Of a DNA stretch of 64,000 nt, positions 1-64,000 are shown piece after piece (position 1 is the first letter of the stretch; each line of letters begins with the position of its first letter). The notes under the pieces were generated by a model. The model worked only from the letters and a program-made list of their open reading frames with translations. It was not told the origin of the DNA and did not search any database. This stretch comes from Candidatus Omnitrophota bacterium. GTDB taxonomy: Bacteria > Ratteibacteria > UBA8468 > B48-G9 > JAFGKM01. Location: the NCBI GenBank assembly GCA_023819375.1, contig JAMWDI010000001.1:124001-188000 (forward strand). Direction: 5' to 3'. The position numbers were made by a program, and so were the translations under genes.

Positions 1-99
1 ACCTTTATACCTTTTAATTATTTTACAAATGAATGGCCAGGCCCTTATAATTTGAAACATAAATTCTCAATACAGAAAAAAGAAAAAATTATAAAATAG
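1..99 (+). CDS. C-terminal end of a cut-off gene, function unknown
   Basis: Frame 1 is open from the left edge to a TAG at 97-99, giving 32 codons that end in a lysine-rich tail. The residues just before (Phe-Asn-Tyr-Phe, then Trp-Pro-Gly-Pro-Tyr) look like ordinary protein rather than a random frame. It would be convergent with pfp, whose stop lies 9 bp further on, which fits the tight spacing elsewhere in the window. Too little is present to name a family; a chance open frame of this length cannot be excluded. Confidence 0.45.
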   Translation, partial: TFIPFNYFTNEWPGPYNLKHKFSIQKKEKIIK

Positions 100-108
100 T
101 TTTGAAAT

Positions 109-1314
109 TTAAGAAGTTATTTTATATTTTTTCAAAACACCTATTTCTGGTAATTTCCCAACAAGTGGTTTTGCATATTCAATAAATTTTTCAGTTACCC
201 AGTTCCCTTCTACATTTATGAACTCATCTGGCATACTCCTTGTCTCTTTTGCAACACTTTCAAGAGGAACAAGTTCATAATAAACTTTATATTTTTTCCC
301 TTTTTCTCTTTTTATTGAAACAGAACCACTTTCATATTTTCCAACTGCATATTTCACTGCAAGTTCACCAACTTTATATGCTTCTTTTACATCAACCTCT
401 GAATAAATTCCTGGAAAAGATCTCTGTAAATATCCAAATGTATCTGCTCTAACTCTACTTATTTTAAGTTCTCTCCTAACCAAATCAGCAAGCAAGTCAC
501 CTAAAGCACCTGTTCCACTTAATTGAATATTTCCATGAGAATCAACTTCTTTTGTAAATTTTGCAACAATAGGTTCACCCTTTTCATCTGCAATACCTTC
601 TGAAACAGCAACGAGACATCTTCCATATTTTTTATAAACTTCATCAACATCCTTTAAAAATTTCTCAACAATAAAGGGTCTTTCTGGAAAATAGATTAAA
701 TGAGGAGCATCATCCTCATAAATTTTTGCCAATGCACTCGCAGCAGTTAAAAATCCTGCGTGTCTTCCCATAATAACATCTATTTTAACGCCTGGAAGTG
801 ATTTGTTATCAAGATTATCGCCAATTATAGCCATAGCAACAAATTTTGCTGCAGAGCCATATCCTGGTGTATGGTCATTTTCCTTTAAATCATTATCAAT
901 TGTTTTAGGAATATGAAAACATTTAAATTCATAACCAACCTTTTTTGCATTTTCATTTAAAATATAAGCAGTTTCTGCTGAATCATTTCCACCGATATAG
1001 AAAAAGTATCTTATATTATATTTCTGCATATTTTTAAAAATTTCTTCACACTCCTCTTCAGTAGGTTTTTTTCTTACACTTCCAAGAGCAGCACAAGGAG
1101 TATATGCAACCTTTCTCAAATCAGAAATCCTTTCTTTTCTTAAATCAATAATATCTCCCTGCAAAATGCCTTTTATTCCAAACAATGAACCATAAATTCC
1201 CTCTATTTCTTTATGTTTTTTTGCTTCTAAAATTGCTCCAACTAAACTCTGATTTATCACAACAGTTGGTCCTCCACTTTGTGCTATTAACATATTTCCT
1301 TTCAATTTAGCCAT
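109..1314 (-). CDS. pfp: Diphosphate-dependent 6-phosphofructokinase
   Basis: Phosphorylates fructose 6-phosphate to fructose 1,6-bisphosphate, probably using pyrophosphate and therefore reversibly in glycolysis and gluconeogenesis. The 401-residue protein starts with the PFK phosphate-binding turn (AQSGGPT). It carries GGNDS near residue 109; a second Asp in this turn is what distinguishes PPi-type from ATP-type enzymes (GGDG). PKTIDNDL follows, where the Lys replaces the Gly of ATP-dependent PFKs, then MGRHAGF for sugar phosphate binding. The start is preceded by a strong AAGGAGG on the minus strand and a TATAAT (1342 to 1337). It is divergent from the diguanylate cyclase gene. The family is clear; the phosphoryl donor is inferred from these two residues. 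Confidence 0.93.
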   Translation of the reverse strand: MAKLKGNMLIAQSGGPTVVINQSLVGAILEAKKHKEIEGIYGSLFGIKGILQGDIIDLRKERISDLRKVAYTPCAALGSVRKKPTEEECEEIFKNMQKYNIRYFFYIGGNDSAETAYILNENAKKVGYEFKCFHIPKTIDNDLKENDHTPGYGSAAKFVAMAIIGDNLDNKSLPGVKIDVIMGRHAGFLTAASALAKIYEDDAPHLIYFPERPFIVEKFLKDVDEVYKKYGRCLVAVSEGIADEKGEPIVAKFTKEVDSHGNIQLSGTGALGDLLADLVRRELKISRVRADTFGYLQRSFPGIYSEVDVKEAYKVGELAVKYAVGKYESGSVSIKREKGKKYKVYYELVPLESVAKETRSMPDEFINVEGNWVTEKFIEYAKPLVGKLPEIGVLKKYKITS

Positions 1315-1360
1315 TAAAAACCTCCTTTTAATAAAAATTATAACATAAACTGCAGAAAAA

Positions 1361-1399
1361 TTGAAAGTTTTCTTTAAAAAATTGAAAGTTTTCTTTAAA
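1361..1399. repeat. Two-copy tandem repeat, 21-bp period
   Basis: TTGAAAGTTTTCTTTAAAA occurs at 1361-1379 and again at 1382-1400, in the gap between pfp and the diguanylate cyclase gene. The second copy supplies the TTGAAA -35 hexamer of the cyclase promoter. The repeat could be a binding site pair or a small slippage duplication. Confidence 0.8.
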
Positions 1400-1410
1400 A
1401 GAGGTATTAT
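1382..1410 (+). promoter_or_regulatory. Sigma-70-type promoter of the diguanylate cyclase gene
   Basis: TTGAAA (1382-1387), a 17-nt spacer and TATTAT (1405-1410) match the housekeeping consensus. Only 9 nt separate the -10 box from the ATG at 1420, so transcription should begin within about 3 nt of the start codon. The gene has no well-placed Shine-Dalgarno sequence, which points to a leaderless message. Confidence 0.65.
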
Positions 1411-1419
1411 ATCTTTTAA

Positions 1420-2664
1420 ATGGAGGAAAGAAAATTAATAATAAGATTGAGTGAAATTTTATTATTTATAGTATTTACTACTGTTCTATTTTATGCTTTT
1501 GCTTTTTCTGAGCCTTTAAAACCATTGAAATTAATTTTAAAAGAGATGTTGCCCTCCTTAGGAATTACTCTGTTTTTTCTTTTTTTATGTTTTAGAACTA
1601 TTGAATACTATCATAATCAGATTTTAAAACAAAAAAAATTGAATGAGGAATTAAACGATTCTTTATTCAAATTAAGTTCAGATTTAAAAATTGAGAAACT
1701 GCTTCAAAATTCACTTGAAATTCTAATGAAGTTTTACGAAGGAGATATTGGAATATTATCAATAATTGGGGATGATCTAAAAAAATTTGTTTCGACAGAT
1801 GTAATTACAATAAACATTAATAATAAGTCAAATATTGAAAGGTTTGAAAAAAATAAAAATTGTGTTTATGTGACAATTTCGCCAGATAAAATTTCGGTTA
1901 AAGAAGAAAATTTAATAAAAAAATTAATTAATGAGTATGGATTACAAAGTTGTATGGGTATAATTGTTTTTCCCATTTATACAGAAAAAGTGACAAAAGC
2001 AATAGGTATTATAGGGATTTACAAGAAGAAAAAGAAAGAAATTTTAAGAGATATTAGTAAAATCAAAATAATTAGTGAAGTTTTTATGCAACATTTAAAT
2101 CTTGAAATTGAAAATTCTCTTTTAAATGAAAAATTGAATTATGCTTCAATAACAGATGCTTTAACAGAAGTTTATAACAGAAGATATTTTAATATAAGAT
2201 TGAAAGAAGAATTTGCAAGAGCAAAAAGAGAGGGATATCCTGTCTCAATAATGATTTCAGATCTTGATAATTTCAAAAAATATGTTGATACTTATGGCCA
2301 TCCTATGGGAGATATTATTTTAAAAGAACTTGCCAATTTACTTAAATATTCTATCAGAGAAACAGACATACTTTGTAGATTTGGTGGAGATGAATTCGCT
2401 TATATTCTACCTTTTACTCCAAGTAAAGAAGCCCAGATAGTTGCAGAAAGATTAAAATCAAATGTAGAAAACTATAGATTTTTGAAAGAATATATAAATG
2501 ATAAAGATGTAAAATTAACATTAAGCATTGGAATTGCAACTTTTCCAGAACATGGAAATACTGAAGAAGAAATTTTGTCAAAAGCAGATAATGCTCTTTT
2601 TCAAGCAAAAAATATAGGAAAAAATTTAGTTATAGTTTATAGTGAAAATGGAGGAACAAAATGA
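1420..2664 (+). CDS. Membrane-bound diguanylate cyclase (GAF-like plus GGDEF)
   Basis: Makes cyclic di-GMP from two GTP. Two hydrophobic segments (about residues 11-29 and 43-60) anchor it, followed by a helical linker, a GAF-like sensory region (about 90-235) and a GGDEF domain (about 245-410). The active loop GGDEF is intact at 322-326. An RxxD inhibitory site (Arg-Glu-Thr-Asp, 313-316) sits exactly five residues before it, so feedback inhibition by c-di-GMP is expected. One oddity is that the FKxxN motif reads FKKYV, so Val289 stands where the guanine-contacting Asn usually is. Its stop overlaps the next gene by 4 bp. The 460-residue HD-GYP gene 3 kb away could be its antagonist. Confidence 0.9.
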   Translation: MEERKLIIRLSEILLFIVFTTVLFYAFAFSEPLKPLKLILKEMLPSLGITLFFLFLCFRTIEYYHNQILKQKKLNEELNDSLFKLSSDLKIEKLLQNSLEILMKFYEGDIGILSIIGDDLKKFVSTDVITININNKSNIERFEKNKNCVYVTISPDKISVKEENLIKKLINEYGLQSCMGIIVFPIYTEKVTKAIGIIGIYKKKKKEILRDISKIKIISEVFMQHLNLEIENSLLNEKLNYASITDALTEVYNRRYFNIRLKEEFARAKREGYPVSIMISDLDNFKKYVDTYGHPMGDIILKELANLLKYSIRETDILCRFGGDEFAYILPFTPSKEAQIVAERLKSNVENYRFLKEYINDKDVKLTLSIGIATFPEHGNTEEEILSKADNALFQAKNIGKNLVIVYSENGGTK

Positions 2665-3224
2665 TCAAGGAAATTCCGTTACTTTTATATTTGAATTCAC
2701 TAACTTTTATAATTTGGATAATTACAACTATTCTTTTCAGAATTAAAAAAGTAAAAGGATTTGTTGCATTAATTCTATCATTGATATTTACATTTTTTGT
2801 TTTTTATTATAATTATCTCATTTTGTTTGAAAAACCAACCTTACAAAGTTTTGAAAAATATGAAAATATGGGAAAAATAATTTTAAAACCACGAGTTGAA
2901 GAACATAAAGAAAGCCCTGAAATTTTTCTATTTGTAAAAATAAATGATAGTGTAATTAAAATAGGACTTGGTGATGAAATTGAAATCAAAAAAAATACTA
3001 CTTTTACAATTGAAGATGTTGAAGGAATTGATAAAGAAAATTTAAAAGTAAATTTTGTTGGTTTTGTTGGAAATCAAAAATATAATGATGGTCAAGATAT
3101 TGGATATAAAATTAATTATAAAGATTTGAGAAAAAATAAAGCAATTGAAAAGGATAAATATGAAATTGAGATTAAAAAGAAAGATAAAAAAATTGGATCT
3201 GTTTTCGTTAAATTTGTAGATTGA
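2661..3224 (+). CDS. Unknown membrane-anchored protein
   Basis: I do not recognise this 187-residue protein. Two hydrophobic helices (about residues 6-27 and 33-55) form an N-terminal anchor, and the remaining 130 residues are charged and rich in predicted beta strands, including a segment resembling a small PilP/PDZ-like beta domain, though that is weak. It begins inside the ATGA overlap with the diguanylate cyclase gene, so the two are translationally coupled and probably work together at the membrane. It is followed after 1 bp by the radical SAM gene. Confidence 0.7.
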   Translation: MIKEIPLLLYLNSLTFIIWIITTILFRIKKVKGFVALILSLIFTFFVFYYNYLILFEKPTLQSFEKYENMGKIILKPRVEEHKESPEIFLFVKINDSVIKIGLGDEIEIKKNTTFTIEDVEGIDKENLKVNFVGFVGNQKYNDGQDIGYKINYKDLRKNKAIEKDKYEIEIKKKDKKIGSVFVKFVD

Positions 3225-3225
3225 A

Positions 3226-4134
3226 ATGGTTTCTTATCTTATGTTAGAGTTGTCTGAAATTGAAAAACGTTCTTTTTTGCTTTTTGAAAAGTTGAAAAAT
3301 TGTAATTTATGTGGTTGGGAATGTAATATTGATAGATATTCTAAAAAATCTCATTGCAGAAGTGGGATTGAACTTAAAATTTCAAGTTATGGACCACATT
3401 TTGGAGAAGAAAGGATAATTTCTGGAAAAAGAGGATCAGGAACCATATTTTTCACAAATTGCTCATTAAAATGTGTTTACTGTCAAAATTATGATATAAG
3501 CCAACTTGGAAATGGATATGTAATTTCAGAAGAGGATCTTTCAAATATAATGCTTAAATTACAAAATTTAGGATGTCATAATATTAATCTTGTCACACCA
3601 ACTCATTTTTTGCCTCAGATTTTAAAGGGAATTTTTCTTGCAATAAAAAAGGGCTTGAAAATTCCATTTGTGTATAATTGTGGCGGATATGAAAATGTAG
3701 AAACACTAAAAATTCTGGATGGTATAATTGATATTTATATGCCAGATGCAAAATATGGAGATAACGAAAAAGGTAAAAAATACTCTGGAATCCCTGATTA
3801 TTGGGATAAATGCAAAAGGGCCTTGATTGAAATGAAAAGACAAGTTGGAGATATAGTTTTAAATGAAGAAAAAGTTGCAATAAAAGGACTTTTAATAAGA
3901 CATCTTATTCTTCCAAATGATATTTCCTCAACAGAAAAAGTTTTAAAATTTATTAAAGAAGAACTTGGTGAAAATACCTGGATAAGTTTACTAAGTCAAT
4001 ACCATCCTGAATATAAAGCCTATATGTATCCAGAAATAGATAGAAGAATTACTTACGAAGAATATTATAAATCTGTTGAAATTGTTGAAAAAATTGGTTT
4101 GAAAAATGTTATTTATCAGGGATTTTTAATATGA
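3226..4134 (+). CDS. Radical SAM protein, PflX/pyruvate-formate-lyase-activase-related
   Basis: The 302-residue protein has the radical SAM cluster motif CSLKCVYC around residues 80-87, preceded by an unusual Cys-rich N-terminus (CNLCGWEC near 25-32 and another Cys near 43) typical of the PflX-like group. A Pro-Thr-His segment (NLVTPTHFLP) and an N-C-G-G-Y motif follow, as in that subfamily. These enzymes bind a 4Fe-4S cluster and cleave S-adenosylmethionine; a few activate glycyl-radical enzymes, but no such substrate gene is near. Two in-frame ATGs (3226 and 3241) are possible; neither has a clear ribosome site. It overlaps tmk by 4 bp. Confidence 0.85.
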   Translation: MVSYLMLELSEIEKRSFLLFEKLKNCNLCGWECNIDRYSKKSHCRSGIELKISSYGPHFGEERIISGKRGSGTIFFTNCSLKCVYCQNYDISQLGNGYVISEEDLSNIMLKLQNLGCHNINLVTPTHFLPQILKGIFLAIKKGLKIPFVYNCGGYENVETLKILDGIIDIYMPDAKYGDNEKGKKYSGIPDYWDKCKRALIEMKRQVGDIVLNEEKVAIKGLLIRHLILPNDISSTEKVLKFIKEELGENTWISLLSQYHPEYKAYMYPEIDRRITYEEYYKSVEIVEKIGLKNVIYQGFLI

Positions 4135-4802
4135 AAAAAAGCATAATTATAAGTTTTGAAGGTATTGATGGTTGTGGAAAAACGACAATTGTTAAAAAAT
4201 TTTATAAATATTTAAAAAAGAAAAAATTAGATGCAATAGTTCTTCACGAACCAGGTTCTACGCATGTTGGAGAAAAAATAAGAAGAATTTTACTTAATAA
4301 AAATATAAGCATAAACAAATACTGTGAATTATTTCTATATCTGGCAAGTAGAATACAATTAATTGAAGAAAAAATTAAAAAATATTTTGACAAAAATAAA
4401 ATTATTATTTTAGATAGATACATTGATTCTACTTTTGCCTATCAAGGATATGGAAGAAAAATCCCATTGAAATTTATTGAAAAAATACACAAAAAACTTA
4501 TTTCTCCAAAATTTATTCCTGATATTACATTTTTAATTGATGAGAAACCAGAAAACTTAATAAAAATTCTTAAAAACAAAAAGGCTGATAGAATAGAAAA
4601 GGAATCTATTGAATTTCAGAAAAGAGTAAGAAAGGGGTATTTAAAACTTGCAACGAAAAACAAAAGGATCAAAATAATAAGAAGAGAAGATGAAGAAACA
4701 ACTTTTAAAAAAGTTTTAAAGGAATGGGAGACTTTCTTAAATGAAAACAGAGGAAATAAAAAAATTTTTTCTAAAATCAAAGGAAAAAAACAGAATATTT
4801 AA
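4131..4802 (+). CDS. tmk: Thymidylate kinase
   Basis: Phosphorylates dTMP to dTDP in DNA precursor synthesis. The P-loop FEGIDGCGKTT lies at about residues 8-18, the EPGST dTMP-binding segment near 42, and the DRYIDSTFAYQGYGR substrate motif near 98, all standard for the family. At 223 residues it is slightly longer than usual because of a lysine-rich tail that overlaps the start of holB by 62 bp. The tmk-holB pairing is common in bacteria and supports both assignments. Confidence 0.95.
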   Translation: MKKSIIISFEGIDGCGKTTIVKKFYKYLKKKKLDAIVLHEPGSTHVGEKIRRILLNKNISINKYCELFLYLASRIQLIEEKIKKYFDKNKIIILDRYIDSTFAYQGYGRKIPLKFIEKIHKKLISPKFIPDITFLIDEKPENLIKILKNKKADRIEKESIEFQKRVRKGYLKLATKNKRIKIIRREDEETTFKKVLKEWETFLNENRGNKKIFSKIKGKKQNI

Positions 4803-5592
4803 TGCATATATAATTTATGGGGGGAACAAAAAAGAAAGAGAAGAAATTGCTCTTTTTTTTGCTGGTGTTTTGAATTGTAAAAATGAAAATTACTGTGAAA
4901 GTTGTGAAAATTGTAAAAAAATAAAAAATAAAAGCCATCCAGACATAAGATGGGTTATTCCAGAAAAAAGCATTCTTTCAATTGATGATGTGAGGGAAAT
5001 CAAAAAAGATCTTTTTATTCAGCCATATTCAGGTAAATATAAAATTTATATTTTTCAAATTGAATATATAAAAGAAGAAGCAAGCAGTGCTTTTTTGAAA
5101 ATTTTAGAAGAACCACCTCCTTATGGAATTTTAATTCTTCTTGTTCCAAATATAAATTTCCTACTTCCCACAATTATTTCAAGATGTTTTAAAATTTATT
5201 TAAATTATAAATTACCAGATTATAATAAAGAAATGGAAAAGGCAAAAGAAGAATTCTGGGAACTGATAAAAGATGTTGAAAATAAAAATTTCTTTGATTT
5301 TTTCAAAAAAATAGATTTTATGAGCAAAAACAAAGAAAGAGAAGAAGTGGAAAAATGGATAGAGGATATATTGTATTACATAAGAGATTTATTTTTACAA
5401 CTGAATAATTTCCCTCAAAGTTTTTTAATAGATAAAAATTTAAAGAATGAAAAACATTGGACCTTTGAAATTTCTTTAATAGAAAAGATATGGAATATAA
5501 AACAAAGAATAAGGTATAATATAAACGTAAAACTTGCACTGGAAAATATAGTATTTCAAGTTATTTTAAATAGTTTAAAATTTGACAAATAA
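4741..5592 (+). CDS. holB: DNA polymerase III delta-prime subunit (clamp loader)
   Basis: Part of the clamp loader that opens the beta clamp. The 283-residue protein shows a four-cysteine zinc module (Cys at about 36, 42, 45, 48) and the delta-prime/DnaX core: SIDDVREI, an acidic ALxxxEEPP-type segment (FLKILEEPPP) and the SRC motif (IISRC). The Walker A loop is degenerate (GGNKKERE), as usual in delta-prime, which does not hydrolyse ATP. The ATG at 4741 lies inside tmk with GGGAG 11 nt upstream; the next Met comes too late to include the N-terminal strand, so this long overlap is probably genuine. The tRNA gene begins 3 bp after its stop. Confidence 0.9.
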   Translation: MKTEEIKKFFLKSKEKNRIFNAYIIYGGNKKEREEIALFFAGVLNCKNENYCESCENCKKIKNKSHPDIRWVIPEKSILSIDDVREIKKDLFIQPYSGKYKIYIFQIEYIKEEASSAFLKILEEPPPYGILILLVPNINFLLPTIISRCFKIYLNYKLPDYNKEMEKAKEEFWELIKDVENKNFFDFFKKIDFMSKNKEREEVEKWIEDILYYIRDLFLQLNNFPQSFLIDKNLKNEKHWTFEISLIEKIWNIKQRIRYNINVKLALENIVFQVILNSLKFDK

Positions 5593-5595
5593 AAT

Positions 5596-5679
5596 GCCGA
5601 AGTGGCGGAATGGAAGACGCGCCAGGTTCAGGACCTGGTGAGGTAAAACCTCGTAGGGGTTCAAATCCCCTCTTCGGCA
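5596..5679 (+). tRNA. tRNA-Leu, anticodon CAG
   Basis: A type II tRNA with perfect seven-base acceptor stem (5596-5602 with 5672-5678), anticodon stem CCAGG/CCTGG and loop TTCAGGA, so the anticodon CAG is at 5629-5631. It has a long variable arm (GAGGT/ACCTC) and a T-arm GGGGTTCAAATCCCC. The discriminator base is A, expected for leucine. No 3' CCA is encoded, so the CCA-adding enzyme at 34.8-36.3 kb is needed. It sits 3 bp after holB with no separate promoter in view and is probably cut from that transcript. Confidence 0.97.
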
Positions 5680-5690
5680 ATAATTAATTT

Positions 5691-7073
5691 CTAACAATCT
5701 TCAAAAGTAAAACCTCTTTTGAAAATTTTTAAAGTTTTCTTTACGACTTCGCCATCATAAAGTATATTAGAATTATTTTTTATTTCTTCCAATGCTCTTT
5801 CCAGTAAAAGTTTTGGTCTATAAGGTCTATGAGAACTCATTGCCTCAACAACATCTGCAACAGACAGAATTCTTGATTCCAAAATAATCTCTTCACCCTT
5901 CAATCCAAACGGATATCCACTACCATTTAATCTTTCATGATGTTGAATAATAATCTTAGCGATATCCCATGGAAATTCTATATTTTTAACGATATTAGCA
6001 CCATATTCAGGATGCATTTTTATAAAATCCCATTCAATATTATTTAATTTACCAGGTTTGGCAAGAATATCTGTTGGGATATAAATTTTTCCTATATCAT
6101 GTAACAAAGAAACAATCTTCATTCCTTCAATCAAACTCCCTGAAAATCCTAATTCTTTTGCAATTTCTACTGACAATTTTGCCACTCTTTTTTGATGATT
6201 AAAAGTATATGGATCCCTTTGTGTTAACGTTTCAGACAAAGCCATCACTGCTTGATTTAACATCCTTTTTGTACTATTTATAGCCTCCCTCAAATTTTCA
6301 ATCATCATTTTCCTTTCGGTAACATCTCTAAAACATAATAGAATACCTTCTTCATTAATAAAATTAATTTTTTTCCCTATTGTTTCTATAAAAAATCTTG
6401 CTCCTTTACTATCTCTTATTTCATGTTCTATAAAATAACCACTTTTATTTTTATTTACAAGTTTCAGATTCTGCTCAAATTCTTCTTTATTTATAATAAA
6501 ATCAAAAAGATTTTTTCCGATAAAGTTTTCAACTTTATCATACCCAAATAAATTTGCTCCTATAAAATTTGAAAAAAGAACCCAGCCTTCTTTATCAATA
6601 ACGACTATTCCATCAAGAAGTGTTTCTGTTAAAATCTTATATTTCTCTTCAGATTCTTTTATTTTCAAAAAAGAAACTTTTTCCTCTGTAATATCTCTTA
6701 CTATTGCTACTCTTAAAGTTTTATCTTTATATTTAATATTCTTAACTTTAACCTTAAGAATAATTTCCAAGCCATCCTTTCTGGTACATCTTGTCTCAAA
6801 TTCGCCTTCCTTTTCTTCTTTTAATATTTCCAACCAAAAATTTTTTTCACTTTCACTACATAAATCCCATATTTTTTTCCCAATTATCTCATTTTTCTCA
6901 TATCCAAAAATTTCTGCATATTTTTCATTGCAATATATAATTTCTCCTCTATAATTAATACTGAACCCCTCTCCAATCATCAAACATATATTTTTCAAAA
7001 TTTCATTATTTAAAAACCCCTTCTCTATTTCTTTTCTCAATATTTCTAACTCATCTTTATTATTCTTTTTCAT
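5691..7073 (-). CDS. PAS-PAS-HD-GYP cyclic di-GMP phosphodiesterase
   Basis: Likely degrades c-di-GMP. The 460-residue protein has no membrane segment. Two PAS domains occupy about residues 20-130 and 145-255, each ending in a PAC-like RDITEEK or RDVTERK. The HD-GYP domain (about 275-455) has the HDIGK metal pair near 328, a conserved His-Pro-Glu-Tyr-Gly, and HHERLNGSGYP, the GYP signature (the usual Asp-Gly is Asn-Gly). The metal-binding ADVVEAM and RPYR segments are also present. A TATAAT (7089 to 7084) lies 10 nt before the ATG and there is no Shine-Dalgarno site. It is the nearest plausible partner of the diguanylate cyclase at 1.4 kb and of PilB. Confidence 0.92.
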   Translation of the reverse strand: MKKNNKDELEILRKEIEKGFLNNEILKNICLMIGEGFSINYRGEIIYCNEKYAEIFGYEKNEIIGKKIWDLCSESEKNFWLEILKEEKEGEFETRCTRKDGLEIILKVKVKNIKYKDKTLRVAIVRDITEEKVSFLKIKESEEKYKILTETLLDGIVVIDKEGWVLFSNFIGANLFGYDKVENFIGKNLFDFIINKEEFEQNLKLVNKNKSGYFIEHEIRDSKGARFFIETIGKKINFINEEGILLCFRDVTERKMMIENLREAINSTKRMLNQAVMALSETLTQRDPYTFNHQKRVAKLSVEIAKELGFSGSLIEGMKIVSLLHDIGKIYIPTDILAKPGKLNNIEWDFIKMHPEYGANIVKNIEFPWDIAKIIIQHHERLNGSGYPFGLKGEEIILESRILSVADVVEAMSSHRPYRPKLLLERALEEIKNNSNILYDGEVVKKTLKIFKRGFTFEDC

Positions 7074-7083
7074 TTTTGTAAAG

Positions 7084-7089
7084 ATTATA
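7084..7089 (-). promoter_or_regulatory. -10 box of the HD-GYP gene
   Basis: On the minus strand TATAAT ends 10 nt before the ATG at 7073, just beyond the stop of the preceding Clp1-like gene. No good -35 hexamer is seen at 16-18 nt, and there is no Shine-Dalgarno sequence. It could give a nearly leaderless message independent of the upstream genes. Confidence 0.45.
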
Positions 7090-7984
7090 TTTTAACATAA
7101 TTGAAACTTGCATCAAACATATTTTCAAGTAAAAAACTGCTTATTGTTATTCCTCTAATTTCATTTATTTCAATTTCTTTTGGTATTAAAATTTTAATTT
7201 CTTCATCCCTTTTTTCTTTTATAATTCCCAAAACTATATCCTCAAAAAATTTATTTTTTAAACAACATAGAAAACCTTTTAAATCAATTTCAAAGACATC
7301 AGAAAATTTATTTAAATTCTTAAAATTTATCATTTTTATTGAAACTTCATTCAGTTTAATAATCAATTCTTTCAAGTTTTGAAAATATTTACTAAATATT
7401 TTCTTTCTATAATTTGCTCTTTCTTCCATACTTTTTACAGGAATATTTTCTATTTTAATCCTTTCATATTTCATACCAGAATACTTCAAAAATCTTACAA
7501 TTTCTTCAAGTTCATTTTCTTTTTCAAGAAGAATAATAAAATCAGGTTTTAAAATTTCAATTTTATTAATTTTCAAAGATATTGCAAGTTTATCTCTTAT
7601 ATACCCAGTTGTATCAACTAAAATTTTCCCATTTTTATTTTCAAGATAATTGTTTATTTTAATCACACCTGTCAAAAATTCATTAATTGAAAAAGATGGT
7701 GCAATTATTCCTGTAAAATATAATTTTTCTGGATTTAAATAAAAATCATCTCCAATTTTTTCTTTCAATTTTGCATAACCAATTGTTGTTGGAGGACCAA
7801 CATGAGATTGTCCTATATCACAATCAAAAATATATACTTCCTCTTTTTCAAATAAAAAATTTGCAATATTTTTTATTAAAGTTGTTTTTCCTGTATCACT
7901 TCCACCTATAAACATTATTTTTTTTATTTCTTTTTTAAGAAATATTTCAAATTCTTCTTTTTTTAAAACTTCAAATTCTTCCAT
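7085..7984 (-). CDS. Clp1/Grc3-like polynucleotide 5'-kinase family protein
   Basis: The 299-residue protein (from the ATG at 7984) resembles the P-loop kinase core of Clp1 and Grc3/NOL9, which phosphorylate RNA or DNA 5'-OH ends. The Walker A is GGSDTGKTT, followed about 20 residues later by DCDIGQSHVGPPTTIG; an Asp-x-Asp-x-Gly-Gln-Ser block in this place is the family hallmark. A Walker B-like LVDTTGYI follows. The N- and C-terminal domains of eukaryotic Clp1 are missing. A longer frame starts at 8029, but neither start has a good ribosome site; the shorter one overlaps the agmatinase end by 22 bp. The substrate is unknown. Confidence 0.8.
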   Translation of the reverse strand: MEEFEVLKKEEFEIFLKKEIKKIMFIGGSDTGKTTLIKNIANFLFEKEEVYIFDCDIGQSHVGPPTTIGYAKLKEKIGDDFYLNPEKLYFTGIIAPSFSINEFLTGVIKINNYLENKNGKILVDTTGYIRDKLAISLKINKIEILKPDFIILLEKENELEEIVRFLKYSGMKYERIKIENIPVKSMEERANYRKKIFSKYFQNLKELIIKLNEVSIKMINFKNLNKFSDVFEIDLKGFLCCLKNKFFEDIVLGIIKEKRDEEIKILIPKEIEINEIRGITISSFLLENMFDASFNYVKI

Positions 7985-8856
7985 TTTGCAACTAAATACC
8001 CTATTATTTTGTAAATTAATTTTCCACACATTAAAGAAGAGGAAGTAAATATCTTTGAGGGAGAAAGTTCTACAAGATCAAAACCACAAATTTCAATGTC
8101 TTTCCTAAAAATTAAATTTTTCAAAAATTCATTTGTTTCCTCCCAGTAAAAGCCCCCAGGTTCAGGTGTTCCAGTTTCTGGAATTAGTGATGGATCAAAA
8201 AAATCAACGTCAATTGAAAGATAATATTTTCCAGACGGTATCTCATTTATTATCTTCTCCATCCATTTTTCTTTTTTCATTTGATAAGAATAATAAATTT
8301 TTATTTTTCTATTACCTTTTAAAAACTCAAATTCCTCTTTACTTATACTTCTAACCCCTAAAATGTAAAGACTGCAATTCTCTTCATAAATTCTTTTGTT
8401 AACACAGGCATGGGAATATTTTGTTCCATTATATTTTTCTCTTAAGTCAGAATGGGCATCAAGACATATATAATTTAAATCATTAAAATACCTTTTATAT
8501 GCTCTGAATAATCCCAAAGTTATTGTGTGTTCTCCTCCAATTCCAATAACAAATTTATTTTTTTTCAAATAAGAAGATATTTTTTTTTCTATTTTCTTGA
8601 TCATTTTCTCAGGAGAAGAAAAATCAATTTCAAGTTCGTCTTCAGTTTTTATCCCTATTTCATAAGGTTCAATTTCAAGTTCTTCATCAAAAAGTTCAAA
8701 ATTTCTTGAAGAGTAAATTATACTGATAGGAGCAAATTTTGTTCCTGAATTACCAGTAAGTGTACATTCATATCCAATAGGAAAAATTATAAATTTTGCT
8801 TTTTCAAAAGACACTTCTGGTATAGAAAGAAAATTAAAAGGAATTTTGTTCTCCAT
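7963..8856 (-). CDS. speB: Agmatinase / arginase-family ureohydrolase
   Basis: Hydrolyses agmatine to putrescine and urea, or a related guanidino substrate. The 297-residue protein has the manganese-binding motifs of the ureohydrolase fold in order: GIGGEHT (about 99-105), LDAHSDLR (about 131-138), a His in SHACV, and SIDVDFFDP (about 219-227), with TPEPGG downstream. The agmatinase-type length and motifs favour agmatinase over arginase. It begins the minus-strand agmatinase, Clp1-like, HD-GYP run and is divergent from pilB; a TATAAT lies on the minus strand at 8888 to 8883. No speA or other polyamine gene is in the window. Confidence 0.88.
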   Translation of the reverse strand: MENKIPFNFLSIPEVSFEKAKFIIFPIGYECTLTGNSGTKFAPISIIYSSRNFELFDEELEIEPYEIGIKTEDELEIDFSSPEKMIKKIEKKISSYLKKNKFVIGIGGEHTITLGLFRAYKRYFNDLNYICLDAHSDLREKYNGTKYSHACVNKRIYEENCSLYILGVRSISKEEFEFLKGNRKIKIYYSYQMKKEKWMEKIINEIPSGKYYLSIDVDFFDPSLIPETGTPEPGGFYWEETNEFLKNLIFRKDIEICGFDLVELSPSKIFTSSSLMCGKLIYKIIGYLVAKWKNLKF

Positions 8857-8881
8857 TTTACTTTTATTTTTTTTATGTTAA

Positions 8882-8890
8882 TATTATACA
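8882..8890. promoter_or_regulatory. Shared -10 region between speB and pilB
   Basis: The segment reads TATTATACA on the plus strand and contains TATAAT on the minus strand (8888 to 8883). The plus-strand TATTAT ends 9 nt before the pilB ATG at 8897, and that start has no Shine-Dalgarno site. -35 hexamers are weak on both sides. Confidence 0.4.
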
Positions 8891-8896
8891 ATAAAT

Positions 8897-10564
8897 ATGG
8901 AAAGAAAAGAATTAGGACAGATTTTACTTGAAAAGGGTTTAATTACGCTTGAACAATTAAATGAAGCACTTGAATTACAAAATGAAACAAAAAAATTTCT
9001 GGGAGAAATACTTATTGAAAAAGGTTATATAAAAAAAGAAGATATCTGGCAAGCATTAACTGAACAAAAAAAAGCAGATTCTGTGTCTCTATCAAAACTA
9101 AAAGGTTTAAAGCCAGAAATTGTAAAAATTATAGATGAAAATATAGCAAGAAGGTTTATTTGTATTCCAATAGCAAAAGAAGATGATATTTTGGTAGTTG
9201 CAATGAAAGATCCAGCCGATATAGTTGCAATAGATACTTTAAGAAGACTAACAGGATATAAAATTAAAGTAGTTAAAGGTGATGAAAAAGAAATAATTGA
9301 GTTTTTAGATAAATTTTTCTCTAGTTTTGACACTTTTCCAGAAACAATTTCAGAACTTGAAGAAATTTCAGAAGAAAAAGAAGAATTAGACGTAGATCAA
9401 CTTAAAGTTGCTGCTGAAGATGCACCTGTGATTAAATTTGTCAATTCTTTATTTGCAAATGCTATTGAAAAAAGAGCCACGGATATTCATCTTGAACCAG
9501 GTGAAAGAAATGTTTATATAAGATTCAGAATAGACGGTGTCCTTTATAATTTTACTTCACCTCCAAAAAGTTCATATCCTGCAATTGTAACAAGAATTAA
9601 AATTTTATCAAATCTTGATATTGGAGAAAGAAGATTACCACAGGATGGAAGATTTAAGATAAAATTAAGAGAAAAAGAAGTTGACGTAAGAGTTTCAACT
9701 CTACCTACTATTTATGGGGAAAAGGTAGTTTTAAGATTATTAGATAAAGAAAAACTTGTTTTAGATTTAGAAATGCTTGGATTTGAAAAAGAAGAATTAG
9801 AAAAATTCAAAAAAGCATTGAAAAGACCATATGGAATGATAATAGTAACAGGACCAACTGGAAGTGGGAAAACAACAACTTTGTATTCTGGATTGAGTTT
9901 TATAAACACCCCTGAAAAAAATATAATTACAATTGAAGATCCTGTTGAATATCAACTTGAAGGAATAAATCAGGTTCAGGTTAAACCTAAAATAGGATTA
10001 ACATTTGCAAATGTATTAAGACATATTTTAAGACAGGACCCAGATGTAATTATGGTTGGCGAAATAAGAGATTTAGAAACTGCTCAAATAGCAATTCAAG
10101 CCTCTTTAACTGGACATCTTGTTATAACTACTTTACATACAAATGATACTGTATCTACAATTTCTAGACTTTATTATATGGGCGTAGAACCATATCTTAT
10201 AGCAGACGCAGTGACTATTGTTATTTCACAAAGATTGGTAAGAAAAATTTGTAGTGAGTGCAAAATAATTGATAAGAAAGATACAGAAACACTTAAAAAT
10301 TTAGGATATAAAGAATTTATTGCATATAGAGGGAAAGGATGCTCTTTTTGTAATTACACAGGGTATTATGGAAGAATAGGAATTTTTGAAGTTTTAGAAT
10401 TTACAGAAGGGATAAGAGAAATGATTCTTAATAAAAAAAGTGATGACGAAATACGGGATTATGCTATAAAACTTGGCATGAAAACTTTAAAAGAATCTGC
10501 TATAAAAAAGGTCATTGATGGAATTACATCTCTTCCTGAAGCAATGACGGTAACAATTATATGA
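8897..10564 (+). CDS. pilB: Type IV pilus extension ATPase PilB with MshEN-like N-terminus
   Basis: Powers pilus assembly at the inner membrane. The 555-residue protein has an N-terminal region with two tandem motifs of the LGxxLxxxG...LxxxLxxQ pattern (about residues 6-28 and 34-57), the signature of MshEN domains that bind c-di-GMP. The ATPase domain has Walker A GPTGSGKTT (319-327), the Asp box TIEDPVEYQ, Walker B VGEIRD, and the His box. A four-cysteine zinc module (Cys452, 455, 482, 485) is standard for PilB/GspE. Its stop overlaps pilT by 4 bp. The start has no Shine-Dalgarno site. Since pilT, pilM-Q and pilins follow, PilB is preferred over GspE. Confidence 0.95.
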   Translation: MERKELGQILLEKGLITLEQLNEALELQNETKKFLGEILIEKGYIKKEDIWQALTEQKKADSVSLSKLKGLKPEIVKIIDENIARRFICIPIAKEDDILVVAMKDPADIVAIDTLRRLTGYKIKVVKGDEKEIIEFLDKFFSSFDTFPETISELEEISEEKEELDVDQLKVAAEDAPVIKFVNSLFANAIEKRATDIHLEPGERNVYIRFRIDGVLYNFTSPPKSSYPAIVTRIKILSNLDIGERRLPQDGRFKIKLREKEVDVRVSTLPTIYGEKVVLRLLDKEKLVLDLEMLGFEKEELEKFKKALKRPYGMIIVTGPTGSGKTTTLYSGLSFINTPEKNIITIEDPVEYQLEGINQVQVKPKIGLTFANVLRHILRQDPDVIMVGEIRDLETAQIAIQASLTGHLVITTLHTNDTVSTISRLYYMGVEPYLIADAVTIVISQRLVRKICSECKIIDKKDTETLKNLGYKEFIAYRGKGCSFCNYTGYYGRIGIFEVLEFTEGIREMILNKKSDDEIRDYAIKLGMKTLKESAIKKVIDGITSLPEAMTVTII

Positions 10565-11631
10565 GCATTATAAATATCAATGATATTCTTAAATTCGCTG
10601 TTGAAAAAAAAGCATCAGATATTCATATTCTTGCAAAGTTAAGACCTCACATAAGAATAAATGGAGAATTGCAACCAACTCCCTTTCCAGTTTTATCAAA
10701 TGAAGAATGTAAAAACCTTGTTTATTCTATTTTAAATGAGGAGCAAATAAAAATATTTGAAAAAACAAAAGAACTTGATTTTTCTTATGGAATAGAAGGT
10801 ATTGGGAGATTTAGAATAAATTTGCATTACCAGAGAGGAACTATAGGAATAGCAATAAGACCGATAAAGGATACAATTCCAACTTTTGAAGAACTTGGGC
10901 TTCCTTCCGATGTTATAATAAAAATGCTATCAAATCCTTATGGATTGATTCTAATTTGTGGACCAACAGGAAGTGGCAAGTCAACTACTCTTGCCTCAAT
11001 GATAGAATATTTAAACGAAACAAAACCACTTCACATAATTACAATTGAAGATCCCATAGAATATCTTTTTAAATACAAAAAATCTATAGTAGAACAAAGA
11101 GAACTCGGACAGGACACATATTCCTTTGCAGAGGCATTAAAAAGAGTTTTAAGGCAAGATCCAGATGTTGTTTTAATTGGAGAAATGAGAGATAAAGAAA
11201 CAATTGAATCTGCTTTGAGAATAGCAGAAACAGGACATCTCGTTCTTTCTACCTTACACACAGGAGAAGTTGTTCAAGCAATGGGAAGAATTGTAAATGT
11301 TTTTCCGGGTGAGCAACAATTAACAATAAGAACACAACTTTCACTTGTGCTAATAGGTGTAATTGTTCAACAATTAATTCCGCGGAAAGATGGAAAAGGC
11401 AGAGTTCTTGCAACTGAAATTATGGTTGTAACACCAGCAATTAGGAGTTTAATCAGGGAAGGGAATTTTGCTCAGATTTATTCACAAATTCAACTTGGAG
11501 GAGAATATGGAATGAAAACAATGAATTCTTCTTTAATTTCACTTTATAAAAAGGGTTTAATTTCTAAGGAAGACATGATAAGTAGAAGTCCGAATATAAA
11601 AGAGTTAAAATTATTGTTAGGAGAAAAATAA
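10561..11631 (+). CDS. pilT: Type IV pilus retraction ATPase PilT
   Basis: Depolymerises pili for twitching motility and DNA uptake. The 356-residue hexameric ATPase has a PAS-like N-terminal domain (KASDIHI at the start), Walker A GPTGSGKST (134-142), the Asp box TIEDPIEYL, Walker B LIGEMRD, and the PilT-specific AIRSLIREG block near residue 288, which separates it from PilB. It overlaps pilB by 4 bp and shares one base with pilC (TAATG), so translation of the three is coupled. Retraction implies that these are dynamic pili and not just a type II secretion pseudopilus. Confidence 0.95.
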   Translation: MSIININDILKFAVEKKASDIHILAKLRPHIRINGELQPTPFPVLSNEECKNLVYSILNEEQIKIFEKTKELDFSYGIEGIGRFRINLHYQRGTIGIAIRPIKDTIPTFEELGLPSDVIIKMLSNPYGLILICGPTGSGKSTTLASMIEYLNETKPLHIITIEDPIEYLFKYKKSIVEQRELGQDTYSFAEALKRVLRQDPDVVLIGEMRDKETIESALRIAETGHLVLSTLHTGEVVQAMGRIVNVFPGEQQLTIRTQLSLVLIGVIVQQLIPRKDGKGRVLATEIMVVTPAIRSLIREGNFAQIYSQIQLGGEYGMKTMNSSLISLYKKGLISKEDMISRSPNIKELKLLLGEK

Positions 11632-12857
11632 TGGCAAAATATTTCTATATTGCAAGGGATATTTCAGGTAGTAAGAAAGAAGGTATTATTGATGGAGATT
11701 CAACAAGTAAAGTTATTTCTCTTTTAAGAAATCAAAATTTATATCCTGTTGAAATAAAATTAATTGGAGAAAAAGGCCTTGATGAAATTATAACAAAAGA
11801 AGAAAAAATAAGTAAAAAAGGAAGGGTATTATTAGGAGAACTAGCAATTTTTTCAAGACAACTTGCCGTTATGCTTGATGCTGGAGTTCCAATAATAGAT
11901 GCTATTTCAGACCTTAAAGAGCAAACAAGCAATAGATATTTTGCTTACATTCTTGAGAATATAAAAAAAGATATTCAAACAGGAAAAAGTTTTTCAAGTG
12001 CAATAAGTAAATATCCTAAAATCTTCTCTCCTTTATATGTTGCTCTTGTTAAAAGTGGCGAAGAAAGTGGCAATCTTGTAGGAGTAATGTCAGAACTTTC
12101 ATCTTATATAGAAGATCAAATTATTTTATTAAGAAAATTAAGACAGGCTTTAAGTTATCCAACTGTAATTTTTATATTTTTTATTGGTGTAATTTCTTTT
12201 GTTTTCTTGTTTTTAATACCTAAATTTCAATCAATTTTTTCAAGTTTTGGAGCAAAACTTCCAGGATTAACCTTGTTTATTTTTAAAATAAGTGGTTTAT
12301 TTTTAAAGTTTTTACCAATTTTTATTTTTTTCCTTTTCTTTCTTGGAGTTTTTTTATACTTTTATAAAAATACTAAAATTGGAAGGAAACAAATAGATAC
12401 TGTCAAATTAAAATTTCCTTTTCTTGGAAAACTTATGTTGAAAATTTCTCTTGCAAGATTTTCAAGTTCGCTTGCCACTCTTCTTGCAGGAGGAATAAGT
12501 ATAACAAATGCTCTTGAAATAGTCGCAAAAGTCAGTGGTAACGTTATAATTGAAAATATTATAAACAAAGTAAAAAAAGGAATTATTGAAGGAAGGGTAT
12601 TAAATGAAGAATTAAAAAAACATAAAATTTTCCCATCAATTTTAATCCGAATGGTTCGTGTGGGAGAAGAAACAGGAAAATTGGAAGAAATGTTGCTCAG
12701 AGTTTCAAGATTTTTTAAAGACGAGGTTGACGCTACTATTAATATTCTTACCACCATAATTGAACCAATTTTAATAATAGGACTTGGTATTGTTGTAGGT
12801 ATTGTGGTTCTTGCAATTTACTTGCCTATATTTAAACTTGCAGGAACTTTAAGATAA
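11631..12857 (+). CDS. pilC: Type IV pilus inner-membrane platform protein PilC
   Basis: The inner-membrane platform on which PilB and PilT act. The 408-residue protein has the two-fold repeated GspF domain (about residues 65-190 and 265-395), with conserved FxRQLAVMLDAGVPI and its counterpart FSSSLATLLAGGI. Hydrophobic segments fall at about 170-195, 220-245 and 375-400. The length and three membrane spans are normal. The pilin promoter overlaps its last codons. Confidence 0.94.
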   Translation: MAKYFYIARDISGSKKEGIIDGDSTSKVISLLRNQNLYPVEIKLIGEKGLDEIITKEEKISKKGRVLLGELAIFSRQLAVMLDAGVPIIDAISDLKEQTSNRYFAYILENIKKDIQTGKSFSSAISKYPKIFSPLYVALVKSGEESGNLVGVMSELSSYIEDQIILLRKLRQALSYPTVIFIFFIGVISFVFLFLIPKFQSIFSSFGAKLPGLTLFIFKISGLFLKFLPIFIFFLFFLGVFLYFYKNTKIGRKQIDTVKLKFPFLGKLMLKISLARFSSSLATLLAGGISITNALEIVAKVSGNVIIENIINKVKKGIIEGRVLNEELKKHKIFPSILIRMVRVGEETGKLEEMLLRVSRFFKDEVDATINILTTIIEPILIIGLGIVVGIVVLAIYLPIFKLAGTLR

Positions 12858-12866
12858 GTGTATAAT
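12838..12866 (+). promoter_or_regulatory. Dedicated promoter of the major pilin genes
   Basis: TTGCAG (12838-12843), a 17-nt spacer and TATAAT (12861-12866) straddle the end of pilC. The expected start near 12873 leaves a leader of about 25 nt that holds the strongest ribosome site in the pilus operon, AAGGAGGTGA. This allows the pilins to be made in excess over the motor proteins. Confidence 0.7.
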
Positions 12867-12883
12867 AAAAATATAAAAGAAGA

Positions 12884-12894
12884 AAGGAGGTGAA
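12884..12894 (+). promoter_or_regulatory. Near-perfect Shine-Dalgarno site of pilin 1
   Basis: AAAGGAGGTGA, complementary to the 16S anti-Shine-Dalgarno end over its whole length, ends a few bases before the ATG at 12898. It shows that the organism uses Shine-Dalgarno pairing for high-yield genes, in contrast to the genes here that lack any such site. Confidence 0.8.
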
Positions 12895-12897
12895 AGA

Positions 12898-13272
12898 ATG
12901 AAAAAAAATAAAAAGAAAGGTTTTACTTTGATTGAATTGATGACAGTGGTAATTATTGTTGGAATTTTAGCGTCAGTTGCTGTTCCTCTTTATAGAGGAC
13001 AAGTCAAAAGAGCAATGGCAGCAGAAGGAGCAGCATTACTTGGTTCTGTAAGAACTGCTGAAAGAGTCTATTATGCTGAACATGGAAAATATACAGATGA
13101 TAAAACAAAACTGGGGATAGATACAACTGGAAACAAATATTTTAAAGATTATACGATTACACTTACAGGTGGAGGCACTGGATTTATCGCAACAACAACT
13201 GGAGAAGGAGATGCTGCAGGAATTACTGTATCCATTGACCAGGATGGAAATTTAACTTATTCTGGAATTTAA
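12898..13272 (+). CDS. pilA: Major type IV pilin, copy 1
   Basis: The 124-residue prepilin has a short basic leader (nine residues, KKKG) cleaved before FTLIEL, with Glu at position 5 of the mature protein, then a hydrophobic alpha-helix that forms the pilus core. The globular part includes AERVYYAEHGKYTD and a Gly/Thr-rich beta region (LTGGGTGF) with no Cys pair. It differs from the next gene at only eight residues. A dedicated promoter and strong ribosome site suggest high expression. The prepilin peptidase PilD is not in this window. Confidence 0.95.
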   Translation: MKKNKKKGFTLIELMTVVIIVGILASVAVPLYRGQVKRAMAAEGAALLGSVRTAERVYYAEHGKYTDDKTKLGIDTTGNKYFKDYTITLTGGGTGFIATTTGEGDAAGITVSIDQDGNLTYSGI

Positions 13273-13292
13273 ATTAAAGGGAGGGACAAAAA

Positions 13293-13667
13293 ATGAAAAA
13301 AAACAAAAAGAAAGGTTTTACTTTAATTGAGTTGATGACAGTGGTAATTATTGTTGGAATTCTTGCTGCTATTGCTGTTCCTCTTTATAGAAGCAATGTC
13401 AAAAGAGCAATGGCAGCAGAAGGAGCAGCATTACTTGGTTCTGTAAGAACTGCTGAAAGAGTCTATTATGCTGAACATGGAAAATATACAGATGATAAAA
13501 CAAAACTGGCAGTAGATACAAGTGGAAACAAATATTTTAAAGATTATACGATTACACTTACAGGTGGAGGCACTGGATTTGTCGCAACAACAACTGGAGA
13601 AGGAGATGCTGCAGGAATTACTGTATCCATTGACCAGGATGGAAATTTAACTTATTCTGGAATTTAG
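13293..13667 (+). CDS. pilA: Major type IV pilin, copy 2 (tandem duplicate)
   Basis: Almost identical to the pilin 21 bp upstream: 124 residues with eight substitutions, four of them clustered in the helix after the leader (Ser-Val to Ala-Ile, Gly-Gln to Ser-Asn), three near residue 78-83 and one in the Gly-rich beta region. The leader and cleavage site KKG/FTLIEL are unchanged. Long stretches are identical at the nucleotide level too, so the copy is recent or kept similar by gene conversion. The ribosome site AAAGGGAGGG is good. It is probably co-transcribed with copy 1. Confidence 0.95.
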   Translation: MKKNKKKGFTLIELMTVVIIVGILAAIAVPLYRSNVKRAMAAEGAALLGSVRTAERVYYAEHGKYTDDKTKLAVDTSGNKYFKDYTITLTGGGTGFVATTTGEGDAAGITVSIDQDGNLTYSGI

Positions 13668-13677
13668 AAATAAAAAT

Positions 13678-14595
13678 ATGATTTTAAAAACATGTATTGA
13701 TTTTAATGAGAAATTTATTAAGATCATTGAAGGTTTTGAAAAAAAATCAAATTTATATATAACAAATATTGGAAAAATTGAAAGCCCTATTGAAGATCTA
13801 AAAAAAATAACAAGTGAAGATGTTGAAATTTTAGGGAATTTTTTAATAGATTATTTCAAAAAAAATAAATTTAAAGGGAAATTTGGAATATTTACAGTAA
13901 ATGATGTTGATACAATTTATCATTATTTTGAATTACCTAATCTACCCGAAAATGAAATTGAAAATGCAATAAAATATGAAGGTGTTCAGTTAATACCAGA
14001 TTTTATTGAAAATTATGAATATGATTATATTTCCTTTCATATAAACAATAAAAGAAATATTACACTTATTGCCTACCCTAAAAATAAAGTTGATTTATAC
14101 TGTCAAATATTAACAAAAGTAAAGTTGAAACCAATTATAATGGATGTTGCAGGAATTGCACTTTTAAATAGTTTTTTATATTTCAATCAAACTAAAGATA
14201 TTGTTTGTTTTCTCAACTTTGGTTTTTCAATTACAAATTGTGTTATTTATTTAAAAGATAAATTTCTGTTCCTCAGAGATATTCCTGTTGGATTAAAAAA
14301 CTTAAAAGATAAAGAGTTAATAGAGGAACAGATAAATGAGTTAAGCGAAGAAATAAATATTTCTATAAAATATTTCCAGAATAAAGTTGGTATTCCTGTT
14401 AAAAAAATTTATCTTACAGGATTGGAAAACCAAATTCCTGAAATTAAAGAAAAAATTGAAAGAAATTTAGAACTTCTATGTGAATATTATAATCCATTTT
14501 TTTATCTTCCAGAAAACGCAATACTTTCTGAGATAAAAAAAGAAGGATCATTTTATTCTACGTGTTTTGGATTATTAACACGAAAAATAATATGA
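13678..14595 (+). CDS. pilM: PilM-like pilus assembly ATPase
   Basis: An actin-like protein of the cytoplasmic face of the pilus machine that binds the N-terminus of PilN. At 305 residues it is somewhat shorter than usual and diverged. It keeps the order of the fold: CIDFNEKFIKI near the start, LPNLPENEIENAIKYE (the conserved linker near residue 80), and the FLNFGFSITNCVIY phosphate-loop-like segment near 180. The context, directly before PilN- and PilO-like genes in the canonical order, is the strongest evidence. It ends in an ATGA overlap with pilN. Confidence 0.85.
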   Translation: MILKTCIDFNEKFIKIIEGFEKKSNLYITNIGKIESPIEDLKKITSEDVEILGNFLIDYFKKNKFKGKFGIFTVNDVDTIYHYFELPNLPENEIENAIKYEGVQLIPDFIENYEYDYISFHINNKRNITLIAYPKNKVDLYCQILTKVKLKPIIMDVAGIALLNSFLYFNQTKDIVCFLNFGFSITNCVIYLKDKFLFLRDIPVGLKNLKDKELIEEQINELSEEINISIKYFQNKVGIPVKKIYLTGLENQIPEIKEKIERNLELLCEYYNPFFYLPENAILSEIKKEGSFYSTCFGLLTRKII

Positions 14596-15182
14596 TTGAA
14601 ATAAATATTTTGAAAAAGAGATGGGAAAAATATAGAAAAAAATTTTTAATTGTTAAAATAGTTATTTATTATTTTGCAGGTTTAATTTTAATTTTTTTCT
14701 TATGTTCGGTCATATTTTTTTCAAATAAATTTATAATAAATGGCATTAAAAAAGAAATTAAAACTCTCGAAAACAAAATAGCGGCAGAAAAAAATCTCAT
14801 TGAAAACATAAAAGAAATTAATGCAAAATTACAGACTCTTTGTAAAAAATGCTCTTTATATGAAGATGAATATAAAAATAGGTTATTATGGAGTAAAAAT
14901 TTAGCGGTAATTTCTGAATCAGTACCATCTGGTATGTGGATAAGTAAACTTTCCTACCAAAGGGCATTCTCTGAAAGCGAAAAGAATATTACAATTATTG
15001 TTGAAGGCTTTATTTCTCCTTATTATATCAAACCAGAAAAAGGTTGTTTAATTTTTATCAATAATTTAAAAGCAAATGGAAAGAATCTTTTTGACAAAGT
15101 ATTACTTAGTGAAATAACAAAAGGATTAAAAGAAGATAATGAGGTTTATTATTTTAAATTTGAAATTAAGGTAAAAAAATGA
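14592..15182 (+). CDS. pilN: PilN-like pilus assembly protein
   Basis: The 196-residue inner-membrane protein starts at 14592 with MIEINIL, the short cytoplasmic tail that PilM grips, followed by one hydrophobic helix (about residues 22-44), a coiled coil (about 48-75) and a periplasmic ferredoxin-like domain. I chose the ATG inside the ATGA overlap with pilM; a longer frame begins at 14562 but would add ten residues before this tail. It overlaps the next gene by 4 bp. Confidence 0.82.
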   Translation: MIEINILKKRWEKYRKKFLIVKIVIYYFAGLILIFFLCSVIFFSNKFIINGIKKEIKTLENKIAAEKNLIENIKEINAKLQTLCKKCSLYEDEYKNRLLWSKNLAVISESVPSGMWISKLSYQRAFSESEKNITIIVEGFISPYYIKPEKGCLIFINNLKANGKNLFDKVLLSEITKGLKEDNEVYYFKFEIKVKK

Positions 15183-15709
15183 AAGGATCACCAACTTTTA
15201 TTAAAAAATGGGTTTTATGGATAATTTTAAGTTATGTTTTTTTTATAAGCCTATTTTTGGTTTTTGTTTTTATTCCTCAAAGAAATCAAATTTTCAAATA
15301 TAAAACCGAGAAAAATTTACTTGAATATAATTATTTAAAATTAAAAAATAATCCACAATTTTTACGATCAATAAAAGATTTAGTTGAAATTGCAGAAAAT
15401 AAAATTTACAATTTTGAGTGGTTTACTTTTTATGACGATCCCAATATTGCTCTATATGATTATTTAGAAAATCTATCCTCACAAGCAGGAATTGAAATTA
15501 TTTCCATAAAAGGCATTCCAGATAAAAATGAGTTATATTATCTCTGGGAAGTAAAATTACAAGGAGATTTCAAAAATTTTGTCTCTTTTGTTTATCTTAT
15601 TGAAACTGGAAAAAAATATTTGAAAATTGAAGAAATAGAAATTATTTCAGGAGAAAAAGGCGAAAGTTTTTATAATTTAAAACTTGCAGGGCTGAGAGGA
15701 ATAAAATAA
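15179..15709 (+). CDS. pilO: PilO-like pilus assembly protein
   Basis: 176 residues with one N-terminal membrane helix (about residues 12-33) preceded by a basic patch, then a coiled-coil region and a periplasmic domain ending in a beta-rich segment. The sequence is diverged, but the architecture, size and position between PilN- and PilP-like genes match PilO, the partner of PilN in the alignment complex. It starts within the ATGA overlap with pilN. Confidence 0.8.
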   Translation: MKGSPTFIKKWVLWIILSYVFFISLFLVFVFIPQRNQIFKYKTEKNLLEYNYLKLKNNPQFLRSIKDLVEIAENKIYNFEWFTFYDDPNIALYDYLENLSSQAGIEIISIKGIPDKNELYYLWEVKLQGDFKNFVSFVYLIETGKKYLKIEEIEIISGEKGESFYNLKLAGLRGIK

Positions 15710-15713
15710 AAAA

Positions 15714-16223
15714 ATGGAGAGAAAAAAACTAACTTTACTTGTTTTAACTATAGTTTTAATACTTCTTTGGGCATGGCAATTAAAACCAAAAAAGAAGAAA
15801 ATAAATATTGAACCTATAATTGAAGAAAAAGAAATTATTGCTGGAATTAATTTAAGAGAAATAGAAGAAAATTTTTCAGAAATAAAGAAAAAAATAGTTG
15901 AAATTGAAAATATTAATAAAGCCAACATTGGAAAGATTACAATTCAAAAAAATCCATTGAAACCCTGGATTTTAAGAAAAGAATCTCTAACAAAAGAGGA
16001 GAAAGAACCTGAAAAACCCAATTTTAAAATATCTGGAATTGTTCAAGGTAGCAAAAAATCTTATGTAATAATTGATAATGAAGTAAAAGAAGAAGGAGAA
16101 ACAATTGGAAATTTTATAATTTTTAAAATCTACCCCGAAAAAGTTATTTTGAAAGATATGACTGGAAATTTTTTTACCTTAAATTTTGAATTTGAACAAG
16201 GAGGAAACAATGAAAAACAGTAA
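15714..16223 (+). CDS. PilP/GspC-like alignment protein
   Basis: 169 residues: one membrane helix (about 6-21), a charged linker and a C-terminal beta domain (about 105-165) of the PilP/GspC type, with the pattern SGIVQG...VIIDNEV..EGETIG...KIYPEKVILKD. PilP usually is a lipoprotein; here a plain membrane anchor as in GspC is seen. The domain should contact the N-terminal repeats of the secretin encoded next, bridging inner and outer membranes. It overlaps pilQ by 14 bp. Confidence 0.75.
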   Translation: MERKKLTLLVLTIVLILLWAWQLKPKKKKINIEPIIEEKEIIAGINLREIEENFSEIKKKIVEIENINKANIGKITIQKNPLKPWILRKESLTKEEKEPEKPNFKISGIVQGSKKSYVIIDNEVKEEGETIGNFIIFKIYPEKVILKDMTGNFFTLNFEFEQGGNNEKQ

Positions 16224-17532
16224 GAAATTAACCCTTTTTATTCTTTTTTTATTGATAGGAATCCTTTGTTATTGTGAAGAAAAATTAACAATTACTTTTT
16301 ATCAAACAAAACTTGCTCATGTTTTACAGATATTGAGTAAAAAAACAGGTATAAAAATAATAACAAGTAGTGAATTAGGAGAAAAACCAATAAGTGCATA
16401 TCTGGAAAATGTAACAGGAGAAGAAGCAATTGATTCTATATTAAAAGCAAATGGATTATATAAAGAAAAACTTCCAGATAGTGATGTTTATATAGTTAAG
16501 GAATTTAAAGAAACGCCAAAATTAATATCTGAAGTTATATTTTTACAATATTCAAAAGCAGAAGATCTCGGAAAAGTTTTGACACCACTGTTAAGTAAAA
16601 ATGGGAAAATAATAATTGATACAAGAACAAATAGTTTAACAATTCAAGATACAGAAGAAAATTTGAATGATTTGAAAAGAGTTATAAGTTTACTTGACAG
16701 AAGTATTCCCTGTGTCCAGATTGAAGCGGTTTTAGTTGAATTGACAGAAGACGGGCTTAAAGATCTTGGAATTAAATGGAATGTTGAAGCCACTTTGACA
16801 GGAGGGGCAAAAGATGTAACTTTTCCATGGATGGGACCTTCTTTAGAACATGAAATTGTGAATCCAAGACAAGGCACAATAACTGGACAAGGAGCTGTCG
16901 TTTCTACTGGACCTCAATTTATTCTTGGTACTTTATCTTTTCAAGCACTTACTGCTACTTTAAAATTACTTGAGGTTAAAGGAGAGGCAAACATTCTTGC
17001 AAATCCAAGAGTGACGACTTTAAATGATACACCTGCAACAATAAAAATAACAAAAAATATGGCAGTTGCTGAAAAAGTCATTTACACATATGCAACAGCA
17101 GGAACAATGGCTCCTACTACAAAAGAACCAATTTTTGCTGAAGTAGGTGTGACATTAATTGCAACACCTCATGTAAATGAAAAAGGAGATATAATTTTAG
17201 AAGTTGAACCAACAGTTTCTTCAGCAGAAAGATCGCCATTTTTTGCTGAAGCAGTTGACACAAATATAAGAACTGCAAAAACAAAAGTTAAAGTAAAAGA
17301 TGGAGAAACAATTGTAATAGGAGGACTTTTAAGAACAGAAAAGACCAAAAACAGCACAAAAGTTCCAATCCTTGGGGATATTTTTCCTTTCCTTTTTAAA
17401 AACAAAACACAAACAAATAAAAAAACAGATCTTGTAATATTCTTAACTCCAAAAATAATAACGGAAAAAGAGTTAAAAGAAATAGTGGAAAAAGAGAAAC
17501 AAAGATTTGAAGAGAAAGATGAAAAAAAATAG
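16210..17532 (+). CDS. pilQ: PilQ/GspD-family secretin
   Basis: The outer-membrane gate through which the pilus passes. From the ATG at 16210, which has AAGGAGG just upstream, the protein is 440 residues with a signal peptide (about 1-21). An N0/STN-like domain (about 22-90) and an N1-like domain (about 100-165) precede the secretin core (about 170-430). Core motifs visible are ILANPRVTT, VGVTLIATPHV, KVKDGETIVIGGLL and VPILGDIPxLF-like VPILGDIFPFLF, then LVIFLTPKII. The protein is short for a PilQ because it has only one N1 domain and no AMIN domain. A frame from 16186 exists but lacks a ribosome site. Confidence 0.93.
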   Translation: MKNSKKLTLFILFLLIGILCYCEEKLTITFYQTKLAHVLQILSKKTGIKIITSSELGEKPISAYLENVTGEEAIDSILKANGLYKEKLPDSDVYIVKEFKETPKLISEVIFLQYSKAEDLGKVLTPLLSKNGKIIIDTRTNSLTIQDTEENLNDLKRVISLLDRSIPCVQIEAVLVELTEDGLKDLGIKWNVEATLTGGAKDVTFPWMGPSLEHEIVNPRQGTITGQGAVVSTGPQFILGTLSFQALTATLKLLEVKGEANILANPRVTTLNDTPATIKITKNMAVAEKVIYTYATAGTMAPTTKEPIFAEVGVTLIATPHVNEKGDIILEVEPTVSSAERSPFFAEAVDTNIRTAKTKVKVKDGETIVIGGLLRTEKTKNSTKVPILGDIFPFLFKNKTQTNKKTDLVIFLTPKIITEKELKEIVEKEKQRFEEKDEKK

Positions 17533-17911
17533 TGGATATTCACTTGTTGAAATTTTAGTTTCAATTTTAATTTTAACAATAGGAATTTTTGGAACCCTTT
17601 ATTATTTTTTTTACAGTCAAACAAATTTAAACTTAGAAAGGCACAGAAGAACAGCATTGCAAATTGCTCATTCAAGAATTGAATTCCTTAGAACTGTAAA
17701 TTATAATAATCTTATGGATTATGTTGAAAATGGGGTAGAAGTTGATATAGATGAAATTAAAGGAAGAAGATTTACAATAATTGAAGATATTAATGATCCT
17801 GAAGATGCAGATACTAATCCTGATTATAAAAAAATAACAGTTAAAGTTGTCTGGTATGAAAATAAAAGAAATAATGAAGTAGTTTTACGAACTTTAATAG
17901 CGCCATGGTAA
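17519..17911 (+). CDS. PilV-like minor prepilin
   Basis: 131 residues starting with a basic leader (MKKNSG) followed by YSLVEILVS, a type III/IV prepilin cleavage site with Glu at mature position 5 and an amphipathic hydrophobic helix. The rest has the QIAHSRIEFLR segment typical of PilV/GspI-type minor pilins. A TTG at 17507 could add four residues; the ATG 14 bp before the end of pilQ is preferred. Minor pilins of this kind prime fibre assembly. Confidence 0.85.
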   Translation: MKKNSGYSLVEILVSILILTIGIFGTLYYFFYSQTNLNLERHRRTALQIAHSRIEFLRTVNYNNLMDYVENGVEVDIDEIKGRRFTIIEDINDPEDADTNPDYKKITVKVVWYENKRNNEVVLRTLIAPW

Positions 17912-18153
17912 AAAAAAGTGGATTAACTATTATTGAAATGATTGTTGCATTAGTAAGTGGAATTGTTATTATCTTAACTGTTGGATATATTCTTTATTAT
18001 AGTAATAAAACATATAGAAGAGAAGAGAAAATTATGGAATTAAAAAGAGAAGCAGTGTTTGGTGTCAGATTTATAGAAAGGAAAATAAGAGAAAAGAAAC
18101 CAGAACAAATTGAAATTCAGGAATCAGGAAGAAAATTAATTATTAAAAAATAA
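17905..18153 (+). CDS. Short PilW/GspJ-like minor prepilin
   Basis: Only 82 residues: leader MVKKSG, then LTIIEMIVALVSGIV with Glu5, a helix, and a basic region ending in Lys-Lys-stop. Normal PilW/GspJ proteins are over 180 residues and have a large globular domain, so this one consists of little more than the assembly helix. Its frame is clean and overlaps the preceding gene by 7 bp, so it may be a real miniature pilin rather than a pseudogene. Confidence 0.75.
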   Translation: MVKKSGLTIIEMIVALVSGIVIILTVGYILYYSNKTYRREEKIMELKREAVFGVRFIERKIREKKPEQIEIQESGRKLIIKK

Positions 18154-18157
18154 AATA

Positions 18158-18186
18158 TTGACAAAATAATTTCAGTAGGGTATTAT
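18158..18186 (+). promoter_or_regulatory. Consensus sigma-70 promoter inside the pilus cluster
   Basis: TTGACA (18158-18163), a 17-nt spacer and TATTAT (18181-18186) give a near-ideal promoter in the only gap of the minor-pilin region. The expected start is near 18193, followed by AAAAAGGGGG before the TTG start at 18205. It can drive the lipoprotein, the PilX-like gene and the GHMP kinase separately. Confidence 0.75.
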
Positions 18187-18204
18187 TTTTAAAAAGGGGG
18201 AAAT

Positions 18205-18693
18205 TTGAAAAAAAGTTATTTATTTTTAACTGAAATATTATTACTTACTTTTATACTTGCAGGATGTGAATGTGGTCCTGGAATACCAGAAGAACCAATT
18301 GATAGACCTGAACCAGAATTACCACCACCTTCTCCACCTACTCCACCACCTTCTACTACTCAAGATGAATATTTCCAACTTGAAGGGAATAATCTTGTTT
18401 ATTTTGATGGAAAAAATAAATATTATTTAATAAAAGGAAAAGTTGAAAGTGTAAAATTTGAAAAAGTAAAAGGAGATGGGAATTCTTATTATATAAGTGT
18501 AAATTTAAAACTAAAGGATGGACAAATAATAACCAATCTGGATTCAATAATTGCCTTAAGGAACATAAACAGAACTGTAAATTCGGGAACATCTTCAGGT
18601 GGTTCAGTTGATCCAGGTGGAGGTACTTCTCCACCACCTAATTTTGAACCAATAGAACCACCAGAAGTTGGCCCAGTAATACCACCATATTAA
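18205..18693 (+). CDS. Proline-rich lipoprotein of the pilus cluster
   Basis: A 162-residue protein of unknown family with a TTG start (AGGGGG lies close upstream). The signal peptide ends in the lipobox LAGC (about residues 18-21). A Pro/Glu stretch (about 28-52) leads to a beta-rich region of about 70 residues, then a Gly/Ser/Pro-rich tail rich in proline pairs. It starts directly after a consensus promoter and ends 1 bp before the PilX-like gene. A role at the outer membrane with the pilus is inferred only from position. Confidence 0.75.
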   Translation: MKKSYLFLTEILLLTFILAGCECGPGIPEEPIDRPEPELPPPSPPTPPPSTTQDEYFQLEGNNLVYFDGKNKYYLIKGKVESVKFEKVKGDGNSYYISVNLKLKDGQIITNLDSIIALRNINRTVNSGTSSGGSVDPGGGTSPPPNFEPIEPPEVGPVIPPY

Positions 18694-18694
18694 A

Positions 18695-19693
18695 ATGAAA
18701 AAAGGGATTGCTTTAATTTCAGTAGTAATGATTGTTATGATACTTACATTAATGGGTCTTGCTTTTTTGAATATGTCTGGTCTTGAAAATATATTATCTA
18801 AAAGACAAAATTTTTATTTAAAAGCCCTTAATATTGCAGAAGCAGGACTTGAAAGAGCCTTGTGGAAATTAACGAAACAGCCTAATTGGAGAAGTGGATG
18901 GAATAACATTTCTTTTGATGATGGGTATTATAAAGTAACTCTATCAGATCAATCAGATGGAACAATCTTAATAATTTCTACTGGATATTGTAAAAATATA
19001 AGTAAGACAGTAAAAGCAACTGTAAGAGTTTCGTCTTCCTCATCTTCTCCTTCGATATCTTTTACATTAGGAACATCTTTGGGTAATCTTGGAGATTTTC
19101 CAGGATCTTATGGAGACATAGGACAAAGTTTTACAACTGGCTCATCTCAAATAAAGGTTGCAAGAGTGGAAATGCAAATAAAAAAGGACAACCCAAACGT
19201 AAGTGATATTTATATGACTATAAGAAGTGGAAGCACAGTTGGTCAAATTTTAGGAACAAGCAATATAATACCAAATTCTCAAATTCCTTCTGGAAATGCT
19301 TTATGGATTTCTTTTAATTTTGATCCCCCTGTTTTACTTCAACCAAATACAAAATATTATTTAAGATTATCTTCAATTCCGCCTTCTACAAATCCATATT
19401 CAGGAGCACAAGGTAAGATACACCTTGTCTATGCAAATCCTTCATATAGAAGAGTTGGAGGAGGACATACGAGTAGTGATATAGGAGATGGATTACCAAG
19501 TTATGATGAACCTGGTTTTGTTGAAGTAAGTCCGTATGTATATGGTGAAGCATATAGATATATAGGAAGAAACAATAATCCATCATATCCAGGTGAAGTT
19601 TTAAATCATGATTTTAATTTCAGGATTTTTAGTACTTCAAGTGGAAGCGTAAACATAATAAACTGGACTGAAGAACCATACAATAATTTTTAA
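18695..19693 (+). CDS. PilX/GspK-like minor pilin with C-terminal beta-sandwich-like domain
   Basis: The 332-residue protein starts MKKG/IALISVVMIVMIL, a prepilin-like leader and helix that lacks Glu5, as in GspK and PilX tip proteins. AEAGLERALWKL near residue 50 is a PilX-family mark. Residues from about 115 to the end form a Ser/Gly/Pro-rich beta domain (GQSFTTGSSQIKVARVEMQI, then YYLRLSS) that resembles the jelly-roll domains found in surface proteins. A tip-located adhesin is a reasonable inference. The 3' end is close to the GHMP kinase start. Confidence 0.78.
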   Translation: MKKGIALISVVMIVMILTLMGLAFLNMSGLENILSKRQNFYLKALNIAEAGLERALWKLTKQPNWRSGWNNISFDDGYYKVTLSDQSDGTILIISTGYCKNISKTVKATVRVSSSSSSPSISFTLGTSLGNLGDFPGSYGDIGQSFTTGSSQIKVARVEMQIKKDNPNVSDIYMTIRSGSTVGQILGTSNIIPNSQIPSGNALWISFNFDPPVLLQPNTKYYLRLSSIPPSTNPYSGAQGKIHLVYANPSYRRVGGGHTSSDIGDGLPSYDEPGFVEVSPYVYGEAYRYIGRNNNPSYPGEVLNHDFNFRIFSTSSGSVNIINWTEEPYNNF

Positions 19694-19695
19694 TT

Positions 19696-20832
19696 ATGTT
19701 TACTATTTTCATTCCATATAGAATTTGTCCACTTGGGGCTCATATTGATCATCAAAAAGGGAAAGTCCTTGGAATTACTATTGATAGAGGAACTATTCTG
19801 AAATTTGAAAAAATAGAAGGAAAGATAAAATTAAAAAGTATAAATTTTAATGAAGAAGTTGAATTTGAAATCAATGAAGAATTGGATAAAGAGGGAAAAT
19901 GGTTTGATTTACTTAAAGGTTGTGTTTATATATTAAGAGATACTTTCAAAATTAAGAATGGAATTAAAGGAGAAATTCTGGGTCAACTTCCAAGTGGTGG
20001 CATTGGTTCCTCAGCAAGTTGTGGTCTTGCTTATCTGCTTGCTCTTGAATATGTAAATAACTTAAATATTCCTAAAGAGGAAAACATTTTTTTATTTCAA
20101 AAAGTAGAAAATGAATATCTTAATGTTAAAAGTGGAATTCTTGACCAGTCAACAATTTTATTAAATAATAGTGACAAAAATTCAATACTCTATCTTGATT
20201 GTAGAGATATAAAATATGAAAACGTTAAATCCAAAAATGAGATTGATTATTCTATTGTTATGGTCTACTCAGGGATTGAGAAAGTATTGCATGATACAGG
20301 CTATAACAAAAGAGTTGAAGAATGTAAAATGGCAGGGAAGCAAATTTTAGAATTTTTGGGCAAAAATTATGAAGGAGATATTTATTTGAGAAATATTGAT
20401 AAAGAGGTTTTTTTAAAATATAAAGAACAATTGCCAGAAAATTTAAGAAAAAGGGCTGAACATTTTTATAGTGAAATGGAAAGAGTTGAAAAGGGAATAG
20501 AATTTTGGAAATCAGGAGAAATAAAAGAATTTGGGAAATTAATTAAAGAATCTGGAGAAAGTTCAATAAAAAATTATGAGTGTGGAGGAAAAGAATTGAT
20601 TAAAATTTATGAAATTCTAAATTCAATTAGGAATGTTTATGGGGCAAGATTTTCAGGGGCAGGGTTTCGTGGCTGGTGTTTTGGATTTATTAAAAATGAA
20701 GAAAATGTAAAAAAAGAAATTAAAGAAATATTAGAAAATGAATATTTAAAGATTTTCCCACAATATAAGGAAAAATTTAAGATTATTTTTGTGGATAAAA
20801 AACTTTCAATAGATATTAAGTCATTTATCTAA
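19696..20832 (+). CDS. GHMP sugar kinase, galacturonokinase-like
   Basis: A 378-residue small-molecule kinase with the galactokinase-type order of motifs: the sugar-binding segment YRICPLGAHIDHQ (residues 8-20), the ATP loop LPSGGIGSSAS (about 98-108) and the C-terminal GARFSGAGFRGWC. The N-terminal segment matches the galacturonokinase variant (RICPLGAHIDHQ) better than the RVNLIGEHTDY of galactokinase, so an acidic or related sugar is likelier than galactose. It lies 2 bp after the PilX-like gene without a ribosome site. It is convergent with the dehydrogenase at 20.8 kb, overlapping by 12 bp. Confidence 0.82.
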   Translation: MFTIFIPYRICPLGAHIDHQKGKVLGITIDRGTILKFEKIEGKIKLKSINFNEEVEFEINEELDKEGKWFDLLKGCVYILRDTFKIKNGIKGEILGQLPSGGIGSSASCGLAYLLALEYVNNLNIPKEENIFLFQKVENEYLNVKSGILDQSTILLNNSDKNSILYLDCRDIKYENVKSKNEIDYSIVMVYSGIEKVLHDTGYNKRVEECKMAGKQILEFLGKNYEGDIYLRNIDKEVFLKYKEQLPENLRKRAEHFYSEMERVEKGIEFWKSGEIKEFGKLIKESGESSIKNYECGGKELIKIYEILNSIRNVYGARFSGAGFRGWCFGFIKNEENVKKEIKEILENEYLKIFPQYKEKFKIIFVDKKLSIDIKSFI

Positions 20833-21831
20833 TAAGATTTTTGGAACAACTTCTGAATTTTCAATAAACTCTGGAAATTTCCTTTCAACAAAAACTCTTC
20901 TTAAATTATTAACTGTAAAGTCCCCCATTTTTTTAATTGTCTCATAAGTATACCTTCCTAAATGAGGCATAATTATTACATTTTTAAACTTCAAAAGTGG
21001 ATTATCTTTTAATATTTGTTTCATCTCAATTGCATCTTCTGCATATCCCCCGATTTTTCCTGATTTGAGATACTTTATAAGACTTTTTTCATCTATTAAA
21101 TCTTTATGAGACGTATTAACAATTATAACTCCCTCTTTCATAATTTCAAATTCTTTTTCTCCTATCATATGATAGGTTTTTTCATTTAAAGGGCAATGAA
21201 AAGAAATAATATCACAATTTTTACAGATATTTTCTAAACTGGAAGGCATTGCACTTCTTTTTATAATTTCTTCTTCTGTAAGTAATGGATCATACGCATA
21301 AACATTCATTCCAAAGCCATTTTTTAAAATTTCACAAACTCTTGTTCCAACATTGCCTATCCCCAAAAGTCCTACGTTTTTATCTTTTAATTCAATTCCA
21401 ACCAGTTCTATTCTTCTTCCCCATATTTCATTTTTCATAAACTCATAATTTTGATTTAATTTCCTTGCCATTAAAAGTATTAATCCCACTGTATATTCAG
21501 CCATGGCATTTCTTTGTATCTCAAGTGGAAATCTACAAACTATTATTCCAAATTCTGTTGCAGATTTTATGTCAATATTTGAGTCTGCTATACCATGTCT
21601 TGAAATAATTACAAGTTTTTTCAAATTTTCAAGAATATTTCTGGAATAATAAGGTGAAAGTCCTATAATTAATCCATCAAAGTCAGATAATTCTTCAATT
21701 ATTCTTTTTTCAGAAACATCGGAAGGAAAATTAATTCTTTCAACTTCTGAAAATTCTTTTAATTTTTCAATATGCTCAGGATAAATTATCCCAAAACTTG
21801 TAGAATTAACTATTGCAATTTTATACTTCAT
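20821..21831 (-). CDS. D-2-hydroxyacid dehydrogenase family protein with altered active site
   Basis: 336 residues from the ATG at 21831, which has AAGGAGAT upstream; a longer frame to 21858 is not needed. The NAD-binding fold shows GLLGIGNVGTRV (about 155-166) and the family's PL..YDPL acid. The HFSP-like His sits in IMPHLGRYT near 285. The catalytic Arg normally in an ARG segment (NTARG) is replaced: this reads NTSHKDLID. Without Arg it may have altered or no activity. It overlaps the LarA-like gene by 11 bp, so the two may process the same 2-hydroxy acid. Confidence 0.82.
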   Translation of the reverse strand: MKYKIAIVNSTSFGIIYPEHIEKLKEFSEVERINFPSDVSEKRIIEELSDFDGLIIGLSPYYSRNILENLKKLVIISRHGIADSNIDIKSATEFGIIVCRFPLEIQRNAMAEYTVGLILLMARKLNQNYEFMKNEIWGRRIELVGIELKDKNVGLLGIGNVGTRVCEILKNGFGMNVYAYDPLLTEEEIIKRSAMPSSLENICKNCDIISFHCPLNEKTYHMIGEKEFEIMKEGVIIVNTSHKDLIDEKSLIKYLKSGKIGGYAEDAIEMKQILKDNPLLKFKNVIIMPHLGRYTYETIKKMGDFTVNNLRRVFVERKFPEFIENSEVVPKILLDK

Positions 21832-23089
21832 TTTTATCTCCTTTTTTATAAAGTTCATCTATGTCAGGGATATAACCATCTTTTCTTCTATACAGAATTT
21901 CTCCTGCATTTTTTACAACTAAAATTCCCTCATTTTCTTTATTTTCAAATTCTTCTATTTTTATAAGGTTGTAATCCATGTAACCCAAGTTAACTTTTTT
22001 ACAAATTTCTTCAGAAATTGAGGTTGCAAGTATAACTTCAATCCTTGGTTTTTCAATTCCATTAATATATGTTCCTATCCCTTTCACATGAGTTGAATGA
22101 GCAAGTATACATCCCGGATAATTTTTAAACTTATTCCATTGTTTCAAAAAATAATCTCTCGTGTGATATCCAATTTTCATTAAATCTTTTCCATGGGTAT
22201 ACGAAATTTCCTTTACATGGGGTGCATAAATTATTAACTTCCCTCCATCTTCTACAACAGGTTCAAGTTTATACATACATTTTCCAGCAGTCCATATGTC
22301 TTCATACATTTCTGGTGCTATTGAAATTACAAAATTATAACTTCTATCAACATATTTGATATTAATCTGACTTGACAAATCTGCTGCTTTTTCCCATGCA
22401 TCTACTTCTCCAATGAATAATCCCATTACTTTTTTTCCCTTTATAACACTACAAATTAACGTCTTTGGGATTTTTATAAAATTTGCTGCAATATTCAATA
22501 AATCTCTTACCGGTGTCTTTTTGAAGCCATTTATTTTTGGATTTGTAATTAATGCTCCAAGCCAGTGAAATTTATTTAGAAATTTTGGTCCAGAAATTCC
22601 CGGAAAAAAATATTTGTATCCACCAGAAAAGCCGACTACCTCGTGAGGAAATACAGGACCGTAGATAATAATTTCATCATAATTTAAAATCAAGGAATTA
22701 ATTTCTATTTCTATTTTTTCATCCATTAACCCATTTGTTATTCTTTTCACATCTAATCTTTCAATAACTCCTATTTTGATTAATTTTTCTGTTTTATTCC
22801 ATTCATGTTGATAAATATTAAAATACTTTTCTTCACCATTTAGATGTAAGAAATTTTTTACTTTTTCCTCCGACATAATAGGATGTGTCCCAAGTGCAAT
22901 TAGGAAATCAAGTTTTTTAACTTTTGATGATAAAATATCAATCAAAAATTTAAAGAATAGATATGTTGGACCTGAACGAGTATTATCTGGAATTATTACA
23001 ATTATCTTTTTGTTTTTTAAATCCCTTTTATTAAGTTCTTTTTGGCAGATTTCATATATTTCTTTTTCAGAAAGTTCTTTTGTATTCAT
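21821..23089 (-). CDS. LarA-like nickel-dependent racemase family protein (DUF2088)
   Basis: Lactate racemase-type enzymes use a nickel-pincer cofactor to racemise 2-hydroxy acids. The 422-residue protein has IPDNTRSGPT (about 33-42), ALGTHPIMSEEK (about 64-75), a His in QHEWNKTEK and SGGYKYFFPGISG (about 156-168) in the family order. The GGxK lysine is conserved. Maturation proteins LarB, LarC and LarE are not in the window, so substrate and cofactor are unknown. A lactate racemase is one possibility, but diverse paralogs act on other 2-hydroxy acids. Confidence 0.85.
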   Translation of the reverse strand: MNTKELSEKEIYEICQKELNKRDLKNKKIIVIIPDNTRSGPTYLFFKFLIDILSSKVKKLDFLIALGTHPIMSEEKVKNFLHLNGEEKYFNIYQHEWNKTEKLIKIGVIERLDVKRITNGLMDEKIEIEINSLILNYDEIIIYGPVFPHEVVGFSGGYKYFFPGISGPKFLNKFHWLGALITNPKINGFKKTPVRDLLNIAANFIKIPKTLICSVIKGKKVMGLFIGEVDAWEKAADLSSQINIKYVDRSYNFVISIAPEMYEDIWTAGKCMYKLEPVVEDGGKLIIYAPHVKEISYTHGKDLMKIGYHTRDYFLKQWNKFKNYPGCILAHSTHVKGIGTYINGIEKPRIEVILATSISEEICKKVNLGYMDYNLIKIEEFENKENEGILVVKNAGEILYRRKDGYIPDIDELYKKGDKNEV

Positions 23090-23120
23090 TTTTGAATTCT
23101 TAGAATTTAGTTATTTTATT

Positions 23121-23531
23121 TTACCTCTTTTTAGCCGCCATATCCACTATTTCGTTAATTAGATAAATTATCTCTTCTATTTTAGGATCTAAAATTATCC
23201 CCAAATCTTTTGGAATTTCTCCATATCTTTTAAGTTTCTCACTTTTTAAGTCATTCAAAATTTCCCATATTTTTGCACATCTGGAATTGACAATTGCAGT
23301 TTCTGCCATTTCTTCTTCTTTAATATTAAATTCTTTTTTTAAATCTTTAAGGACTTTTTTTATTTTACTTATTTTTAACATCACTTCTTTTTCGTCAATT
23401 TGCTTTTTAATTTTCAAAAAAATTCTTTCCCTTTTCTCAAATATCAATTCAATCTCAATTAAAAGTTCCTCAACTGTTGATAAATTGGACAAAAAAACAT
23501 TTTTAATTAAATCAACTTTTGCCTTTTTCAC
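23121..23531 (-). CDS. Unknown helical protein
   Basis: 136 residues, mostly predicted alpha helix with many Lys and Glu and heptad-like Leu/Ile spacing (about residues 15-65 and 75-130). It has no membrane segment or motif I recognise. It starts in a 4-bp overlap with the methyltransferase-like gene and ends 31 bp before the LarA-like gene, so it is likely part of the same transcript. A small dimerising or scaffolding protein is possible. Confidence 0.6.
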   Translation of the reverse strand: MKKAKVDLIKNVFLSNLSTVEELLIEIELIFEKRERIFLKIKKQIDEKEVMLKISKIKKVLKDLKKEFNIKEEEMAETAIVNSRCAKIWEILNDLKSEKLKRYGEIPKDLGIILDPKIEEIIYLINEIVDMAAKKR

Positions 23532-24112
23532 TGTTTTATTGCTATCAAAAATATTGCTTTTATAAATGAAAATAAAATATATAAAAATAAAAAAGTCGAA
23601 AAAATGTAAAAAGGATTCTTTTGTTTTTTAAATGAAACAATAAAAGGAGTTTCTTTTTTATAAAGCCAATATTCATTTCCAAATCTTCTTAAAAGAATTT
23701 TTTCTTCAATCATTTTAGAATAAAGAAAAATAAAAATTATTACACCAAAAGAAAGAAAAAGAAAAGAAATATTTTCAAAAAGAAAACTAAAAGCAAAAAA
23801 TAAAAATGAATATCCAAGATACATTGGATTTCTACAAAAAGAATAAACCCCTTCTTTTACAAGCATTTGAGGTGGATCATTAGGCATCATTGTTCCTTTC
23901 CCAAATACATGAAGACAATAAATTGAAGAAATTGTAAAGTATAATCCGAAAAACAGATATATTAAAGATACTAATAACTTTATTATAATATTTTGAGGAA
24001 ACAAAAATTGAAATTTTTCTCCTGTAGGAAAAACAACATAAAATAAAATAGGGATAATTACCCATTCCCATAAAACACCAAGAAAAATATTAAGAATCCT
24101 TATTTTTTTCAT
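23528..24112 (-). CDS. ICMT/PEMT-like membrane methyltransferase
   Basis: 194 residues with about five hydrophobic segments. The C-terminal half has the signature of the isoprenylcysteine/phospholipid methyltransferase superfamily: LVKEGVYSFCRNPMYLGY (about 98-115) and EEKILLRRFGNEYWLYKK (about 145-162), which binds S-adenosylmethionine and the acceptor at the membrane. The acceptor is unknown. It overlaps the DUF2062 gene by 23 bp. Confidence 0.82.
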   Translation of the reverse strand: MKKIRILNIFLGVLWEWVIIPILFYVVFPTGEKFQFLFPQNIIIKLLVSLIYLFFGLYFTISSIYCLHVFGKGTMMPNDPPQMLVKEGVYSFCRNPMYLGYSFLFFAFSFLFENISFLFLSFGVIIFIFLYSKMIEEKILLRRFGNEYWLYKKETPFIVSFKKQKNPFYIFSTFLFLYILFSFIKAIFLIAIKQ

Positions 24113-24566
24113 TTTTAAATTTTAATATTAAAATATATGAAATTAAAAAAGTCAAAATTCCTCCACAAAAAGCACAAAAAAAACATCCTGTTACAAGTGG
24201 TTTTCCAAAAGTTATAATTGAATAATATACAAAACTTTTAATATTTTTAAAATCATGAATAGTAAAATTTGTTTTTGTGTTTAAAATAAATGACCCAACT
24301 TTATAACAAAAATAATAAGTAAAAGGAATTTGATAAGGAATACCTGTGGGTATTGAACCTCCAATGAATGTTGCAATAAAACTTAAATTAAATAATTTTG
24401 AGAATAAATAACATAAAATTGTTTGAAAACCAATTGTTGGGGTAAAACCAATGAAAACTCCTATAGATAAAGAAATAGCAAGTTTTAAGGGTTGATTTTT
24501 AAAAATATTTAATTCTTTTCTCCATTCTTTTTTTAAATAAGATAAACTCACTCTTTTAATATTCAA
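24090..24566 (-). CDS. DUF2062 membrane protein
   Basis: 158 residues with three hydrophobic helices. The GFTPTIGFQT block (about 39-48) and the SIPTGIPYQIP segment (about 71-81) match DUF2062, a family often linked to glycosyltransferases or cell envelope genes. The function is not known. It overlaps the PIG-L gene by 11 bp and the methyltransferase-like gene by 23 bp. Confidence 0.83.
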   Translation of the reverse strand: MNIKRVSLSYLKKEWRKELNIFKNQPLKLAISLSIGVFIGFTPTIGFQTILCYLFSKLFNLSFIATFIGGSIPTGIPYQIPFTYYFCYKVGSFILNTKTNFTIHDFKNIKSFVYYSIITFGKPLVTGCFFCAFCGGILTFLISYILILKFKNEKNKDS

Positions 24567-25863
24567 CTTTTATAACCTCCCATGGTATAAAATCATAATT
24601 TATTCCTCCAATTTTTATGTTTGATGAAAAAAATAGATATTCAGGATATTTTAATTCAGAAATTTTTATTTTAAAACTGACCTTATCTTTCAACTTTTCA
24701 TACTTGAGATCCTTATAAAAATTTGAATTTACAGAGGTTATAAATTCATTTTTTCTTTTTAAGTTTATTTTAAGTTTAGGCATTTTAGAAAATTCAATGT
24801 TCTTTTTAAATGGAAAGAAGTAAAAAACATACTCTGTTGGGCCTAATATTTTAATTTTGTGAATAAATTCGATTTTTAAAAATTCATCATCTTTTATTAA
24901 ATTTATATAAAATGGATAAGATAAATTTTTGTAATTCTCAAATTCGGCTTCTTTTTCACTCTCAAAAACAAGATTTTTTGTTAAAATCAAGTCATTTTTT
25001 GTATAAAATATTTCATTTTTTTTAACAAAAGAAAAAAACCATTTTTTTCTAAACATCATTTGAGAAGTAAAACATTCAAGAGATATCTTCTTTTTTTTAA
25101 CTTCTTCATTACTCAATGGAACAATATATGTTTTAAATAGTAAGAAAATCTCTGGAAGAAATAATTTTTCTGAGTTTTTTAAAGGATAATTTCTAAAATG
25201 AATTAAATAAATGTAAACTTCAGGATTTAACCCTTCTATTTCTAAAAGAGATGCTCTAACAAAATTATAAAGTGCTCTATGATCAACATTTGTATCAAAA
25301 GGAGAAGTTATAAATATTTTAGAAGGCCTAATCTCATTTATTATCTTCTTTATATCTTCTAAAATACTTTCACCTTTATAAGGTTTCCCAAAAGAGTAAT
25401 TTTCTTTATAAGGGACATAACTTGCTTTTGTTAAAAAACTTCTAAAAGGTTTTTTATTTTCACCCCAGTAATTTTCCCATATTTTAAGAGTCCCAAAATC
25501 AGGGTAACCAAGAAAAATTAAGTTATTCTCCGAAACTCCGAGAATTTTTGTTGCTTTTATAGATTCCTTTCTTCTAATTTCTCCTAATTTTATATAATCA
25601 GAAGGGTTTAAAATTATCTTTTTTTCATAAATCCTGTAAGGTAATTGATTATGATCTCCATTTGTTAAATAAACAATATAAACTTCGCCTTTCTTTTTTA
25701 TTACTTTTTGAATTAACCCTCCACAACCTAAAATTTCATCATCAGGATGGGGAGCAAAAATAATAATTTTTTCATTTTCATTAATTTGCAAATTTCTAAT
25801 ACTTCCCCAGCAAAGAGAAATCAATGTTGAAATTAACATTAATATTTTTTTAAAATTTTTCAT
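24556..25863 (-). CDS. PIG-L (LmbE) family deacetylase
   Basis: 435 residues; zinc-dependent de-N-acetylases of this family act on GlcNAc-type sugars. The metal-binding AHPDDEILGCGG lies at about 35-46 and DHRALY near 195 supplies the further His. An N-terminal hydrophobic segment (about 5-19) suggests an export or membrane anchor. The C-terminal 170 residues have no recognised domain and look beta-rich. It begins 2 bp after the GT39 gene, with a 13-bp direct repeat covering its start. The neighbouring glycosyltransferase, DUF2062 and epimerase suggest surface glycan processing. Confidence 0.82.
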   Translation of the reverse strand: MKNFKKILMLISTLISLCWGSIRNLQINENEKIIIFAPHPDDEILGCGGLIQKVIKKKGEVYIVYLTNGDHNQLPYRIYEKKIILNPSDYIKLGEIRRKESIKATKILGVSENNLIFLGYPDFGTLKIWENYWGENKKPFRSFLTKASYVPYKENYSFGKPYKGESILEDIKKIINEIRPSKIFITSPFDTNVDHRALYNFVRASLLEIEGLNPEVYIYLIHFRNYPLKNSEKLFLPEIFLLFKTYIVPLSNEEVKKKKISLECFTSQMMFRKKWFFSFVKKNEIFYTKNDLILTKNLVFESEKEAEFENYKNLSYPFYINLIKDDEFLKIEFIHKIKILGPTEYVFYFFPFKKNIEFSKMPKLKINLKRKNEFITSVNSNFYKDLKYEKLKDKVSFKIKISELKYPEYLFFSSNIKIGGINYDFIPWEVIKVEY

Positions 25864-25892
25864 TTTTACTTATGCCTTCCATTTTTACTTAT
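25861..25892. repeat. Short direct repeat at a gene junction
   Basis: The 13-mer ATAAGTAAAAATG (minus strand) occurs twice with 6 nt between (25892-25880 and 25873-25861). One copy contains the start codon of the PIG-L gene and the other lies in the last codons of the GT39 gene, which ends in the duplicated stretch. Confidence 0.7.
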
Positions 25893-27422
25893 ATCTTCTA
25901 AAAATCTCTTCGCTAAAGTAAATCCAGGGTCTATTTCTAATGTTTTATACAAGTATTCAAGCATTTTCTGTTTATCTCCCATATCATAATAAACAAGAGC
26001 CATTAAAAAATTACTTTTTGGGTCATTTGGTAAAATTTTTAAGTAATCCAATGCCTTTTTATATGCCTCTTTAATTTTTCTTTCTCTTAAATCTTTTTCT
26101 ATCCCTTTTGCACTTAAATATCCGAAAATTTTTTTACTCTCTTCAGGAAGTAAATCTCCTGGAATTACATTAAAAAAATAAGCGAAAAGAAAAGAAAAAA
26201 TAAAAAATAGAAATGGTTTTAATAGTTTTTTATTATTAAATATCTCCCTTTTAGACCACACAATTAAATAGGAAGAAGTAATAAAAAAACAGGCTACAGC
26301 AGGAAATCTATATCTGTCTGTGATGAAAAATAAAACAACCCATAAAATGTTTGATAATGTAAAAAATATAAAAAGTGAATTTCTCCTAAAATTTTTAAAA
26401 AATAAAAACAATCCAGAAATGCCTAATGGAAAAACAAAACCCAATTTTATAAATGCTATCTTTAAAAAAGGAATTAATTCTTCCATTAAATAAACATTCA
26501 TATTTTGAGGCCACTCATAACTTGTAAAAAAAAGATGAATTTTTCTTAAAAAAAGTTTCCAAAATTGAATAGAAGATGGCGAAAGAAGATGTCCCTTGGG
26601 ATAGTGAAAAAGTCCTATTGAATCTGAACTATTACCAATTCTCCAATTTTCAGGACCATTTGAACATATCGGAACAAAAACTTTTCCAATATACCAATTT
26701 CTTATGGTTATAGGTAGTATTACACAACCACTTATAAAAATTAGAATAAAAAATATGAAAATTTTATTTTTAATAGATGACATTTTTCCAGATATTAATT
26801 TTGTTTCAGGATATATTAAAAGCCCTATAAATAAAAATGGTATAAAAATTCCAATTGTAGGTTTAGCAAGAGCAGAAAATCCGAGTAAAACACCAGATAT
26901 AATCCACCAGAGAAGATTTTTTTTCTGAAGAGCAATATAAATTGAGGTTATAAAAGAAATATAAAGAAGTGTTATTAAATTATCACTTAAAATTGAAGAA
27001 GAATAAACTACAAAAGTTCTGTAAAATGCACATAGAAAACATGCAACGATTCCTGTCAAATCATCAACTAATAGTTTACCTAATAAATATATAATAAAGC
27101 ATAAGAAAACATCAAGCAAAATCTGAATAAAATAAATTCCAAATAAGTTTCCTTGAACAAAAAAATAAACCATTGATAAAAAATAAGGATAAAATGGAGC
27201 CATATAGAATACTTTTCCATCGACATAAAAAGGATGCCTTAATATATCTTCTGCCCATAATATGAATGTTTTTTGGTCATGCTTATCCATTATATAGGGG
27301 TCAAAATAAACTGTATTTTTTAAGAATATCAAATAAACTAATCTAATAATAAATCCACAAAACAATATTACCCCTACCAATATTTTTTTCCCATTTCCTA
27401 TTTTTCTTATCCTTTTAACCAT
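25866..27422 (-). CDS. GT39-type glycosyltransferase with TPR-like tail
   Basis: 518 residues with about ten hydrophobic helices. An N-terminal loop has DPYIMDKHDQ (about residue 37) with the acidic pair of ArnT/PMT-type enzymes, and FYPYFLSMVYF follows, as in dolichyl-/polyprenyl-phosphate sugar transferases. The last 90 residues (about 430-515) look like tetratricopeptide repeats (AYKKALDYLKILPNDPKSNFLMALVYYDMGD), which could bind partners in the cytoplasm or periplasm. The start has no Shine-Dalgarno site; instead an operator-like site lies next to it. It is 21 bp after the ArsR-like gene. Confidence 0.8.
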   Translation of the reverse strand: MVKRIRKIGNGKKILVGVILFCGFIIRLVYLIFLKNTVYFDPYIMDKHDQKTFILWAEDILRHPFYVDGKVFYMAPFYPYFLSMVYFFVQGNLFGIYFIQILLDVFLCFIIYLLGKLLVDDLTGIVACFLCAFYRTFVVYSSSILSDNLITLLYISFITSIYIALQKKNLLWWIISGVLLGFSALAKPTIGIFIPFLFIGLLIYPETKLISGKMSSIKNKIFIFFILIFISGCVILPITIRNWYIGKVFVPICSNGPENWRIGNSSDSIGLFHYPKGHLLSPSSIQFWKLFLRKIHLFFTSYEWPQNMNVYLMEELIPFLKIAFIKLGFVFPLGISGLFLFFKNFRRNSLFIFFTLSNILWVVLFFITDRYRFPAVACFFITSSYLIVWSKREIFNNKKLLKPFLFFIFSFLFAYFFNVIPGDLLPEESKKIFGYLSAKGIEKDLRERKIKEAYKKALDYLKILPNDPKSNFLMALVYYDMGDKQKMLEYLYKTLEIDPGFTLAKRFLEDISKNGRHK

Positions 27423-27425
27423 TTA

Positions 27426-27438
27426 ACCAATTGTTCAA
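27426..27438. promoter_or_regulatory. Operator-like site next to the GT39 start codon
   Basis: ACCAATTGTTCAA lies directly before the ATG of the GT39 gene at 27422 (on the minus strand it reads TTGAACAATTGGT). It matches the site before the ArsR-like gene at 12 of 13 positions. In both cases it occupies the place of the missing ribosome site. Confidence 0.55.
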
Positions 27439-27443
27439 TTGAT

Positions 27444-27761
27444 TCAAAACTTTTTATCTTTTATCTTTTCTACATATTTTTCTAAAGTATTGAAAATTTT
27501 CACAACTGCTTTATCTTTAATAAAATACTTTTTTACATAACTTTCTGTTTCATATCTAACCAAATCTATCTGTCTAAGATTCCTAAGAGTTTTTGAAATA
27601 CTCGCAATTGTAAGGCCAAGTTTTTTACTCATTCCAGTAGGAGTCATTTTTCCTTCTATTATTAGCATTTTCATTATCTGATATGCTGTTGGATTTCCCA
27701 AAACTCTACATATTCTTGATGCTCTATATTCTTTTTCTGGCATTCTTCTTTTCTTTCCCAT
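27444..27761 (-). CDS. ArsR-like winged-helix regulator
   Basis: 105 residues. An HTH region (about 20-75) reads LGNPTAYQIMKMLIIEGKMTPTGMSKKLGLTIASISKTLRNLRQ..., with the ArsR-like pattern in which helix 3 TIASISKTLRNL contacts DNA. No metal-binding CxC or ELCVC segment is present, so it is unlikely to sense arsenite. It lies between the epimerase and GT39 genes and is preceded by the palindrome ACCAATTGGT. Autoregulation of itself and of the GT39 gene is inferred. Confidence 0.8.
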   Translation of the reverse strand: MGKKRRMPEKEYRASRICRVLGNPTAYQIMKMLIIEGKMTPTGMSKKLGLTIASISKTLRNLRQIDLVRYETESYVKKYFIKDKAVVKIFNTLEKYVEKIKDKKF

Positions 27762-27764
27762 TTT

Positions 27765-27777
27765 ACCAATTGGTCAA
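27765..27777. promoter_or_regulatory. Operator-like palindrome before the ArsR-like gene
   Basis: ACCAATTGGTCAA (27765-27777) includes the perfect palindrome ACCAATTGGT, and lies 3 bp before the start codon at 27761. It overlaps the stop codon of the epimerase gene. A near copy sits at the same distance before the GT39 gene. Confidence 0.6.
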
Positions 27778-28766
27778 ATAATTAAATCATTGACACAAAG
27801 AAAATCAGTTTTATAGTAAGTTACTACGTCTGCAATAATATCTTTTATTGAGTAATTTAAATGGAAATCAACAATTTTTTTTATTTTGCTTAAATCAGGA
27901 ATTCTCTTCATCATGTCTTCAAATCCCTTTTTATAAATATTTTCAGGATTTATAAATTTAATCTCTGATTCACTTTTGGTTATTTCTTTTATAAGTAAGG
28001 CCAGATCCTTTATTTTAATTTCATTTTCACTCCCTATATTAAATACTTCTCCATAACTTTCATCTTTGTAAATTAATTTCAATATTATTTCGACTACATC
28101 TTTCACATGGATAAAACATCTTGATTGTTCACCATCCCCAAAAACAGTTATAGGTTGTCCTGTTAATGCCTGTTTAACAAAACGTGGTATAACCATACCA
28201 TATCTATCTGTCTGCCTTGGGCCAACAGTGTTAAATAACCTTACTATAATAACTGGTAACCCAAATTCTTCCTGAAAAGCAAAGGCAAGAAATTCATCAA
28301 TTGCCTTTGCGCAAGCATATGACCATCTTTTCTTTTTTGTTGAACCAATAACTATATCTGCTTCTTCATTAAAAGGAACATTTAAATTTTTTCCATAGAT
28401 TTCAGATGTTGATGTTATTAAAATTCTTTTTTTATATTTTGCACATAACTTTAAAACATTACATGTTCCCTCAATATTTACAAGAATCGATTCAATTGGA
28501 TTTTCTATAACTTTTTTCACACCTACAATTGCAGCAAGATGGAAAACAAAATCAACTTTTTTTATAAGTTCTTCAAGTATATATTCATTTAAAATTGTAT
28601 CAATGAAAAGAAAAAATTTAGGATTGTCTAAAAGTGTTGAAATGTTTTTTAACCTTCCTGTTGAAAGATCATCTATAACAAAAACAGTTTTTCCTTGATT
28701 TATAAGTTCCTCTGCAAGATGAGAACCAATAAAGCCACATCCTCCTGTTATTAAAAATCTCTCCAT
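27774..28766 (-). CDS. NAD-dependent sugar-nucleotide epimerase/dehydratase
   Basis: 330 residues from the ATG at 28766. The extended SDR fold has FLITGGCGFIGSHL at the start, YACAK (Tyr-xxx-Lys catalytic pair, about 150) and RLFNTVGPRQ, GEQSRCFIHVKDV, as in UDP-glucose epimerases and UDP-glucuronate decarboxylases. A longer frame uses a TTG at 28790 and overlaps hisF, but with unsuitable spacing to its ribosome site. The exact sugar is not determined. The neighbouring PIG-L, GT39 and DUF2062 genes suggest surface glycans. Confidence 0.82.
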   Translation of the reverse strand: MERFLITGGCGFIGSHLAEELINQGKTVFVIDDLSTGRLKNISTLLDNPKFFLFIDTILNEYILEELIKKVDFVFHLAAIVGVKKVIENPIESILVNIEGTCNVLKLCAKYKKRILITSTSEIYGKNLNVPFNEEADIVIGSTKKKRWSYACAKAIDEFLAFAFQEEFGLPVIIVRLFNTVGPRQTDRYGMVIPRFVKQALTGQPITVFGDGEQSRCFIHVKDVVEIILKLIYKDESYGEVFNIGSENEIKIKDLALLIKEITKSESEIKFINPENIYKKGFEDMMKRIPDLSKIKKIVDFHLNYSIKDIIADVVTYYKTDFLCVNDLII

Positions 28767-28767
28767 T

Positions 28768-29532
28768 TTATTCAGATTTTCTAACTTCAATGCCCTTTGA
28801 TTTTAAATAATTTTTAATTTCTTGAATTGTAAGGATTCTAAAATGCAGAAGAGATGCAAGTAAAATTGCACTTGCTTTCCCTTCTACAATCGCTTCATAT
28901 AAATGTTCAAGTTTTCCTGCTCCTCCAGAAGCAATTACAGGAATATTCACAGATTCACTAACTTTTTTCGTCAATTCTATATCATATCCCTCTTGAGTTC
29001 CGTCTCTATCTATACTGGTTAAAAGTATCTCGCCTGCTCCTAAATCTTCAACTTTTTTCGCCCACTCAATAACATCAAGTCCGGTTGGTGTTTTTCCACT
29101 TTCAATGTAAACTTCCCATTTATCCTTGTCTATTTTTTTCCCATCAATAGCAACAACTATACATTGACTTCCAAATCTTTTTGCTCCTTCTTCAATAATT
29201 TTAGGATTTCTTACAGCAGAAGTATTTATTGATACCTTATCTGCACCGTTTGAAAGTAAATCTTCTATATCTTTTATTGTGGAAATTCCTCCACCAACAG
29301 TAAATGGAATAAACACAACATCAGCAACTTTTTTAACAACTTCAACCATAGTTTTTCTGCCTTCAATTGTAGCACTTATATCAAGAAAAACAATTTCATC
29401 TGCTCCTTCTTTGCAATAATAAGAGGCATTTTCAACAGGGTCGCCTGCAATTCTTAAATTTTCAAATTGTACTCCTTTCACAACTTTGCCATTTTTTACA
29501 TCTAAACAAGGAATAATTCTCACTGCAACCAT
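28768..29532 (-). CDS. hisF: Imidazole glycerol phosphate synthase, cyclase subunit
   Basis: With HisH, makes imidazole glycerol phosphate and AICAR in histidine synthesis. The 254-residue TIM barrel opens with [17 protein letters not shown] and has the phosphate-binding TVGGGI (about 82) and ASGGAG (about 203) loops and the catalytic Asp residues (Asp in CLDVK and in LTSIDRDGT). GGAGGG lies at a suitable distance before the ATG. It overlaps hisH by 13 bp, typical of the coupled pair. Confidence 0.97.
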
Positions 29533-30128
29533 TTTCCCTCCAATAAATTTTTTAAAAATAATAAACCAATTTTTCCACTTTTTTCTGGATGAAATTGAAC
29601 TCCAACAATATTTTCTTTTGAAATGACTGACGGAAAATTTATTCCATATTCTGTTTCTCCTATAATTAAACTTTTATTGGTTTTAACATAATATGAGTGT
29701 GCAAAGTAAAAATAGGAATTATCTTGAATATTTTCAAAAAAATTCTCTCTTTTTAAAATTTTAACTCTATTCCAACCCATATGAGGAACTTTCAAATTTT
29801 TATCCTTAAATTTAATTACTTTTCCTTTTAAAATTCCCAATCCTTCCTTATTGCCTTCTTCACTCCATTCAAAAAGTAATTGAAATCCAAGACAAATGCC
29901 AAGAAAGGGCATTCCTTTCTCTATCCATTTTTTTATTTCATTTCTCAAATCTGTTTCTTCTAAATATTTCATTCCTGAAGCAAAATGTCCGACTCCAGGA
30001 AGAATCAAAAATTTTATTTTATTTAAAACTCTAAGATTTTCAATTAAAATAACCTCTTTGCCAAGATATCTTATTGCTGAAATTACACTATAGATATTTC
30101 CTACATTATACTTTACAATCCCAACCAT
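29520..30128 (-). CDS. hisH: Imidazole glycerol phosphate synthase, glutamine amidotransferase subunit
   Basis: Supplies ammonia from glutamine to HisF. The 202-residue class I amidotransferase has the nucleophile Cys in [10 protein letters not shown] (about 80), the oxyanion segment LPGVGHF, and the His-Pro-Glu of VQFHPEKSG (about 182), completing the catalytic triad. It lies 15 bp after the GuaA ATPase subunit gene. The other six or more histidine genes are not in this window. Confidence 0.97.
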
Positions 30129-30143
30129 TATCTTTTTTAAAAA

Positions 30144-31082
30144 TTATACATACTCAATTGTACTTGGTGGTTTTGGAGTTATATCATATAAAACTTTAAC
30201 AACACCAGGAACTTCTTTTAATATTCTATCTCTAATTTTAAATAATCTATCCCAAGGAATTTTTACTACCTCTGCAGTTAAAGCATCTTCTGAAATAACT
30301 GCTCTAATACTTATTATATCTCCAAGTAATCTTTTACCTTCAACAATTCCTGTTGCTTTATCAGAAAAAAGGACAGGAAATGCTTGAAAGATTTCTTTTT
30401 CTTTAAGTTCTTCTTCTACTATTTTTGTCGCTTTTCTTATTTTTTCTACCCTATCTCTTGTAACTTCACCTAAAATTCTCGTTGCAAGTCCTGGACCTGG
30501 AAAAGGTTTTCTTTCATATACTTTTTTGGGTAACCCCAACTCTTTTGCAACCTCTCTCACTTGAGGTTTAAAAAGTTCTTTCAAGGGTTCTATAATGGTA
30601 AGACCAAAAAAAGCAGGATTTAAGCCTATTTGAGAAAGGACATTATGTTGTGTTTTTATCCCTTTTTGAGTTTCAATAATATCTGCTGCAATTGTTCCTT
30701 GAATTAAAAAATCTGCAGAATAACTCCTCACTGCTTGGCCAAGAATTTTGTAAAAAGTTTCTCTAAATGCCTTCCTTTTTTCTTCTGGATCTATTTTTCC
30801 TTTTAAAGAGTCAAAAAAATTATCCTCAACATCCCATACTTCAAGTTCAATTTCATATTTTTTCAATACCTCTTTTACTTCTTCTGCCTCATTTTCTCTC
30901 ATTAAACCATCATTTATAAATAAAACTACAAGATTATCCCCTATTGCTTTTTTGGTAAGAACTGCACAAACGGTACTGTCTACTCCTCCAGATGTTGCAA
31001 CTAGTGCTTTTTTATCCTTAATTTTTTTCTTCAGTTCTTCAATTTTTTCTTTTATAAACTTTTTTGGACTAAATTTCGCCAT
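30144..31082 (-). CDS. guaA: GMP synthase ATP-pyrophosphatase subunit (split form)
   Basis: Aminates XMP to GMP. The 312-residue protein contains only the ATP-PPase and dimerisation domains: SGGVDS (31-36), the FINDGLMRENE loop, KPFPGPGLATRILG (about 192-205) and the C-terminal KPPSTIEYV, which matches the end of GuaA. The N-terminal glutamine amidotransferase domain of typical bacterial GuaA is absent, as in the archaeal two-subunit enzyme. No GuaA-type amidotransferase is in the window; adjacent HisH is a different one. A promoter (31181 to 31153) and AAGGAGGGG lie upstream. Confidence 0.94.
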   Translation of the reverse strand: MAKFSPKKFIKEKIEELKKKIKDKKALVATSGGVDSTVCAVLTKKAIGDNLVVLFINDGLMRENEAEEVKEVLKKYEIELEVWDVEDNFFDSLKGKIDPEEKRKAFRETFYKILGQAVRSYSADFLIQGTIAADIIETQKGIKTQHNVLSQIGLNPAFFGLTIIEPLKELFKPQVREVAKELGLPKKVYERKPFPGPGLATRILGEVTRDRVEKIRKATKIVEEELKEKEIFQAFPVLFSDKATGIVEGKRLLGDIISIRAVISEDALTAEVVKIPWDRLFKIRDRILKEVPGVVKVLYDITPKPPSTIEYV

Positions 31083-31152
31083 TTATTTCCCCTCCTTTCT
31101 ATATTAAAAATTTTTCGAATCTGTCCCTTTCTTTTTTCTATTTTTATCTTTT

Positions 31153-31181
31153 AAAATAATTTACCCCAGATTTCATGTCAA
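31153..31181 (-). promoter_or_regulatory. Sigma-70-type promoter of guaA-hisH-hisF
   Basis: On the minus strand TTGACA (31181 to 31176), a 17-nt spacer and TATTTT (31158 to 31153) lie about 70 bp before the guaA start, with the ribosome site AAGGAGGGG in the leader. It may drive the whole run down to the dehydrogenase at 20.8 kb. Confidence 0.7.
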
Positions 31182-31308
31182 AAAGATACTATTGGATTAT
31201 CTTTATTTTATCATACAAATTAAGAAGTTCAAATTTATATACATTTAAATATTTTTTGTAAAAATAGGGAATTTTACTTTTTACATTGCTAAACTACTTG
31301 TTAATATC

Positions 31309-32529
31309 TTAAAATAATGTCATTTCTTCAAAATTATTCCTATCCTCAATTTTAATTTCTATTTTCCCAAACTCTCCATCATAACCAGGTTTTATTATCA
31401 CATTGCCATCTCTCACTTTTTTTATACCCCCAAATATTTTCTCATCAATTTTACTCCTCAGTTCCTCCTCATCTGCTTCGAGAAGAACATATAATTCTGT
31501 TCCAATTTTATTTATAATATCAAAATAACTTTTTTGAACTATTTGAGAAGTTATTTCTTTATTCAAAACACAACTTATTATTTGATCAAGTGGAACAAGT
31601 TTCTTAAATGGAACATATTTTTGTGGCTTTTCGTCTAATTTCCTATCTGCAAGTTCTTCAACTCTATGCATTACTCCAACAGTAACTTTTTTCCCACAAA
31701 CAGGACAGAGATAATTATTTTTTTTTGTTTCTTCTGGGGAAAGACAAACTCCACAATTTCTGTGGCCGTCATAGTGATATTTCCCTTCTTCTGGAAAATA
31801 TTCAATAGTCATTTTAAAATTTTTATTTTTTAGTATTTCTATAAGTTGTTTAAAATCAAATTTATCAAAAAAAACATTTGCTTCTCTCCCTATCTTTGAA
31901 GGCGAATGAGCATCAGAATTTGAAATTAAAGAATATCTGTCTAACCTTGACAATCTCCAGTTCATTTCAGGATCGCTACTTAAACCTGTTTCAAGAGCAA
32001 AAATTTCACTCGTTAAATCTCCAAAACAATCTTCAATTCTATCAAAACCAGAATTAGAACCAAAAAGAGAAAAATGTGGTGTCCAAATATGGGCAGGAAC
32101 AACAAAACCAAATTCATCCACTTCTTTTAAAATTTCTAAAAGTTCTCTTGCAGAAAGTTGTAAAGTTGGACGTCCATCAGCATTTAAATCACCATACTTT
32201 TCAATATTTCTATTGAATTTTTCAACTTTTTCAATAGTTGAGATAAATATTATATTATGAACCTTTTTTGTAACACCTTTATACTCAAAAATATTGCATA
32301 CCTCTCCTGTCAGAATAAAATCAATTCCACCATACTGATAAATGCCAAATCGTTCTGTTTCTTTAAGATTTCTTTTTAACTCATGAAACCAGTAAAAATG
32401 TGTAATATCTCCCGTTCCAAGGAGATTAATACCCTTATATTTTGCCCACTTCACAAGCCCATCAAGTTCCATATCTTTACTTGTTGCTCTACTATATTTT
32501 GAATGAATATGGAAATCAGCAATATACAT
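31309..32529 (-). CDS. Endonuclease Q (PHP-family DNA repair nuclease)
   Basis: Cleaves DNA 5' to uracil, hypoxanthine and abasic sites in characterised relatives. The 406-residue protein has the PHP metal ligands HIHS (7-10), Asp in GTGDITH (about 41), Glu76 in TGEVCN and a Ser-Asp-Ala-His (205-208), then a zinc ribbon of four Cys (259, 262, 275, 278), then VMHRVEELADR, which is characteristic of EndoQ. EndoQ is best known from archaea and some bacteria. It is 2 bp after the HIT gene and ends the minus-strand run. Confidence 0.9.
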   Translation of the reverse strand: MYIADFHIHSKYSRATSKDMELDGLVKWAKYKGINLLGTGDITHFYWFHELKRNLKETERFGIYQYGGIDFILTGEVCNIFEYKGVTKKVHNIIFISTIEKVEKFNRNIEKYGDLNADGRPTLQLSARELLEILKEVDEFGFVVPAHIWTPHFSLFGSNSGFDRIEDCFGDLTSEIFALETGLSSDPEMNWRLSRLDRYSLISNSDAHSPSKIGREANVFFDKFDFKQLIEILKNKNFKMTIEYFPEEGKYHYDGHRNCGVCLSPEETKKNNYLCPVCGKKVTVGVMHRVEELADRKLDEKPQKYVPFKKLVPLDQIISCVLNKEITSQIVQKSYFDIINKIGTELYVLLEADEEELRSKIDEKIFGGIKKVRDGNVIIKPGYDGEFGKIEIKIEDRNNFEEMTLF

Positions 32530-32531
32530 TG

Positions 32532-33020
32532 TTAAATTTCCTTTTTAAATTCTTTTTTCAAAATTTTGGCAAGTTGGTCAAGTGATTGAGGTATTATTTT
32601 TGTATTTGATATTACAGGCATAAAATTTGTATCTCCTTGCCACCTTGGAACAATATGAATATGTATATGATCTTCAAGACCTGCTCCTGATACCTTACCA
32701 AGATTTAATCCTATATTGAATCCTTCTGGATTTAGAATTTTCTTTAAAACTTTTACTGATTTCTGTAATAATAAAATCAACTCATTAATCTCTTCTTCCT
32801 TTAAATCTTCTATTTCTTTAATATGTCTGAAAGGAGCAAGCATTATGTGACCATTATTGTAAGGGAAAATATTCATTATGATAAAATTATTTTTCCCTTT
32901 ATAGACAACATACTTATTTTTTTTTAAGTTTACACTTTCACAGAGAAAACACTTATTTTTTTTGACTTTAATGATGTAACCAATTCTCCAAGGAGCCCAT
33001 ATTATATCTCTGAAATTCAT
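32532..33020 (-). CDS. HIT-family nucleotide hydrolase (Ap4A-type)
   Basis: 162 residues from the ATG at 33020. IIWAPWRIGYI at the start is typical of the bacterial HIT branch that includes AP4A phosphorylase-like proteins. Two Cys (CFLC, about 26-29) are a zinc knuckle and the HIT motif is HIHIHIVPRW near 125. The ORF can be extended with a TTG at 33056, but its N-terminal residues do not resemble the family. It probably hydrolyses dinucleoside polyphosphates or AMP adducts; the substrate is not determined. Confidence 0.85.
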   Translation of the reverse strand: MNFRDIIWAPWRIGYIIKVKKNKCFLCESVNLKKNKYVVYKGKNNFIIMNIFPYNNGHIMLAPFRHIKEIEDLKEEEINELILLLQKSVKVLKKILNPEGFNIGLNLGKVSGAGLEDHIHIHIVPRWQGDTNFMPVISNTKIIPQSLDQLAKILKKEFKKEI

Positions 33021-33065
33021 TTTTAAAATTTTAATCCATATAAAAAAATTTTTCAAAAAACTCTT

Positions 33066-34205
33066 TTAACTTAATTCCTTATAAATTTCTAAAGTTCTTT
33101 TTGCTGTATTTTCCCATGTAAACATTTCACTTCTTTTTAATCCTTTCTCTATTAATTTTTTTCTTAATTCATTATCTTCTATTAATTTCAATATAGCCCA
33201 CCCTATCTCTTCTTCATCTCTTGGATTAACAAGTAAAGCAGCATCTCCTGCCACCTCAGGCATAGATGATACATTTGAAGTTATAACTGGAACTCCGCAT
33301 CTCATTGCTTCAAGTATCGGAAGTCCAAAGCCTTCATATAAAGAAGGATAAATAAATATATCAGAACCACTATAAAGTAAAGGCAGATCTTGATAAGGAA
33401 CATAATTTGTAAGAACAATGTCTTTTCTGACTCTCACCGGTAACTCATTCAATTTTTTTAAAAACTCCTTTTTTTTCCATCCCAATTTACCACAAATAAC
33501 AAGTTGATAATCAGGTATCTTTTCTTTAATTTTTGCAAAAGTATTTACCAACCTTATATGATTTTTCTTGGGTTCAACAGTACAAACACACAACAAGTAT
33601 TTTTTATAAATTCCGTATTTTCTTTTAATATTTTCAATTCTTTCTTTATCTTCAACTCTATGAAAAAAGTCATCAACTCCTTCATAAACAACACTTATTT
33701 TTTCTGGTTTAACATTAAAATAATTTATTAAATCTTCTTTTGTTGAATTTGAAACAGTAATTATTTTATCTGATTTTCTTATGGCACGTATAACAGCAAA
33801 TTTAAATGTTTCAACTTCTAAGGGATGAAACCAAGAAGGAAAAATGATATATCCTAAATCATGAAAGGTTATAATTTGTTTACCATAAATATTTAAACAA
33901 TAATAAGGCTGAACAAGTATGTGAATTAAATCAAATTTTCCATGTAAAATTTCAACTGGAAAAATCATTTGAAGTGAAGAAACTAATTTATTTGGAAGTA
34001 TTTTAACAGATATATAAAAGTTTTCTGATTTAATTTTTCTTTGTAGATAAAATTTTTCTTTATATTTTTCAATACTACATCCAAATAGAATATAAAGATT
34101 TTCCTTGTCTATCTTAGCAAGATTAGTTACAAGATAATAAGCATACCAACTAATGCCGGTTTTTCTTTTTACAAGAAAACATGATATATCAATCCCTATT
34201 TTCAT
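33066..34205 (-). CDS. GT4-family glycosyltransferase
   Basis: 379 residues with the GT-B fold: an N-terminal acceptor domain (GIDISCFLVKRKTGISWYAYYL) and a C-terminal donor domain with LCVCTVEPKKNHIRLV (about 203) and the E-x7-E motif in SLYEGFGLPILEAMRCGVPVITS (about 290-312), which binds the nucleotide-sugar diphosphate. Mannosyl- or glucosyltransferase activity is likely; it overlaps the next gene (GT2) by 17 bp, suggesting a joint surface polysaccharide pathway. Confidence 0.9.
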   Translation of the reverse strand: MKIGIDISCFLVKRKTGISWYAYYLVTNLAKIDKENLYILFGCSIEKYKEKFYLQRKIKSENFYISVKILPNKLVSSLQMIFPVEILHGKFDLIHILVQPYYCLNIYGKQIITFHDLGYIIFPSWFHPLEVETFKFAVIRAIRKSDKIITVSNSTKEDLINYFNVKPEKISVVYEGVDDFFHRVEDKERIENIKRKYGIYKKYLLCVCTVEPKKNHIRLVNTFAKIKEKIPDYQLVICGKLGWKKKEFLKKLNELPVRVRKDIVLTNYVPYQDLPLLYSGSDIFIYPSLYEGFGLPILEAMRCGVPVITSNVSSMPEVAGDAALLVNPRDEEEIGWAILKLIEDNELRKKLIEKGLKRSEMFTWENTAKRTLEIYKELS

Positions 34206-34878
34206 TTTTTATTTGATTTTTAGCCATATAAAGCCAGATAAAAAAAATATTAGGGACTTTTAAGAATATCTGTAAATACATTTTATAAAATGCAATTGCT
34301 CCTTTTATTCTACTTTTCATCTTTTCTCTTTTTGATATAAATCTTAATCCTTTACACCTTACATTCATAAATTTTAATCTGTTTTTAACAATGTATTTAT
34401 CAATTAATGCTTCAACAGCAAAACGAGAATTTTCCAGTCCTTTTATATTTTCAAAAATTTCCCTTTTTATTGCTCTTTCACCCGAAAAAATATCTATTTT
34501 AAAAAATGGTTCGTTACTGTTATCCCTATAAGAAATAGTCATATCAACTTTTCCTTCAATTACTGGTAATAACAAATCTTCAATATGTTTACATGTTAAG
34601 CCCTGAAGATCTGCATCTAAAAATAAAATTATGTTGCCTCTTGAATTTTCCACTCCAATCTTCATTGCTTTGCCCTTTCCATAATTTCTATCCAGATTAA
34701 TCACCTTTGCACCTGCTTTTAAGGCTATTTCACTTGTTCTATCATTTGAACCATCATTAACAACTATTATTTCATCAACAAAATTACTTTTCTTTACGAC
34801 ATTCAAAACATTTAAAATCCTATATTCCTCATTATAAGCAGGAATCACAACGCTCACCATGTAATCTTTTCTCTCCAT
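34189..34878 (-). CDS. GT2-family glycosyltransferase
   Basis: 229 residues; GT-A fold with VSVVIPAYNEE (from residue 8), VNDGSNDRTSE (about 40-50) and the metal-binding FLDADLQGL (about 90-98). It resembles the GT2 branch of glucosyl-3-phosphoglycerate and dolichol-phosphate-type enzymes. A C-terminal hydrophobic stretch could be a membrane anchor. Two starts, at 34878 and 34860, are possible; the latter has GGAG 12 nt upstream. It overlaps cca and the GT4 gene. Confidence 0.85.
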   Translation of the reverse strand: MERKDYMVSVVIPAYNEEYRILNVLNVVKKSNFVDEIIVVNDGSNDRTSEIALKAGAKVINLDRNYGKGKAMKIGVENSRGNIILFLDADLQGLTCKHIEDLLLPVIEGKVDMTISYRDNSNEPFFKIDIFSGERAIKREIFENIKGLENSRFAVEALIDKYIVKNRLKFMNVRCKGLRFISKREKMKSRIKGAIAFYKMYLQIFLKVPNIFFIWLYMAKNQIKNENRD

Positions 34879-36262
34879 TCTTTAACGAAAGCAACTTTTC
34901 TTTATTTTCTATTATATATTTTTTAAGTATTTTTTTCTTGTTTGGTAATTTATTTTCTACTACAAGATTTTCAAGATGCTCCTTTATTATACCAACTTTT
35001 TTACCTTGTGGGATTTTTAAAATTTCCATAATATCAAATCCATTTATTGCAAGTTTAAAAGATGAAAGTTTATCTTTTTTATTAATCTCTTTAATTCTTT
35101 CTTCTAATTTTGCCAATCTTGTCAATGCTTCCTTAATTTTTTGAGGATTCCTACTTGTCAAATCACTTTTTGCGATTATAAAAAGGGCTTTCATATCTTT
35201 ACCAACTTCTCTTATAAATCTTCTTATTGCACTATCTGTTGGATTTTCTTTTGCAAGAAGATGGGGTCTTAAATGAAATCTTATAAGTTTCCCTATAAAT
35301 CTTGAATTTTCTTCTCCAATTTTCAATCTTTTACAAATATTATAAGCCAATTTTTCTCCTACAAATTCATGTCTATGAAAACTAACTTTTCCTTTTTCAA
35401 TCTTTAAAGTGTAGGGTTTTCCTATATCATGGAGTAAAGCAGAAAGTCGTATATAAACATTTTTTGTAAGTTTTGAAGTATTATCAAGTGTTTTTAAAGT
35501 ATGAGAAAACAAATCTTTACAAGGATGGTCAGTCCTTTGCTCTTTTAAATTGGCTATTTCTGGAAGAATAATTTCAAGAAGGCCTATTTTATCCATTAAT
35601 TCAAAACCAATTGAAGGATGAGAACATTCAAGTATTTTCATAATTTCATCTGCAATTCTTTCTTCACTAACAATCTTTATTCTTTCCTTATTTTTCTTCA
35701 TTCCCTCCAAAGTATTTGGTTCAACTTCAAATTTAAATTTTGTTGCAAATCTTACTCCTCTTAAAATTCTTAAAGGGTCATCATAGAAAGTTTTATCTGG
35801 ATCTATAGGAGTTCTTATAATTTTCTTTTTTATATCAATTCTACCATTAAAGGGATCAAGTATCTCCCCTGTTATTAAATTCTGGGCTATTGCATTTATA
35901 GTAAAATCCCTTCTTTTAAGATCTTCATAAATTGATGCTTTTTCTACAAAAGGTTTTCTAGAATCCTCAGGATAACTCTCTTTTCTGGCAGTTGCAAATT
36001 CAAGTTTAATATCATTTACTTCTATCATTGCAGTCCCAAATCTACCGTAAAATATTGGTGATGGCAGACTAAACATTTCCGCAAATTCCTTTGCAATTTG
36101 TAAAGCATCTTCTTCCATTACAAAATCTATATCTTTACTTTTTCTCTTCAAAATTTTATCTCTAATATATCCCCCAACAAGATATATTTGAATGTTTTTC
36201 TTTAAAGCAAACTCCCTCATTTTTTCTATTATTTCTTCTGATTCAATTCTTTTCTTTTTCAT
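34832..36262 (-). CDS. cca: CCA-adding tRNA nucleotidyltransferase with HD domain
   Basis: Adds CCA to tRNA 3' ends. The 476-residue protein has the class II signature YLVGGYIRD (about 27-35), DIDFV metal ligands (about 44-48), RRDFTINAIA and the DPLRILRGVRFA block. An HD domain (HDIGK about 268-272) with phosphohydrolase-like spacing follows. The tRNA-Leu here has no encoded CCA, so this enzyme is essential for maturation. It ends just inside the GT2 gene; ATGA overlap with the unknown gene upstream. Confidence 0.94.
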   Translation of the reverse strand: MKKKRIESEEIIEKMREFALKKNIQIYLVGGYIRDKILKRKSKDIDFVMEEDALQIAKEFAEMFSLPSPIFYGRFGTAMIEVNDIKLEFATARKESYPEDSRKPFVEKASIYEDLKRRDFTINAIAQNLITGEILDPFNGRIDIKKKIIRTPIDPDKTFYDDPLRILRGVRFATKFKFEVEPNTLEGMKKNKERIKIVSEERIADEIMKILECSHPSIGFELMDKIGLLEIILPEIANLKEQRTDHPCKDLFSHTLKTLDNTSKLTKNVYIRLSALLHDIGKPYTLKIEKGKVSFHRHEFVGEKLAYNICKRLKIGEENSRFIGKLIRFHLRPHLLAKENPTDSAIRRFIREVGKDMKALFIIAKSDLTSRNPQKIKEALTRLAKLEERIKEINKKDKLSSFKLAINGFDIMEILKIPQGKKVGIIKEHLENLVVENKLPNKKKILKKYIIENKEKLLSLKNGEKRLHGERCDSCL

Positions 36263-36621
36263 CTTTCAATTCCATATATAACTTCTTCTATTTCAATAAA
36301 GTCAACCTTATAACCCTTTAAAAGTTTTTTCAAATTGCCTTTACCAATTGAATTAATTGGAACTATTAAATTTTGAGAAATTAAGAAATTCTTTCCAACT
36401 TTTACATATCCACCATTTTTACCAGACAATAATACACCTATGTATCCTTTTTCATCCTTGCATAAATAACCATTTACTGGTGTATTTGTGAAGTTTGAAA
36501 AATTGCCCCACACACTACAAACCCTCATTCTTCTTATTTTTCCTATTTCATCCCTTATTTTTATACTTTTTATCTCAACCTTATTTAATCCTATTTCAAA
36601 TTTACCTATTTTTTTCCACAT
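36259..36621 (-). CDS. Unknown conserved-looking protein
   Basis: 120 residues with no membrane segment or motif I recognise; the sequence alternates hydrophobic and polar residues, suggesting a small beta barrel (for example VCSVWGNF, then VNGYLCKDEKGYIGVLLSGKNGG). It overlaps the MFS gene by 20 bp upstream and cca by 4 bp (ATGA) downstream, so it is translationally coupled and probably a real gene. Confidence 0.7.
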   Translation of the reverse strand: MWKKIGKFEIGLNKVEIKSIKIRDEIGKIRRMRVCSVWGNFSNFTNTPVNGYLCKDEKGYIGVLLSGKNGGYVKVGKNFLISQNLIVPINSIGKGNLKKLLKGYKVDFIEIEEVIYGIER

Positions 36622-37750
36622 TTTTCATATTTATTTTTTGTAAATATAAAAAAATCAAAGAAATGATTTCTACAATGAAAACATAAAACCAAATAATTTT
36701 AAAATTTCTTTCATATAAAAAGCCAACAATTCCACTGCCAATAAAAAGTCCAAATCCATAAATAGTATTGAAAATTCCATATACAAATCCTCTTTGACTA
36801 ATTCTTACTAAATCTGCAATAACTGCCCTTAAAATCGTTTCATGACACCCTATAATTATACCCAAAATTATTACTCCTAATAGAGGAAAATTGAGATTAA
36901 AAATTAAAACAGGGATAAATATTGTAAAAACTGGAACAACAATCAAAGTTTTAAATTTTATTCTATCATATAAATTTCCTATAATTAACGCGATAATTCC
37001 ATCGATTGCCATAGAGAGTGTATAAAAAAGAGGAATGTTAGAAAGAGGGATAGTATTTTTAATATGATAAGCAATAATTGGAAAGTTTACAAGACCCACT
37101 ATTGAAAAAAATATAAAAAATAAATAGAAAATCAGTGAATAATTTGGACTTTCTTTATCCTGTTTAATTTCTTTTATCTCAACAGCAAAACTGTAAATTT
37201 TTTTTAAGATAATAATTACGCAAACAAGAAAAAAACATGGAAACCACATCAAATGAAAGGCAAAAGAATAGTTTCCAAATTTTTTAAGTGAATAAAAGAA
37301 TATAAATGGACCTAAAAATGCTCCAATCTGATCCAGTACCTCGTGAATACCAAAACTTTTTCCATATCCAATATTCTTACCAACAATTGAAATTAAAACA
37401 TCTCGTGCAGGTGTTCTAATAGCCTTTCCAGTTCTTTCAATTAGTAGCAATAAAACTGCAATTTCCCAACTTTTTGCAAAAGCGAGCAATGGAAGAAAAC
37501 AAATTGAAAGATATCCTATAATTGTAAATAACCAATATGACTTTTTTTTGTCAGAAAAATATCCAGTAAAAAATCTTAAAGAATATGTTAAAAACTCACC
37601 TAATCCAGAAAAAAAGCCAATTATGAAAGCACTTGCCCCAAGAGAAGCAAGAAAAGGGCCATTTATACTTCTTATTCCTTCATAAACAATATCACCGAAT
37701 AAACTTACTAAACCAAAAAGTAGTATTATATAAAATGCTTGATTTCTCAT
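36602..37750 (-). CDS. Major facilitator superfamily transporter
   Basis: 382 residues from the ATG at 37750, with about twelve hydrophobic segments and the MFS loop GYFSDKKKSYWLF (between segments 2 and 3, about 60-72) and ERTGKAIRTPARD, found in a conserved branch of uncharacterised exporters. The substrate is unknown. A TTG at 37792 could add 14 residues but lies in the nusA promoter region. It is the first gene of the minus-strand run leading to EndoQ. A TATAGT (37768 to 37763) lies 12 bp before the ATG and there is no Shine-Dalgarno site. Confidence 0.85.
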   Translation of the reverse strand: MRNQAFYIILLFGLVSLFGDIVYEGIRSINGPFLASLGASAFIIGFFSGLGEFLTYSLRFFTGYFSDKKKSYWLFTIIGYLSICFLPLLAFAKSWEIAVLLLLIERTGKAIRTPARDVLISIVGKNIGYGKSFGIHEVLDQIGAFLGPFIFFYSLKKFGNYSFAFHLMWFPCFFLVCVIIILKKIYSFAVEIKEIKQDKESPNYSLIFYLFFIFFSIVGLVNFPIIAYHIKNTIPLSNIPLFYTLSMAIDGIIALIIGNLYDRIKFKTLIVVPVFTIFIPVLIFNLNFPLLGVIILGIIIGCHETILRAVIADLVRISQRGFVYGIFNTIYGFGLFIGSGIVGFLYERNFKIIWFYVFIVEIISLIFLYLQKINMKNVEKNR

Positions 37751-37769
37751 AAAGTAAAGTTTACTATAC

Positions 37770-37798
37770 TTGACATTTAAAGACAAATCCAATAAAAT
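37770..37798 (+). promoter_or_regulatory. Consensus promoter of the nusA-rho run
   Basis: TTGACA (37770-37775), a 17-nt spacer and TAAAAT (37793-37798), followed by a GGAGGT ribosome site and the nusA ATG at 37821. The same gap carries the divergent start region of the MFS gene. Confidence 0.75.
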
Positions 37799-37820
37799 TA
37801 AAATTATGGAGGTATAGGAA

Positions 37821-38798
37821 ATGAAAAAAGAGATTGTTGCTTTATTAGAATACTGGGAAAAAGAAAAAGGGATTGAAAAAAGTTATTTAATAGAATCTCT
37901 TGAGGATGGACTTTTGACTGTTTATAGAAAAAAAGCAGGACTTCCTGAAGATATCAGAATAAAAATAGATTGTGAAAGTGGAGATATAAAATTCATTAAT
38001 GAAAAAGGCGAAGAAGTTCCTCCACCTAATTTCCCATGGGCAAGAATCGCTGCTCAAACTGCAAGACAAGTTTTACTTCAAAAAATAAGAGAAGCCGAAA
38101 AAAATACTATATACAAGGAATTTAAAAAACTTGAAGGAGAAATTATAAGCGGAATTGTTGAAAGATTTGAAAATGAAAATATTGTTGTTACTATTGGGAA
38201 AAAGGCAGAAGGACTTCTTCCTCATCATCACAGACTTGCAAATGATCACTTTAGAATTGGTGATGGAATAAAATGTTATCTTCTTGAAGTTAGACCACCT
38301 TCTAAAGGAAATTATCAGTTAATACTTTCAAGAACACATCCAGATTTTGTAAGGAAACTACTTGAAAATGAAATACCTGAAATAAAGGAGAAAATTGTTG
38401 AAATAAAGGCACTGGCAAGATTTCCAGGAGATCTTACTAAAGTTGCTGTATATTCAAATAATGAAAAGGTTGATCCTGTAGGAACGTGCATAGGAGATAA
38501 GGCAGCAAGAATTAAAAATATAGTAAAAGAATTGAAAGGAGAGAAAATAGAAGTTATTCCGTGGGATGAGAATATAGTTAATTTTATAAAAAATTCCTTA
38601 GCACCAGCCAAAACAAAGGAAGTTTATATAAATGAAGAAAAAAAAGAGGCAATTGTAATTGTTGATGATGACCAATTATTCCTTGCAATTGGCAAAAAAG
38701 GACAAAATGTTCGTCTTGCTTCAAAATTGACTGGCTGGAACATTAAAGTCTTTAAAACATCTGAATATAAAAAGGAAACTGCTGAAAATTTAAAATGA
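37821..38798 (+). CDS. nusA: Transcription termination/antitermination factor NusA
   Basis: The 325-residue protein has the N-terminal RNA-polymerase-binding domain, an S1 domain (about 108-180), then KH1 and KH2 domains ([15 protein letters not shown] near 226 and [13 protein letters not shown] near 290). It ends soon after KH2, so the C-terminal acidic repeats of proteobacterial NusA are absent, as in many bacteria. It starts the housekeeping run and overlaps infB by 4 bp; rimP, usually upstream, is not present. Confidence 0.96.
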
Positions 38799-40735
38799 GA
38801 ATATACGAATTATCTAAACAATATAATAAGCCGATAAAAGAAATTTTAGAAATTTTAGAAAAGATTGGAATTAAAGGCAAAAAGTCTTTAAGTTCTCTAA
38901 AAGATGAAGAATTAAAAAAAGTTGAAGAAGTTTTTAAAAAAGAAGAATTAAAAAAAGTTGAAGAAAAACCTGTTGAAGAAAAAAAGAAAATTATTTTTAA
39001 AGGAAATGAAACAGTTAAAGAAATCGCTGAAAAAATACAAATTCCACCAAATGAAATCTTGAAATATTTATTAAATTTAAAAATTGTTGTCAATGTAAAT
39101 CAAAAACTTGAAAAAAGTGTAATTGAAAAAATCTGTGAAAAATTTAATATATTACCTGTTTTTGAAGAAGAAAAAATAATATTACCTGAAAAAAAGAAAG
39201 AAGAACCAGAACCAATTTTTGTTAAAAGAGCTCCAGTAGTTACAATTATGGGACATGTTGATCATGGGAAAACAACAATACTTGATAAAATACGCAAAAG
39301 TAGAATTGCTGAAAAGGAAGTTGGACAAATAACCCAAAAAATAGGTGCTTATAAAGTCAATCTTCCCGAGGGTTCCATCGTTTTTCTTGATACACCAGGA
39401 CACGAAGCATTTACAGCAATGAGAGCAATGGGTGCTAAAGTAACAGATATTGTAGTTCTTGTTGTAGCTGCTGATGAAGGTGTAAAACCTCAAACTATTG
39501 AAGCATTAAATCATGCAAAATCAGCAAATGTCCCTATAATAGTTGCAATAAATAAAATTGATAAACCGAATATAAATCCTGAAATAATTAAACAACAACT
39601 TTCTGAACACGGATTAATTCCAGAAGAATGGGGCGGAGACACTGTTTATGTAAAAGTTTCTGGATTAACAGGCGAGGGAATTAATGAACTTCTTGAAATG
39701 ATACTTCTTGTTGGAGAAATGCTTGAATTAAAAGCCCAAATAAATTGCAAAGGAGAAGGAACAGTTATTGAATCATCTTTGGATAGATTTAGAGGACCTG
39801 TAATAAGTGTAATTGTTGAAAAAGGAAAATTAAAAGTCGGAGACCCATTTATAGCAGGAACTACTTGGGGAAAAATTAGAGCAATGTTTGATGACTGGGG
39901 AAATCGTTTAGAAGAAGCAGACCCCTCTACTCCTGTTGAAATATTGGGTGCACACGATATTGTGGTTCCAGGAAGTAAATTTAAAGTTGTTGACTCAGAT
40001 AAAGAAGCAAAAGAATTTGCAGAAAGGATTGAAGAAGAAAGAAAAAAAACAGTTATACCTGTCAAAAGATTAAGTTTGAAAGATCTGTATGAAGAGATTA
40101 AAAAGGGAGAAGTTAAAGAATTAAATATAATTCTTAAAACTGATTTTTATAATTCCATAGATGCAATCAAAAATGTAATAAGCAAAATTCCTCAAAATGA
40201 AATAAAAATTAATATTCTTCATGCTGGAACTGGACCAATAAGTGAATCGGATGTTCTACTTGCTTCAGCCTCCAATGGTATTATTCTTGGATTTAAAGTA
40301 CCTGTAGATCCTAAAGCAAAAGAAATAGCCAAAAAAGAAAATGTTGAAATAAGAACTTATGAAATTATCTATGATATTGGAGATGAACTTGTTAAAGCAA
40401 TTGAAGGAATGCTTGAACCAGAAATTAAAGAAGAATTACAAGGACAAGCCCTTGTAAAAAAGGTGTTTAAACTTTCAAAAAATTTAGTTGTAGCAGGATG
40501 TCTTGTTGTTGATGGTAAAGTAATAAAAAATTCAAAGGTTAAAATTGTAAGAAATGGAAAAATAATCTTTGAAGGCGTTCTTTCAAGTTTAAAAAGATTT
40601 AAGGAAAGTGTAAATGAAGTAAGTTATAACAATGAATGTGGAATAGGAATTGATAATTTTTATGATTTTCAAGAAGGGGACATAATACAATGTTATGCCC
40701 TTGTTGAAGTTCCTAGAAAACTAAAAGGAGTTTAA
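38795..40735 (+). CDS. infB: Translation initiation factor IF-2
   Basis: The 646-residue GTPase places initiator tRNA on the ribosome. GTP-binding motifs are GHVDHGKTT (about 152-160), DTPGHEA (about 199), NKID (about 252), then domains II, III and IV. The N-terminal part is short for IF-2 and includes an EELKKVEE repeat (36-bp period, about 38,900-38,965). It lacks the usual rbfA and truB downstream. Confidence 0.97.
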
Positions 40736-40737
40736 AA

Positions 40738-41073
40738 ATGGATTGTGTATTTTGTAAAATAATAAAAAATGAGATAAAAAGTGAAAAAATTTACGAAGAT
40801 GAGGATGTCATATGTATAAGAGATATAAATCCACAGGCACCAATCCATATTTTAATAATTCCTAAAAAACATATTGAAAAACTTTATCAAACAGATGAAA
40901 TTGAACTTCTTGGAAAAATGTTAAAAATTGCATGCTTAATGGCAGAAAAAGAAAAAATCAAAGAGTCAGGATTCAGAATAGTTATAAATACAAACAGAAA
41001 TGCAGGCCAAAGTGTAGAACATATTCATTTTCATCTTTTAGGTGGAAGGGTAATGCTTTGGCCACCTGGTTAA
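40738..41073 (+). CDS. HINT-family HIT protein
   Basis: 111 residues, the classical purine nucleoside phosphoramidase size. DCVFCKIIKNE at the start and SVEHIHFHLLGGR near the end form the HINT signature with the catalytic His in HIHFH. It lies 2 bp after infB and is read with it. A second, different HIT protein is encoded at 32.5 kb. Confidence 0.93.
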   Translation: MDCVFCKIIKNEIKSEKIYEDEDVICIRDINPQAPIHILIIPKKHIEKLYQTDEIELLGKMLKIACLMAEKEKIKESGFRIVINTNRNAGQSVEHIHFHLLGGRVMLWPPG

Positions 41074-41099
41074 AAAATATAATATGAATTTTTATAAAA

Positions 41100-41663
41100 A
41101 TGAAAAAGAAACTTTTTTATTTTTTACTGTTTTTTTTGTTTTTCCTAACATCTTGTGGAAAGAAAGAAGAAAAGGATGTTAAAAGTTCAGAAGAAGAAAA
41201 ACTTTCAGAATTTTCTTTAAAACAATTTTCACATAAATATCTTCTCATTGTTAATGGGGAAAGTGCAGAAATTTTAGAAAATAAGAATATAAAAGTTTCT
41301 TCTCCTTCTTTTTCACTGAAGACTTCAGACGAAATAATTGAAATAAAAACGGATAAATTGGGAAAAGGAGAAATTAAAGTTGAACCTGAGACAAAGCAAA
41401 TTAAAGAAATAACAATAACTGGAAAGATTTTAATTTTATATAAGGACAAAAAGGAAGAGAAAATAACAATGGAAATATCATGCGAAAAATTAACTTATAT
41501 TGATGAAAAAAAAGAAATGATATTTGAAGGAAATCCTCTTATTAAAAGAGGAAAAAATAAATTTTCAGGTGATAGGATTATTTACAATATTGAAAAAAAT
41601 ATCATAGAAATAAAGGGAAATGTGAATGTTGAAATATTTCCTGAAGAAAAATCTGGTAAATAG
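41100..41663 (+). CDS. LptA/LptC-like lipoprotein
   Basis: 187 residues with a lipoprotein signal peptide ending in LTSC (about 15-18), then a basic linker and a C-terminal beta-jellyroll of the OstA/LptA type with repeated strands (KIEKLTYIDEKKEMIFEGN, then GDRIIYNIEKNIIEIKGNV). LptC/LptA move lipopolysaccharide across the periplasm, so this supports an outer membrane. A lipobox is unusual for LptC, so the exact homologue is uncertain. It overlaps the SpoIID-like gene by 38 bp. Confidence 0.75.
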   Translation: MKKKLFYFLLFFLFFLTSCGKKEEKDVKSSEEEKLSEFSLKQFSHKYLLIVNGESAEILENKNIKVSSPSFSLKTSDEIIEIKTDKLGKGEIKVEPETKQIKEITITGKILILYKDKKEEKITMEISCEKLTYIDEKKEMIFEGNPLIKRGKNKFSGDRIIYNIEKNIIEIKGNVNVEIFPEEKSGK

Positions 41664-42522
41664 TTTGGTTTTAATTATTTTTTCTGTTTTTTATGCGTTT
41701 TCACAGAATTTATATATTAAACTACTTGATGGTGAAGTTATAAAAGAAATTGAACTTGAGGAATATATTGCAGGAGTTGTTTCAGAAGAAATGAGTGATA
41801 AATATCCAATAGAAGCGTTAAAAGCACAAGCAGTTATCTCAAGGACTTATTTGCTCTGGAAAATAAAAACAAATAAAAACAATAGTTATGACATTGAAAA
41901 TTCAGTCTATAATCAAGTTTATAAGCCTTGTAGAAGTGAAAAAATAAAACATGCTATTGAAGAAACAAAAGGAGAAATTTTAACAACTTTTAATGGTGAA
42001 ATAATGCCTGTCTTTTTTCATGCCTGTTGTGGCGGCAAAACAGCAATTCCTTCAGATGTCTGGAGTGGAAATTATAATTTTATTTCTTCAATTGAAGATC
42101 CATATTGTAAAAATTCTAAATATACTCACTGGGAAAAGAAAATTCCAAAAGATTATTTATCTCAACTTTTTGGGTTTAAAATTTTAAAAGTAGAAATAAT
42201 AGAAAGAGATATTTCTGGAAGAGCAAAATTTTTGCAAATTATTGGAGAAAATGGTATAATTAAAAAATTTAAAGGGAATGAATTTAGATTAAAGATAAAT
42301 GGAAGAAAATTTTATTTCCACAATCCATATATAATTCCAAGTACTTTATTTGATATTGAAGACAATGGCAATATTATAATTATGAAAGGGAAAGGATATG
42401 GCCATGGTGTTGGAATGTGTCAGGAAGGTGCAAAAAAAATGGCTGAAATTGGATTTAATTATAAAGAAATATTAAAATTTTATTTCCCTGAACTGGAAAT
42501 AAGGAATTTTTATAAGAATTAA
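41626..42522 (+). CDS. SpoIID/LytB-domain protein
   Basis: 298 residues with an N-terminal hydrophobic segment (about 10-26), then the SpoIID domain: LEEYIAGVVSEEM (about 47-59) with its catalytic-type Glu, EALKAQAVISRTYLLW and GYGHGVGMCQEGAKKMA near the end. SpoIID is a peptidoglycan lytic transglycosylase; in non-sporulating bacteria relatives act in cell wall remodelling. It overlaps the LptA/LptC-like gene by 38 bp. Confidence 0.87.
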   Translation: MLKYFLKKNLVNSLVLIIFSVFYAFSQNLYIKLLDGEVIKEIELEEYIAGVVSEEMSDKYPIEALKAQAVISRTYLLWKIKTNKNNSYDIENSVYNQVYKPCRSEKIKHAIEETKGEILTTFNGEIMPVFFHACCGGKTAIPSDVWSGNYNFISSIEDPYCKNSKYTHWEKKIPKDYLSQLFGFKILKVEIIERDISGRAKFLQIIGENGIIKKFKGNEFRLKINGRKFYFHNPYIIPSTLFDIEDNGNIIIMKGKGYGHGVGMCQEGAKKMAEIGFNYKEILKFYFPELEIRNFYKN

Positions 42523-42536
42523 AAAGGAGTAAGAAT

Positions 42537-42833
42537 ATGGATATTAAAATCCATTCAGAAGTTAAAATAGACAAAGTATTTGAGGATTATATAAAAGAAA
42601 AAATTGAAAAACTGCAAAAGTTTATTTTTGATAATGGCTACGTAGAGTTTCATATAAGAAAAGATGGTTCTTTATTTTTAACTGAATTTTATTTGCATTC
42701 AAAAAATTTAAAGGTTTTTTTAACAGAAAAAAGCAACGATCTTAATAGAAGTGTTGAAATTTTACTTGACAGAGCAAAAGAAAAAGTGAGAAAACTGCAT
42801 GATAAAATTGTAAACAAAAAGGGGGAAAAATGA
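42537..42833 (+). CDS. hpf: Ribosome hibernation promoting factor (short form)
   Basis: 98 residues matching the N-terminal domain of HPF/RaiA, ending without the C-terminal dimerisation domain of long HPF: DIKIHSEVKIDKVFEDYIKEKIEKLQKF at the start (the first beta-alpha unit) and VEILLDRAKEKVRKLHDKI at the end. It blocks the mRNA channel in resting ribosomes. AAAAGGAG lies upstream. It overlaps ptsN by 4 bp, the same hpf-ptsN order as near rpoN in proteobacteria. Confidence 0.88.
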   Translation: MDIKIHSEVKIDKVFEDYIKEKIEKLQKFIFDNGYVEFHIRKDGSLFLTEFYLHSKNLKVFLTEKSNDLNRSVEILLDRAKEKVRKLHDKIVNKKGEK

Positions 42834-43303
42834 AAATTGTTGATTATCTTAAAGAGGACCGAATAATAATTAATTTAAAAAGTAGAGACAAAAAGGGAGT
42901 TTTGAAGGAATTGATAAGTTTATTAGAAAAAAATGGTTATGTTAAAGATGGAGAAAAGATACTTGAAACTGTGATGGAAAGAGAAAAACTTGGCTCAACA
43001 GGAATTGGACAGGGAATAGCAATACCACATGCTAAAACAGACCAAATTAACGATATTATTTGTGCTCTTGGAATATCAAAAAATGGTGTTGATTTTGATT
43101 CCCTTGATGGAGAACCAGTTTATATTATATTTTTAGTCCTTGCACCAATAAAATCTATAGGACAACATTTAAAAACCCTTGCCAAAATTGCAAGACTTTT
43201 AAAAGACAAAGTTTTTAGAACTTCACTAAGAAATTGTAAAACCCCTGAAGAAGCATTAAAAATTATTAAAGAAGATGAAGAAAAACTAAATAGTTTGACT
43301 TAA
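42830..43303 (+). CDS. ptsN: PTS IIA component, PtsN-type
   Basis: 157 residues of the mannitol/fructose IIA family; the phosphorylated His lies in GIAIPHAKT (about 63-71), with GSTGIGQG just before. No IIB or IIC partner follows, so a regulatory role like that of PtsN (IIA-Ntr) is likelier than sugar import. It shares ends with hpf (4 bp) and is 1 bp from ptsI. Confidence 0.88.
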   Translation: MKIVDYLKEDRIIINLKSRDKKGVLKELISLLEKNGYVKDGEKILETVMEREKLGSTGIGQGIAIPHAKTDQINDIICALGISKNGVDFDSLDGEPVYIIFLVLAPIKSIGQHLKTLAKIARLLKDKVFRTSLRNCKTPEEALKIIKEDEEKLNSLT

Positions 43304-43304
43304 A

Positions 43305-45014
43305 ATGAAAAAATTAAAAGGTTTCGGAGCATCTCCAGGAATTGGTATTGGAAAGGCAGAAAAAATAATAAGTGATACTTTTTCTGTTTATGAAGGAAAA
43401 AAAATACACAGTAGCAAAGTAGAAGAGGAAATAAAAAGATTTTATGATGGAATTAAAAGAACCCAAGAAGAAATTTTAAAAATAAAACAGGCGACAGAAA
43501 AACTAGCAGGAAAAGAATATTCAGAGATATTTTCTTTTCATATTTCAATACTTCAGGATAAAAATTTAATAGAAAAAATTGAAAAAATAATAAAAGAAGA
43601 GAAAGTATCTGCTGAAAGCGCCTTGAAAAAATTTGTTATAAATTTAAACAGGGATATTTCAGAAAGTAAATTTCTAAAAGAAAGAAAAAAAGAATTGCTT
43701 GATATTTTTGAACAGATACTTATAAACCTTACAAATAAAGACGAAGAAATAAAATTATTAAAAAACAAAATAATAGTTGCTAATGACCTTTCTCCTACTC
43801 AAACAGTTTCAATAAATAAAAAATACATAAAAGGATTTGTAACTTCTATTGGAACAGAAACTTCACATACAGTTATCATAGCCAAAGCACTTGAAATACC
43901 TGCTGTTGTTGGAGTTGAAAATGCTATGGAAGTTATAAAAGAAAATGATACATTATTAATTGATGGTTATGAAGGTATTGTAATAGTCAATCCAACACCT
44001 TCTGAAATTGAGAAGAGAAAATTAAAAGAAAAAAAGATTGCGCAAATAAAAAAGAAGATATATATATTAAAGAATTTAGAAACTTCCACACTTGATAAAA
44101 AGAAGGTTGAACTTTATGCAAATATTGAACTTCCTGAAGAAATTGAATCTGTTATAAAATATGGAGCAGAAGGAATAGGTCTTTTTAGAACTGAATATTT
44201 ATATTTAAAAAGGAAGGATTTACCATCTGAAGAGGAACAATTTCTTTCTTATATGAAAATAATTGAAAAAATGGGGAAAAAACCTATCATTATAAGAACA
44301 ATTGATGTAGGTGGAGACAAATTTATATCTTCTTTTAAAGGCCCGGAAGAGTTGAATTCCTTTTTAGGATTAAGAGGTATAAGATTCTGCCTTGTTAAAA
44401 AAGAGATTTTTTTAACACAATTAAAGGCAATTTTAAGAGCAAGTTATTATGGAAATTTGAAAATTATGTTTCCTATGATAACAACAAAGGAAGAAGTTAT
44501 TGAAGCTAAAAAAATAGTAGAAATTGCAAAACAAGAATTGAGAGAAAAAGGAATTAAATTTAATGATAACATTGAAATAGGGATTATGATTGAAACACCA
44601 TCTGCTGCTTTAATTTCTGATGAACTTAGTAAAGAAGTAAATTTTTTCAGCATTGGTTCTAATGATTTAATCCAATATACACTTGCAATTGATAGAGTAA
44701 ATGAAAAATTATCTTATTTATATAAACCCTGCCATCCATCTATTCTTAAATTAATAAAATTAACTATTGAAAATGCAAAGAAAAATAATATAAAAGTTGG
44801 AATATGTGGTGAAATGGCTTCTATTCCTGAAATTGCCTGTTTATTAGTTGGAATGGGAATAGATGAGTTAAGTATGGCTCCTGTTGCAATTCCAAATGTA
44901 AAAGAAAAAATTATTAAAAATTACTATGAAAAAATGAAAGAAGTGGCTGAAAAATCTTTAAACTTTAATTCACATGAAAAAATAATAGAATTTCTGAAGG
45001 AAAGTTTAAATTAA
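43305..45014 (+). CDS. ptsI: PTS enzyme I (PEP-protein phosphotransferase)
   Basis: 569 residues. The phosphohistidine motif reads GTETSHTVIIAKALEIPAVVG (about 183-203), then the PEP-binding barrel with EGIGLFRTEYLYL and GSNDLIQYTLAIDR near 445-458 and GICGEMAS near 500. There is no GAF domain, so it is enzyme I and not PtsP. HPr would link it to PtsN, but no HPr gene is in the window. It follows ptsN by 1 bp. Confidence 0.93.
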   Translation: MKKLKGFGASPGIGIGKAEKIISDTFSVYEGKKIHSSKVEEEIKRFYDGIKRTQEEILKIKQATEKLAGKEYSEIFSFHISILQDKNLIEKIEKIIKEEKVSAESALKKFVINLNRDISESKFLKERKKELLDIFEQILINLTNKDEEIKLLKNKIIVANDLSPTQTVSINKKYIKGFVTSIGTETSHTVIIAKALEIPAVVGVENAMEVIKENDTLLIDGYEGIVIVNPTPSEIEKRKLKEKKIAQIKKKIYILKNLETSTLDKKKVELYANIELPEEIESVIKYGAEGIGLFRTEYLYLKRKDLPSEEEQFLSYMKIIEKMGKKPIIIRTIDVGGDKFISSFKGPEELNSFLGLRGIRFCLVKKEIFLTQLKAILRASYYGNLKIMFPMITTKEEVIEAKKIVEIAKQELREKGIKFNDNIEIGIMIETPSAALISDELSKEVNFFSIGSNDLIQYTLAIDRVNEKLSYLYKPCHPSILKLIKLTIENAKKNNIKVGICGEMASIPEIACLLVGMGIDELSMAPVAIPNVKEKIIKNYYEKMKEVAEKSLNFNSHEKIIEFLKESLN

Positions 45015-45028
45015 AAGGAGAAATAAAT

Positions 45029-46054
45029 ATGAATCTTATTGAAAAAAACATTAAAAAATATGATAAAAATGACATGTTTTCTCTTTTGAAAAACTTTCCT
45101 AAACATTGTTATGAAGGCTATAATGTTGAAACACCTTTAGTGGCAAAAAAATTTAAAAAAATCATATTTACAGGAATGGGGGGTTCTGGAATTAGTGGAG
45201 ATATTATGAAAATTTTATTAGAAGAAAAAAATATTCCTGTTTTTGTTGTAAAAGATTATGTGTTACCCTCTTTTACAGATGAGGAAAGTTTGGTTATTGC
45301 TGAAAGTTATTCTGGAAATACTGAAGAAACATTGAATACATATAAAATTGCAAAGGAAAGAAAAAGTTTAATTCTATGTGTTTCAAGTAATGGAGAACTG
45401 GAAAAATTATGTCAAAAGGATAATATTCCAATAATTAAAATTCCCTTAGGATTACCCCCCAGATGTGCCTTTGGATATCTTTTTTTCACTGTATATAAAT
45501 TTTTTGTAAATCTTAACATTTTGTCAAAACTCGACAATGGTTTTTTCAAAAAAATAGAGAACTGGACAAATGAATTTCTACCCTCAAATGAAAATAACAG
45601 AGGAATAGAAATTGCTGGTAAATTTTTTAAAAAAATACCATTGATTTATTCAGAAAATAGATTTTTACCCGGTATTTTAAGATGGAAAACTCAAATTGCT
45701 GAAAATTCTAAAAATTTTTGCTTCATAAATGTTTTGCCAGAAATGAATCATAATGAAATAATGTCTTTTTATTTTCCTAAATATTTTTTGAAGAAGTTGA
45801 TTGTTCTTTTTGTAATATCTGGACTTGAAAATGAAAGAATTAAAAAGAGAATTGATATAACAAAAGATCTTATTTCCAACAAAATAAATGAAGTCTTGAT
45901 GATAGAATTAAAAGGAGATACCATATTAGAAAAACTTTTATATTTAATAATATTTGGTGACTGGGTGAGTTTTTATCTCGCAATCTTAAATAAAATAAAT
46001 CCAACTGAAATTAGAGAAATTGATATATTAAAGGAAAAACTTAAAGGAGGTTAA
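45029..46054 (+). CDS. Bifunctional phosphoglucose/phosphomannose isomerase
   Basis: 341 residues; two SIS-type sugar isomerase domains. Motifs [10 protein letters not shown] (about 47-56), [11 protein letters not shown] (about 92-102) and [11 protein letters not shown] (about 147-157) identify the archaeal-type bifunctional enzyme that interconverts glucose-6-P or mannose-6-P with fructose-6-[10 protein letters not shown] supplies the catalytic residues. It feeds the reversible PFK reaction. AAAGGAG lies before the ATG. Confidence 0.9.
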
Positions 46055-46056
46055 AA

Positions 46057-47199
46057 GTGAAAAATTACTATTATTTTACATCAGAATCGGTTTGCGAAGG
46101 ACATCCAGATAAAATTTGTGACCAAATTTCTGATGCTATACTTGATGAAGTTTTAAAACAGGATAAAAATGGAAGAGTTGCTTGTGAAACTTTAACAACA
46201 AGAGGATTAATATTTGTTGCAGGAGAAATCACAACTACAGGATATGTTGATATTCCAGAAGTTGCAAGAAATTTACTAAAGGAAATAGGGTATACAGATC
46301 CTTCTTATGGTTTCCAATATGAATCAGTTGGAGTAATTACTGCTATTCAAGAACAAGCACCAGAGATTGCTGCAGGTGTTGATAGAGGTGGTGCAGGAGA
46401 TCAGGGAATGATGTTTGGATATGCAACAGATGAAACTCCTGAACTTATGCCTTTACCAATAACTCTTGCTCATAAACTTGTAATGCGTTTGGCTGAAGTA
46501 AGAAAAAAGAAAATTATTGATTATTTAAGACCGGATGGAAAATCACAGGTAACAGTTCTATATGAAGATGGTAAACCTATAAGAGTAGAAAGTGTTGTTA
46601 TTTCTGCGCAACATAATCCAGATGTTTCTCAGAAAAGAATAAAAGAAGATATCATAGAGATTGTTATAAATTATGTTATTCCAAAGGAAATGCGAAGCCC
46701 AACTATGAAAATATTTATAAATCCAACAGGAAGTTTTGTCATTGGAGGTCCAATGGCAGATACTGGTGTTACAGGAAGAAAAATTATTGTTGATACATAT
46801 GGTGGAGTTGGAAGTCATGGTGGTGGATGCTTTTCAGGGAAAGATCCCACTAAGGTTGATAGATCTGGTTCTTATATGGCAAGATATCTTGCAAAAAATA
46901 TTGTCGCTGCAGGAATTGCTAAAAAATGCGCTATTCAAATCGCCTATGTTATTGGACAAGTAGAACCTGTTTCTTTAATGGTAAATACTTATGGAACTGG
47001 TATTATCCCTGATCACGAGATTTTAAATATAATAAAAGAAAATTTTGACCTTTCACCAAGAGGTATTATTAAAAAATTGGATCTTTTAAGACCTATTTAC
47101 AAAAAAACTGCCTGTTATGGACATTTTGGAAGAAACGACGAAGATTTTACATGGGAAAAAACTGATTCTGTAGAGATTTTCAAGAAAAATATTAAATAA
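46057..47199 (+). CDS. metK: S-adenosylmethionine synthetase
   Basis: 380 residues with a GTG start and AAAGGAGG before it. [21 protein letters not shown] at the start, [12 protein letters not shown] (about 113-124) and [16 protein letters not shown] (about 252-267) are family motifs. It supplies SAM for methyltransferases and the radical SAM protein. It is 1 bp before ahcY, forming a SAM cycle pair. Confidence 0.97.
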
Positions 47200-47200
47200 A

Positions 47201-48451
47201 ATGGATTATTCAATAAAAGACATAAATCTATTCAAAGAAGGTGAAAAAAAAGTTAGATGGGCATTTGATCATATGCCAGTTTTAAAAAAGTTAAGAGATA
47301 TATATTCAAAAAATAAAATTTTTAAGAATTATAAAATAGGAGCATGTTTACATATAACATCTGAAACTGCAAATCTTGTCTTAAATCTTAAAGAGGCAGG
47401 TGCTGAAGTTTTCTTATGCGCTTCAAATCCTTTAAGCACTCAAGATGAAATTGCAGCATATCTTGTAAAAATGGGAATTTCTGTTTTTGGTAAAAAGGGG
47501 GAAAGCAGTAAAGAATATTATAAAAATATTGAAGAAGTGAGCAAAAGATTACCACATTTCATAATTGATGATGGAGGAGATTTGATTATCTTTATTCATC
47601 AAAATGAAAAATATATGAAAAATGTAATTGGAGCAACAGAAGAGACAACAACAGGGGTTATCAGATTGAAAAACTTACATAAACAAAAATTTTTGAAATT
47701 TCCTGTTATCGCTGTAAATAATGCTAAAACAAAGTATTTATTTGATAATAGATACGGAACAGGACAATCAACTGTTGATGGACTTTTAAGAGCTACAAAT
47801 ATTTTAATTTCTGGAAAAACAGTTGTAATATGTGGTTATGGATGGTGTGGAAAAGGTATTGCAAAAAGATTTAGTGGTATGGGGGCTAAAGTTGTAATTG
47901 TTGAAGTTGATCCTATTAAAGCAATTGAAGCGGTAATGGATGGCTTTTCGGTTATGCCATTAATTGAAGCGTGCAAAATAGGAGATATATTTATTACTGC
48001 AACAGGAAATACATCAGTAATAACATTAAAAGAAATAAATAAAATGAAAGATGGAGTAATTTTAGGTAATTCTGGACATTTTAATGTTGAGATAAAAATG
48101 GAAGAAATAGAAAAATTCACAAAAAGTAAAAATAAAATCAGAGAAGGGCTTGAAGAATATATACTACAAAATGGAAAAAGGGTTTATATCCTTGGAGAAG
48201 GACGTCTTTTAAATCTTACTTGTGCAGAAGGCCATCCACCAGAAGTAATGGATATGAGTTTTTCAAATCAGTTTCTATCAATAAAATATCTAAAAGAAAA
48301 TCCTAATCTTAAAATTGATATCTATGATGTACCCGAGGAAATAGATAAACTTGTTGCTAAATATAAACTTGAAACAATGGGAATAAAAATTGATTCTCTT
48401 AAAAAGGAACAAAAAAAGTATCTTTCTATGTGGGATCTTGGAACTTCATGA
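47201..48451 (+). CDS. ahcY: S-adenosylhomocysteinase
   Basis: Hydrolyses S-adenosylhomocysteine to adenosine and homocysteine. The 416-residue enzyme has LHITSETANL (substrate, about 50-59), the NAD-binding GYGWCGKGIAKRF (about 213-225), and HPPEVMDMSFSNQ near 345. The length is at the short end for the family, as in thermophilic and archaeal enzymes. It recycles the product of SAM-dependent methylation after metK. ATGA overlap with coaE. Confidence 0.96.
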   Translation: MDYSIKDINLFKEGEKKVRWAFDHMPVLKKLRDIYSKNKIFKNYKIGACLHITSETANLVLNLKEAGAEVFLCASNPLSTQDEIAAYLVKMGISVFGKKGESSKEYYKNIEEVSKRLPHFIIDDGGDLIIFIHQNEKYMKNVIGATEETTTGVIRLKNLHKQKFLKFPVIAVNNAKTKYLFDNRYGTGQSTVDGLLRATNILISGKTVVICGYGWCGKGIAKRFSGMGAKVVIVEVDPIKAIEAVMDGFSVMPLIEACKIGDIFITATGNTSVITLKEINKMKDGVILGNSGHFNVEIKMEEIEKFTKSKNKIREGLEEYILQNGKRVYILGEGRLLNLTCAEGHPPEVMDMSFSNQFLSIKYLKENPNLKIDIYDVPEEIDKLVAKYKLETMGIKIDSLKKEQKKYLSMWDLGTS

Positions 48452-49065
48452 AAAATTCTCTTGTGATAGGAATAACAGGAATTTTAGGTTCAGGAAAAAC
48501 TACAGTCTGTCAAATTTTAAGAAATATGGGTTTTAAAGTCATATCTTGTGACGAAATAGTTCATCAACTTTTAGAAAAAAAGAGTATAATAAAAAAAATT
48601 GAAAAAATTTTTGGGAAAAATGTTATTCTAAAAAATAAAATAGATAGAAAAAAATTAAGAAAGATTATATTTGAAAATCCTAAAGAAAAAGAAAAACTGG
48701 AAAATTTATTGCATCCTTTTGTTTTTAAGAGAATAAATAGAGAAATTCTTGACACACGTAAAAATGGAGGTATAATATTTATTGAAATCCCTCTACTCTT
48801 TGAAACAAAAAGTGAAAGTTTGTTTGATAAAATAATAGTTGTAAAGGCACTCCGTAAAAAAATAAAAGAAAGATTGAAAAATAGATACTCAGAAGATGAA
48901 ATAAAAAAAATATGGAAAACTCAATTACCTCTCAGTTATAAAGAAAAGAAAAGTGACTTTGTTATTGATAATTCTGGTTCTATTTTAGAGACTGAAAAGA
49001 AAATAAAAAAAATCCTTTTGAGATTAAAAATTAAAAAGGGAGTGAAAGATGGAAGAAAAGATTAA
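48448..49065 (+). CDS. coaE: Dephospho-CoA kinase
   Basis: 205 residues from the ATG at 48448, inside the ATGA overlap with ahcY; a longer frame adding six residues is less likely. P-loop GILGSGKTT (about 10-18), [10 protein letters not shown] (about 32) with the dephospho-CoA-binding Asp, and [10 protein letters not shown] near 85 identify the last step of CoA synthesis. It overlaps rho by 17 bp. Confidence 0.92.
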
Positions 49066-50341
49066 TGAGTTAAATGTTTCAACTTTAAGAAAACTAAGTG
49101 TTAGTAGATTACAGAAAATTGCAAAAGAGATGGAAGTTAATGGAGTCAGTGGATTAAGGAAAGAGGAATTAATTTATAAAATTATGGAAGCACAAGCAAA
49201 AAAGAATGGACTTTTATTTGGAGAAGGTGTTCTTGAAGTCCTTCCTGATGGTTTTGGTTTTTTAAGAGTCCCTAATTATAATTATTTACCAGGACCAGAT
49301 GATATTTATGTCTCGCCTTCCCAAATAAAAAAATTTGGACTTAAAACAGGGGATACTGTTTCGGGTCAGATAAGACCACCAAAAGAAAACGAAAAATATT
49401 TTGCACTTTTAAAAGTTGAAATGGTAAATGGTGAACCACCTGAAAATATCGCAAATAGAGTCCCCTTTGAAGAACTAACACCAATACATCCTAATGAAAG
49501 ATTTATTCTTGAAACTACACCTGATGAAATAACAACAAGAGTAATTGATTTAATAGCACCTATTGGTAAAGGACAAAGAGGTCTAATTGTCTCTCCACCA
49601 AGGGCAGGAAAAACAGTAATTTTACAAAAAATAGCAAATGCAATTGCTAAAAATCATCCTGAAGTATATTTAATTGTCTTACTTGTTGCAGAAAGACCAG
49701 AAGAAGTTACAGAAATGAGAAGAATAGTAAAAGGTGAAGTTATAAGTGCAACGTTTGACGAATCTCCTGAAAGACATACGCAAGTTGCAGAAATTGCTCT
49801 TGAAAAAGCCAAAAGACTTGTTGAACATAAAAAAGATGTTGTTATTCTGCTTGACAGTATTACAAGGCTGGCAAGGGCATATAATATTTTAGTTCCTCAC
49901 AGTGGAAAGATAATGACTGGTGGCCTTGAATCCACTGCTCTTGATAAACCAAAAAGATTTTTTGGTGCAGCAAGAAATATTGAAGAAGGTGGAAGTTTAA
50001 CCATAATAGGAACTGCCTTAATTGATACTGGAAGTAAAATGGATGAAGTTATTTTTGAAGAATTTAAAGGGACTGGAAATATGGAAATAAACCTTGATAG
50101 AAGACTTGCAGATAGAAGAATTTTCCCTGCAATAGATATAAACAGGTCTGGCACAAGAAGAGAAGAACTTTTAATAAATCCGGAAGAATTACAGTTAATC
50201 TGGTTATTGAGAAAAATCCTTGCTCCTTTAAACCCAATTGAAGCAATGGAGTTATTAATAAACAAAATTAAATCAACAAAATCCAATATTGAGTTATTAT
50301 TGAGTTTAAAAGCACAAGCAAAGGAATATTCTAATCTTTAA
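49049..50341 (+). CDS. rho: Transcription termination factor Rho
   Basis: 430 residues. The N-terminal helix bundle leads to an RNA-binding cold-shock-like domain ([13 protein letters not shown] about 60-72). The ATPase core has Walker [16 protein letters not shown] (about 171-185), Walker [16 protein letters not shown] and the [19 protein letters not shown] segment. It ends in an 11-bp convergent overlap with the aldo/keto reductase. Rho may be the main means of transcript ending here because intrinsic terminators are hard to find. Confidence 0.97.
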
Positions 50342-51458
50342 CAAAAATCTTATGAATTTTCTTAATCTCGTCCCTTATTTTTATTTTCTGTGGACATTTT
50401 TTTTCACATTCACCACATTCTATACACTCATCTGCTTTTTTTCTTGTATCATTTTTTTCTAATCCTATATTTCTATATTCTTTCACAAATTTTTCAGATC
50501 CTAAAAGTATAAAATTGTTATAAAGATTAAATATAAATGGCACTGGAATATTTCTTGGACAGGGCATACAGTAATTACATGACGTACAAATTATTTCGCC
50601 AATCTTTTTTCTCTCTTCTATAATATTTTCAATCAATTTTATTTCACTTTCATCAAGAAATTCATTTGAACTGGCAATTTTAACATTTTCTTCAACCATC
50701 TCCATAGAACTCATACCTGAAAGAGCAACTGAAACATTTTTATTTGAAAAAACAAACTTCAAAGCAATTTCAACAGGTGATTTATATTTTTCTTTAAAAA
50801 CATTCATAAGATATGGAAACTCACTTAAACGTCCACCTGCTATAGGACCCATAACAGCAACTCCAATTTCTTTTTTGGCAACATATTCAATATTTTCTTC
50901 ATTACTTCTATCAATCAAATTATACTGACATAAAACTGTTTCAAAAATATCACAACTATCAATAATTTTTCTCATATTCTCAGGTTTGTCATGAAAAGAA
51001 AAAGAAATATGTTTTATCAAACCCTCTTCTTTTGCTTTTATTGCTTCTTCAATAAGATTTAATTTCAATACTTTTTCTTCAAAATTTTGTAAGTTCAAAC
51101 TATGAAAATGATAAAAGTCAATATAATCTGTATCAATTTTTTTTAATTGTTCTTCAAGAAATTTCCTATAATCTTCTCTCTTTTCCACATTCCATATAGG
51201 ACATTTTGTTGAAATATAAATCTTTTCTCTAATTTCTTTTACTGCTTTTCCTACAATTATCTCACTTTGACCTTCGCAATAACCATAAGCAGTATCTATA
51301 TAATTTATCCCCAATTCTATACCTCTTCTAATAATTGCAATCGAAAGATCTTCATCTATTACTCTTTTGCCATTTATTTCCTTATAAGGAAGACGCATTG
51401 CACCAAATCCAAGCAATGAAACATAAACACCAGTTTTGCCAAATTTTCTATATATCAT
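50331..51458 (-). CDS. Aldo/keto reductase with ferredoxin-like Cys clusters
   Basis: 375 residues. The AKR barrel begins [24 protein letters not shown] and has [15 protein letters not shown] (about 53, with the catalytic Asp and Tyr). The C-terminal part contains [11 protein letters not shown] (about 294-304) and [12 protein letters not shown] (about 350-361), suggesting bound 4Fe-4S clusters, a subclass seen in anaerobes. The substrate is unknown. It is divergent from the macro-domain gene. Confidence 0.88.
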
Positions 51459-51461
51459 ATT

Positions 51462-51490
51462 TTGCTCTTTTCTTTATTTTTTATTATAAT
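51462..51490 (+). promoter_or_regulatory. Promoter of the macro-domain gene
   Basis: TTGCTC (51462-51467), a 17-nt spacer and TATAAT (51485-51490). The ATG at 51501 is 10 nt beyond the -10 box and has no Shine-Dalgarno site; the message is expected to be leaderless or nearly so. Confidence 0.6.
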
Positions 51491-51500
51491 ATTCAAAAAA

Positions 51501-52049
51501 ATGGTAAAAATCAATAATATAGAAATTGAATGTGTAAAAGGTGATATCACAGAGCAAAAGGATATTGACGTAATTGTAAATGCTGCAAATAAATATTTAA
51601 GCCCCGGTGGAGGAGTTGCAGGAGCAATACATAAAAAAGCAGGGCCTTTACTCTATGAAGAATGTAAAAAATATGCACCTATTAATACAGGAGAAGCAGT
51701 AATAACAAAAGGATATAATTTGCCAAACCCTTATGTAATACACACTGTTGGACCAGTTTACTCTGAAGAAAAAAATCCAGCAGAAAAATTAACTTTATGT
51801 TTTAAAAATTCTTTAAAACTTGCTGACAACAAGGGATTAAAATCAATTGCCTTCCCAGCAATTTCAACAGGAATATTTGGTTACCCTGTTGAAGAAGCGA
51901 GTGAAGTCTCAATAAAAGCAGTTTTAGAAACAATTCCAGAATTAAAATCAATAAAACTGATAAGATTTGTTTTATTTGATGAAAAAACCTATTCTATTTT
52001 TGCTCAAAAATTGGAAGAACTTACAAAAAAGAACGAAAGAAAAAGTTAA
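51501..52049 (+). CDS. Macro-domain ADP-ribose-binding protein
   Basis: 182 residues from the ATG at 51501. IECVKGDITEQKDIDVIVNAANKYL at the start, GGGVAGAIHKKAG (about 37-49) and STGIFGYPVEEA near 125 are the macrodomain signature of the MacroD/YmdB type, which remove ADP-ribose from proteins or hydrolyse O-acetyl-ADP-ribose. The long open frame from 51462 extends into the promoter and is disregarded. No PARP or ADP-ribosyltransferase is in the window. Confidence 0.9.
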   Translation: MVKINNIEIECVKGDITEQKDIDVIVNAANKYLSPGGGVAGAIHKKAGPLLYEECKKYAPINTGEAVITKGYNLPNPYVIHTVGPVYSEEKNPAEKLTLCFKNSLKLADNKGLKSIAFPAISTGIFGYPVEEASEVSIKAVLETIPELKSIKLIRFVLFDEKTYSIFAQKLEELTKKNERKS

Positions 52050-52089
52050 TTAAATACTGAGATTGGTTTACAGACTTAATGTTCATCAC

Positions 52090-52118
52090 AAATTTTGAAG
52101 TTTTCAAAAACAAAATTT
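52090..52118. terminator. A/T-rich inverted repeat between convergent genes
   Basis: AAATTTTG (52090-52097) pairs with CAAAATTT (52111-52118); a smaller TTTTGAA-GTT-TTCAAAA hairpin lies inside. It sits between convergent macro-domain and LOG-family genes. GC content is too low to expect a strong terminator; listed as a possible weak bidirectional element. Confidence 0.3.
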
Positions 52119-52125
52119 AAAATTT

Positions 52126-52767
52126 TTATACTTTTCTTTTATAAAAAGTTTCAATAACCCTAACTGCATCTTCAGGTTCATTTACAATTTCAAATATTTT
52201 AAGGTCTTCTTTGTCAATATATCCTCTTTTTAAAAGTATATTTTCCATCCAAGAGATAAATCCTTGCCAATAATTTTTATCCATCAAAACAACAGGAAAT
52301 CTATGAACTCTCTTTGTTTGTATTAACGTAATTGCTTCTGTAAATTCATCAAGAGTTCCAAAACCTCCAGGAAATATTACAAATCCTTTAGCGTATTTTA
52401 CAAACATAACTTTCCTTGTAAAAAAATATCTAAATGAAACCAAAGTTTTTATATATGGATTTGGTTTCTGCTCTTCAGGTAATTCAATATTTAAACCAAT
52501 TGATTCACCACCTGCAAGTGTTGCCCCTTTATTGCCTGCCTCCATTATACCTGGCCCCCCACCTGTGATTATAGTATATCCTTTCTCTGCAAGTAATTTG
52601 GCAGTAATAACTGCTTTTTCATACCATTCATCCCCTGGCTTTATCCTTGCAGAACCCCATATAGTAACTGCTTTTTTTACTTTCTCAAGCATTTCAAAAC
52701 CATCAACAAATTCTGCCATTATTCTAAAGATTCGCCATGCCTCTTCCTCATATTTACTCTTTTTCAT
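52126..52767 (-). CDS. LOG-family (TIGR00730) phosphoribohydrolase
   Basis: 213 residues. GGGPGIMEAGNKGA (about 69-82) and PGGFGTLDEFTEA (about 131-143) are the motifs of the LOG/TIGR00730 family; members cleave ribose 5-phosphate from cytokinin-type or purine nucleoside monophosphates. SARIKPGDEWY near residue 40 fits the same family. The physiological substrate in bacteria is often unknown. It overlaps the NfeD-type gene by 14 bp. Confidence 0.87.
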   Translation of the reverse strand: MKKSKYEEEAWRIFRIMAEFVDGFEMLEKVKKAVTIWGSARIKPGDEWYEKAVITAKLLAEKGYTIITGGGPGIMEAGNKGATLAGGESIGLNIELPEEQKPNPYIKTLVSFRYFFTRKVMFVKYAKGFVIFPGGFGTLDEFTEAITLIQTKRVHRFPVVLMDKNYWQGFISWMENILLKRGYIDKEDLKIFEIVNEPEDAVRVIETFYKRKV

Positions 52768-54031
52768 TTTTAATTTCCTCCACTATTAAAGTAAGTCCTT
52801 TAATATCAACAACTTTTACTTTTTTATTTTTTGGAATAATACCAGAAGTACTTCTTGCTTTCCAATATTCTCCATGAATAAAAATCATTCCTTCTGGATT
52901 AAGATCCGAAATCACTTTTCCTTCTTCTCCTATAAGTCCCTCTTTTCCAGTAATTATTCTTCTTCTTTTTGTTCTCCAAGCAAACCAGATAATAAACCAA
53001 ATAAATATACTTGCAAATACACTTACAAAGAAAATTGTTGAAATAGGAATTTTAATCATTGAGCCTTTTTTGAATAACATTAACGAACCAAGAACAAAAC
53101 TGATAATTCCAGAAGTGATAAAGATTCCAAAAGTAGGAGTAATTGCTTCAAGGGCAAAAAATATAAAACTTAAAATTATCAGAATTATTCCAGCAAGATT
53201 TATAGGCAATGTATGGAGCCCAAAAAAAGCCAGTATAAGAGCAATAGTTCCGACAATTCCAGGTATTCCAAAACCAGGATGTGACAATTCAAAAATTATT
53301 CCCCATATACCAATAACAAGTAAAAGATAAGCAATATTTGGATCAGATATAAATTCTAAAATTTTGTCCCTTATTTCAGGTTTGGCTTCCTTAATCTCTG
53401 TTCCTTTTGTCCTAAGCACAATTTCTCGAGTTTTGGTCTTTACTTTCCAATTGTCTATTTTATCTAATAAATCATCTATATCTTTTGCTTTTAAATCAAT
53501 AACATTTTCTTTCAGTGCCTCTTCTTCTGTTGATGAAATGCTTTCTCTCACTGCTCTTTCTGCCCATTTTTCATTTCTATTTCTGTGTCTTGCTATTGTC
53601 TTTATAAAACTTACAGTATCATTTACAATCTTTTCTTCCATCTTTTTATCCATTTCTCCACCCATTAAAGTAACTGGATGGGCTGCACCAATATTTGTTG
53701 CAGGAGCCATAGCAAGGATATGAGCAGAAAGTGCTATGAAGGTTCCGGCAGATGCACATTGAGCACCACTAGGATAGACATAACAGATTACAGGTATTTC
53801 AGAAGATAAAATTTCCTGAACTATTTTTCTTGTTGAGGAAAGAAGGCCGCCAGGAGTATCAAGTGTTATCAATACAAAATCTGCCTTATTTTTTGTAGCC
53901 AACGAAAGGACATGTTTCACTTGATAATAAGTAACCGGCCCTATTGCACCGTCAATTTTTAAAATATATCCAACTGAAGGAAAAACTAAATTTACCAGAA
54001 ATACAAAATATAATAAAATTAACTTTTTCAT
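52754..54031 (-). CDS. NfeD-type membrane protease (ClpP-like serine domain)
   Basis: 425 residues. A signal-anchor segment (about 3-18) leads to a ClpP-class protease domain with the nucleophile Ser94 in CASAGTF and a Lys nearby (DKKMEEK). Four to five C-terminal membrane helices (about 225-345) follow, with a small NfeD OB-fold at the C-terminus (LIGEEGKVISDLNPEGMIFIHGEYWKARS). In bacteria, NfeD proteins often pair with stomatin or flotillin; no stomatin is seen here. It overlaps the M24 gene by 4 bp. Confidence 0.88.
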   Translation of the reverse strand: MKKLILLYFVFLVNLVFPSVGYILKIDGAIGPVTYYQVKHVLSLATKNKADFVLITLDTPGGLLSSTRKIVQEILSSEIPVICYVYPSGAQCASAGTFIALSAHILAMAPATNIGAAHPVTLMGGEMDKKMEEKIVNDTVSFIKTIARHRNRNEKWAERAVRESISSTEEEALKENVIDLKAKDIDDLLDKIDNWKVKTKTREIVLRTKGTEIKEAKPEIRDKILEFISDPNIAYLLLVIGIWGIIFELSHPGFGIPGIVGTIALILAFFGLHTLPINLAGIILIILSFIFFALEAITPTFGIFITSGIISFVLGSLMLFKKGSMIKIPISTIFFVSVFASIFIWFIIWFAWRTKRRRIITGKEGLIGEEGKVISDLNPEGMIFIHGEYWKARSTSGIIPKNKKVKVVDIKGLTLIVEEIKNEKE

Positions 54032-55113
54032 TTTATTTGAATGTCAGGTCTCAAAATTTCTTCACCATTCACTTCAATTTTTAATAATGGCCAGTTTTTA
54101 TCTTCCGTAATTATTAGTGGTTTTTCTTCTGTTGTAATTATAGTATCTTCTGATTTTGTCCCTGTTATTGAAGGATTCCAAGCATATGCTTGATTTTCTT
54201 TGACTAAAAATTCACTTTTTTCTGTTGCTCTAAAATATCTTGTTAAATAACCAGTAGGTCCACCTTGGTGATGTTTTTTCCATTCATTTCCAAAACCTTC
54301 TTTCTCATACGCTTTTATACCTTCTTTAAAAACTTCTCCAATAGTTTTTCCTCTTCTTGTTGAATTGATAAATATAGCATCAATTTTACAAACAGAAAGA
54401 TGTCTTTTTCTCAATTCATTTGGTAAATCGCCAAAATAAACAAAACGAGTTAAAGATACTATTAAACCTTTTCTCCTTCCACAGAGAACAATCATAACAT
54501 GTTTTCTTATTTTATTTTCTGTTGGAATTGGATGTCTAAATCTTTCAATTCTTTCGTCGCCAGCAATTAAAATAACAATAGGGACAATATTTTTATACCA
54601 TAATTTTTCACTTAATTTTCCTGCTATTTCAATTTCTTTTTCTCCCTGTTTTATTTCTTTACACACTTCTGTCACAACTTCACTTGCATCTCTTCCTAAT
54701 TTTTTATATCTTTCTAATTCTTCAGGCAAAAGCGGATAGTGCAATTTTTCTAAATTTATCTGCACATAATCAGGGATGAATACGTCGGAACCAATTTTTC
54801 CTGAAATAATTTTTTTAATTTTCTCATCAAAATTTTCACCAAACCAGTTTTCCACGATTGGTTCAAATCCATAATCACCCAACTCTTCTTCATTAATCCT
54901 TGGATGTTCAATGTTGTTTGTAATATAATAGATTTTTTCTTTGGTAATGAGTAACTTACAAACTCCAATTTCTGTATGAAGTCCAACATAATTAATTTTT
55001 CCACCAGTAAACCAGGCAAAATTACTTACTTTATTTATCAAAACACCTTTAATCTTCTCTCTTTCCATCAATTCCAAAATTCTTGACCATTTAATTTTTA
55101 TTTCATTTTCCAT
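54028..55113 (-). CDS. M24-fold protein lacking metal ligands (creatinase-like)
   Basis: 361 residues with the pita-bread fold of Xaa-Pro peptidases and creatinase. An N-terminal domain leads to a C-terminal domain with the HHQGGPTGYLTR His segment (about 280). The two Asp of the canonical dinuclear site are absent: the region reads CGRRKGLIVSLTRFVYFG, where peptidases have Asp in both positions. The later Glu is retained only in SEDTI; the first reads NPSI. Creatinase likewise lacks metal, so this may be a C-N hydrolase. A GATAAT 8 nt before the ATG suggests a leaderless message. Confidence 0.82.
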   Translation of the reverse strand: MENEIKIKWSRILELMEREKIKGVLINKVSNFAWFTGGKINYVGLHTEIGVCKLLITKEKIYYITNNIEHPRINEEELGDYGFEPIVENWFGENFDEKIKKIISGKIGSDVFIPDYVQINLEKLHYPLLPEELERYKKLGRDASEVVTEVCKEIKQGEKEIEIAGKLSEKLWYKNIVPIVILIAGDERIERFRHPIPTENKIRKHVMIVLCGRRKGLIVSLTRFVYFGDLPNELRKRHLSVCKIDAIFINSTRRGKTIGEVFKEGIKAYEKEGFGNEWKKHHQGGPTGYLTRYFRATEKSEFLVKENQAYAWNPSITGTKSEDTIITTEEKPLIITEDKNWPLLKIEVNGEEILRPDIQIK

Positions 55114-55121
55114 ATATTAAA

Positions 55122-55150
55122 ATTATCTCTTATATTGAATTTTTTTGCAA
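55122..55150 (-). promoter_or_regulatory. Promoter of the M24-fold gene
   Basis: On the minus strand TTGCAA (55150 to 55145), a 17-nt spacer and GATAAT (55127 to 55122), with the ATG at 55113 only 8 nt beyond the -10 box. It overlaps the divergent promoter of the URO-D gene. Confidence 0.55.
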
Positions 55151-55163
55151 AATAATTTATAAT
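55135..55163 (+). promoter_or_regulatory. Promoter of the URO-D family gene at 55.2 kb
   Basis: TTGAAT (55135-55140), a 17-nt spacer and TATAAT (55158-55163), with the ATG at 55173 only 9 nt beyond the -10 box and no Shine-Dalgarno sequence. It interleaves with the divergent M24 promoter. Confidence 0.65.
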
Positions 55164-55172
55164 AAAAACCTT

Positions 55173-56336
55173 ATGAATGGAAAAGAAAGAGTTTTAAATG
55201 CGTTCAACCATAAAGAAAGTGATTACGTTCCTATTGGAGACCAATTGATTGTCTCAAAAGTTGCATCTGAAATTTTAGGGAGATATGCTTATACCGGTGG
55301 GGGAGAATTTTCAAAAGATACAATAGAACTGCTATATAAAGGAGAAAGGGATTTTCTTGTTGAAAGATATGTAGAGGATACAGTTGAAATTCACGAAAAA
55401 TTAGGGCTTGATTTTATTAGAGTTGGGCTTGTCCCTTCAAAAAATTATTCAAAAGATGAACTTCCTAAAAAAATTGATGAAAATACATATCTTTTTGAAG
55501 ATAAAGAAATTAATAAATGGTCAATATATAAATTTTCTCCAGAATCCGGCCAATTCTTTTGTGTTTCTTCATCTCTTGATAAAAATGGCTTTGAAGAAAT
55601 AGAAAAAGAAATTGAAATTTTAGAAAAAAAATTAGGAGAAGAGATTAAATTTGAAGATAAAAGTATTTTTGAAGGCTGGGATAAAATAGTTGAAAGAGTT
55701 AAAGGGAAAATGGCAATTGCTTTTTCAGTTGGAATTTCAATTCCGATTAAACCAATTTATCTTGAATGTCTTATTTTAAAACCGGACTGGATAGAAATTT
55801 ATCTTGATTATCATACAAAATGGGCAATTGAATTTATAAAAGAAAGTAAAAAACATGGAGCAGATTTTATCCTCGGTGGTGGAGATCTTGCAGATAAAAA
55901 TGGTCCAATTTACAGTCCTGAAATTTTTAGAAAATTCTTAATGCCAAGATATAAAAAAATATTGGAAGTCTGTCATAATCTGGGACTTTATTATGTATTC
56001 AGAAGTGATGGCAACACAAGACCTTTATGGGATATCTGGTTTTTAGAAATTTGTTTTGATGGTTATGGAGAAATTGATAAATCTGCTGGAATTGAATTGA
56101 AGGAACTTAAAGAAAAATATGGAGAAAAAATAACACTCCTTGGAAATATTGATTGTTCAAAGACACTTATTTATGGAACTAAACAAGAAATATATAAAGA
56201 AGTAGAACAATGCATCAGAGATGCAGCAAAAGGCGGTGGATATATTTTAACCTCTTCTAATAGTATTCACTATAATGTACCTGCAAAAAATTTAATTTAT
56301 ATGATTGAAGCAGGAAGAAAATTTGGTAAATATTAA
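55173..56336 (+). CDS. Uroporphyrinogen-decarboxylase-family protein (MtaA/CmuA-like)
   Basis: 387 residues with the URO-D fold. The start NGKERVLNAFNHKESDYVPIGD is typical of the corrinoid methyltransferase branch (MtaA, CmuA) rather than HemE. A GGGDLADKNGPIYSPEIFRKFL segment near residue 232 and the LLGNIDCSKTL region near 325 match this branch. No heme genes are nearby. A corrinoid protein partner is not seen. It ends 2 bp before leuB on the other strand. Confidence 0.85.
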   Translation: MNGKERVLNAFNHKESDYVPIGDQLIVSKVASEILGRYAYTGGGEFSKDTIELLYKGERDFLVERYVEDTVEIHEKLGLDFIRVGLVPSKNYSKDELPKKIDENTYLFEDKEINKWSIYKFSPESGQFFCVSSSLDKNGFEEIEKEIEILEKKLGEEIKFEDKSIFEGWDKIVERVKGKMAIAFSVGISIPIKPIYLECLILKPDWIEIYLDYHTKWAIEFIKESKKHGADFILGGGDLADKNGPIYSPEIFRKFLMPRYKKILEVCHNLGLYYVFRSDGNTRPLWDIWFLEICFDGYGEIDKSAGIELKELKEKYGEKITLLGNIDCSKTLIYGTKQEIYKEVEQCIRDAAKGGGYILTSSNSIHYNVPAKNLIYMIEAGRKFGKY

Positions 56337-56338
56337 AA

Positions 56339-57415
56339 TTATTCCTTTATTTCCTTAACAAATTTGGCTATTAAATCTCCTACTTCACTCGTTGTTAAAC
56401 CCATTTTTCCTGCTTCAAGTGATTTTATATAACCCTCAGATAATGCTTTAATAATTGCCTTTTCTATTATTTTTGCTCCTTTCATTTCACCAAGTTGCTC
56501 AAGCATCATACTTCCTGCTAAGATTGTTGCTAAAGGACAAGCAATATTTTTACCAGCATATTTTGGAGCAGACCCATGAATTGGTTCAAACATACTTACA
56601 CCTTCTGGATTTATATTTCCTCCTGCAGCAATTCCAAGGCCTCCTTGCGTTATAGCACCAAGATCTGTAATTATATCTCCAAACATATTATTTGTAACTA
56701 TAACATCAAACCATTCTGGATTCTTAACCATCCACATACATATAGCATCAACGAAAGCAAAATCAAGTTTAATATCAGAAAAATCTTTTGAAACTTCATT
56801 TGCTGTTCTTCTCCATAAATCACCCTCATATGTCAAAACATTCGCCTTATCAACGACTGTTAAAGTTTTCTTTTTATTTCTTTTTCTTGAAAGTTCAAAA
56901 GCAAATCTGATACATCTTTCTACCCCTTTTCTTGTATTGATTGACAATTGTATTGCTATTTCATCTTTTGTCCCTTTCTTAAAATTACCACCAATTCCAC
57001 AATATAAACCTTCTGTATTTTCTCTAACTACAACGTAATCAATATCTTCTGGGGTTTTATTCTTCAAGGGACAATCAACTCCAGGGAAAAGTTTTACAGG
57101 TCTTAAATTTATATATTGATCAAGTTCAAATCTTATTTTAAGTAGTATCCCTTTTTCCAAAATACCTGGTGGAACATCAGGATGCCCAACTGCTCCAAGA
57201 TAAATCGCATCAAGTTTTTTAAATTCTTCAATTGCACTTTCCGGTAGTGTTTCACCAGTTTTGAGATATCTTTCACCCCCAAAATCATAATATATCCATT
57301 CAATCTTAAAATCACATACTTCACTTACACTATCAATCACTTTAACTCCTTCTCTTATTATTTCAGGACCTATGCCATCTCCCCCTATAACACCTATTTT
57401 ATAGTTTTTCTTCAT
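56339..57415 (-). CDS. leuB: 3-isopropylmalate dehydrogenase (archaeal/HICDH-like type)
   Basis: 358 residues. GDGIGPEI (about 11-18) opens the isocitrate/isopropylmalate dehydrogenase fold; VRENTEGLYCGIGG (about 130-143) and NMFGDIITDLGAITQGGLG near 253 are present. The ENTEG block is found in archaeal LeuB, homoisocitrate and tartrate/malate dehydrogenases, while standard bacterial LeuB has ELTGG. Position at the end of a leuA-C-D operon makes IPMDH most likely. Its start overlaps the enolase-superfamily gene by 4 bp. Confidence 0.87.
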   Translation of the reverse strand: MKKNYKIGVIGGDGIGPEIIREGVKVIDSVSEVCDFKIEWIYYDFGGERYLKTGETLPESAIEEFKKLDAIYLGAVGHPDVPPGILEKGILLKIRFELDQYINLRPVKLFPGVDCPLKNKTPEDIDYVVVRENTEGLYCGIGGNFKKGTKDEIAIQLSINTRKGVERCIRFAFELSRKRNKKKTLTVVDKANVLTYEGDLWRRTANEVSKDFSDIKLDFAFVDAICMWMVKNPEWFDVIVTNNMFGDIITDLGAITQGGLGIAAGGNINPEGVSMFEPIHGSAPKYAGKNIACPLATILAGSMMLEQLGEMKGAKIIEKAIIKALSEGYIKSLEAGKMGLTTSEVGDLIAKFVKEIKE

Positions 57416-58713
57416 AACTTTACTCCTTTTTGAATAAATATTTTTTTATAATGCTCTGAAGTTTCAAATATTCCTCCACTAACTTTAAAAAATTCCTCGT
57501 TCAAATTAAAAATCCCATTTTCAGGCAAAACCCATTTTTTACCATAAAAGGGATGATACTCCAAAAGTTTCTCCCAATTTTTATAATATTGAAATCCATT
57601 TGATTCAACTATAGGAATTTTTAACTCTGGTAAAGTTTTAATTCCTGAAGAGAAAATTTTATTCCATTCAACAAGTACAGGTATAACTGTTAAATCTGCA
57701 CAAAAATAATCCATATTCCTCTTTTCTGCTTCATTTATTATCTTTAAAGTCATACTCAATGTTTTTGCAATCGGTTTAAGAGCCACTCCTTTATAACCCA
57801 TTTGACTTCTTTTTATAACATCTTTATCTGTATGAGCACTTTCATCCGCAACAATTCTCACAGGAATATCACTTATATCTATTTCCATGTTTTCTGGGAA
57901 TGGTTCCTCTATAACAATTACCTGTTCAAGTGCCTTTATTTTATCTAAAAAATCAATTAATCTCATCAATCTATCTTTACTATCATATCTTCCATTTGCG
58001 TCAAAATAATACGGAATTTTACCATTTTTTGTAAAAGAGATTGTATAATTTTTAAATTTTTCATGTATCGTTCTAATTCTTTCTTTATCCCAATTTAACA
58101 TTTTTTCTCTATCCCCATCATTTGCAGGATCTGAACCAATTTTAATTTTTAAAACAAAAAAACCTTCATTTATCATCTTTTCTATTTCTTCAAGTGAAAT
58201 AGCATATGATATTAAAGGAACACAGGCGATTTTTTGATGTCTATATTTAAATGGATATTTATATTTTTCCGGTATCATATCAAAAAAATTATTTATTTTT
58301 TTCTCTTTTGCATATAAAATCCACAAAGCATTATCAACAGGAACAAGAGAATTTAAAGTAAAAGTCTCTCTTAAATCATTTCTTCCTGTTATTTTTTTTG
58401 CATATTTATGAACCTCTTTAAAAATATAATCAAAAATTTCAACAGGATTTTCAATTTCTATATCTTTTAAAATTTTTAATGCATACTGTGTAGTAGAAAA
58501 CATCAAAGCATTTCCTCCTTCTTCACTATTTTCAGAAAAAACATTACTATCTGCCCATAAAACACTTTGAGTTCCAAGACCAATTGAATAATTATTTTCA
58601 CTCTCCAAATAAACTATACTTTGCCATGCACCTGTTAGAAACTTCCCTTTAAATCCAAGTGGCTTTTTAAACTCTTCAATCTCAAAACTTAAATCAGTAT
58701 TTTGGATTTTCAT
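57412..58713 (-). CDS. Enolase-superfamily protein inserted in the leucine operon
   Basis: 433 residues. Catalytic and metal residues visible are Lys189 and Lys191 in a KxK (LKIKIG), Asp238 in DANGRY, Glu269 in IEEP, Asp290 in ADES and Lys313 in ALKP. The two-sided Lys set matches the muconate-lactonising/dipeptide-epimerase subgroup, which abstracts the alpha proton of carboxylates. The substrate is unknown. It overlaps leuD by 20 bp and leuB by 4 bp, so it is made together with them; such a gene is not part of leucine synthesis. Confidence 0.82.
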
Positions 58714-59212
58714 TTTTTTCTATTTCTTTTACATATTTTTCAGCAATTTTCATAAGTCCACCACTTTCTATTATCTTTTCTAAAAATTCAGGATATCTGT
58801 TAAATTTATAGATTTTACCATTTCTCATATTTTTAACATGACCTACACTAAAATCAACTTCCAGTATATCCCCTTCTTCTATTTCGTCTACTTCTTTTAG
58901 TTCTATCAAAGGTAATCCAATGTTTATAGAATTCCTGAAAAAAATTCTTGCAAAACTTTTAGCAATTACAACTGAAATTCCACTCCCTTTAATTGAAATA
59001 GGAGCATGTTCTCTGCTACTACCACATCCAAAATTTTCACCTGCAACGATTATATCTCCTTTTTTAACTTTTTTTGCAAAATCAGGCCTGATTGTTTCAA
59101 AGCAATGCAAAGATAATTCTTTTTCGTCGGTTGTATTTAAATATCGTGCAGAAATTATATCATCTGTATTTATGTGATCTCCAAATTTCCAGACAGTCCC
59201 TTTTATTTTCAT
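58694..59212 (-). CDS. leuD: 3-isopropylmalate dehydratase small subunit
   Basis: 172 residues of the short (archaeal/Thermotoga-like) type. [16 protein letters not shown] (about 10-25), [14 protein letters not shown] (about 58-71) and [17 protein letters not shown] (about 86-102) are the swivelling-domain motifs. Together with LeuC it isomerises isopropylmalate. Its 3' end overlaps the enolase-family gene by 20 bp. Confidence 0.94.
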
Positions 59213-59230
59213 TTTTTTTCCTTTTTTTAA

Positions 59231-60247
59231 TCAACACCACATTTTACAATATTTTTGCATTGATTTTATAACCTGCCCTATATTTTCAATTGGGGTTCCT
59301 GGATAAGCACCAAAAATAAGTAAAAGCCCCCCATTTTTGCTTCCGAGTTTTTTAATACAATTCTTTATATGTTTGTCGATATCTTCCAATTTTCCAAAAA
59401 TTGTTATTTTCTGTCTATCTATATCAAGTGAAATTGTAATGATCCCTTTTGCAAACTTTTCCAAATTATCAAGACCATTCACAAGATCCTGCGGATTTAA
59501 AATTGTTACTCCTGTTTCAATTAAATCTGGAATAATGTCAACAATATATCCATCAGTATGTAAATAAACCTCTACATTTTTTCTTCTACATATTGTAAAA
59601 ATTTCCTTATAAGATGGTTTTATTAATTCCCTCCATTTTACAGGATTTATTGGCAAAGAATTTTGATGTCCAAGATCATCACCAAAACTTATCACATCTG
59701 GTTCAAGTTCAACATACTTTTTTATAATTATTTTCCAATATTCAGTTAAAATCTCTATCAAGTTTTTTAGTCTCGGCTCATTTAAAGCAACATCTATCAT
59801 AAAATTTTCAAATCCTCTCAAATATATGAGCCGAAGGTAAAAAAAGCCGTGATCAACACCAAGAAAAACAGTTCCTCCTTCTTTTTTTATTTTTTTCACA
59901 TATTCTTTCAACTCATCCCAATTTTTATATTTTAAAGGGTCTGGAGGATTAAAATATTTTAAATTTTCCCAATCAGAAAGTGGATGCTTAACAACTTGTC
60001 CATCAAGATAATCCCCAGGATAATGCCATAAACAACCCCATTCATCCTCTTTAAAATTTTCTTTTTCTCTTTCAGGTATTTTACTTATTCCAATATTTAC
60101 ATCAACACATTCTTTTTTTAAATTTTCAAAATATTCTTCATTTTCATCCCATACTTTTCCATTTATACTTACTGTACATGGGACAAAACCATTTCCTTCT
60201 CTTTTTATAATTTTTAAAAATACCTCCCTTTTTTCCCAATCTTTCAT
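59231..60247 (-). CDS. Uroporphyrinogen-decarboxylase-family protein inside the leucine operon
   Basis: 338 residues of the URO-D fold (MtaA-like branch): DVISFGDDLGHQNSLPINPVKWRELIKP near residue 183 and VYLHTDGYIVDIIPDLIETGVTILNPQD near 224 match it. It is a different paralog from the gene at 55.2 kb and shares few residues beyond the fold. The function is unknown; methyl transfer to a thiol or corrinoid is one possibility. It sits between leuC and leuD, overlapping leuC by 4 bp. Confidence 0.83.
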   Translation of the reverse strand: MKDWEKREVFLKIIKREGNGFVPCTVSINGKVWDENEEYFENLKKECVDVNIGISKIPEREKENFKEDEWGCLWHYPGDYLDGQVVKHPLSDWENLKYFNPPDPLKYKNWDELKEYVKKIKKEGGTVFLGVDHGFFYLRLIYLRGFENFMIDVALNEPRLKNLIEILTEYWKIIIKKYVELEPDVISFGDDLGHQNSLPINPVKWRELIKPSYKEIFTICRRKNVEVYLHTDGYIVDIIPDLIETGVTILNPQDLVNGLDNLEKFAKGIITISLDIDRQKITIFGKLEDIDKHIKNCIKKLGSKNGGLLLIFGAYPGTPIENIGQVIKSMQKYCKMWC

Positions 60248-61503
60248 ATTACCTCCTCAGGATGACAGATTTTACCTTTAATTGCACTTGCAATTGCAAC
60301 TTCTGGATTTGATAGATAAACATAACTTTCGGGATGACCCATCCTTCCTATAAAATTTCTATTTGTTGTTGCAATAGCAACCTCTCCTTTACTTAAAACT
60401 CCCATATGTCCTCCAAGGCATGGACCACAAGTTGGAGGACTAATGACACAACCTGCAGAAAGGAAGATTTCTATTAATCCTTCTTTTAATGCTTCTTGAT
60501 AAATTTTCTGTGTAGCAGGTATAATTATACATCTTACTTCTGGATGAATTTTCTTTCCTTTCAATATTTTCGCAGTTTTCCTTAAATCACTTATTCTTCC
60601 ATTTGTACAAGAACCTATTACAACCTGATCTATCTTTACATCTTTATATTCCCACACACTTTTTGAATTACTTGGCAAATGAGGAGAAGCAACTTGTGGA
60701 TCAATTTTATCTACGTTTATTTCTATTATTTTTTCATAATCATTTTCACTATCAGTTTTCAAATCCAATTTTATTTCAAATTTTGCATCAATCTCTTTTA
60801 AATAATTTTCTGTAATTCTATCAAATTTTATTATTCCGTTTTTAGCACCACCTTCAATTGCCATATTACACATGGTAAATCTATCATCCATAGGTAAATT
60901 TTCAATAACAGGACCTGTAAATTCCATACTTTTATAATTTGCACCATTCACTCCTATTTTTCCAATTGTATAAAGAATTAAGTCTTTTCCTCCAACAAAT
61001 TCTTTTAATCTTCCATAATAATAAAATTTTATTGTCTCAGGAACTTTAAACCACAACTTCCCTGTTATCATAGCATACGCAACATCGGTACTCCCAACCC
61101 CTGTAGAAAAACTACAAACTGCACCATAAGTACATGTATGACTATCTGCTCCTATAATCAGCTGTCCTGGCAATGTTAATCCTTCTTCAGGTAAAAGAAC
61201 ATGTTCTATTCCAGCCCTTCCAATTTCATAAAATCTTACTCCATACTTTTTTGAAAATTCTCTTAATTTTTTTACAAGTTCTGCACTTTTAATATCTTTA
61301 CAAGGGGTAAAATGATCAGGGACAAGTACAATTTTTTTTGGGTCAAACACCTTTTTTGCCCCAATTTTTTCAAATTCTTCAATAGCAAGAGGACCTGTTA
61401 TATCATTTGCTAAAATTAAATCTACATTACATTCAATAAAATCACCTGGTAAAACTTCCTTTTTATCAGAATGGAAAGCAAGAATTTTCTGCGAAATTGT
61501 CAT
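60244..61503 (-). CDS. leuC: 3-isopropylmalate dehydratase large subunit
   Basis: 419 residues, the short single-domain LeuC type. GADSHTCTYGAVCSFSTGVGSTDVA (about 118-142) and VIGSCTNGRISDL (about 297-309) are aconitase-family motifs; Cys residues in GSCTNG and in SPPTCGPCLGG ligate the 4Fe-4S cluster. It follows leuA by 1 bp and is translationally coupled to the URO-D gene. Confidence 0.95.
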   Translation of the reverse strand: MTISQKILAFHSDKKEVLPGDFIECNVDLILANDITGPLAIEEFEKIGAKKVFDPKKIVLVPDHFTPCKDIKSAELVKKLREFSKKYGVRFYEIGRAGIEHVLLPEEGLTLPGQLIIGADSHTCTYGAVCSFSTGVGSTDVAYAMITGKLWFKVPETIKFYYYGRLKEFVGGKDLILYTIGKIGVNGANYKSMEFTGPVIENLPMDDRFTMCNMAIEGGAKNGIIKFDRITENYLKEIDAKFEIKLDLKTDSENDYEKIIEINVDKIDPQVASPHLPSNSKSVWEYKDVKIDQVVIGSCTNGRISDLRKTAKILKGKKIHPEVRCIIIPATQKIYQEALKEGLIEIFLSAGCVISPPTCGPCLGGHMGVLSKGEVAIATTNRNFIGRMGHPESYVYLSNPEVAIASAIKGKICHPEEVI

Positions 61504-61504
61504 T

Positions 61505-63034
61505 TTAAGTCCCTTTTATTTTTTTCTTTTCTATATTACTCCTTAAGAGATAAAAATTTATTGCATTCAAGTAGGCTTTTCCACTTGCTTCAATAATATC
61601 TGTGCTCACTCCCTTACCATAAACCCTCTCCCCATCTATTTCAATACAAACTGTTACTTCTCCCTGTGCATCTTTTCCCCCTGTGATTGCTGTAATTTTA
61701 TACTCTTTTAAAATAGGGGAAAGTTTAGTTATCCTATCAATTGCTTTATAAAGAGCATCAACTGGGCCATCTCCTCTTGAAGCATCTTCAATAATTTTAT
61801 TACCTTTTTTTAATCTAACAGTCGCAGAAGGAATTGTTGAAGAACCAGAAATTATATGAAAATATTCAAGTGTATAAACTGGATTAACAGAAATTATTTC
61901 TTCTTCTGCAAGTGCTATTAAATCAACATCGTGAATTTCTTTTTTCTTTTCTGCAAGATTTTTAAATTTTTCAAAAAATTTCTCAAATTTATCTTCTTCA
62001 AACTCAAAGCCAAGTATTTTTAATCTTTCTCTTAAGGCATGTCTTCCTGAATGTTTGCCAAGAACAAGTTCACTTTTTGGAATTCCTATCATTTTAGGAT
62101 CTATAATTTCATAAGTTAATCTATGTTTAAGAATACCATCTTGATGAATACCTGACTCGTGTTTAAAGGCATTTGCTCCAACTATTGCTTTATTTGGTTG
62201 AACAGGAATACCTGTTAAAGTTGAAACGAGTCTACTTGTTTTAAAAATTTCTTCTGTTTTAATATTTGTTTCAACCTTATAATAATCTTTTCTAACAACC
62301 AGATTCATAACAACTTCTTCAAGGGCAGCATTTCCTGCTCTTTCTCCTAATCCATTTATTGTGCATTCAACCTGTCTTGCTCCATTTAAGATGGCGCTTA
62401 AAGAATTACTAACAGCAAGTCCAAGATCATTATGACAATGTACACTTATAATTATTTCTTTTGGTAAATTTTCTCTTAAAAATTTAATCAATTTCCCAAA
62501 TTCTTCTGGAATTGCATAACCCACTGTATCTGGAATATTTATAGTTTTTGCTCCTTCTTCTGCTACTGCTTTACAAACTTCCAAAAGAAAATCTGGTTCT
62601 GTTCTTGAAGCATCCTCAGGAGAAAATTCTATATCTTCTATAAATTTTTTTGCATATCTAACTTTTTCTCTTGCTATTTTAAGTATTTCTTCTTTTGCTT
62701 TTTTCAATTTATATTTTCTATGAATCTCACTTGTTGCGAGAAAAAGATGCAATCTTGGTTTTTGGGCAGTTTCAAGTGCTTTGAGAGCAGAATTTATGTC
62801 TTCATCTTTACATCTTGCGAGAGCACAGACAACACAGTTTTTTACATTTTCTCCTATAATTCTCACTGCTTTTGCATCATCTGGGCTTGAAATTGGAAAA
62901 CCTGCTTCAATTATATCTACACCAAGTTTTTCAAGTTGTAAAGCAATCTTAAGTTTTTCATCACTTGTTAAACTTGCTCCTGGTGATTGTTCTCCATCCC
63001 TTAATGTTGTATCAAAAATTAAAACTCTTTCCAT
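61505..63034 (-). CDS. leuA: 2-isopropylmalate synthase
   Basis: 510 residues from the ATG at 63034 (GGGGA upstream); an open frame to 63211 only adds a non-conserved stretch. DTTLRDGEQSPGASL (about 6-20) binds the divalent metal; HCHNDLGLAVSN (about 203-214) completes the site. The C-terminal regulatory domain (GDGPVDALYKAI near 418) is present, so leucine feedback is likely. It starts the leu operon; a promoter lies at 63089 to 63061. Confidence 0.95.
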   Translation of the reverse strand: MERVLIFDTTLRDGEQSPGASLTSDEKLKIALQLEKLGVDIIEAGFPISSPDDAKAVRIIGENVKNCVVCALARCKDEDINSALKALETAQKPRLHLFLATSEIHRKYKLKKAKEEILKIAREKVRYAKKFIEDIEFSPEDASRTEPDFLLEVCKAVAEEGAKTINIPDTVGYAIPEEFGKLIKFLRENLPKEIIISVHCHNDLGLAVSNSLSAILNGARQVECTINGLGERAGNAALEEVVMNLVVRKDYYKVETNIKTEEIFKTSRLVSTLTGIPVQPNKAIVGANAFKHESGIHQDGILKHRLTYEIIDPKMIGIPKSELVLGKHSGRHALRERLKILGFEFEEDKFEKFFEKFKNLAEKKKEIHDVDLIALAEEEIISVNPVYTLEYFHIISGSSTIPSATVRLKKGNKIIEDASRGDGPVDALYKAIDRITKLSPILKEYKITAITGGKDAQGEVTVCIEIDGERVYGKGVSTDIIEASGKAYLNAINFYLLRSNIEKKKIKGT

Positions 63035-63060
63035 ATTCCCCTTTTTTCTTTTTTCCTTAA

Positions 63061-63089
63061 ATAATACCATAAAATTTGACATAGATAAA
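63061..63089 (-). promoter_or_regulatory. Candidate promoter of the leucine operon
   Basis: On the minus strand TTTATC (63089 to 63084), a 17-nt spacer and TATTAT (63066 to 63061), about 26 nt before the leuA ATG. A plus-strand TTGACA at 63076-63081 with TATAAA at 63098-63103 (16-nt spacer) serves the lipoprotein gene in the opposite direction. I saw no leader-peptide or leucine-codon attenuator. Confidence 0.5.
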
Positions 63090-63134
63090 GAAAAATGTAT
63101 AAAATCTTTTAAAAAGTATTGAAATATTGAAAAA

Positions 63135-63740
63135 ATGAAAAAACTATTAATCATTTCAATTTCGTTAATCATAATTTTTTCTGGATGTTTTAAAAAAAGA
63201 GAAATAACCAATCTACCATTGAGTCCACAAGAAATAGAAGAAGCAATAAATTATGGAAGAACAAAAGCAAATTTAACATTTACTGAATTTACTGAGAAAT
63301 GGACAATAGATTATGGATATGAACAAGGCAAAGGAAAAGTTACTTTAATCACACCATTTTTAAGGATAGCCTTACTATCAAAAAATGCAACTGAAAAAAG
63401 ACAAAAAATTGATATGAAAGTCATAAATCTTGCTTTGAAAGACATTGCAGATAAAATTGTTTTTAAAGTGACTTTATATGGAGATTATCCAACTTTTGGG
63501 AGAACAGCGAAGTTTTATTTAGAATATAATAATAAGAAAATCCAACCTCTTTCTGCCTTTATGTCTCCTTATTCACAATTTGCAAGAGATTATACACATA
63601 TTTCAGAAGGAGAAGTAAAATTTTCTAATCAGGGAATACCCAAAACTGCAAAGGTTAAACTTTTTGTTGTGTTTATTCCTTATGAAAAGGAGAAAGAAAC
63701 TACTTGTTCTTTTGAATTTGATCTGAGTAAATATAAATAA
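63135..63740 (+). CDS. Unknown lipoprotein
   Basis: 201 residues with a signal peptide ending in the lipobox FSGC (about 15-18) and a basic +2 (Lys). The rest is beta-rich, resembling a small outer-membrane-associated domain, with no family I recognise. It has no Shine-Dalgarno site. It is convergent with the PAP2 gene, overlapping its end by 41 bp. Confidence 0.75.
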   Translation: MKKLLIISISLIIIFSGCFKKREITNLPLSPQEIEEAINYGRTKANLTFTEFTEKWTIDYGYEQGKGKVTLITPFLRIALLSKNATEKRQKIDMKVINLALKDIADKIVFKVTLYGDYPTFGRTAKFYLEYNNKKIQPLSAFMSPYSQFARDYTHISEGEVKFSNQGIPKTAKVKLFVVFIPYEKEKETTCSFEFDLSKYK

Positions 63741-64000
63741 TAATAAACCTTATTAACCAGAAAGAAAAAGCACCGATTAAAAAACCTCCTATTACATCAA
63801 ATGGGAAATGAACACCAATATAACATCTTGAAAATCCAGAAAATATGCTGAATAACAAAAATAAAATCTTCCATTTTGGCAAAATCCATGAAAGAAATAA
63901 TGCTCCTGTAAAAACAACTTGAGCATGTCCAGAAGGAAAGGAATATTTAGTTATTGGTTTCTCCAGTACATTTATGCTTTTTTCATCAAAATATATAAAG
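63700..64000 (-). CDS. PAP2-superfamily phosphatase, C-terminal part (cut by right edge)
   Basis: The minus-strand frame is open from the right edge to the stop at 63700. It contains motif 2 of lipid phosphatases (SFPSGHAQ, encoded near 63,940-63,919) and motif 3 (SRCYIGVHFPFDV, near 63,837-63,796) with three hydrophobic helices. The catalytic His residues are both present; motif 1 lies beyond the window. It probably acts on undecaprenyl pyrophosphate or another lipid phosphate. A TTG at 63882 might be mistaken for a start, but the protein extends past it. Confidence 0.85.
   Translation of the reverse strand, partial: FIYFDEKSINVLEKPITKYSFPSGHAQVVFTGALFLSWILPKWKILFLLFSIFSGFSRCYIGVHFPFDVIGGFLIGAFSFWLIRFIIIYIYSDQIQKNK

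Follow-up and report, generated by a model that had tools for sequence, protein, structure and literature searches.

The window is a stretch of 64,000 nt (positions 124001-188000 of its contig) from a genome of 1.73 Mb in 13 contigs. Six genes in it, a diguanylate cyclase gene (DGC), an HD-GYP gene, pilB, a macro-domain gene, an M24-fold gene and a URO-D gene, have a -10 hexamer next to their start codon. All six hexamers and start codons were found where a preliminary description of this DNA had placed them. The start regions and genes are listed below; distances before ATG are counted from the last base of the -10 box.

1382..1422, plus strand: DGC promoter and start (TTGAAA 1382-1387, 17-nt spacer, TATTAT 1405-1410, 9 nt, ATG 1420)
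1420..2664, plus strand: diguanylate cyclase (GGDEF) gene (Pfam PF00990, E=2.9e-47)
5691..7073, minus strand: PAS/HD-GYP (HD_5) gene (Pfam PF13487, E=1.2e-35)
7071..7089, minus strand: HD-GYP start (TATAAT 7089-7084, 10 nt, ATG 7073)
8882..8899, plus strand: pilB start (TATTAT 8882-8887, 9 nt, ATG 8897)
8897..10564, plus strand: pilB, T2SSE ATPase with MshEN domain (Pfam PF00437, E=2.4e-143)
12898..13272, plus strand: pilin-like gene (N_methyl motif, PF07963), a contrast belonging to the SD-led set
36602..37750, minus strand: MFS transporter gene (PF07690), a further predicted leaderless gene (ATG 37750, posterior 0.90)
51462..51503, plus strand: macro-domain promoter and start (TTGCTC 51462-51467, 17 nt, TATAAT 51485-51490, 10 nt, ATG 51501)
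55111..55150, minus strand: M24-fold promoter and start (TTGCAA 55150-55145, 17 nt, GATAAT 55127-55122, 8 nt, ATG 55113)
55135..55175, plus strand: URO-D promoter and start (TTGAAT 55135-55140, 17 nt, TATAAT 55158-55163, 9 nt, ATG 55173)

A -35 hexamer at exactly 17 nt, proposed for four of the genes, was recovered for DGC, URO-D, M24-fold and macro-domain; HD-GYP and pilB have no -35 at 16-18 nt spacing in the window. Leaders of 0-3 nt had been predicted, and the measured gaps give 2-4 nt instead if transcription begins 7 nt past the box. The macro-domain and URO-D assignments were confirmed by Pfam (PF01661, E=1.1e-43, and PF01208, E=1.6e-20, respectively). The M24-fold protein matches nothing in Pfam at 1e-6 and keeps the label of the preliminary description. 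Its gene and the URO-D gene are divergent, with an intergenic region of 59 nt. Leaderless posteriors from a position-weight model were 0.96 (DGC), 0.92 (macro-domain), 0.82 (M24-fold), 0.72 (URO-D), 0.66 (HD-GYP) and 0.54 (pilB). At least one more window gene, the MFS transporter, is predicted to fit the leaderless type beyond the six listed earlier.

Start regions in orthologs

The 3' end of the 16S gene of the same genome reads GGATCACCTCCTTTCTT, and canonical Shine-Dalgarno (SD) pairing is therefore available in this organism. SD sites had been described as absent from all six genes, which holds in general but not for DGC, which carries an SD-like GAGGT at 1401-1405, 14 nt before ATG (predicted pairing -7.2 kcal/mol). 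Upstream regions of orthologs were compared by eye on few sequences. A genus ortholog of DGC (65% identity) has the arrangement TTGAAA-17-TAAAAT-6-ATG without an SD site, so that GAGGT appears unconserved, being gone from an ortholog with the same promoter layout. A direct repeat of about 20 nt (ttgaaagttttctttaaaa) occupies window positions 1361-1400, just upstream of the DGC -10 box, and its second copy provides the -35 hexamer.

For pilB, the -10 element is common to genus relatives, and one family relative has TTGACA-17-TATACC-7-ATG; at the order level most orthologs have an SD site. The top-scoring box of the model was not TATTAT at gap 9 but the neighbouring TAATAT at gap 12. For URO-D the start type is not kept: the genus ortholog has SD-like AGGAAAAGAGG instead. 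In one genus relative the URO-D ortholog (G001:C9:2606-3702) gives two overlapping matches, one of them interrupted by many in-frame stops, and looks degraded or misassembled.

On anatomy, HD-GYP is the weakest of the six cases. Its TATAAT shares bases with the TAA stop (7087-7085) of a co-directional gene 11 nt upstream. HD-GYP might accordingly be an ordinary operon gene translated by re-initiation after that gene, the TATAAT being merely the upstream gene's 3' end. The overlap, the missing -35 and a posterior of just 0.66 speak for this account, but a -10 box also precedes ATG in two HD-GYP orthologs (56% and 68% identity), by 9 nt in one and 7 nt in the other (TTGACA-16-TAAAAT-9-ATG and TGG-TAAAAT-7-ATG), one of the two having TTGACA at 16 nt. 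We regard re-initiation at this gene as a serious contender with somewhat less than even odds. In these comparisons the adjacent-promoter start types of DGC, HD-GYP and pilB appear to recur in genus-level orthologs.

Adjacent promoters across the genome

For genome-scale counts, 786 kb (45% of the same genome, 28% GC) were sampled as stretches. Genes were called with a home-made hexamer-model caller and the 5'-most ATG was taken as start, a rule that is blind to promoters and SD sites. In the raw window TATAAT-N8-10-ATG was not enriched (6 found versus 5.6 expected from shuffles); therefore real gene starts and more of the genome were needed. A 'displaced start' control was dropped, since it picks up genuine promoters of SD-led genes.

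The short -10-to-ATG distance put forward for the window genes was borne out in this sample, where distances compared with shuffles peaked at gaps of 7-10 nt, solely among unit-heading genes that lack an SD site. Among 63 divergent SD-less genes, 15 had exact TATAAT at this gap (dinucleotide-preserving shuffles: mean 0.57, max 4, n=300), against 0 of 42 divergent SD-led genes; outside the window, 13 of 53 divergent SD-less genes carried it. Corresponding counts were 13/2558 for internal ATGs, 3/46 (SD-less) and 0/54 (SD-led) for co-directional genes more than 30 nt apart, and 4/231 (SD-less) and 0/208 (SD-led) for close co-directional, operon-like genes. In SD-led genes the -10 box was shifted to a gap of about 22. 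Of 203 unit-heading genes, the position-weight model assigned about 25% to the leaderless class, with a gap mode of 8. As a leadered contrast, a short ORF ahead of the 16S gene (L001:1141-1210) combines a TTGACA and a TATAAT box with a strong SD site, GGAGGTGA.

The strongest evidence, independent of gene selection, is the -35 element at 17 nt. Of the 45 predicted leaderless genes, 15 have TTG separated from the -10 box by exactly 17 nt, against a shuffle mean of 1.2 and a maximum of 6 (0/1000 shuffles reach 15). Without window genes the count was 12/41, a value never reached in 1000 shuffles (mean 1.0). No excess of TTG at 17 nt was seen among operon-like SD-less genes. With 0/1000 shuffles reaching the observed TTG count, the adjacent -10 boxes can be assigned to putative sigma-70 promoters. 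Enrichment among the 45 predicted leaderless genes of T at -1 (47% versus 21%) and of G at +4 (56% versus 32%) would fit transcription beginning at the A of the start codon.

Expectation-maximisation on the relatives' genomes drifted to the SD motif, SD genes having been left in, and gap peaks in relatives are for this reason given as raw gap counts. They lay at 6-8 in the family relative and 6-7 in the order relative; two genomes of other lineages had little gap peak, and class-level samples were too small. The nearest named relatives of pilB are MAGs, one labelled Candidatus Omnitrophota.

At the level of sequence, these data demonstrate the promoter geometry and its significance, the lack of SD sites and the recurrence in relatives. 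The reading of the starts as leaderless, or as having leaders of 1-4 nt, is well supported by them, and from it we infer where transcripts begin and how ribosomes bind them. The best explanation, to which we give a probability of roughly 0.88, is genome-wide leaderless expression with the signalling genes as ordinary members of the class. The housekeeping sigma-70-type RNA polymerase would use TTGACA-like/TATAAT-like promoters beside start codons, and transcription would start at the start codon or 1-4 nt before it. The 5'-AUG would presumably be bound directly by the 70S ribosome, or by a 30S subunit together with IF2 and initiator tRNA, SD pairing playing no part. About one quarter of unit-heading genes would be leaderless, DGC, HD-GYP and pilB among them as ordinary members. 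Many other unit-heading genes would have the same kind of promoter at least 20 nt upstream together with an SD site, and few operon-internal genes would have an adjacent -10 box.

Alternatively, transcription could start further upstream and initiation proceed without SD sites on A/U-rich unstructured leaders with the help of S1, the -10-like hexamers being an AT-rich coincidence. The low GC content, the presence in the genome of an S1-like protein carrying five S1 matches, the many SD-less operon-internal genes, the lack of a -35 at pilB and HD-GYP in the window and the chance-level pattern count over the window would all fit. However, the gap peak was reproduced by 0/300 dinucleotide-preserving shuffles, and TTG at the 17-nt spacing is in excess although the -35 played no part in selection; we therefore consider such leadered initiation improbable.

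Functions of leaderless and SD-led genes

For functional comparison, 40 proteins on the leaderless side (37 predicted leaderless, HD-GYP and two divergent partners from outside the set) and 40 SD-led proteins were scanned with Pfam; names such as MurG are our reading of the domains. The leaderless set includes domains of UvrB, class I tRNA synthetases (E/Q and W/Y groups), EF-P, phosphoglucomutase, TilS, DAP epimerase (DapF), GT28 (MurG-like), threonine synthase, an ATP-synthase alpha/beta-family subunit and YgbB, and the regulator domains of LacI, AraC and ROK proteins. By these domain assignments it consists mostly of housekeeping genes together with regulators of all kinds. The split put forward earlier, leaderless starts for signalling and SD-led starts for housekeeping genes, is therefore not seen. 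In the SD set, EF-G, S2, L25, Hsp70 (DnaK), thioredoxin, SecG, NusA, pilin-like proteins and a porin were found. Several of these products are expected to be abundant (EF-G, S2, L25, DnaK, pilin, porin), and an association of SD sites with abundant products is possible.

Searches of the genome for GGDEF, HD_5 and T2SSE gave 15 genes with a scorable start, a set that was itself prompted by the earlier finding. Among these c-di-GMP/pilus ATPase genes, 5 of 7 unit-heading but 1 of 8 operon-internal genes were leaderless; start type therefore follows position in the transcription unit. Other unit-heading genes were leaderless in 48 of 200 cases (one-sided p=0.013 for the signalling genes against these). 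Without the two window genes of the discovery, 3 of 5 unit-heading signalling genes remained (one-sided p=0.10), and the enrichment is suggestive at most. Signalling categories are generally low in leaderless genes (Zheng 2011, PMC3160421). Separate translation conditions for the two gene sets, as suggested in the preliminary description, are not inferable from DNA. That leaderless starts let c-di-GMP/pilus genes be translated when SD-led translation is low is highly improbable: the p=0.013 excess and the recurring start types of DGC, HD-GYP and pilB in genus orthologs favour it, but the excess weakens outside the window, leaderless genes are mostly housekeeping, most order-level pilB orthologs have an SD site and start type follows unit position.

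Known leaderless systems and divergent promoters

Leaderless genes with an adjacent -10 box are established in many bacterial phyla, their Pribnow box lying about 12 bp ahead of the start and taking the form TAtAAT in low-GC genomes (Zheng 2011, PMC3160421). The present genome shares with them a sigma-70 -10 at a fixed short distance, the absence of SD sites and the presence of SD-led genes alongside, but belongs to another lineage and has the first T 13-16 bp upstream. In Deinococcus-Thermus (PMC12340547, 2025), TANNNT lies about 6-7 bp upstream in nearly one third of all genes, with no pathway bias among -10-adjacent ORFs. Here, too, -10 boxes directly precede ORFs without pathway bias and beside ordinary SD-led genes, but the element is TATAAT at 7-10 nt and the share is about 25% of unit-heading genes. 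With its mode at 8 nt, the gap exceeds the Deinococcus distance by 1-2 nt, and many transcripts may therefore carry leaders of 1-4 nt. According to the GeneMarkS-2 predictions of Lomsadze 2018, in the portion quoted in PMC9581028, leaderless use occurs in 21.6% of bacterial species; such genomes resemble this one in a genome-wide mix of SD-led and promoter-adjacent starts. A literature search combining leaderless with Omnitrophota found no study on point.

Judged from the sequence comparisons, genome-wide leaderless expression would here be a real mode shared within the lineage, that is, a known mechanism in a further lineage. An uncultured lineage is added to the bacteria with predicted genome-wide leaderless expression, and gene-calling software that learned from SD sites may put its starts in the wrong place. 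The independent -35 peak at 17 nt amounts to a sequence test usable on genomes without RNA data.

Where divergent genes are separated by 16-60 nt, the -10 boxes of the two strands often overlap, TATAAT being partly symmetric in AT-rich DNA. Within the window, such overlaps lie at 8882-8888 (pilB/arginase) and 51482-51491 (macro-domain/aldo-keto reductase). In the former, the TATTATA of pilB reads TATAAT on the minus strand (8888-8883), facing the arginase-family gene that starts at 8856. Bidirectional promoters with symmetric -10 elements are known (PMC12825309); a possible likeness consists in the overlapping boxes on both strands between these two divergent gene pairs, which are combined here with predicted leaderless starts. 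It is conceivable, though rather doubtful, that divergent genes commonly share a single symmetric -10 box, one gene being leaderless and the other having a short leader or an SD site. If so, a shared symmetric -10 would allow divergent intergenic regions of 16-60 nt, and leaderless starts, coupled to bidirectional promoters, would serve to compact the genome. Among the pairs with overlapping boxes, one gene is sometimes leaderless and its partner SD-led.
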